From Nanobdellati archaeon (GTDB taxonomy: Archaea > B1Sed10-29 > JAGVWA01), in NCBI GenBank assembly GCA_018304505.1, contig JAGVWA010000008.1:1-16503 (forward strand): a stretch of DNA of 16,503 nucleotides, read 5' to 3'. Numbering within the stretch: the first letter of the stretch is position 1; each line of letters begins with the position of its first letter. Made by a program: the position numbers and the translations under genes. The notes below the pieces were generated by a model. That model was not told the origin of the DNA, ran no database searches, and saw only the letters and a program-made list of their open reading frames with translations. Of the stretch, positions 1 to 16,503 are shown piece by piece.

Positions 1-91
1 TAAAGTAGCTTCCCGTTTGATGGTCTACTTCAAAATTAAGATGCGCGAGCGCCTTTACGAGTTTTTTTCCAGAAACCACTGGCAGTTTCAT
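1..91 (-). CDS. HicA-like mRNA interferase toxin, partial at window edge
   Basis: The ATG is at 91-89 on the minus strand and the frame runs open to base 1, so 30 residues are seen. The N-terminus reads MKLPVVSGKKLVKALAHLNF followed by EVDHQTGSYF, which matches the start of the HicA/YcfA family, a small double-stranded-RNA-binding-fold ribonuclease that acts on mRNA. The catalytic His of the family normally lies a few residues after the G-S motif, just outside the window, so it cannot be checked. The start codon follows the stop of the upstream small gene by four bases, so the genes are probably translated together. The expected HicB antitoxin could lie downstream outside the window, or the upstream small genes could play that part (inference). 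Confidence 0.72.
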   Translation of the reverse strand, partial: MKLPVVSGKKLVKALAHLNFEVDHQTGSYF

Positions 92-95
92 ACGC

Positions 96-365
96 TCACT
101 CGAGGCCTTCCAGACTTGGCAGGACAGCCTCTAACGTGGCCCCCTGATCAACCTGCCCGAGAATTGCGTTTCTGGTTTCCGCTGGGGCATTTGAGAATCT
201 GTCAATGTCCTGCTTGCCGATGATAACAAGGCCCCTGTGTTCAGGCGTTACGTCTTCTGGTTTGTCACCCCTACTAATGCGGGCAAACCTTACAAGCACT
301 TCTACCCCTGTCGTTATTGCCGCTTCCTGAAAATCCAAAATGTTGCCTACCCTAAACTCCCACAT
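96..365 (-). CDS. small unknown protein A, paralog of its upstream neighbour
   Basis: I do not recognise this 89-residue protein. The start at 365 is chosen because a strong ribosome site, AGGTGAT, lies at 375-369, three bases before ATG; the frame also has an earlier GTG at 407 that would overlap the upstream stop. The protein starts MWEFRVGN and shares with the next gene upstream the initial MW, a VG pair, G20-V21, the block RGLVIIGKQDIDR (residues 44-56) and a late GAT (75-77). This makes the two genes a tandem duplication that has diverged strongly. No membrane segment, signal peptide or cysteine motif is visible. Its position immediately before the HicA-like toxin suggests an antitoxin or regulator, but nothing in the sequence looks like HicB. 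Confidence 0.75.
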   Translation of the reverse strand: MWEFRVGNILDFQEAAITTGVEVLVRFARISRGDKPEDVTPEHRGLVIIGKQDIDRFSNAPAETRNAILGQVDQGATLEAVLPSLEGLE

Positions 366-403
366 CGTATCACCTGCAATCTGCAATCGGTGTTTTTGTC
401 CAG

Positions 404-643
404 TCACTCGAAGTATCGTTCCTGGATGTCTTCTGTGGTGGCGCCGCTCCTGATTTCGTCCCAGAGGCTTGTGCGTTGCGCTCTATCCATTTCTCGATAG
501 CGCGCCTTGTCTTGTTCACCTATGAAGATCAGGCCCCTTTGGTTTTGGCCGCGCGAGTTGAACGACCCCTCAGTTATGTCAACGCCCTGCTTGTCTGCCT
601 GTGCCACGAATTCATCGAACGTGCCTACTATAACTTGCCACAC
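404..643 (-). CDS. small unknown protein B, paralog of protein A
   Basis: This 79-residue protein is unrecognised and begins MWQVIVGTFDEF if a GTG at 643-641 is the start. I prefer this start because it lines up exactly with MWEF of protein A and a GTGAT-like ribosome site lies just upstream; the ATG at 712 would add 23 residues with no counterpart in the paralog. Shared features are RGLIFIGEQDKAR at 36-48 and a GAT at 67-69 followed by an acidic helix. A TATA-like box at 676-684 is suitably placed for a short leader. It is the first gene of a minus-strand operon: B, A, then the HicA-like toxin. The function is unknown. Confidence 0.68.
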   Translation of the reverse strand: MWQVIVGTFDEFVAQADKQGVDITEGSFNSRGQNQRGLIFIGEQDKARYREMDRAQRTSLWDEIRSGATTEDIQERYFE

Positions 644-675
644 TGCTCTATCACAATAATAAATAATTCTTAGAC

Positions 676-684
676 CTTTATTAA
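676..684 (-). promoter_or_regulatory. TATA box of the small-gene/HicA operon
   Basis: On the minus strand this reads TTAATAAAG. It sits about 33 bases before the GTG start at 643, which would place transcription initiation near 652 and leave a short leader holding the GTGAT ribosome site. This is inferred from spacing only. Confidence 0.45.
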
Positions 685-725
685 GTTTTCGCAAAAAAAA
701 TAGGATAAGCATGAGATGCCCGGGG

Positions 726-748
726 GCAGGCAGCCCTATACTGCCTGC
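726..748 (-). terminator. hairpin at the end of the short TrmB-like gene
   Basis: The arms GCAGGCAG (726-733) and CTGCCTGC (741-748) pair perfectly over eight bases with a seven-base loop, and the structure overlaps the stop codon at 736. On the minus strand a run of eight T follows at about 692-699. Archaeal termination depends mainly on the T run, so the whole segment is a plausible terminator that separates the TrmB-like gene from the small-gene operon. Confidence 0.45.
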
Positions 749-1104
749 ACTTGTACTACTACTTGCCTTGCTTTTTCAGCTTCTGATTCGTACTGCCTTA
801 CCGTGTCGCGTTTTTTGCTGAGCAGCTTGTCGAGCACCTCGTCGAGTTTGGCACTGAACCGCTTTGGCCGCTGCAGCGTGCTTGACAGCAAATCCTTGTC
901 CTGCAGGCCATAAAGCACCTGGTACGTCTTGGTTATTGGAATGACGCCGTATTCTGATAGGTCCTGTGCTGTGCATTCCCCTGACTTGCAAACCAGTGCC
1001 AGCGCGTTGCTTTCATATCTCCTCAGTCCAAACTTTTCAAAGGTTCTAGTCAGGGACTCTATTTCATAGAAGTCCCATGTGTTTTTCCCCACAACATACT
1101 CCAT
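736..1104 (-). CDS. short TrmB-like winged-helix protein
   Basis: This 122-residue protein carries only a TrmB-type DNA-binding region. Residues about 20-90 follow the family pattern: a leading helix (FEKFGLRRYESNALALV), a segment with GECTAQDLSEYGVIPITKTYQVL that fits the recognition helix, then GLQDKDLLSSTLQRPKRFSAK, the wing and the 'RP+R+' signature. A charged, probably coiled helix (90-122) ends the protein. The sugar-binding effector domain of full TrmB proteins is missing, and so is the phospholipase-D-like domain of the neighbour at 1229-2122. ATG at 1104 is supported by the ribosome site GGAGGTG at 1120-1114. It could act alone or as a dominant partner of the full-length neighbour (inference). 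Confidence 0.72.
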   Translation of the reverse strand: MEYVVGKNTWDFYEIESLTRTFEKFGLRRYESNALALVCKSGECTAQDLSEYGVIPITKTYQVLYGLQDKDLLSSTLQRPKRFSAKLDEVLDKLLSKKRDTVRQYESEAEKARQVVVQVQAV

Positions 1105-1112
1105 GGCTTTGA

Positions 1113-1201
1113 CACCTCCGGGTGAGTTTCAACCACTGTTAGCGTACTTTGGTTTCCGGGGTTGTGTTATTAGTTCTGCCCATGGGCGTTTATATTCATT
1201 T
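1113..1201 (-). promoter_or_regulatory. promoter, palindrome and ribosome site of the short TrmB-like gene
   Basis: Three elements line up on the minus strand. A TATA-like AATATAAAC is at about 1197-1189. The ten-base palindrome GCCCATGGGC is at 1178-1187, just downstream of it. A strong ribosome site, CCGGAGGTG, is at 1121-1113, eight bases before ATG. The expected transcription start near 1165 gives a leader of roughly 60 bases, unlike the mostly leaderless genes of this window. The palindrome is a candidate operator, perhaps for one of the two TrmB-like proteins. Confidence 0.45.
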
Positions 1202-1228
1202 TGCAACTTTTGTAACCGCACATGGTGG

Positions 1229-2122
1229 TTAATTCCTCAGTGCATTGCGATTTTGCGAAACTGCCACGATTTCTTGCTGTAACGTTTTAACCTTTGCTGG
1301 TTTTTCATGCATAACCTGCTGCGCTGATTTCCACAGCGCCTGGTCGAAGTATTCAATGTCCGCTTTTATGATGTTGGGCTCTGTAATGATGATACCCCCC
1401 TGCGCTTTCCCCGTGTGTGGGTTCTTGATGCTCCTGCCAACGCTCACGTCGTCCTGGATCACCATTGAATGATGAATTGATTCCTTTGGAATGCACCGCA
1501 TCGCAACGTTTTCATGCTCCGCAAGCTTTTTCCACAACGGCAATGCCCCAGAATAATTCAGCGGCGTTATGTCATCCGGCATTATAAACCTGACCTTCAC
1601 GCCCCTGCCTGCAGTTGCCTCAACAAGCCCTGCCAACTCTGGGTCACGGAGCGTGTCTTCCCAGGACCGATTTGCCATCATCCTCATCTCTGAGGTGGCT
1701 TCAATAAACGACCTCTTGAGGTGATTCCATATGTCGCTGCTGGAGTTGGCCCATATAACCGGCTTTTCGCGGTGCTTCTGGCCGTGGTAGTACATGTCAT
1801 TCAATGCCGCGACCTCTGTATTGAGCTCCTTCGCAAGCTGCTCTACCTGCCGTGATTTTTCCTCAATTATCCTGTCAACCATCTCACGTGGCCTTATAGG
1901 GCGATAGCGCTGCGGACGCTCGTTGTTCACAATAATTAGGTTCTTGCTGGCAAGGGCATCTAGGACTGCGTAGACCTTTGTAAGGGGTATGCGCGCAGAC
2001 GATGAGACGCGCTTTGCCGTCTGGTCGTGCGCAATGGTGATCGAGGTTAAGGCGCGCGTTTCGTAGTCTCCAAGGTTCAGCTTCTTAAGAAACCTGCCAA
2101 GACTAGGCTCGGGCTGGGGCAT
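1229..2122 (-). CDS. TrmB-family transcriptional regulator with phospholipase-D-like C-terminal domain
   Basis: The protein has 297 residues. Residues about 8-80 form a TrmB-type winged helix: LNLGDYETRALTSI, then a recognition helix (ARIPLTKVYAVLDALASKNL) and the RPQRYRPIRP wing end. Residues about 80-115 look coiled. Residues about 120-290 resemble the phospholipase-D-like effector domain found in many archaeal TrmB proteins (IWNHLKRSFIEATSEMRMM, GVKVRFIMPDD, SIHHSMVIQDD). The HxK(x4)D catalytic signature is degenerate (H-H-S-M-V-I-Q-D), so ligand sensing is more likely than catalysis. A TATA-like AGTATATATAAT about 25 bases upstream suggests a leaderless transcript. It is divergent from the gene at 2247 and upstream of a shorter paralog. 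The ligand cannot be read from the sequence. Confidence 0.82.
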   Translation of the reverse strand: MPQPEPSLGRFLKKLNLGDYETRALTSITIAHDQTAKRVSSSARIPLTKVYAVLDALASKNLIIVNNERPQRYRPIRPREMVDRIIEEKSRQVEQLAKELNTEVAALNDMYYHGQKHREKPVIWANSSSDIWNHLKRSFIEATSEMRMMANRSWEDTLRDPELAGLVEATAGRGVKVRFIMPDDITPLNYSGALPLWKKLAEHENVAMRCIPKESIHHSMVIQDDVSVGRSIKNPHTGKAQGGIIITEPNIIKADIEYFDQALWKSAQQVMHEKPAKVKTLQQEIVAVSQNRNALRN

Positions 2123-2246
2123 GCATATATTTTCATGCGTTCTATTATATATACTTTACAATATTTTTTGCCACACTAACGTTAATATACTGGGCTTTCC
2201 TAAATACCCCAGGAAAATCCAGAAAAACAGAGATCGGGGAATCCAT
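2123..2246. promoter_or_regulatory. divergent promoter region sharing one TATA-rich core
   Basis: The near-symmetrical ATTATATATAC at about 2143-2153 can serve as TATA box for the minus-strand TrmB gene, which starts about 25 bases away. It could also serve the plus-strand gene, whose likely GTG start is at 2247 and which would then have a leader of about 75 bases. No other good box is visible on the plus strand except GTTAATATAC at about 2181-2190. Confidence 0.4.
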
Positions 2247-2828
2247 GTGGGACACACACAGATAACAACAATAGCAAGAGACACCAAGGTTCTTGATAAA
2301 TCGCTAGACGAGATCGATACCGACCGGGTTGTCTTCGTCACGGAGAAAAAGGACTTGAAAAAGACCCTTGGCCTCCGGAATAGGTTTGCGCTAAAGCACA
2401 AGCTCCCGACAGAGACCAGAACAATACTTGACATGAACAAGGTCGCAGAGACAATAGCGCATTACGAGAACCCGGTTTTGCACATCATCGAACACCACTT
2501 CATTAACTACCCCCTGATGAATGCGGCATTTGTCCTCGGGATACCGGTTTTTGTTTCCAACGGCAGGGGGCTTGAAAAAATCACTGGCCTGGAGTTCAAG
2601 TTCAGGGACCTGCTGAGCGAAAACCAGCAGAAGATCATCTCGACGCTGGCTGAAAAGCAAATGTCGATTAAGCAGTTGGCCCACACGCTCGACATAGAGG
2701 AGCGCGTCATATTCTACTACCTGCACGGAAAACAGTCCCTGAAGGGTCTAGTCAACCTGGGCATTGTAACACAGGAAAACGATCTACTTAAGATAACGCC
2801 CGTGGGCAGAATGATCGCGTGCTCGTGA
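2247..2828 (+). CDS. Rossmann (CARF-like) plus winged-helix regulator
   Basis: The start is taken at GTG 2247, with GGGG seven bases before it, giving 193 residues. The frame is open back to ATG 2121, but that upstream part is low-complexity hydrophobic and overlaps the divergent promoter. Residues about 5-110 alternate strands and helices like a small Rossmann fold (DTDRVVFVTEKKD, VLHIIEHHF, MNAAFVLGIPVFVSN). Such folds joined to a C-terminal winged helix are typical of CARF-wHTH regulators, but the usual ligand-binding loop is not clear. Residues about 120-190 are a MarR-like HTH (LLSENQQKIISTLAEKQ, MSIKQLAHTL, FYYLHGKQSLKGLVNLGIV). Its last eight codons, stop included, are the 24-bp sequence repeated at 4066. 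Assignment to CARF is tentative. Confidence 0.6.
   Translation: MGHTQITTIARDTKVLDKSLDEIDTDRVVFVTEKKDLKKTLGLRNRFALKHKLPTETRTILDMNKVAETIAHYENPVLHIIEHHFINYPLMNAAFVLGIPVFVSNGRGLEKITGLEFKFRDLLSENQQKIISTLAEKQMSIKQLAHTLDIEERVIFYYLHGKQSLKGLVNLGIVTQENDLLKITPVGRMIACS
2805..2828 (+). repeat. left copy of 24-bp direct repeat (end of the regulator gene)
   Basis: This copy encodes G-R-M-I-A-C-S and the TGA stop. It matches 4066-4089 at all 24 positions. The flanking bases (G2804 and T2829 against T4065 and G4090) differ, so the repeat ends exactly at the stop codon. Confidence 0.95.
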
Positions 2829-2838
2829 TGCACATAAT

Positions 2839-3384
2839 TCACAGGGTCGTTTTCGCTATATGCTGAATCAGCGTTTCCATTCTGTTCACAAAGGCCCCCG
2901 CATTTTTCAATAGCCGTTCTGCTGCATCTTTTCCTGTTTCCTCTGTTACACCATATTGCGCAGTTTCCCGCTGCCTTCTCGCATACCTCAATTTTTGAAC
3001 GTACTCCTCTTCAAGCTCTCTAGCTTGCTTCAATTTTTCCAAGAACTCTTTTTCTAATAGTTTCTTTCTTACAAAGAAGACCTCAAGAGCTATTATCGTT
3101 GCAGTATGATTGTCGCTTTTGTAACCAATTGACGCAAGCGCAGCCAATGCAGAATGATACATTGCATAATACGCCGTAATGACAACCCAATCAAAGGCCG
3201 AGAAATCCTCTGGCAGCCCCAAGATTTTCTTTGCATCTTCCTTGTTGCTCAAACCCCTAGCAGCATCGCTGAAGAGGAGGTTGTGCCTGGCTTTTTCCAT
3301 AAAATGGGGCGCAACCCTTTTTATGAAGGGGGTTTTTCCACATAGCCCTCTGTCTTCAAATTCCCTGAGTTTCTGCCTTGTCAT
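2839..3384 (-). CDS. HEPN-domain toxin (UPF0332-like)
   Basis: This is a 181-residue all-helical protein. The centre, with VVITAYYAMYHSALAALAS (residues 67-85) followed by GYKSDNHTATIIALE, is the characteristic core of HEPN proteins of the UPF0332 type, which pair with minimal nucleotidyltransferases. HEPN toxins are ribonucleases with an Rx4-6H motif. Here the matching segment is YARRQRETAQYG (134-145), with Arg residues and a Tyr but no His, so the catalytic activity is uncertain; the Tyr could be a modification target as in HepT/MntA (known for that family, inferred here). Its ATG overlaps the end of the nucleotidyltransferase gene by four bases (3381-3384), so the two are coupled in translation. 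Confidence 0.8.
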   Translation of the reverse strand: MTRQKLREFEDRGLCGKTPFIKRVAPHFMEKARHNLLFSDAARGLSNKEDAKKILGLPEDFSAFDWVVITAYYAMYHSALAALASIGYKSDNHTATIIALEVFFVRKKLLEKEFLEKLKQARELEEEYVQKLRYARRQRETAQYGVTEETGKDAAERLLKNAGAFVNRMETLIQHIAKTTL

Positions 3385-4010
3385 TTAATCGCCTCAAACA
3401 CTGTTGCGTAGTACTTTTCATAACCATAAAGGATGACAGCGTCGAGCAGTATTTCCTGAGCCACCATTGGTTTCTCCGACTTAAGCATGTTCTTAAATTC
3501 AGTAGCGGTTGTAATCAACGGCGCAATGTCCTTGCCGTACCTTTTTTCAACCCCCAAGCATACTCTTTCTACTTTCTCCCGCACCTCAAAATTAGAAATC
3601 ATAATGAGGAGATCAACATCACTGTGATCTGTCTCAGTCCCTTTTGCATAGCTGCCATATAATACAACTGAAAGTAATTCGTTGGGTATTGCTTTTTCTA
3701 AATCCCTTACAATCTCACCAAGCAGTTTTTGAACAACAACATCTTTTTTCAGGTACCCCTGCGCCCTATTCAGGCTTATTCTCTCAAGGACATTCCTTGC
3801 TAAATTGCTTTCCATGTTGAGGCCTATGTAAGAATAAGCGCCAACCCGCCCCTCCTTAAATGCACCCTCATTTATGAGATGATGCACATGCCTATAAACA
3901 GCATCATATGATAACTGTGTAAGCAAAGAGAGCTTCCGGATAGTGAATTTCTTCTTCAAATCCGGCAAAAACTGCTCGAAAATCCCATCAATGAATTCAA
4001 CCTTAACCAT
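3381..4010 (-). CDS. MNT nucleotidyltransferase antitoxin with N-terminal winged helix
   Basis: The protein has 209 residues. Residues about 20-60 form a winged helix (FTIRKLSLLTQLSYDAVYRHVHHL, INEGAFKEGRVGAYSYIGL), presumably for binding its own promoter. Residues about 95-200 are a minimal nucleotidyltransferase with the polymerase-beta motif: G119-S120, then D131 and D133 in GSYAKGTETDHSDVDLLI. In characterised HEPN/MNT pairs the MNT enzyme adds AMP to the HEPN toxin and so neutralises it; that reaction is inferred here. ATG at 4010 follows a TATA box and a perfect 16-bp palindrome. The gene is first in its operon, with a four-base overlap into the HEPN gene. Fusion of HTH and MNT makes it a self-contained antitoxin and repressor candidate. 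Confidence 0.85.
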   Translation of the reverse strand: MVKVEFIDGIFEQFLPDLKKKFTIRKLSLLTQLSYDAVYRHVHHLINEGAFKEGRVGAYSYIGLNMESNLARNVLERISLNRAQGYLKKDVVVQKLLGEIVRDLEKAIPNELLSVVLYGSYAKGTETDHSDVDLLIMISNFEVREKVERVCLGVEKRYGKDIAPLITTATEFKNMLKSEKPMVAQEILLDAVILYGYEKYYATVFEAIK

Positions 4011-4018
4011 ACGATTTC

Positions 4019-4034
4019 ACGATAATATTATCGT
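4019..4034 (-). promoter_or_regulatory. 16-bp palindromic operator of the HEPN/MNT operon
   Basis: ACGATAATATTATCGT is a perfect palindrome. It lies eight bases upstream of the ATG at 4010 and downstream of the TATA box (AGTTTATATAC, about 4052-4042, minus strand). This is where a repressor would block initiation. The winged helix of the first gene is the obvious candidate binder. Confidence 0.72.
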
Positions 4035-4041
4035 TAAAACA

Positions 4042-4052
4042 GGTATATAAAC
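4042..4052 (-). promoter_or_regulatory. TATA box of the HEPN/MNT operon
   Basis: The minus strand reads AGTTTATATAC, a good archaeal TATA core. Initiation about 25 bases on falls within or just after the palindrome at 4019-4034, giving a very short leader or none. Confidence 0.65.
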
Positions 4053-4065
4053 TTATCGAAAGCAT

Positions 4066-4089
4066 GGCAGAATGATCGCGTGCTCGTGA
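4066..4089 (+). repeat. right copy of 24-bp direct repeat (non-coding)
   Basis: Identical to 2805-2828 and not in a gene here. It carries the regulator gene's last codons and stop out of context, as expected for the distal product of an insertion or integration event. Confidence 0.95.
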
Positions 4090-4095
4090 GGAAAG

Positions 4096-4104
4096 TTTTT
4101 TAAA
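4096..4104 (+). promoter_or_regulatory. TATA box of the unknown gene at 4137
   Basis: TTTTTTAAA-type box seven bases after the right repeat. Initiation is expected near 4129, giving a leader of a few bases before ATG 4137. Confidence 0.5.
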
Positions 4105-4136
4105 CTTTAATTACACAAAATATAACGTGTTTTTAC

Positions 4137-4514
4137 ATGTGGGCTGTTAATGACATAAGTTATGCCGAGGCGAGGAAACTTACCGTAGGCGCAGACGCAG
4201 GGCCGATTAGATTCAAGGGCTCTGAGACCCACCCACGGGGGTCTTATTATGTTGTTGGCGACCGCGTTATCAAGAGCGGCAAGGAGTCACTTGAGTTCAC
4301 AGGCCACGATGCGCGCAACATATTCTCGGCACTCAGGGGCACCACGTCGCAAGACATCGCCACCGCAAAGCGATTTCTAACACTGGCAAAAAATGGCGGT
4401 GACAAACTAGGGGGTATAGAAAAACTGGAAAGTAGGCTGGCTGCGCTTGAGGCACGAAGAGAAACAATGGAATTCTCTCATGCGAATCCCCAAACAAGGC
4501 TGGAGCACTTTTAA
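4137..4514 (+). CDS. unknown 125-residue protein
   Basis: I do not recognise this protein. It is soluble, with no signal peptide, membrane segment or cysteines. The first half has small-domain character (GPIRFKGSETHPRGSYYVVGDRVIKSGKESLEF); the second half is helical and charged, with a likely short coiled coil (LGGIEKLESRLAALEARRETME, about 93-114). Codon choice resembles the host genes rather than the adjacent toxin cassette, so I take it to be part of the original chromosome. Before the cassette arrived, it would have followed the CARF-like regulator by 47 bases in the same orientation. A TATA box precedes it and a T run follows at 4532-4538. Confidence 0.6.
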   Translation: MWAVNDISYAEARKLTVGADAGPIRFKGSETHPRGSYYVVGDRVIKSGKESLEFTGHDARNIFSALRGTTSQDIATAKRFLTLAKNGGDKLGGIEKLESRLAALEARRETMEFSHANPQTRLEHF

Positions 4515-4531
4515 TAGCTTTCCAAAAGGTC

Positions 4532-4538
4532 TTTTTTT
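4532..4538 (+). terminator. T-run terminator after the unknown gene
   Basis: Seven T residues, 17 bases after the stop codon, match the oligo-T signals that end archaeal transcripts. A separate perfect hairpin (CAATGCC / GGCATTG at 4551-4557 and 4564-4570) lies between this gene and the convergent eL40 gene and may serve either. Confidence 0.5.
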
Positions 4539-4629
4539 CGAGAGCGTCAACAATGCCAAGCAGGGCATTGCTTTCACTTGCTTTCGCTTGCCTTAACTTA
4601 CAAACTTACTATAACCCAAACTGCTAAGG

Positions 4630-4773
4630 CTACTTCTTGCCCTGCTTCTTAGACCTGAGCTGGTCAGACCCACACTTTCTGCATTTCTTTACCGTCTTCG
4701 GGTTCCTGGCCTTGCATTTCCTGCAAACGGTCTTGTCAAACATCCTTGCCTTCAGTTCTGGAAATATTGGCAT
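4630..4773 (-). CDS. rpl40e: large-subunit ribosomal protein eL40
   Basis: This is a 47-residue basic zinc-ribbon protein, close to the usual length of archaeal eL40 (no ubiquitin fusion). It reads MPIFPELKARMFDKTVCRKC and continues with the second pair of cysteines, so C17-x2-C20 and C31-x2-C34 bind zinc. It is a structural protein of the 50S subunit. ATG 4773 is preceded by the ribosome site GAGGTG, five bases upstream, and a TATA box lies at about 4828-4820 on the minus strand. It is transcribed away from the tRNA cluster, so the space 4774-4942 holds two divergent promoters. The family assignment is secure from the cysteine spacing and flanking sequence. Confidence 0.93.
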   Translation of the reverse strand: MPIFPELKARMFDKTVCRKCKARNPKTVKKCRKCGSDQLRSKKQGKK

Positions 4774-4942
4774 TTTCGCACCTCACATAAAATGAGCAAT
4801 AGCTTTTTGCTGATTTCTGGTATATAAATGAATGTGTCTACCATCGACCTTGAAGATGGACCCCTTAAATAGTCACATTTATATACTGAAAAAGGGACAA
4901 AATCATTACGCTTTCTACAAAGCACGTCATCTTTATTGAGCC
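4774..4942. promoter_or_regulatory. divergent promoters of eL40 and the tRNA-Glu transcript
   Basis: On the minus strand, TTTATATACC at about 4828-4819 serves eL40. On the plus strand, TTTATATAC at about 4878-4886 is the best box before tRNA-Glu; initiation near 4908 would give a leader of about 35 bases removed by RNase P. Otherwise the stretch is featureless apart from a weak inverted repeat CCATC/GATGG at 4841-4859. Confidence 0.5.
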
Positions 4943-4964
4943 GTCCCGTTAGTCTAGTGGCCAT

Positions 4965-4997
4965 CTGCTGCCTCTTCAATGAGGAGCGGCAGGCCAA
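4965..4997 (+). other. D-loop intron of tRNA-Glu (noncanonical position)
   Basis: The central helix is GGCC (4959-4962) with GGCC (4992-4995). The 5' bulge is ATC (4963-4965), the inner helix TGCTGC/GCGGCA (4966-4971 with 4986-4991), and the 3' bulge AAA (4996-4998). Cutting after the second base of each bulge gives a 33-base intron. Because GGCCA is repeated at both ends, boundaries could shift by a base or two. The outer helix is poor, so this is a relaxed BHB. Confidence 0.7.
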
Positions 4998-5015
4998 AAG
5001 GATTCGGCCCTTTCA

Positions 5016-5046
5016 TACTCACCCCCTCCGGGAGACGAGTGGAGAA
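5016..5046 (+). other. anticodon-loop intron of tRNA-Glu (canonical 37/38)
   Basis: A full BHB is visible. Outer helix CGGCC/GGCTG; central helix CTTT (5010-5013) with GGAG (5041-5044), using two G-U pairs; 5' bulge CAT (5014-5016); inner helix ACTC/GAGT (5017-5020 with 5037-5040); 3' bulge AAA (5045-5047). Cutting CA|T and AA|A removes 31 bases and leaves a seven-base loop. Confidence 0.85.
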
Positions 5047-5112
5047 AGGCTGAGACACGGGTTCAAATCCCGTACGGGGCATAGGCACAAAAAAAACACA
5101 AATGGTGATCAA

Positions 5113-5220
5113 TTGAAAAGCAAGCCGCGAAGATGGAAAAAGAAAAACAACTCCCGCTGGAAGTGGGTCAAGAAGAAAATGCGGAAACGCAAACGCAAGG
5201 AAAAAATGAGAAAGAGATAA
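5113..5220 (+). CDS. rpl41e: probable large-subunit ribosomal protein eL41
   Basis: This 35-residue protein is almost entirely Lys and Arg: MKSKPRRWKKKNNS, then SRWKWVKKKMRKRKRKEKMR. The second part matches the eL41 consensus (KW-x-KKRMRRLKRKRRKMR) in position of the Trp, the Met and the basic run; eL41 is a 25-residue single helix at the subunit interface. The start is TTG 5113, with GGTGAT at 5104-5109 three bases before it, the same spacing as the small gene at 365. The ten or so extra N-terminal residues are unusual. It sits 31 bases after tRNA-Glu and 30 before tRNA-Leu with no clear promoter of its own, so it is probably co-transcribed. Low complexity limits certainty. Confidence 0.72.
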   Translation: MKSKPRRWKKKNNSRWKWVKKKMRKRKRKEKMRKR

Positions 5221-5250
5221 ATCTAGGCTTGCCGCTATTTCTCATTAATC

Positions 5251-5369
5251 GCAGGGGTGCCGGAGTTCGTCCACTCGCTGAACGCGGCGGGCGACCGGAC
5301 TGGTCAAACGGGATGGGCTTAGGACCCATTGGCTTAGTGCCTACGAGGGTTCAAACCCCTTCCCCTGCA
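5251..5369 (+). tRNA. tRNA-Leu(UAG) with a D-loop intron
   Basis: Acceptor arms GCAGGGG (5251-5257) and CCCCTGC (5362-5368) pair perfectly, discriminator A5369. T arm is GAGGG-TTCAAAC-CCCTT (5345-5361). Anticodon arm ATGGG-CTTAGGA-CCCAT (5313-5329) gives anticodon TAG (5320-5322). A long variable arm (GGC/GCC stem within 5330-5344) is the class II form typical of Leu. The D arm is interrupted by 35 bases (5266-5300). Joined, it reads CCGGAGTGGTCAAACGGG, a standard archaeal Leu D arm, and the mature RNA has 84 bases. CCA is not encoded. The last 18 bases plus two downstream recur at 5474-5493. Confidence 0.92.
5266..5300 (+). other. D-loop intron of tRNA-Leu (noncanonical position 15/16)
   Basis: The central helix is CCGG (5260-5263) with CCGG (5295-5298). 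The 5' bulge is AGT (5264-5266), the inner helix TCGTC/GGCGA (5267-5271 with 5290-5294), and the 3' bulge ACT (5299-5301). Cutting AG|T and AC|T restores the canonical D arm exactly. The outer helix is absent, so this is a relaxed BHB. Confidence 0.82.
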
Positions 5370-5371
5370 TC
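5352..5371 (+). repeat. 20-bp repeat, copy in the tRNA-Leu 3' end
   Basis: CAAACCCCTTCCCCTGCATC covers the T-loop end, T-stem and acceptor strand, the discriminator and two bases beyond. It recurs exactly at 5474-5493. Confidence 0.95.
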
Positions 5372-5408
5372 AGAGGGACTTCGTCCCTTCTATCCCTGAA
5401 GCACTGCA

Positions 5409-5442
5409 CTCGCCTTCGGCGAGGCAGAGCAAAACAATTTTT
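5409..5442 (+). terminator. hairpin plus T run, possible end of the tRNA-Leu transcript
   Basis: The stem CTCGCC/GGCGAG closes a cTTCGg-type tetraloop and is followed 14 bases later by AATTTTT. It is about 40 bases after the mature tRNA end. Confidence 0.4.
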
Positions 5443-5473
5443 GGTGCAGCTTTTTCATAAAAAGGTGCGTTCC

Positions 5474-5493
5474 CAAACCCCTTCCCCTGCATC
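5474..5493 (+). repeat. 20-bp repeat, orphan copy of the tRNA-Leu 3' end
   Basis: Exact copy of 5352-5371, 122 bases downstream, with no tRNA body before it. It resembles the distal attachment site left when an element integrates into a tRNA 3' end, here with only 102 bases between the copies. Confidence 0.9.
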
Positions 5494-5667
5494 CAGCTTT
5501 TTTGCGCGGCAAAAAACCTGGGAAAAAAACGATCCGCACCGTTGCAAAGCAACGGGGCAGCGGTTCTATGGTACAACTTGTTACATGCTCTTTAGCACCT
5601 TAAAGTGCGAAACGAATTGCGGATATCGCCCGTTTGACAACGCAAGAATCGAGGAACGTGTGCCTCG

Positions 5668-5693
5668 TATTAAGCCATCGGGCATGCTTAATA
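5668..5693 (+). promoter_or_regulatory. inverted repeat overlapping the TATA box of the HD/alaS operon
   Basis: TATTAAGC and GCTTAATA are perfect eight-base arms ten bases apart. The right arm carries TTAATAA (5688-5694), correctly placed about 25 bases before the leaderless ATG at 5717. A factor bound here would cover the TATA box, so this is a candidate operator. Confidence 0.5.
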
Positions 5694-5716
5694 ACTAGAA
5701 AAAGCACAACCCATCC

Positions 5717-6913
5717 ATGACCTTTATCAAAGACCCGATACACGGCCTGATCAAGATCAGCCCCCTGCAAGAAGACCTGATTAGCTCGCCAGAAATGCAG
5801 CGCTTGGGCTGGGTAAAGCAACTCTCACTCACTAAACTTATTTTTCCCGGCGCAAACCATACCCGCTTAGAGCATTCAATCGGCGTGTCGCACATTGCAG
5901 GCCAGATGGCCGATTCGCTAGAACTCGAAGACACTGAAAAAGACCTCGTGCAGGTCGCGGGGGTGCTGCATGACGTGGGCCACGGCCCATTTTCGCATGC
6001 CCTCGAAGGACTCTTTCCAATCTCACACGAAGAAAGGACACAACAAATCATTCTGGGCAAGTGGGCATCTAACATACCTGGCGCCGGCGAGATTCCAAAT
6101 CTACTAGAATCGCAGGGCATAGACCCAACCGAAGTTGCACAGCTCGTCTCAGGAGAACACAAATCGCACTACCTGCGCTCCATAATCCATTCTGAAGTAG
6201 ACGCAGACCGACTAGATTACACTAGCAGGGACGCGCACTATACGGGCCTCTTAACTCGGCCTGAGATCGACAGGACGGTAATGGTGCTAACAAGACAAGG
6301 TGACGAGATGGCAGTTGAAGAGAAGGGCATACCCGCTGTCGAAACGCTGCTGTTCTATAGAACCATGCTCTTCACCTCCATCTATAACCACCATGCCAAC
6401 AACATCGCATCGCGGATGCTGGAAAAAGCAACGCATGCCGCCCTACCCCACTTAGAGGACATTGAAAACATGACAGATGATGAACTAATGGTGGCTCTGA
6501 CAAACCATGGCGGCTTGCCAAAGGAACTCATAGAACGGATCCGGTACAGGGAGCTTTACAAGCGGGCCTTCGAAATCAAGTCGCGCACGACAAGCCAACA
6601 AGAGCTCGCGCTCTACGAAAAAGCACGGCATTACAGCCTCGAGCAAATCGAAAGCAAGATAACAAACGAGCTAGAGCTAAATGAAGCTGACGTGCTCGCG
6701 AGTTTTCCGCGCGGAACCCCTTCGGCAAAAACAATGGACCTAAAGGTATTCACGAAGCAAGGGGAGCTAAGGCCAATAATGGAAATGAGCAGCATCCTCG
6801 AAGCCCTATCAAAAATAAACCCAACCAACGTGCTTTTTGCCATATACTCAAAACCAGAACTAAGAGACGCCATAAGCACGGCAGCACGACAATACATAGA
6901 AGAAGGTTTTTGA
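5717..6913 (+). CDS. HD-superfamily phosphohydrolase (COG1078, SAMHD1/dGTPase-like)
   Basis: The protein has 398 residues, near the family norm. The metal-binding HD motif is complete: H53 in HTRLEHSIGVSHIA, H85-D86 in LHDVGHGPFSH, and D162/D164 in SEVDADRLDY. This COG1078 pattern is shared with SAMHD1 and bacterial dGTPases, so hydrolysis of deoxynucleoside triphosphates is likely, though some relatives act on other phosphoesters. The opening FIKDPIHGLIKISPLQEDLI is typical of the family. ATG 5717 follows a TATA box at 5688-5694 and is probably leaderless. The TGA at 6911-6913 touches the alaS start with no gap, so the two are co-transcribed. A functional tie to alanyl-tRNA synthesis is not evident. 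C-terminal residues about 290-398 are less conserved and unassigned. Confidence 0.92.
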   Translation: MTFIKDPIHGLIKISPLQEDLISSPEMQRLGWVKQLSLTKLIFPGANHTRLEHSIGVSHIAGQMADSLELEDTEKDLVQVAGVLHDVGHGPFSHALEGLFPISHEERTQQIILGKWASNIPGAGEIPNLLESQGIDPTEVAQLVSGEHKSHYLRSIIHSEVDADRLDYTSRDAHYTGLLTRPEIDRTVMVLTRQGDEMAVEEKGIPAVETLLFYRTMLFTSIYNHHANNIASRMLEKATHAALPHLEDIENMTDDELMVALTNHGGLPKELIERIRYRELYKRAFEIKSRTTSQQELALYEKARHYSLEQIESKITNELELNEADVLASFPRGTPSAKTMDLKVFTKQGELRPIMEMSSILEALSKINPTNVLFAIYSKPELRDAISTAARQYIEEGF

Positions 6914-9628
6914 ATGCTGACAAAAGAAAAAATCCGCGCTGACTTATCAAATGACTACAAAAAACACTATGAAGTGCCACTGTTCCAGCAGCATGGCTTT
7001 ACGCGCAAGGCCTGCAAAACCTGCAAGCGGGCATTCTGGACCGCAGACAAATCCAGGGAGCTTTGCGAAGACTCGAGCTGCGTGGACTTCGAATTCATAG
7101 AAACCAAACCAAGGAAAGTCGATTTCATTGACACATGGAAAAAATTCGAAAAGTTTTTCGTCAAGAATGGGCATTACAGCATGCCTAGGTATCCAATCAT
7201 TGCACGATGGAAGCCAGACCTTTATTTCACCATCGCAAGCATTGTCGACTTCCAGCGAGTTGAACAGGGCAAGCTGTTCTTCTCCTACCCGAACGACAAG
7301 ATCGTCGTGCCGCAGCCCTGCCTAAGGTTCGGCGACATCGAAAATGTCGGCGTAACAGGGGCCCACATGACGGGATTTGTCATGACGGGCCAGCACGCAT
7401 TCAATTACCCCAAAGAAGGGTATTGGAAAAACGAGTGCCTCGACTTGAATTTCGAAGTGCTCACTAAAGTTTTCAAGGTTCCAAAAGGGGACTTTGTTTA
7501 CAAGGAAGACGTGTGGGCAATGCCAGACTTCTCTGCCTTTGGACCTTGCATCGAGGTAATGAGCAAGGGCAATGAAATCGTCAACAACGTGTTCATGGAA
7601 TTCCAGGCAGCGCCAACAGGAACTGGATACAAGCCATTGGACACAAAGGTAATCGACGTTGGTTGGGGCCACGAACGCCTGTGCTGGTACCTCAGCGGGG
7701 AGCCAACGATTTACGATACCGCTTTCGGGCCAGTGATGAAGAAAGTCAAAAAGGAATCCAGCATCGAGTACGATAGGGACTTTTTCGACAGGTATGCCAA
7801 AATCGCGGGCAAGCTAAACATCGACGAGGTTAAAGACATCCGCGCAGCGCGGAAGCAAATCGCAAAACAATTGAACGTGAAGCCGGAGTTCCTGCAAAAG
7901 AACCTTGAGCCACTGCAAGCCCTTTACAGCGTTGTCGAGCATTCCAGGTCACTGGCCTTTGCCATCGCTGACGGCGGTTTACCCAGTAATGCCGGCGGGG
8001 GCTACAATCTGCGCATTATCCTGAGGCGCGCAATGAACTTCATCAGAGAGCACCAAATCCCATTCACGCTGTCAGAACTCGCATTGCAGCACGCCGAATA
8101 CCTAAAGCCGATGTACCCAGAGCTGATGAAGAATCAGAAAGAGATCACAGAGATCATCAAAATCGAGGAGGACAAATTCGCAAGATCCGTTATACGCGCA
8201 GGAAAACAGATCACAACCCTGCTTGAAAAGAAAACTAAATTCGACCTGAAGACCCTGATGACACTATATGAGTCGCACGGCATCACCCCTGAAATCCTGG
8301 AGGAAAACGCTTACCGAACTGGAAAGAAAATCGAGATCCCTCAGGACTTCTATCAAACCCTGACAGGAAAACACGAAGCCCGAGAGCCCAAACAAGAGAA
8401 AACCCCATTTGACTTGTCTGGAATTCCCAATACTGAGAAGCTGTTTTACGAACGCATATACGAATTCGATGCTCAGGTAATAAAAACCCTCAAAATCGAC
8501 AAACGCCATTACATCATCCTGGACAGGACCGCGTTCTACCCAGAAGGCGGTGGCCAGTTGTTTGACATAGGACAAATCGACAATGCCCACGTCATCCAGG
8601 TACAGAAAATCGGCGACGTGGTGATACACGAAATCGACAATGAATTGAAGAAAAAAAACGTGCACTGCATCATCAACAAGGAGCGCAGGGAATCCTTGAG
8701 GAGGCACCACAGTGCCGCACACCTGCTTAACGGTGCAGCAAAAAAGCTGCTGGGAAACCACGTTTGGCAAGCCGGGGCGGAGAAGACGCCTGAAAAAGGC
8801 AGGTTAGACATAACGCATTATGACAGCCTCAGTAACGAAGAATTGCAGAAGATTGAGGACATGGCAAACCAGGTCATTCATGAAAAACGGCCCGTGGCAA
8901 ACCCAGTTCTACCACGACTTGAGGCAGAAAAGAAATACGGTTTTACGCTCTACCAGGGGGGTGCGGTTCCAGGGAAGCAGCTTAGGATAGTTGACATCAA
9001 GGACTGGGACGTCGAGGCCTGCGGCGGAACACATGTAAGCAACACAGGCGAAATCGAATGCGTCAAGATCACAAAGGCAAAGAAGATCCAGGACGGAATA
9101 ATACGGCTCGAATACGTGGCAGGCAACACTCTGTGTGCAAAGGCAGACAAAACACAAGTAAACACAGAATTCGACGAGAGCGATCGGTGGATAAAAGAAG
9201 TTGACGCGATGCTCAAGACAAAGAACCAGCTAACGGGCGAAATTGACTTCATTGATTTCGACTCAGCAACGCTCGAAGAGCTGCAGGAAAAGTTCAAGTC
9301 GCTCAAAAAAGAGCTCGCTGAGATACGAAACAGGATAGTGCATTCTATCGATACAGCATCACCAGTGCAGTACCTCCAAGACGCGGACATGAAAACGCTA
9401 CAAGAGATGGCTGAAAAAATCCTTGAGCACCATGCCTTCACCGTGTTGTTGTCAAACGGCATGGTTCTTGGAAAGGGAAAACACGCAGGCCTTGAAAACG
9501 TTGTTGAGAAATGCGCGGAAATAATGGGCGGGAAGGCCGGCGGGAAACCGGGGGAATACAAAGGCGGTGGGCCTTACGCTGAAAAAACAAAAGACGCCTT
9601 TGAATTTGCAAAAAAGCAACTGGTGTAA
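6914..9628 (+). CDS. alaS: alanyl-tRNA synthetase, archaeal type
   Basis: The protein has 904 residues, the usual archaeal length, and charges tRNA-Ala in the cytoplasm. It starts with the archaeal N-terminal zinc-like module (C34, C37, C51, C56, FWT between). The class II catalytic core follows: FEKFFVKNGHYSMPRYPIIARWKPDL, EFQAAPTG region and GWGHERLCWYLSGEPTIYDT. The QALYSVVEHSRSLAFAIADGG segment and RILRRA follow. The editing domain is present with HHSAAH (598-603) and CGGTH (703-707), the zinc site that deacylates Ser- or Gly-tRNA-Ala. The C-terminal DHHA1-like part ends with the Gly-rich GGKAGGKPGEYKGGGP. Start ATG directly follows the stop of the HD gene. No truncation or intein is seen. 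Confidence 0.97.
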   Translation: MLTKEKIRADLSNDYKKHYEVPLFQQHGFTRKACKTCKRAFWTADKSRELCEDSSCVDFEFIETKPRKVDFIDTWKKFEKFFVKNGHYSMPRYPIIARWKPDLYFTIASIVDFQRVEQGKLFFSYPNDKIVVPQPCLRFGDIENVGVTGAHMTGFVMTGQHAFNYPKEGYWKNECLDLNFEVLTKVFKVPKGDFVYKEDVWAMPDFSAFGPCIEVMSKGNEIVNNVFMEFQAAPTGTGYKPLDTKVIDVGWGHERLCWYLSGEPTIYDTAFGPVMKKVKKESSIEYDRDFFDRYAKIAGKLNIDEVKDIRAARKQIAKQLNVKPEFLQKNLEPLQALYSVVEHSRSLAFAIADGGLPSNAGGGYNLRIILRRAMNFIREHQIPFTLSELALQHAEYLKPMYPELMKNQKEITEIIKIEEDKFARSVIRAGKQITTLLEKKTKFDLKTLMTLYESHGITPEILEENAYRTGKKIEIPQDFYQTLTGKHEAREPKQEKTPFDLSGIPNTEKLFYERIYEFDAQVIKTLKIDKRHYIILDRTAFYPEGGGQLFDIGQIDNAHVIQVQKIGDVVIHEIDNELKKKNVHCIINKERRESLRRHHSAAHLLNGAAKKLLGNHVWQAGAEKTPEKGRLDITHYDSLSNEELQKIEDMANQVIHEKRPVANPVLPRLEAEKKYGFTLYQGGAVPGKQLRIVDIKDWDVEACGGTHVSNTGEIECVKITKAKKIQDGIIRLEYVAGNTLCAKADKTQVNTEFDESDRWIKEVDAMLKTKNQLTGEIDFIDFDSATLEELQEKFKSLKKELAEIRNRIVHSIDTASPVQYLQDADMKTLQEMAEKILEHHAFTVLLSNGMVLGKGKHAGLENVVEKCAEIMGGKAGGKPGEYKGGGPYAEKTKDAFEFAKKQLV

Positions 9629-9676
9629 TGTTGCGCGGCTGCACGCGGAAGCTTGATCTAACATGACGAGTAAAGC

Positions 9677-9685
9677 CTTTTAAAC
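9677..9685 (+). promoter_or_regulatory. TATA box of the membrane-protein pair
   Basis: CTTTTAAAC lies about 25 bases before ATG 9707, implying a leaderless transcript for the 9707-11861 pair. Confidence 0.6.
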
Positions 9686-9706
9686 CCGCCTCGTTTTTAC
9701 TAACAC

Positions 9707-11107
9707 ATGAAACCAAAACACCTCGCGGTTTTACTTATACTCATTATCACATTAGGTGTTGCGCAACAGATACAAGTAAACGCAGACCAGGCCAGGGAAA
9801 AGGTTGTGGCTTTTGAACAGCCAGGGGAAACCGATGACATAAAGCCCCGGGAAACTGTCACGACCAGCCAAGGGCAGTACTGGGTCGTCGAGATCCTGCG
9901 CGGTGGCAGGATAATAACGCTAGTGCCAGTTAGCGCGGACACTGGAAGCATTGAGTTTGAAGGCGAGCACGTCAAAGACGCCATCAAGATACACTATCTA
10001 GCCAATTACTTCACGACACAGAAATCAATTGTTGACTACTTAAGCAGCACACGTGCCTATGCACGGAACAAGCAGAGCGCGTTTTCAGACAAGCACAGCT
10101 CTTTTACAGCCAGCATTGAGCCGACGATACCTGAAAACGTGACGCTGACAAAGAAAGCAGCGTACTTATTGGCACTGACAACCGCGCGGGACAACGCGAA
10201 CAAGCTAGGTGAAGCCACAAAAACTGCTGAGGGTGCAATTGCCACTATACGATCCGTAAATGACATCGATAGCCTTGATGGGATGTTCGACGAATTTTTC
10301 GGCGCGTACGACACCTTCCTTACTTCATTGAGCTCGCTTTCGACACGCATTGTTGAGTTCAACACCGAGATAAACGCGAAATCAAACGCCGGGGAACTTG
10401 ACGCACAGACCGCGACAATAGTCTCCCTGACGATTCAAGAGCAGGGCCTGACACAGGAAATAATCGAGAAACGCGATGACGTTGATGCCAACAAGGGTTC
10501 CATCCAGACCAACTTGTTTGGAAAACTCAGCGAGCAAGTTGACGAATTCCAGATAAACCTCGCAGACCGGGTTGCAGGTGGCCTGCAAGACCGGGAAATA
10601 AAAAGCATACAAGACCGTGTCAAGAACCTGTCTGCAAACTACACAACAGTTTTCAACAACTCACTAGCGTTGCCCCAATACTACATTGATGAAAAAAACC
10701 TTGAACAAAAGGCAAACACGATAACCCAAAAGCTGCAAATCGCTACAGAGGAATGCGCGAAGGGCTATGCAGAGTGCAAACAAATAGAGCCGTCATTGAC
10801 AGACATTGAAACGCTGCTAGCCGAGATGCAGCAGGCCATCAGCAGCTACTCGCCGCTTGAATGCACGAACGGAAAAATCGAGCGCGGGGGAAGATGCGTT
10901 TGCCCAGCGGGCACAGAAGAAGACCCCCAGGGCAGGTGCGTTACTCCACAGGAGCAGCAATCAACGGGGACGCAGACCTCGACACTAATCATTATAATCA
11001 TCGTGATCATAATCATAATAGCAATTGTTTACAAGTTTACAAGCGGGGGAAAAAAGGATGAAACACCTGAGATGGAAAGTTCCTATTTTGGCTTTGATAA
11101 TCAGTAG
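9707..11107 (+). CDS. secreted, membrane-anchored coiled-coil protein with Cys module
   Basis: I do not recognise the family. The protein has 466 residues. A signal peptide or N-terminal anchor is seen at 1-24 (MKPKHLAVLLILIITLGVAQ), followed by a small beta-rich region to about 100, and a long Ala/Glu/Lys/Gln-rich helical region (about 105-375) likely to form coiled coils. A Cys module (about 384-407: CTNGKIERGG, RCVCPAG, GRC) resembles short EGF-like or 'C-x-C-PxG' motifs. A single membrane helix of almost pure Ile/Val (about 422-444) and a short basic-acidic tail (SGGKKDETPEMESS) close the chain. The topology suggests an outside-facing stalk. It overlaps the next gene by 50 bases. The start is supported by the TATA box at 9677-9685. 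Confidence 0.78.
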   Translation: MKPKHLAVLLILIITLGVAQQIQVNADQAREKVVAFEQPGETDDIKPRETVTTSQGQYWVVEILRGGRIITLVPVSADTGSIEFEGEHVKDAIKIHYLANYFTTQKSIVDYLSSTRAYARNKQSAFSDKHSSFTASIEPTIPENVTLTKKAAYLLALTTARDNANKLGEATKTAEGAIATIRSVNDIDSLDGMFDEFFGAYDTFLTSLSSLSTRIVEFNTEINAKSNAGELDAQTATIVSLTIQEQGLTQEIIEKRDDVDANKGSIQTNLFGKLSEQVDEFQINLADRVAGGLQDREIKSIQDRVKNLSANYTTVFNNSLALPQYYIDEKNLEQKANTITQKLQIATEECAKGYAECKQIEPSLTDIETLLAEMQQAISSYSPLECTNGKIERGGRCVCPAGTEEDPQGRCVTPQEQQSTGTQTSTLIIIIIVIIIIIAIVYKFTSGGKKDETPEMESSYFGFDNQ

Positions 11108-11861
11108 CCTGCTTCTTTCTACGGGCTTAGCTGACCTTACTGGCATCCTCGAGTTGACACAGAAAACGCTATACCAAGGCGAAAGCGCCACGCTAACAGT
11201 CGCCTTGCGAAACACCGGCTTCCAGAGGGAAGACGACATATCCCTGACAATTAACATGGTGCAGGCCCTCGGCGGAGCGAAAACAGTCAAGATACCACAA
11301 TTGCACCCAGGCGGAACCTACACGCGCGACATCTTCATCCAGACGCTTTCAGACACACCCCTCGGGGAATATGAGATAACCGGCACTGTGCAGCAAAAGG
11401 GCTTTGCACAACCGATACCGATAGCAACGGGGACCCTTAACGTCAAGGCGTATCCCATAATTACCTCGCATGTGCTACAAAAGGAGGCCTTTGCACAAGC
11501 GGAAGAAAGCAAGCTCACGATACGAACTGAAAATAAGGGGCAGGACGTGCTGAAGGACGTGCGCATCAAGTTAATCTATCCCCCCAACTTCATTGCACCA
11601 ACAACAGAACAGCTCATCGGAGACCTGGCCCCAGAAGAGGAGATCAGCAAGACGTTTTCATTTACAACGCCAAAGAAAGGCGCCGCGTATCACGTTAGCG
11701 TCGAAACAACCTTTAGCGACCAAGATGGGGCACACGTCCCCCGACTTTATACACTATCGCTGAACGTCGCCGGCGAACAGCAATTTGGGTTCATCGAAAC
11801 TATCTTGACAATAATAATACTGCTGCTCATTATCCGATTGTTCTGGGCAAAGTTCGCATGA
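11058..11861 (+). CDS. membrane-anchored protein with two Ig-like (CARDB/S-layer-type) domains
   Basis: With start ATG 11058 the protein has 268 residues and begins with a clear signal peptide, MKHLRWKVPILALIISSLLL then STGLA. A start at 11025 is open but would put a polar stretch before it. Residues about 30-135 and 140-245 are two beta-sandwich repeats of the CARDB type: ESATLTVALRNTGFQREDD / LHPGGTYTRDIFIQ, then ESKLTIRTENKGQDVLKDV / LAPEEEISKTFSFTTPKKG. A C-terminal membrane helix (about 247-264) ends the chain. Such domains are common in archaeal surface proteins (COG1361-like). It overlaps the coiled-coil gene by 50 bases in another frame, so the two are translated from one mRNA and probably form one envelope complex. 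Confidence 0.78.
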   Translation: MKHLRWKVPILALIISSLLLSTGLADLTGILELTQKTLYQGESATLTVALRNTGFQREDDISLTINMVQALGGAKTVKIPQLHPGGTYTRDIFIQTLSDTPLGEYEITGTVQQKGFAQPIPIATGTLNVKAYPIITSHVLQKEAFAQAEESKLTIRTENKGQDVLKDVRIKLIYPPNFIAPTTEQLIGDLAPEEEISKTFSFTTPKKGAAYHVSVETTFSDQDGAHVPRLYTLSLNVAGEQQFGFIETILTIIILLLIIRLFWAKFA

Positions 11862-11924
11862 CAGTAACTGGCACCCCCGCCTGACAGACACCCCCCAAGT
11901 TCCAGTAAACTTCCGCAAAAAGGA

Positions 11925-11930
11925 TTTAAA
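11925..11930 (+). promoter_or_regulatory. TATA box of mcm
   Basis: TTTAAA in AAAGGATTTAAAG lies 25-29 bases before ATG 11954. It fixes that codon, rather than ATG 11936, as the likely leaderless start. Confidence 0.6.
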
Positions 11931-11953
11931 GAACATTGTACACAATAGTGGGC

Positions 11954-13996
11954 ATGGGTGAATCTAATTCTCACTACGTGGCAAAGTTCGAACAGTTCTT
12001 CAATTCTTATTACAAACAAAAGATAGAACGCCTAGCTGAGGTGTACCCTGAACAGCAAAGCCTGCTAATTGATTACCCCACCCTGGAAAGATACGAACCA
12101 GAGGTAGCCGATGAGCTACGCGAAAAGCCCTACGTCATTCTCGAATCAGCAGAAGAAGCGCTTAAGTCGCTCGGGCTTGTGAACAGTGCAGGCGTAGAAA
12201 TCACGCCGCGGACGCGCATTGTGAACATGCCACAGGACGCCAATGTCCCAGTAAAGCACATAACCTCTCACGTGATCAACAAATTCATAGGTGTCGAAGG
12301 AGTAGCGACAAAAGTCACAGACGTAAAACCCCGACTCATTACCGCAGTTTTCCAATGCACTCGCTGCGATCGAATCTACACCCTTCACCAGAACGAGCAA
12401 ACAGGCCGCCTAAATGAACCGAAGACCTGCACATGCGAAAACAAAACGTTTAATTTGCTAGAGGACCACTCGACATTTATTGACACGCAGAAAATCGAAG
12501 TGCAGGAGCCCCTAGAGCAACTCAGGGGTGGCGAACAGGCCAAAATGCTGACATGCTGGCTCGAAGCAGACCTCACAAACAAGATCACTCCAGGCGACAA
12601 GCTCTTGCTGACTGGAACAGTGCGGCTGCAGAACCCGAAGTTCAAAGGCTCTATTTACGAAAAATACCTCGACACGAATTCAGTGACAAAACTTGAAAGG
12701 GAATTCGAAGAGATTGAATTAACAAAAGAAGAACAAGAAAAAATCATCGAGCTAAGCAAGGACCCTGACTTGTACAAAAAAATCGTAGCAAGCATCGCAC
12801 CATCGATCTACGGCCACAGCGAGATCAAAGAGGCCATCGCACTACAACTATTTGGAGGCACCCCCGGAAAAATAACGCCAGACGGAATGAAAATCAGGCC
12901 CGACATGCACCTCTTATTAATAGGGGACCCTGGAGTCGCAAAGTCCAGACTTCTACAATACGTCACGCAACTAGCGCCAAAGGGCATCTATGTATCTGGA
13001 AAATCCAGCTCGGCGGCTGGTTTGACTGCTTCGGCCGAAAAGGATGACTTTGGCGAAGGCGGCTGGGTCTTGAAAGCAGGGGCCCTTGTACTCAGTGCTG
13101 GAGGACAGTGTTCCATCGATGAGTTTGACAAGATGGGCGAGGAAGACAGAAGCAGCATGCACGAGGCCATGGAGACACAACAAATCCATGTTGCAAAAGC
13201 AGGCATAGTGGCCACATTCAAGGCCAACACTGCAATCCTCGCAGCAGCAAATCCTAAGTATGGCCGCTTCGATCCATATGGCCTACCGGCAGAACAGTTC
13301 AACATCACCCCAACTATCCTTTCGCGTTTCGATTTAATCTTCACCGTGCGCGATGTCCTTGATTCAAACAGGGATCGGGAGCTAGCAGAGAAGATATTGA
13401 CAACGCACCAGAAAGCCGCAATGCACCAACAGGAACTCGACCTGCAAGGCATAATAGATACAGACTTCCTCAGGAGGTACATCGGATATGCGCGCAAAGA
13501 AATCAGGCCAATACTCGGCGACAAGGCAAAAAAGAAAATGCTGGAGTTCTACGTCAACCTCCGCAAGTTAGGAGAAAAACAAAACAGCATTCCTATTACC
13601 GCGCGACAACTCGAGGGGGTTATCAGGCTCGCCGAGGCCAGCGCGAAAGGAAGGCTGAGCAAAACAGTAGACGTCGAAGATGCTGATCGTGCAATCAAGC
13701 TAACGAATTACTACATGAAAGAAGTCGGCGTAGACCCAGATACAGGACAGCTTGATGTTGACATAGTTTTCCTTGGCACAAGCAAATCCAGGGTTGACAG
13801 GACAAAGAACATCCTACGCATAATAAAGAAGCTGAGCCAGGAATTCGACGAAGTGAAGACAGAAATGATTATAGAAGAGGCAAAAACAGAAGGCCTTAAA
13901 GAAGAGGACATCGAAAACGTCCTGTCCGAGCTGCGGAAGAACGGGGAAGTGTACATGCCCCGACATGGGGTGTACAAACCAGCAGAACAGCGGTAA
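11954..13996 (+). CDS. mcm: replicative DNA helicase MCM
   Basis: With the leaderless start the protein has 680 residues, normal for archaeal MCM, the hexameric 3'-5' helicase of the replication fork. The N-terminal domain includes an OB region with a zinc ribbon (FQCTRCDRIY, then CTC). The AAA+ core has Walker A GDPGVAKS (324-331), Walker B CSIDEFDK (from 386), sensor 1 AANPKYGRFDP and the Arg finger in SRFDLIF (about 457). A C-terminal winged helix (about 605-675, VKTEMIIEEAKTEGL, NGEVYMPRHGVYK) completes it. No intein interrupts it. Codon 1 of the longer frame (11936) would lie between TATA box and expected start site, so it is unlikely. Its last six codons, stop included, recur at 15441-15458. 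Confidence 0.96.
   Translation: MGESNSHYVAKFEQFFNSYYKQKIERLAEVYPEQQSLLIDYPTLERYEPEVADELREKPYVILESAEEALKSLGLVNSAGVEITPRTRIVNMPQDANVPVKHITSHVINKFIGVEGVATKVTDVKPRLITAVFQCTRCDRIYTLHQNEQTGRLNEPKTCTCENKTFNLLEDHSTFIDTQKIEVQEPLEQLRGGEQAKMLTCWLEADLTNKITPGDKLLLTGTVRLQNPKFKGSIYEKYLDTNSVTKLEREFEEIELTKEEQEKIIELSKDPDLYKKIVASIAPSIYGHSEIKEAIALQLFGGTPGKITPDGMKIRPDMHLLLIGDPGVAKSRLLQYVTQLAPKGIYVSGKSSSAAGLTASAEKDDFGEGGWVLKAGALVLSAGGQCSIDEFDKMGEEDRSSMHEAMETQQIHVAKAGIVATFKANTAILAAANPKYGRFDPYGLPAEQFNITPTILSRFDLIFTVRDVLDSNRDRELAEKILTTHQKAAMHQQELDLQGIIDTDFLRRYIGYARKEIRPILGDKAKKKMLEFYVNLRKLGEKQNSIPITARQLEGVIRLAEASAKGRLSKTVDVEDADRAIKLTNYYMKEVGVDPDTGQLDVDIVFLGTSKSRVDRTKNILRIIKKLSQEFDEVKTEMIIEEAKTEGLKEEDIENVLSELRKNGEVYMPRHGVYKPAEQR
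13979..13996 (+). repeat. left copy of 18-bp repeat (end of mcm)
   Basis: Encodes P-A-E-Q-R and the TAA stop. Identical to 15441-15458; flanking bases differ on both sides, so the repeat ends exactly at the stop codon. Confidence 0.95.
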
Positions 13997-14054
13997 GCAG
14001 GCCAAAACCGGAATTAAGCTCTTTTCGGAAGCTTGGAAGCCACTAAAGGTAACC

Positions 14055-14083
14055 TTTATATATTATACACTTAATGTATAATA
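14055..14083 (+). promoter_or_regulatory. TATA box and 9-bp inverted repeat operator of the AbiE-like operon
   Basis: TTTATATATT (about 14055-14064) is a strong TATA core. TATTATACA (14061-14069) and TGTATAATA (14075-14083) form a perfect inverted repeat with a five-base spacer, ending three bases before ATG 14086. AbiEi-type antitoxins are known to repress their operon by binding inverted repeats at the promoter; that role is inferred here. Confidence 0.72.
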
Positions 14084-14085
14084 AC

Positions 14086-14715
14086 ATGATTAAACTAACT
14101 GAAAAAAGGCAGGGCGTGATACTGTGGATTTTGGAAAACAAAAACAGGAGCTGGTCTATTCATGAACTCTGCACCAGCCTTGGTGGCCTGACGTATCCAA
14201 GCACTTATGATTTTGTCAACCACCTCCTAGAAGCCGGGCATTTGATACGCACCCAAACACGAGAGTTCATGCTAGTGAATACCCGTGCCTTGATATCGCA
14301 GTTGGCATTCACATTCCCATTTAAAGCAAAGAAGAAAAGCTCTTTCTTCATCAAGTTAGGCATGAAAGACAAAATGAGTCTGCTGAAAGACATCAAACTA
14401 GATTACGCACTCACGGCATTTGCAGCCGCCGAGTTGCTGCACCCATATGTCAAGACCGAGAAAGTCCATGCATATGTTAGAACACGTGACATAGAGACAT
14501 GGAAGAAACTGCTAACCAAAAAAAACGCCAGGCCAGCCTATGAAGATGAAGCCAACTTGTTTTTGCTCCCTGTTGAAGAAAACTATTACTTCAAACTATC
14601 AAGAAAGATCCACGGTTTCAGCATATCCCCCCCGGGACTTGTTTTAGCTGATCTAATTTCAATAGGGGGGCTTGGAGAGGAGCATGCGAAGGTGATTGAG
14701 GAGGGGGTGAGATGA
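14086..14715 (+). CDS. AbiEi-like winged-helix antitoxin
   Basis: Start ATG 14086 is preferred over 14074 because 14074 lies in the spacer of the operator and ahead of the expected initiation point; the protein then has 209 residues. Residues about 1-65 form a winged helix (KRQGVILWILENKNRSWSIH, LTYPSTYDFVNHLLEAGHLI, a short wing ending in FMLVN). Residues about 75-205 make a second domain of unassigned fold (LLKDIKLDYALTAFAAAELL, a strand-rich region, SPPGLVLADLISIGG). This order fits AbiEi antitoxins of type IV systems, which bind their operator with the HTH and neutralise the partner through the second domain. ATGA overlap (14712-14715) couples it to the nucleotidyltransferase. Assignment is by architecture and context. 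Confidence 0.68.
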   Translation: MIKLTEKRQGVILWILENKNRSWSIHELCTSLGGLTYPSTYDFVNHLLEAGHLIRTQTREFMLVNTRALISQLAFTFPFKAKKKSSFFIKLGMKDKMSLLKDIKLDYALTAFAAAELLHPYVKTEKVHAYVRTRDIETWKKLLTKKNARPAYEDEANLFLLPVEENYYFKLSRKIHGFSISPPGLVLADLISIGGLGEEHAKVIEEGVR

Positions 14716-15425
14716 TCGATGAAATCATGACCGAGTATTCAAACAAATACCTACTGAGCCTATTCAAAGATGTTAAACAAAAAAGGGACATTGGCTTGAT
14801 GGGGGGTTGGGCAGTTCACTATCTTTTGAAAGAAGCAGGCATTGAGCACATCGGCTCGAGAGACATTGATATTTTCTTTAACCCAAATAAAATCCCGTTT
14901 GAAAAAATCAGACAACTAATTGAAAGTAAGGGCTTTAAACCACACTCAACTTTTAGGTGGGTGAAGTTCATTCACCGGCTTAGTGGACGGGAAATGAATA
15001 CAGACGAGGCAAGCAAAATACCCCAATATGATCAGTGTGTTGTCTATGTTGATGTGGCAGCTCCACAACACATTGATAGCAGGGTAATGGAACAGCCGCT
15101 TTTAAATAGGGTGTTTGACGGAGAATTTAAGCAGATCATGGTGAGCAACACCAAGATCATGGTTCCCAATGAAAGGCTTATGATTGAAATGAAATTGAAT
15201 TCTTCCGGAGAGCGCGGCGATCCATTTAAAAAATCAAAAGACATTGCAGATCTTTTCATGTTAGTATACAATGAGCCAGTGTTGCTGGAAACCACTGACA
15301 AAAAACTAAGGAAAAAATTCCGCTCCCAGCTAGAGCATTTTAGAACGTCAGGGAGCCTCGCTGATGCTGCATCAATGCTGGGCGTGCCAGTAAGCCGCAT
15401 ACTACGCACCCTGGAGGACATTTAA
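14712..15425 (+). CDS. AbiEii-like nucleotidyltransferase toxin
   Basis: The protein has 237 residues. The nucleotidyltransferase motif is visible: GGWAVHYLL (31-39), then G48-S49-R50-D51-I52-D53 in HIGSRDIDIFF, giving the DxD metal-binding pair. Later conserved parts are VYVDVAAPQ and MIEMKLNSSGER with KKSKDIADLFMLV (about 155-182), which match motifs III and IV of the AbiEii family (Lys, Arg, KD-x2-D). Family members modify tRNA ends or other RNAs with nucleotides and block translation; the target here is unknown. The final residues (SLADAASMLGVPVSRILRTLEDI) look like a small HTH, unusual for the toxin partner. It overlaps the antitoxin gene by four bases and ends 15 bases before the repeat copy. 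Confidence 0.78.
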   Translation: MIDEIMTEYSNKYLLSLFKDVKQKRDIGLMGGWAVHYLLKEAGIEHIGSRDIDIFFNPNKIPFEKIRQLIESKGFKPHSTFRWVKFIHRLSGREMNTDEASKIPQYDQCVVYVDVAAPQHIDSRVMEQPLLNRVFDGEFKQIMVSNTKIMVPNERLMIEMKLNSSGERGDPFKKSKDIADLFMLVYNEPVLLETTDKKLRKKFRSQLEHFRTSGSLADAASMLGVPVSRILRTLEDI

Positions 15426-15440
15426 CCCATGAACTAGAAG

Positions 15441-15458
15441 CCAGCAGAACAGCGGTAA
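15441..15458 (+). repeat. right copy of 18-bp repeat (non-coding copy of the mcm end)
   Basis: Identical to the last six codons of mcm, but here it follows the nucleotidyltransferase stop by 15 bases and is outside any gene. Confidence 0.95.
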
Positions 15459-15480
15459 CAAGACCAACAGAATCCAAATG

Positions 15481-15490
15481 CTTTTTAATT
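15481..15490 (+). promoter_or_regulatory. TATA box of the presenilin-like gene
   Basis: CTTTTTAATT lies 22 bases after the repeat copy and about 25 before ATG 15511, implying a leaderless transcript that survived the upstream insertion intact. Confidence 0.6.
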
Positions 15491-15510
15491 CTCCCCTCTT
15501 TCCCTAACGC

Positions 15511-16380
15511 ATGAACAAAAACCAGCTGCTTGCGTCAGTTGTTTTACTCTTCATGAGCGTGCAACTCATCGGCCTGTACACCGCCCAAAACTACCTACAA
15601 CTCGTAGAACAGGGCGAGCTGCCGCCTATTTTCGAAGACCCCAGCGACCCGGCAAACAGTGTTTTCTTTTTCGCGTACCTGCTCGCAGCCACGTTTGTCA
15701 TTATTCTGATTATAAAATACAAGATCATTTTGATGAAGGTCTTTGAAGCGCTGGCGATTTTCTTCGCGAGCGACATTGTTTTTGAATTAGCTTTGGGCGG
15801 AATCGGCTTTTGGCTAGCGGTTTCGTTGACACTGTGGAAAGTGCTGCGGCCGAGCATTGTCAGCCAAAACCTGGCGCTGATTTTCAGTGTAAGCGGCGCC
15901 GGCGCCGTCATCGGCGCGAGCCTCGAGGTTTTCCCAGTACTTGTATTCATGTCACTGCTGTCAATTTACGACTACGTTTCTGTGTTTATTACAAAGCACA
16001 TGGTTTACATGGCAAAGGCCCTTACTAAGGAGCCGATGGCGTTCACTGCCGCGTTTCCTTACGGCGATTGGAAACACATTGGGAACGGAAAGGCTTCAAA
16101 GGTAAAAACCGCAGTGCCAAAGGGCAAACAAAAAATACTCGCCACGGGTCACGTTTTCCAGCTCGGCGGCGGCGACTTAGTCATTCCATTGGTGTTCGCA
16201 GTGTCAGTATTCAATCAATATGGCTATATCAGCATGTTCCTAACCGTGATGGGGGCCCTCAGCGCGCTGTTCCTGCTTTTCTATACCCTGATCGACAGGC
16301 CTGGAAAAGCGCTGCCTGCACTGCCGCCGATTAGTGCGGGCGCTTGCATCGGTTTCTTGCTTAGCCTGCTTCTAATCTAA
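15511..16380 (+). CDS. presenilin/signal-peptide-peptidase-like intramembrane aspartyl protease
   Basis: The protein has 289 residues with about nine hydrophobic helices. All three family landmarks are present: the catalytic YD pair Y153-D154 in LLSIYDYVSVF, the GxGD motif G219-G220-G221-D222 in FQLGGGDLVIPL, and PAL-P at 269-272 near the C-terminus (ALPALPPIS). These define the A22 fold of presenilin and signal peptide peptidase, which cut single-pass membrane proteins within the membrane. The long cytoplasmic loop (about 170-212) between the catalytic helices is rich in Lys. Archaeal relatives such as PSH are known, with mostly unknown substrates. The nearby single-pass envelope proteins are possible substrates, but this is speculation. 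ATG 15511 has its own TATA box. Confidence 0.9.
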   Translation: MNKNQLLASVVLLFMSVQLIGLYTAQNYLQLVEQGELPPIFEDPSDPANSVFFFAYLLAATFVIILIIKYKIILMKVFEALAIFFASDIVFELALGGIGFWLAVSLTLWKVLRPSIVSQNLALIFSVSGAGAVIGASLEVFPVLVFMSLLSIYDYVSVFITKHMVYMAKALTKEPMAFTAAFPYGDWKHIGNGKASKVKTAVPKGKQKILATGHVFQLGGGDLVIPLVFAVSVFNQYGYISMFLTVMGALSALFLLFYTLIDRPGKALPALPPISAGACIGFLLSLLLI

Positions 16381-16411
16381 CCGCAAATAAATTAACTGTA
16401 GTTGGTTTAAA

Positions 16412-16425
16412 CTGGTTGCAACCAG
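16412..16425. promoter_or_regulatory. 14-bp palindrome before the last, partial gene
   Basis: CTGGTTGCAACCAG is a perfect palindrome located 16 bases upstream of a TATA-like box, with a partial second copy GTTGCAA at 16431-16437. Its place upstream of the box fits an activator or regulator site. Confidence 0.45.
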
Positions 16426-16440
16426 CGAATGTTGCAAAAT

Positions 16441-16449
16441 CTATTTATT
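16441..16449 (+). promoter_or_regulatory. TATA box of the partial gene at 16472
   Basis: CTATTTATT lies about 27 bases before ATG 16472, consistent with a leaderless transcript. Confidence 0.5.
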
Positions 16450-16471
16450 CTAGTTTGAGCAAAATAAAAGC

Positions 16472-16503
16472 ATGGATAACAAAATATTCGACGAAACGAA
16501 CAG
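16472..16503 (+). CDS. start of an unidentified gene, cut by the window end
   Basis: Ten codons are visible, MDNKIFDETN, and the frame is open at the window edge. The promoter spacing at 16441 supports it being a real leaderless gene start. Nothing can be said about its function. Confidence 0.5.
   Translation, partial: MDNKIFDETN

Follow-up and report, generated by a model that had tools for sequence, protein, structure and literature searches.

How chromosomal toxin-antitoxin (TA) modules spread when no carrier is evident has long been an open question. In the window, which is the whole 16,503-nucleotide stretch analyzed from a Nanobdellati archaeon (contig JAGVWA010000008.1), the 3′ ends of three genes recur downstream, two of them on the far side of a TA pair. 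We asked what these repeats mark and whether they recur in the rest of the genome, of which 906 kb was read from an assembly that is 92.8% complete.

Gene-end repeats in the window

The first insertion lies at a winged-helix-type regulator gene (ORF at 2247 to 2828, + strand, with the start set from orthologs), which has orthologs in two relatives (G005 and G001). The last 24 bp of this gene (2805 to 2828, +), up to and including the complete stop codon, recur exactly at 4066 to 4089 (+), giving a spacing of 1261 bp. Between the copies are two adjoining genes on the − strand: a HEPN gene (2839 to 3384; PF05168, E = 4.5e-9), the putative toxin side, whose stop codon lies 10 bp away from the repeat, and a minimal nucleotidyltransferase (MNT) gene (3381 to 4010; PF01909/PF18765). 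By their Pfam matches they form a HEPN/MNT pair, and the second repeat copy lies downstream of the promoter side of this cassette.

The second TA insertion is hosted by mcm (11951 to 13996, +). Here, the repeat is 18 bp long and exact; copy 1 (13979 to 13996, +) has its last base on the mcm stop codon, and copy 2 (15441 to 15458, +; spacing, 1462 bp) adjoins the original downstream sequence of mcm. The insert holds an AbiEi-domain antitoxin gene (14074 to 14715, +; PF09952, AbiEi_2, E = 5.1e-8) and a 237-aa partner (14712 to 15425, +) without a Pfam match, which we read as an AbiEii-like nucleotidyltransferase from its position and sequence and which has a 71% identical homolog in a relative, G012. 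Next comes the usual neighbor of mcm, a putative presenilin-like peptidase (PSH) gene (15511 to 16380, +), a family name that reflects our reading of its sequence. Similarity around the mcm repeat extends to 33 bp at 85%, and this extension was excluded from the evidence.

A third exact repeat, of 20 bp, occurs at tRNA-Leu (5284 to 5369, +), with copies at 5352 to 5371 and 5474 to 5493 (both +; spacing, 122 bp) and an edge 2 bp past the tRNA. Because no gene was recognizable in the 122-bp insert and because short downstream copies of tRNA ends were found at several tRNAs in relatives too, this case is weaker. The sequence-only reading had listed all three as duplications of host-gene 3′ ends. 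All three repeats, their lengths and their spacings were confirmed, as were the ends at the stop codons of both protein genes; by gene content, the two large inserts are a HEPN/MNT pair and a probable AbiE-type (type IV) TA pair.

A neighborhood comparison placed mcm and the PSH gene nearly adjacent in most relatives, and the AbiE pair is therefore an insertion. Cassette-free mcm-PSH sites, the empty sites that the earlier reading had looked to, were found in relatives whose mcm is 53 to 60% identical, a distance at which the single 18-bp copy is not comparable base by base. A search of genome contigs with AlaRS returned distant relatives only and no close empty site. In G012, which belongs to another genus, the AbiE homolog sits at a different locus between 567-bp repeats; it is 70 to 71% identical, compared with only 55% for mcm, and the similarity between the two cassettes is confined to the operon. 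No relative turned up when viral contigs were searched with the AbiEii-like protein and with the MNT protein.

Bracketed toxin genes across the genome

Repeats of this kind are not confined to the window. Across the 906 kb, we counted 47 local repeats of at least 35 bits outside single ORFs, compared with 0 to 5 in between-stretch controls. Toxin genes lay within direct-repeat brackets in 10 of 23 cases, compared with 3 of 220 control ORFs (Fisher P = 1.7e-9), in a toxin census made by Pfam alone; the other 13 of the 23 had no bracket. The inserts hold TA families, at the regulator and mcm loci and in the further cassettes, and direct repeats of variable length stand on both sides of two-gene selfish units. 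Bracket lengths ranged from 18 to 118 bp (99- and 118-bp cases occur; the two cargo-bearing cases in the window are 24 and 18 bp), and most brackets were unique repeat pairs. All cassettes were AT-richer than their flanks (17/17). Stacked cassette arrays were present at LeuRS and tRNA-Ala and, in G012, at tRNA-Ser.

Repeats within one ORF or between paralogs were left out as brackets. Among the rejected candidates, the pair at 15100/15874 in L075 corresponds to the starts of two PIN paralogs, that at 6223/8022 in L076 includes the start of a HEPN gene, and that at 594/2645 in L061 (33 bits), around pyrB-pyrI, resembles tRNA sequence. A CRISPR array in G004 was likewise rejected, and once it was removed, no such repeats were left in the G004 sample. 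Repeats outside ORFs numbered 39 per Mb here, and sampled stretches from four relatives gave 0 to 31 per Mb; since relatives reach up to 31 per Mb, this kind of bracket is not unique to the present genome.

A subset of the brackets is placed precisely at gene ends. At four protein genes (the regulator, mcm, LeuRS, and a 68-aa gene), the repeat stops either with the stop codon or a single base pair beyond (offsets of 0, 0, +1, and +1), whereas a 99-bp repeat has an offset of +34; the offsets at tRNAs are 0, +2, and +2. As in integrative elements, such a repeat resembles an attachment core at the gene 3′ end and restores the gene. Several other brackets are intergenic or upstream of genes and thus not at gene ends. 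The earlier reading had noted that orientation relative to the host gene differs, and in the window it does, with the mcm insert on the same strand and the regulator insert opposite. Genome-wide, four of the five cassettes with a repeat edge 0 to +2 from the gene end lie tail-to-tail with their host; the exception is the mcm cassette. In G012, a conserved motif precedes displaced gene ends.

Possible routes of insertion

The window had been taken to suggest a system of gene-end cassettes mobilized in trans. This is borne out in part: the mcm insert is a real insertion, many more brackets of the kind occur, and repeat edges lie at gene 3′ ends; a single shared recombinase finds no such backing. 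This genome (G000) yielded no match to a tyrosine recombinase (PF00589), to Cas1, or to a serine recombinase/resolvase, and since the assembly is only 92.8% complete, an enzyme could be missing from the data. The seven repeat cores compared shared no motif, and the 17 cassettes had neither ends in common nor terminal inverted repeats; L063 alone reached a P of 0.01 for the latter, via a dispersed motif. Given the lack of both a common core motif and inverted cassette ends, it is unlikely that one integrase acting in trans serves all these sites. The specific version, in which nonautonomous cassettes carry attP cores copying gene 3′ ends and a tyrosine recombinase-type integrase is supplied by a virus or plasmid, draws support from repeats that stop at the ends of coding sequences and tRNAs, much like the attachment sites of integrative elements; PF00589 genes in some relatives and the G012 motif also speak for it. 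It fits poorly with repeats of up to 99 to 118 bp (567 bp in G012) and with the several brackets off gene ends, and we consider it improbable.

Casposons target the 3′ ends of tRNA and EF-2 genes and duplicate their target, and the cassettes here share both the use of gene 3′ ends, tRNA included, and the duplications on both sides. Miniature casposons moved by a Cas1-type casposase could account for that preference and for the direct repeats, but the reading is already contradicted, and we give it hardly any credence: there is no Cas1 match in this genome and there are no terminal inverted repeats, and repeat length varies instead of keeping to the 14 to 15 bp of casposon target duplications (PMC6614799). 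Scarcely more probable is a reading in which most brackets represent regulatory or coding repeats, remnants of paralogs, or artifacts of assembly rather than insertion footprints. A few brackets do consist of dispersed or palindromic motifs (L063:16013, L071:3891, L082:8504, and TTTAGGTTTTCCTAAATAT in L076), but the uniqueness of most brackets and the excess of repeats over controls speak against this reading, as do the four brackets made of host-gene coding ends and the broken mcm neighborhood.

The account that we favor, with modest confidence, is that TA operons were inserted as minimal units with variable duplication of the target or gene end, much as restriction-modification (RM) units are. 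A unit of ~0.5 to 1.5 kb, comprising a promoter, two genes, and almost nothing more, would land beside a host gene, and each of its sides would keep one copy of the host-gene end or intergenic target. TA-bearing DNA, either a circle or a fragment, may have been joined via short-homology or repair-type recombination, with the host gene surviving because the joined copy would provide its last codons. If the two copies recombined later, the unit could be lost again or further cassettes could accumulate, of which the arrays at LeuRS and tRNA-Ala would be examples. A dedicated recombinase would not be required. Many TA pairs are bracketed by target copies, often the exact end of a host gene, yet no known integrase was found, which suggests that each pair is itself a minimal mobile unit. 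In favor of unit insertion, the AbiE insert breaks a conserved neighborhood, and a closely related AbiE operon lies between different repeats in another genus. Counting against it, plain target duplication does not predict edges on stop codons, so that the unit would have to bring a gene-end core with it or the repeat be trimmed afterward; in addition, the empty sites come only from relatives with distant mcm genes, more than half of the toxins (13/23) are unbracketed, and some brackets resemble promoter or operator motifs. The findings that could have spoken against the sequence-only reading did not materialize: empty sites exist in relatives, further repeats occur in the genome, and relatives were not found to keep the cassettes at fixed loci without duplications.

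A large share of one genome's TA loci carries its own insertion footprint, so that where units enter, where they begin and end, and how they are joined can be read and tested. Should gene ends prove to be favored docking sites, a scan of this kind could reveal unrecognized defense or toxin cassettes in other reduced genomes. More tentatively, and with more doubt than belief, TA operons of small archaea might be mobile in their own right through a general recombinase-free route to host-gene ends, in which the end is copied, the gene survives, and further cassettes stack into arrays like those of integrons, with the tail of any gene able to serve as the attachment site.

Relation to known mobile systems

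Our literature searches found nothing on TA insertion with direct repeats in DPANN archaea and only unrelated papers on TA modules flanked by direct repeats. The closest parallel is the insertion of RM units with long target duplication (Nobusato et al. 2000; Furuta et al. 2010; both as summarized in PMC3874152). There, as here, a selfish two-gene unit without a recombinase is flanked by variable, target-derived direct repeats; in RM units these measure around 100 bp, a length to which the 99- and 118-bp brackets here come close (PMC3874152). Relative to RM units as described there, the present cassettes carry TA cargo, many of their repeats are only 18 to 33 bp, some of which finish precisely where a coding sequence or tRNA does, and many cases occur in one archaeal genome; our favored account would carry the RM model of insertion with target duplication over to TA units.

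Thaumarchaeota integrative elements have attachment sites of 8 to 26 bp that include protein-gene ends (PMC6563490). The 3′ gene ends used by archaeal integrative elements are likewise marked by short direct repeats, and the insert restores the end of the host gene; these elements, however, exceed the present cassettes in size and mostly encode an integrase (PMC6563490), whereas the cassettes here span 0.5 to 1.5 kb, have unrelated cores, and came with no integrase that we could find. The stacked arrays recall integrons, in which small cassettes are also parted by copies of a site. Unlike in integrons, the repeated site is the end of the host gene and differs from locus to locus, and no PF00589 integrase was found in this genome.

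Duplicated gene ends in the window

The window is contig 16 of an archaeal genome of 917 kb (21 contigs, 92.8% complete) from a metagenome assembly. The AlaRS of this genome matched genomes named Iainarchaeum and Micrarchaeota at 40 to 47%, and we infer a host in a DPANN lineage near these two groups. ORFs were called simply, and the relatives compared are distant (same order or class).

The three exact direct repeats of the sequence-only reading are present. Those of 24 bp (2805-2828/4066-4089) and 18 bp (13979-13996/15441-15458) end exactly at a stop codon, as claimed, that of a winged-helix-type regulator gene and that of mcm, respectively, while the 20-bp repeat (5352-5371/5474-5493) ends 2 bp past tRNA-Leu rather than on its exact end. 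The regulator insert comprises two minus-strand genes, one for a HEPN protein and one for a minimal nucleotidyltransferase. In the mcm insert, a gene with an AbiEi domain is accompanied by one of 237 aa. The description of both inserts as toxin-antitoxin (TA) pairs held for HEPN/nucleotidyltransferase and for the AbiEi gene; its 237-aa partner had no Pfam match but reads as a putative AbiEii-type nucleotidyltransferase. Toxicity of these and the other putative TA pairs is assumed from family membership. No recognizable gene was found in the tRNA-Leu insert (122 bp between repeat starts). An apparent intron-containing tRNA gene at 4943-5082 (acceptor halves matched by eye) was not reported by ARAGORN run without the intron option.

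Cassette-free sites, which had been suggested as a check, were sought in relatives. Among relatives with a match, the gene for PSH, a presenilin-like peptidase, starts within ~50 bp of mcm in most of the same order and in several of the same class; in the window, it starts 1.5 kb past mcm and 52 bp past the second 18-bp copy. Judged from this difference in gene order, the AbiE pair has been inserted behind the mcm stop codon. Orthologs of the regulator occur in two relatives' genomes (G005 and G001), with downstream neighborhoods that differ from the window's.

Bracketed genes across the genome

A scan of 906 kb of the genome, divided into stretches of up to 20 kb (L034 to L082 below), looked for local direct repeats (250- to 4500-bp spacing, at least 35 bits), leaving out those inside one ORF. 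It returned 47, compared with 0, 2, 3, 3, and 5 between unrelated stretches, bearing out the expectation of further gene-end/TA brackets. The enclosed genes (cassettes) are mostly TA or related: HicA-type genes at the LeuRS 3' end (L034), HicA and HicB (L036), DUF2683 and ParE (L057), an 82-aa gene and ParE (L074), ParD with PIN_3 and PaREP1 with MNT (L076), AbiEii and AbiEi after a 68-aa gene (L072), DUF6036 and TrmB (L082), AAA_14 ATPases (L067 and L070), two unknown ORFs flanked by exact repeats of 99 bp (L044), and, next to tRNA-Ala, two ORFs without annotation (L060). To avoid circularity, toxins were then identified solely by searching the genome with Pfam families (ParE, PIN, HicA, and nucleotidyltransferase); 10 of 23 were bracketed, versus 3 of 220 control ORFs (Fisher P = 1.7e-9). 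Two of the ten (L063:16013 and L071) hold a dispersed GTTTAAAC-type motif, and dropping them leaves 8 of 23. Cassettes were AT-richer than their own flanks in 17/17 tested.

A 118-bp repeat (99%; L063 14649-14766/15352-15469) flanks a ParE gene with one copy within a PIN-like ORF; this looks like entry of the cassette into another TA gene. A 53-bp repeat (L042 1-53/1866-1918) flanks a peptidase M16 gene; one copy lies within a PCNA-like gene, and the contig begins exactly at the other. Tryptophan is residue 2 in 37 of 1,022 ORFs of the genome, versus 0 to 4 in relatives' samples; these small MW-start proteins (e.g., window 4137-4514, L076 7219-11005, and L078 11822-12807) are a lineage-specific, unannotated family.

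Repeat edges and possible mechanisms

Where a repeat overlaps the 3' end of a gene and its second copy lies downstream, the repeat edge was offset from the stop codon by 0 at the regulator and mcm, +1 at LeuRS and the 68-aa gene, and +34 at L044 (99 bp). Other listed cases were set aside as spurious ORFs, a repeat within a TA operon, or unrelated. At tRNAs, edges fell at 0 (Phe) and +2 (Ala and Leu). No protein gene with an edge of 0 to +2 was found in 1.25 Mb from five relatives (two CRISPR stretches skipped); copies of tRNA ends are also present in the sampled relatives. Four of five cassettes with edges of 0 to +2 lie tail-to-tail to the host gene, with the toxin-side stop codon ~10 bp or less from the repeat. 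The exception, at mcm, is co-directional, and the regulator cassette is convergent, consistent with the varying orientation described earlier. Arrays also occur, with cassettes between four copies of the tRNA-Ala end (L060) and three of the LeuRS end (L034).

The sequence-only reading had favored mobilization in trans, with a shared Cas1-like or tyrosine recombinase to be looked for in the genome. We found no match there to Phage_integrase (PF00589), Cas1 (PF01867), or Resolvase (PF00239), with control genomes positive; PF00589 is absent from many relatives too, one of them 98% complete. The repeated gene-end sequences (cores) share no common motif; having to recognize such unrelated cores makes a single trans-acting integrase unlikely. 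Casposons are contradicted by the lack of a Cas1 match and of terminal inverted repeats on the cassettes, and by variable repeat length, compared with the 14 to 15 bp duplicated by casposase (PMC6614799).

Two known processes may each account for part of the data. RM units, in a passage of PMC3874152 citing Nobusato 2000 and Furuta 2010, show target duplication of variable length, which would explain the 18- to 567-bp range (567 bp in the relative G012), the unrelated sites, and the absent enzyme. The tRNA-targeting elements undergo Campbell-type insertion with a carried gene-end core (PMC6563490), which would explain edges on stop codons. It is possible that TA-bearing DNA brings along a gene end picked up at a previous site and is joined by repair-type or RadA-type recombination, a step that would unite both models. 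A few searches of the open literature found no account of TA insertion with target duplication, which hints weakly at novelty.

Gene ends in a relative

G012, from another family of the class, encodes an AbiE homolog 70 to 71% identical to the window's pair (mcm, 55%). It lies at a different locus, flanked by 567-bp repeats (97% identity); inside these repeats is a RelE/AbrB-type pair (names read from ORFs). DNA similarity covers the operon only (window 14044-15415), without shared ends. Copies of the G012 tRNA-Ser end alternate with two genes, one ATPase-type and one Fic.

The G012 mcm C terminus is changed, and an FKTAEDG-coding stretch just 3' of the stop codon matches the mcm end in sister genomes; the mcm end seems to have been hit independently. 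Since G012 has PF00589, integrase-type elements were possibly responsible. Directly before displaced 3' ends of tRNA-Leu, tRNA-Arg, and mcm stands a conserved motif resembling a hairpin, GTGCCAGCTGAG(A)TTTCAGCTG (G012 stretches L167 9438, L167 14105, and L181 10472, minus strand); variants of it occur at tRNA-Glu and tRNA-Ser. The pattern looks like the entry, at gene ends, of small elements that have one end conserved.

Follow-up and report, generated by a model that had tools for sequence, protein, structure and literature searches.

The tRNA-Glu(UUC) gene is one of two tRNA genes in the window, by which we mean the whole 16,503-nt stretch of DNA that was analysed. It carries one intron in the anticodon loop and another in the D loop. 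The second tRNA gene, tRNA-Leu(UAG), carries a D-loop intron as well. The features are:

4943..5081 (+): tRNA-Glu(UUC) gene, two introns, CCA not encoded (Rfam RF00005, 36.6 bits; ARAGORN on the spliced form)
4943..4963 (+): exon 1, with the acceptor 5' strand, the D-stem 5' strand and the D loop to about 20b (GTCCCGTTAGTCTAGTGGCCA)
4964..4998 (+): D-loop intron of tRNA-Glu(UUC), 35 nt, best-supported placement (BHB solver; D loop of the ortholog)
4999..5015 (+): exon 2, with the end of the D loop, the D-stem 3' strand, the anticodon-stem 5' strand and the anticodon UUC
5016..5046 (+): 37/38 intron of tRNA-Glu(UUC), 31 nt (BHB solver)
5047..5081 (+): exon 3, with the anticodon-stem 3' strand, the variable loop, the T arm, the acceptor 3' strand and the discriminator A
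5251..5369 (+): tRNA-Leu(UAG), with D-loop intron (ARAGORN, Rfam, BHB solver)
5266..5300 (+): D-loop intron of tRNA-Leu(UAG), 35 nt, at 15/16, CCGG AG↓T ... CCGG AC↓T (arrows, here and below, mark the splice junctions), inner helix of 6 bp

The RF00005 match to tRNA-Glu(UUC) has exactly these limits and exceeds the gathering value of 29; its alignment contains extra bases, 39 in the D loop and 33 in the anticodon loop. ARAGORN misses the unspliced gene, as had been foreseen for standard tRNA finders. Once both introns are taken out, it calls tRNA-Glu(ttc), and the spliced cloverleaf has full stems, with 7 acceptor, 4 D, 5 anticodon and 5 T pairs. At the level of sequence, the Rfam inserts and a strict BHB at each junction confirm the original prediction of a tRNA-Glu(UUC) gene split by a canonical 37/38 intron and a D-loop intron, with one boundary corrected. 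By eye, two very small genes for ribosomal proteins flank it: one for a 47-aa zinc-ribbon protein, eL40-like, at 4630-4773 (-), and one for a 35-aa basic peptide, eL41-like, with a TTG start, at 5113-5220 (+).

What structure would the transcript present to a splicing enzyme? At the 37/38 intron the BHB solver pairs 5010-5013 (CUUU) with 5041-5044 (GGAG), including two G-U pairs, in a central helix of 4 bp between two 3-nt bulges, 5014-5016 (CA↓U) and 5045-5047 (AA↓A). It is flanked by an inner helix of four pairs (ACUC/GAGU) and by the anticodon stem as outer helix. This is the geometry of an archaeal BHB intron at 37/38, and the expectation of a textbook motif there was borne out.

At the D-loop insert the solver finds two overlapping strict BHB registers, of 33 and 35 nt, with almost equal scores (34.5 against 34.3). 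The 35-nt register reads UGGC CA↓U ... GCCA AA↓A. Its 4-bp central helix joins 4958-4961 (UGGC) to 4993-4996 (GCCA); its bulges, at 4962-4964 and 4997-4999, are identical to those of the 37/38 intron; and its inner helix is CUGCUG/CGGCAG, with an inner run of 7. Its removal leaves a normal D loop, AGUGGCCAA, and a tRNA of 73 nt. The tRNA-Glu(UUC) of a genome of the same order, G007, is uninterrupted, lacks the D-loop insert, has exactly AGTGGCCAAGGATTCGG and is also 73 nt long. The D loop of this ortholog is reproduced exactly by the 35-nt register and not by the 33-nt one, which is why we prefer the former: splicing in this way yields AGTGGCCAA-GGAT as in G007, and the two mature sequences are identical at 63 of 73 positions without a gap. 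The same D loop is found in Glu(CUC) of G006 and Gln(CUG) of G003. A 33-nt intron, GGCC AU↓C ... GGCC AA↓A, would leave the D loop AGUGGCCAUAA and a mature tRNA of 75 nt. Its central helix is equally strict, it has one more outer pair and its folded energy is 0.7 kcal/mol lower; its D loop, however, is two bases longer than that of the ortholog, and we consider it quite improbable. The 35-nt placement is thus the best supported. Of the original prediction of a 33-base insertion, the D-loop intron and its BHB stand, whereas the boundary and the expected 75-base product are probably wrong.

About 2% of dinucleotide-shuffled versions of the Glu(UUC) insert produce a strict BHB that has four or more inner pairs and leaves the D loop normal. 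For the D arm in isolation, the fold of lowest predicted energy pairs UGGCC with GGCCA around a 2x2 internal loop and is not a BHB. In the naked D arm the BHB conformers lie above this minimum, the 35-nt one by 2.8 kcal/mol and the 33-nt one by 2.1 kcal/mol; the outer helix does not directly adjoin the central one. Since the naked D arm prefers a non-BHB fold, protein or tRNA context would have to select the BHB. We take this as a caution; the literature does not make it a defining rule that the naked precursor should be most stable as a BHB.

Is the trait peculiar to tRNA-Glu? It is not: what had been missed is that it recurs in the neighbouring tRNA-Leu(UAG) and in the majority of the genome's other tRNAs. 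Both ARAGORN and Rfam misplace the 5' end of tRNA-Leu(UAG) inside its intron (5284, 5287). A second Leu(UAG) gene (L013) is uninterrupted. We read about 29 of some 43 tRNA-like genes (about two thirds) as interrupted, by about 36 introns; these counts are approximate, from a set pieced together from searches and short stretches that may be incomplete. A genome search with RF00005 overlooked tRNA-Glu(UUC) itself and is unfit for counting interrupted tRNAs.

Thirteen tRNAs have D-loop introns: Leu, and two each of Glu, Gln, Thr, Ser, Lys and Val. The central helix has its full 4 bp in eight, and the motif is weakened to three of four central pairs in five (Thr x2, Val x2 and Gln(CUG)); those of Thr and Val combine three pairs with a G10-A mismatch. 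Strict BHBs with at least four inner pairs and a normal D loop occur in 5 of the 13 inserts, against 0.38 expected from dinucleotide shuffles, and with inner helices of at least three pairs in 8 of the 13, against 0.98, one insert (Lys CUU) being mis-delimited and scored as a failure. About six tRNAs have T-loop introns; those of Gln(CUG), Gln(UUG) and a C8 tRNA lie at 59/60 and are strict, the T stem serving as outer helix. In Glu(CUC), whose D and T loops were read by hand, there are three introns, in the D, anticodon and T loops; the T-loop motif is weakened, and the D-loop intron is that of Glu(UUC), the two agreeing at 31 of 34 bases. In Thr(UGU) and Ser(UGA) the introns sit at one and the same position and resemble each other (score 36, against at most 18 in 200 shuffles), a likeness that recalls the intron transposition reported in Thermoproteales (PMC4090602). 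Automatic solver results for Glu(CUC), L104, Trp, Pro(UGG), Pro(GGG), Ser(GGA), Gly(GCC) and Ile(UAU) were set aside as implausible.

Several other tRNA-like loci came to light. L128 (G000:C3:85680-86150) and L129 (G000:C15:33900-34260) carry an identical T-loop insert, TCTGCAACGAACGCAGTTCGTTGAGCTTTCCGCATAGCGGAA, and a similar 3' flank, TCCGGGCGCCATGTACACCCC, possibly from recent copying; one of them has a long variable arm and a UAC anticodon. L113 (G000:C15:28971) is the 3' part of a tRNA, with T arm and acceptor strand (CAGCCCCA), located where an ORF ends and with no 5' tRNA half nearby; it could be the remnant of an integration site or a split tRNA half. L104 (G000:C3:124135, -), a gene for tRNA-Cys or tRNA-Arg about 224 nt long, probably has two long introns.

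How widely are such introns distributed among relatives? In a pattern search over 19 genomes of the class, D-loop inserts in Glu and Gln were found only in the present genome, G000, the probe TAGTCTAGTGG being missing from about half of the 19, where absence is weak evidence. In G005, of the same order, strict D-loop introns interrupt Ile(GAU) and Thr(CGU), the latter at 15/16, as in Leu(UAG). G009, of the same class and 92% complete, gave eight tRNA matches only, and none in about 160 kb of stretches scanned; its tRNA genes may be even more heavily interrupted. In a more distant archaeon, G022, tRNA-Gln(UUG) (L080) has three strict introns, in the D, anticodon and T loops; no PF01974 match for EndA was found in this 94% complete genome.

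Does the interrupted gene serve the cell? A second, uninterrupted tRNA-Glu(UUC), named beforehand as the observation that would count against it, was sought by BLAST of the spliced sequence and not found in the 92.8% complete genome, in whose gaps such a copy could sit. The search returned the gene's own three exon blocks, the interrupted Glu(CUC) and Gln genes and short tRNA pieces, the best uninterrupted matches being tRNA-Asp (78%) and tRNA-Gly (73%). One might still read the locus as a decayed pseudogene whose D-loop insert arrived by chance and is never removed: naked RNA does not favour the BHB fold. Yet every stem of the spliced cloverleaf is complete, no other tRNA-Glu(UUC) turned up in that search, the Glu(CUC) paralog retains the same insert with its base pairs kept, and a dozen other tRNAs of the genome have like inserts; we find decay very hard to credit. 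We conclude, with a probability of nearly nine in ten, that the gene works and is the genome's one copy for tRNA-Glu(UUC), that its two BHB introns are spliced out to give 73 nt, and that the D-loop intron was gained in this lineage. The restoration of the ortholog's D loop by the 35-nt register points to an intact gene as the recipient of the insert.

Which enzyme would remove the introns? In the genome we found a single EndA gene (G000:C7:26023-26535, 171 aa) and a single RtcB. The predicted EndA model (mean pLDDT 89.9) superposes 169 of its 171 residues on Methanocaldococcus jannaschii EndA (1A79) with Z 23.9, rmsd 1.7 and 36% identity, and the catalytic Tyr, His and Lys positions are conserved. 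Near residue 30, the place of the CSL/ASL, it has no insertion (GER-QGTT), in contrast to the archaeal EndA L051, which carries one there (GKPVGIRKPKVPEF). It is thus one single-unit gene, within the 170-180 aa or so of the alpha4 type and colinear with M. jannaschii alpha; the lysine-bearing CSL/ASL insertion of (alpha beta)2 and epsilon2 enzymes is absent, and none of their beta or fused units was found. We take this EndA to be of the alpha4 type and probably a homotetramer. The broad-specificity endonuclease that the original prediction suggested is not what we found: the enzyme is of the alpha4 kind, without a specificity loop.

We envisage processing as follows. At each intron the exon and intron strands of the transcript would fold into a 4-bp helix between two 3-nt bulges. 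EndA, probably as a homotetramer, would cut every bulge between its second and third nucleotides. The D loop would thereby lose 35 nt and the anticodon loop 31 nt, and RtcB would ligate the exons into the 73-nt tRNA-Glu. The D-loop intron, one of about a dozen in the genome, would have entered the intact Glu gene in this lineage.

Can an alpha4 enzyme carry such a load? Alpha4 EndA enzymes have narrow specificity, and relaxed motifs are cut efficiently only by (alpha beta)2 and epsilon2 enzymes (PMC6379350). If the narrowness concerns the motif and not its position, a narrow enzyme could cut strict BHBs in D and T loops, which would account for most introns of this genome; the five weakened D-loop motifs would then be those needing a broader enzyme. 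Their three of four central pairs fit relaxed cutting by a broad-specificity endonuclease whose beta subunit, or another EndA, is absent from the assembly. The assembly is 92.8% complete, so that a second subunit could sit in a gap, and named MAGs with an AlaRS like that of the window have EndA of epsilon2 length (390-401 aa); the named relatives, Micrarchaeota and Ca. ainarchaeum, are identified from AlaRS only, at 40-47% identity, so that we place the genome no more closely than as a small archaeon that probably belongs near Micrarchaeota/Iainarchaeota. Against this, profile searches of the assembly with PF01974 and PF02778 and a protein search (E<=10) gave one gene only, with no second EndA gene or subunit, and of the 18 further genomes of the class, 14 likewise have one hit, one has two and three have none. 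Cutting by such a broad enzyme is, in our judgement, unlikely. That the loop-less, single-gene alpha4-type EndA processes a Thermoproteales-like intron load, D- and T-loop introns and some weakened motifs included, we put at even odds.

How does this compare with known systems? Thermoproteales have introns at 20/21, 59/60 and elsewhere, as many as three in one tRNA (PMC4033280, PMC4090602), and a few other archaea are also known to have introns at 20/21 and 59/60 and up to three in a tRNA. The original prediction named Thermoproteales as the best-known bearers of multi-intron tRNAs; outside that order such tRNAs have already been reported in Nanoarchaeum, Methanopyrus, Methanothermobacter, Korarchaeum and ARMAN (PMC4033280). 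A two-intron tRNA as such is therefore already known. Pyrobaculum and its relatives resemble the present genome in their multi-intron tRNAs, BHB junctions and similar introns across isotypes, and the Thermoproteales mean of 0.84 introns per tRNA gene (PMC8450103) is about equal to that found here (about 36 in 43 genes). Crenarchaea, however, have an (alpha beta)2 EndA with a Crenarchaea-specific loop, whereas here a different archaeal lineage has a single EndA without it. ARMAN-1 and -2 (Micrarchaeum) share a tiny genome and multi-intron tRNAs with introns at non-canonical positions (PMC4033280, PMC12397907), but their epsilon2 EndA is a 390-aa, three-unit protein, in contrast to the 171-aa, one-unit protein here, which lacks the ARMAN-specific loop. 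It is the alpha4 EndA of M. jannaschii that is the same in length and architecture. Euryarchaeota with alpha4 or alpha2 enzymes are described as having introns in fewer than 10% of their tRNAs, one canonical intron in each (PMC4090602); here about two thirds of the tRNA genes are interrupted, and many of the introns lie elsewhere than in the anticodon loop.

What is less expected is that a single EndA without the loop accompanies an intron load comparable to that of Thermoproteales, a pairing that depends on there being no unassembled second subunit. There is also a practical consequence: in such genomes many tRNAs escape the tRNA finders or are given a wrong start, ARAGORN having missed one and mis-started one in this window alone. 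Reviews associate tRNA sets that are rich in introns and include multi-intron tRNAs with (alpha beta)2 and epsilon2 enzymes, and describe alpha4 archaea as having few introns, one per tRNA, at 37/38. If true, the pairing would break the rule that ties intron richness and non-canonical positions to loop-bearing, broad-specificity enzymes, and this genome and its relative G005 make the idea of enzyme-intron co-evolution testable.
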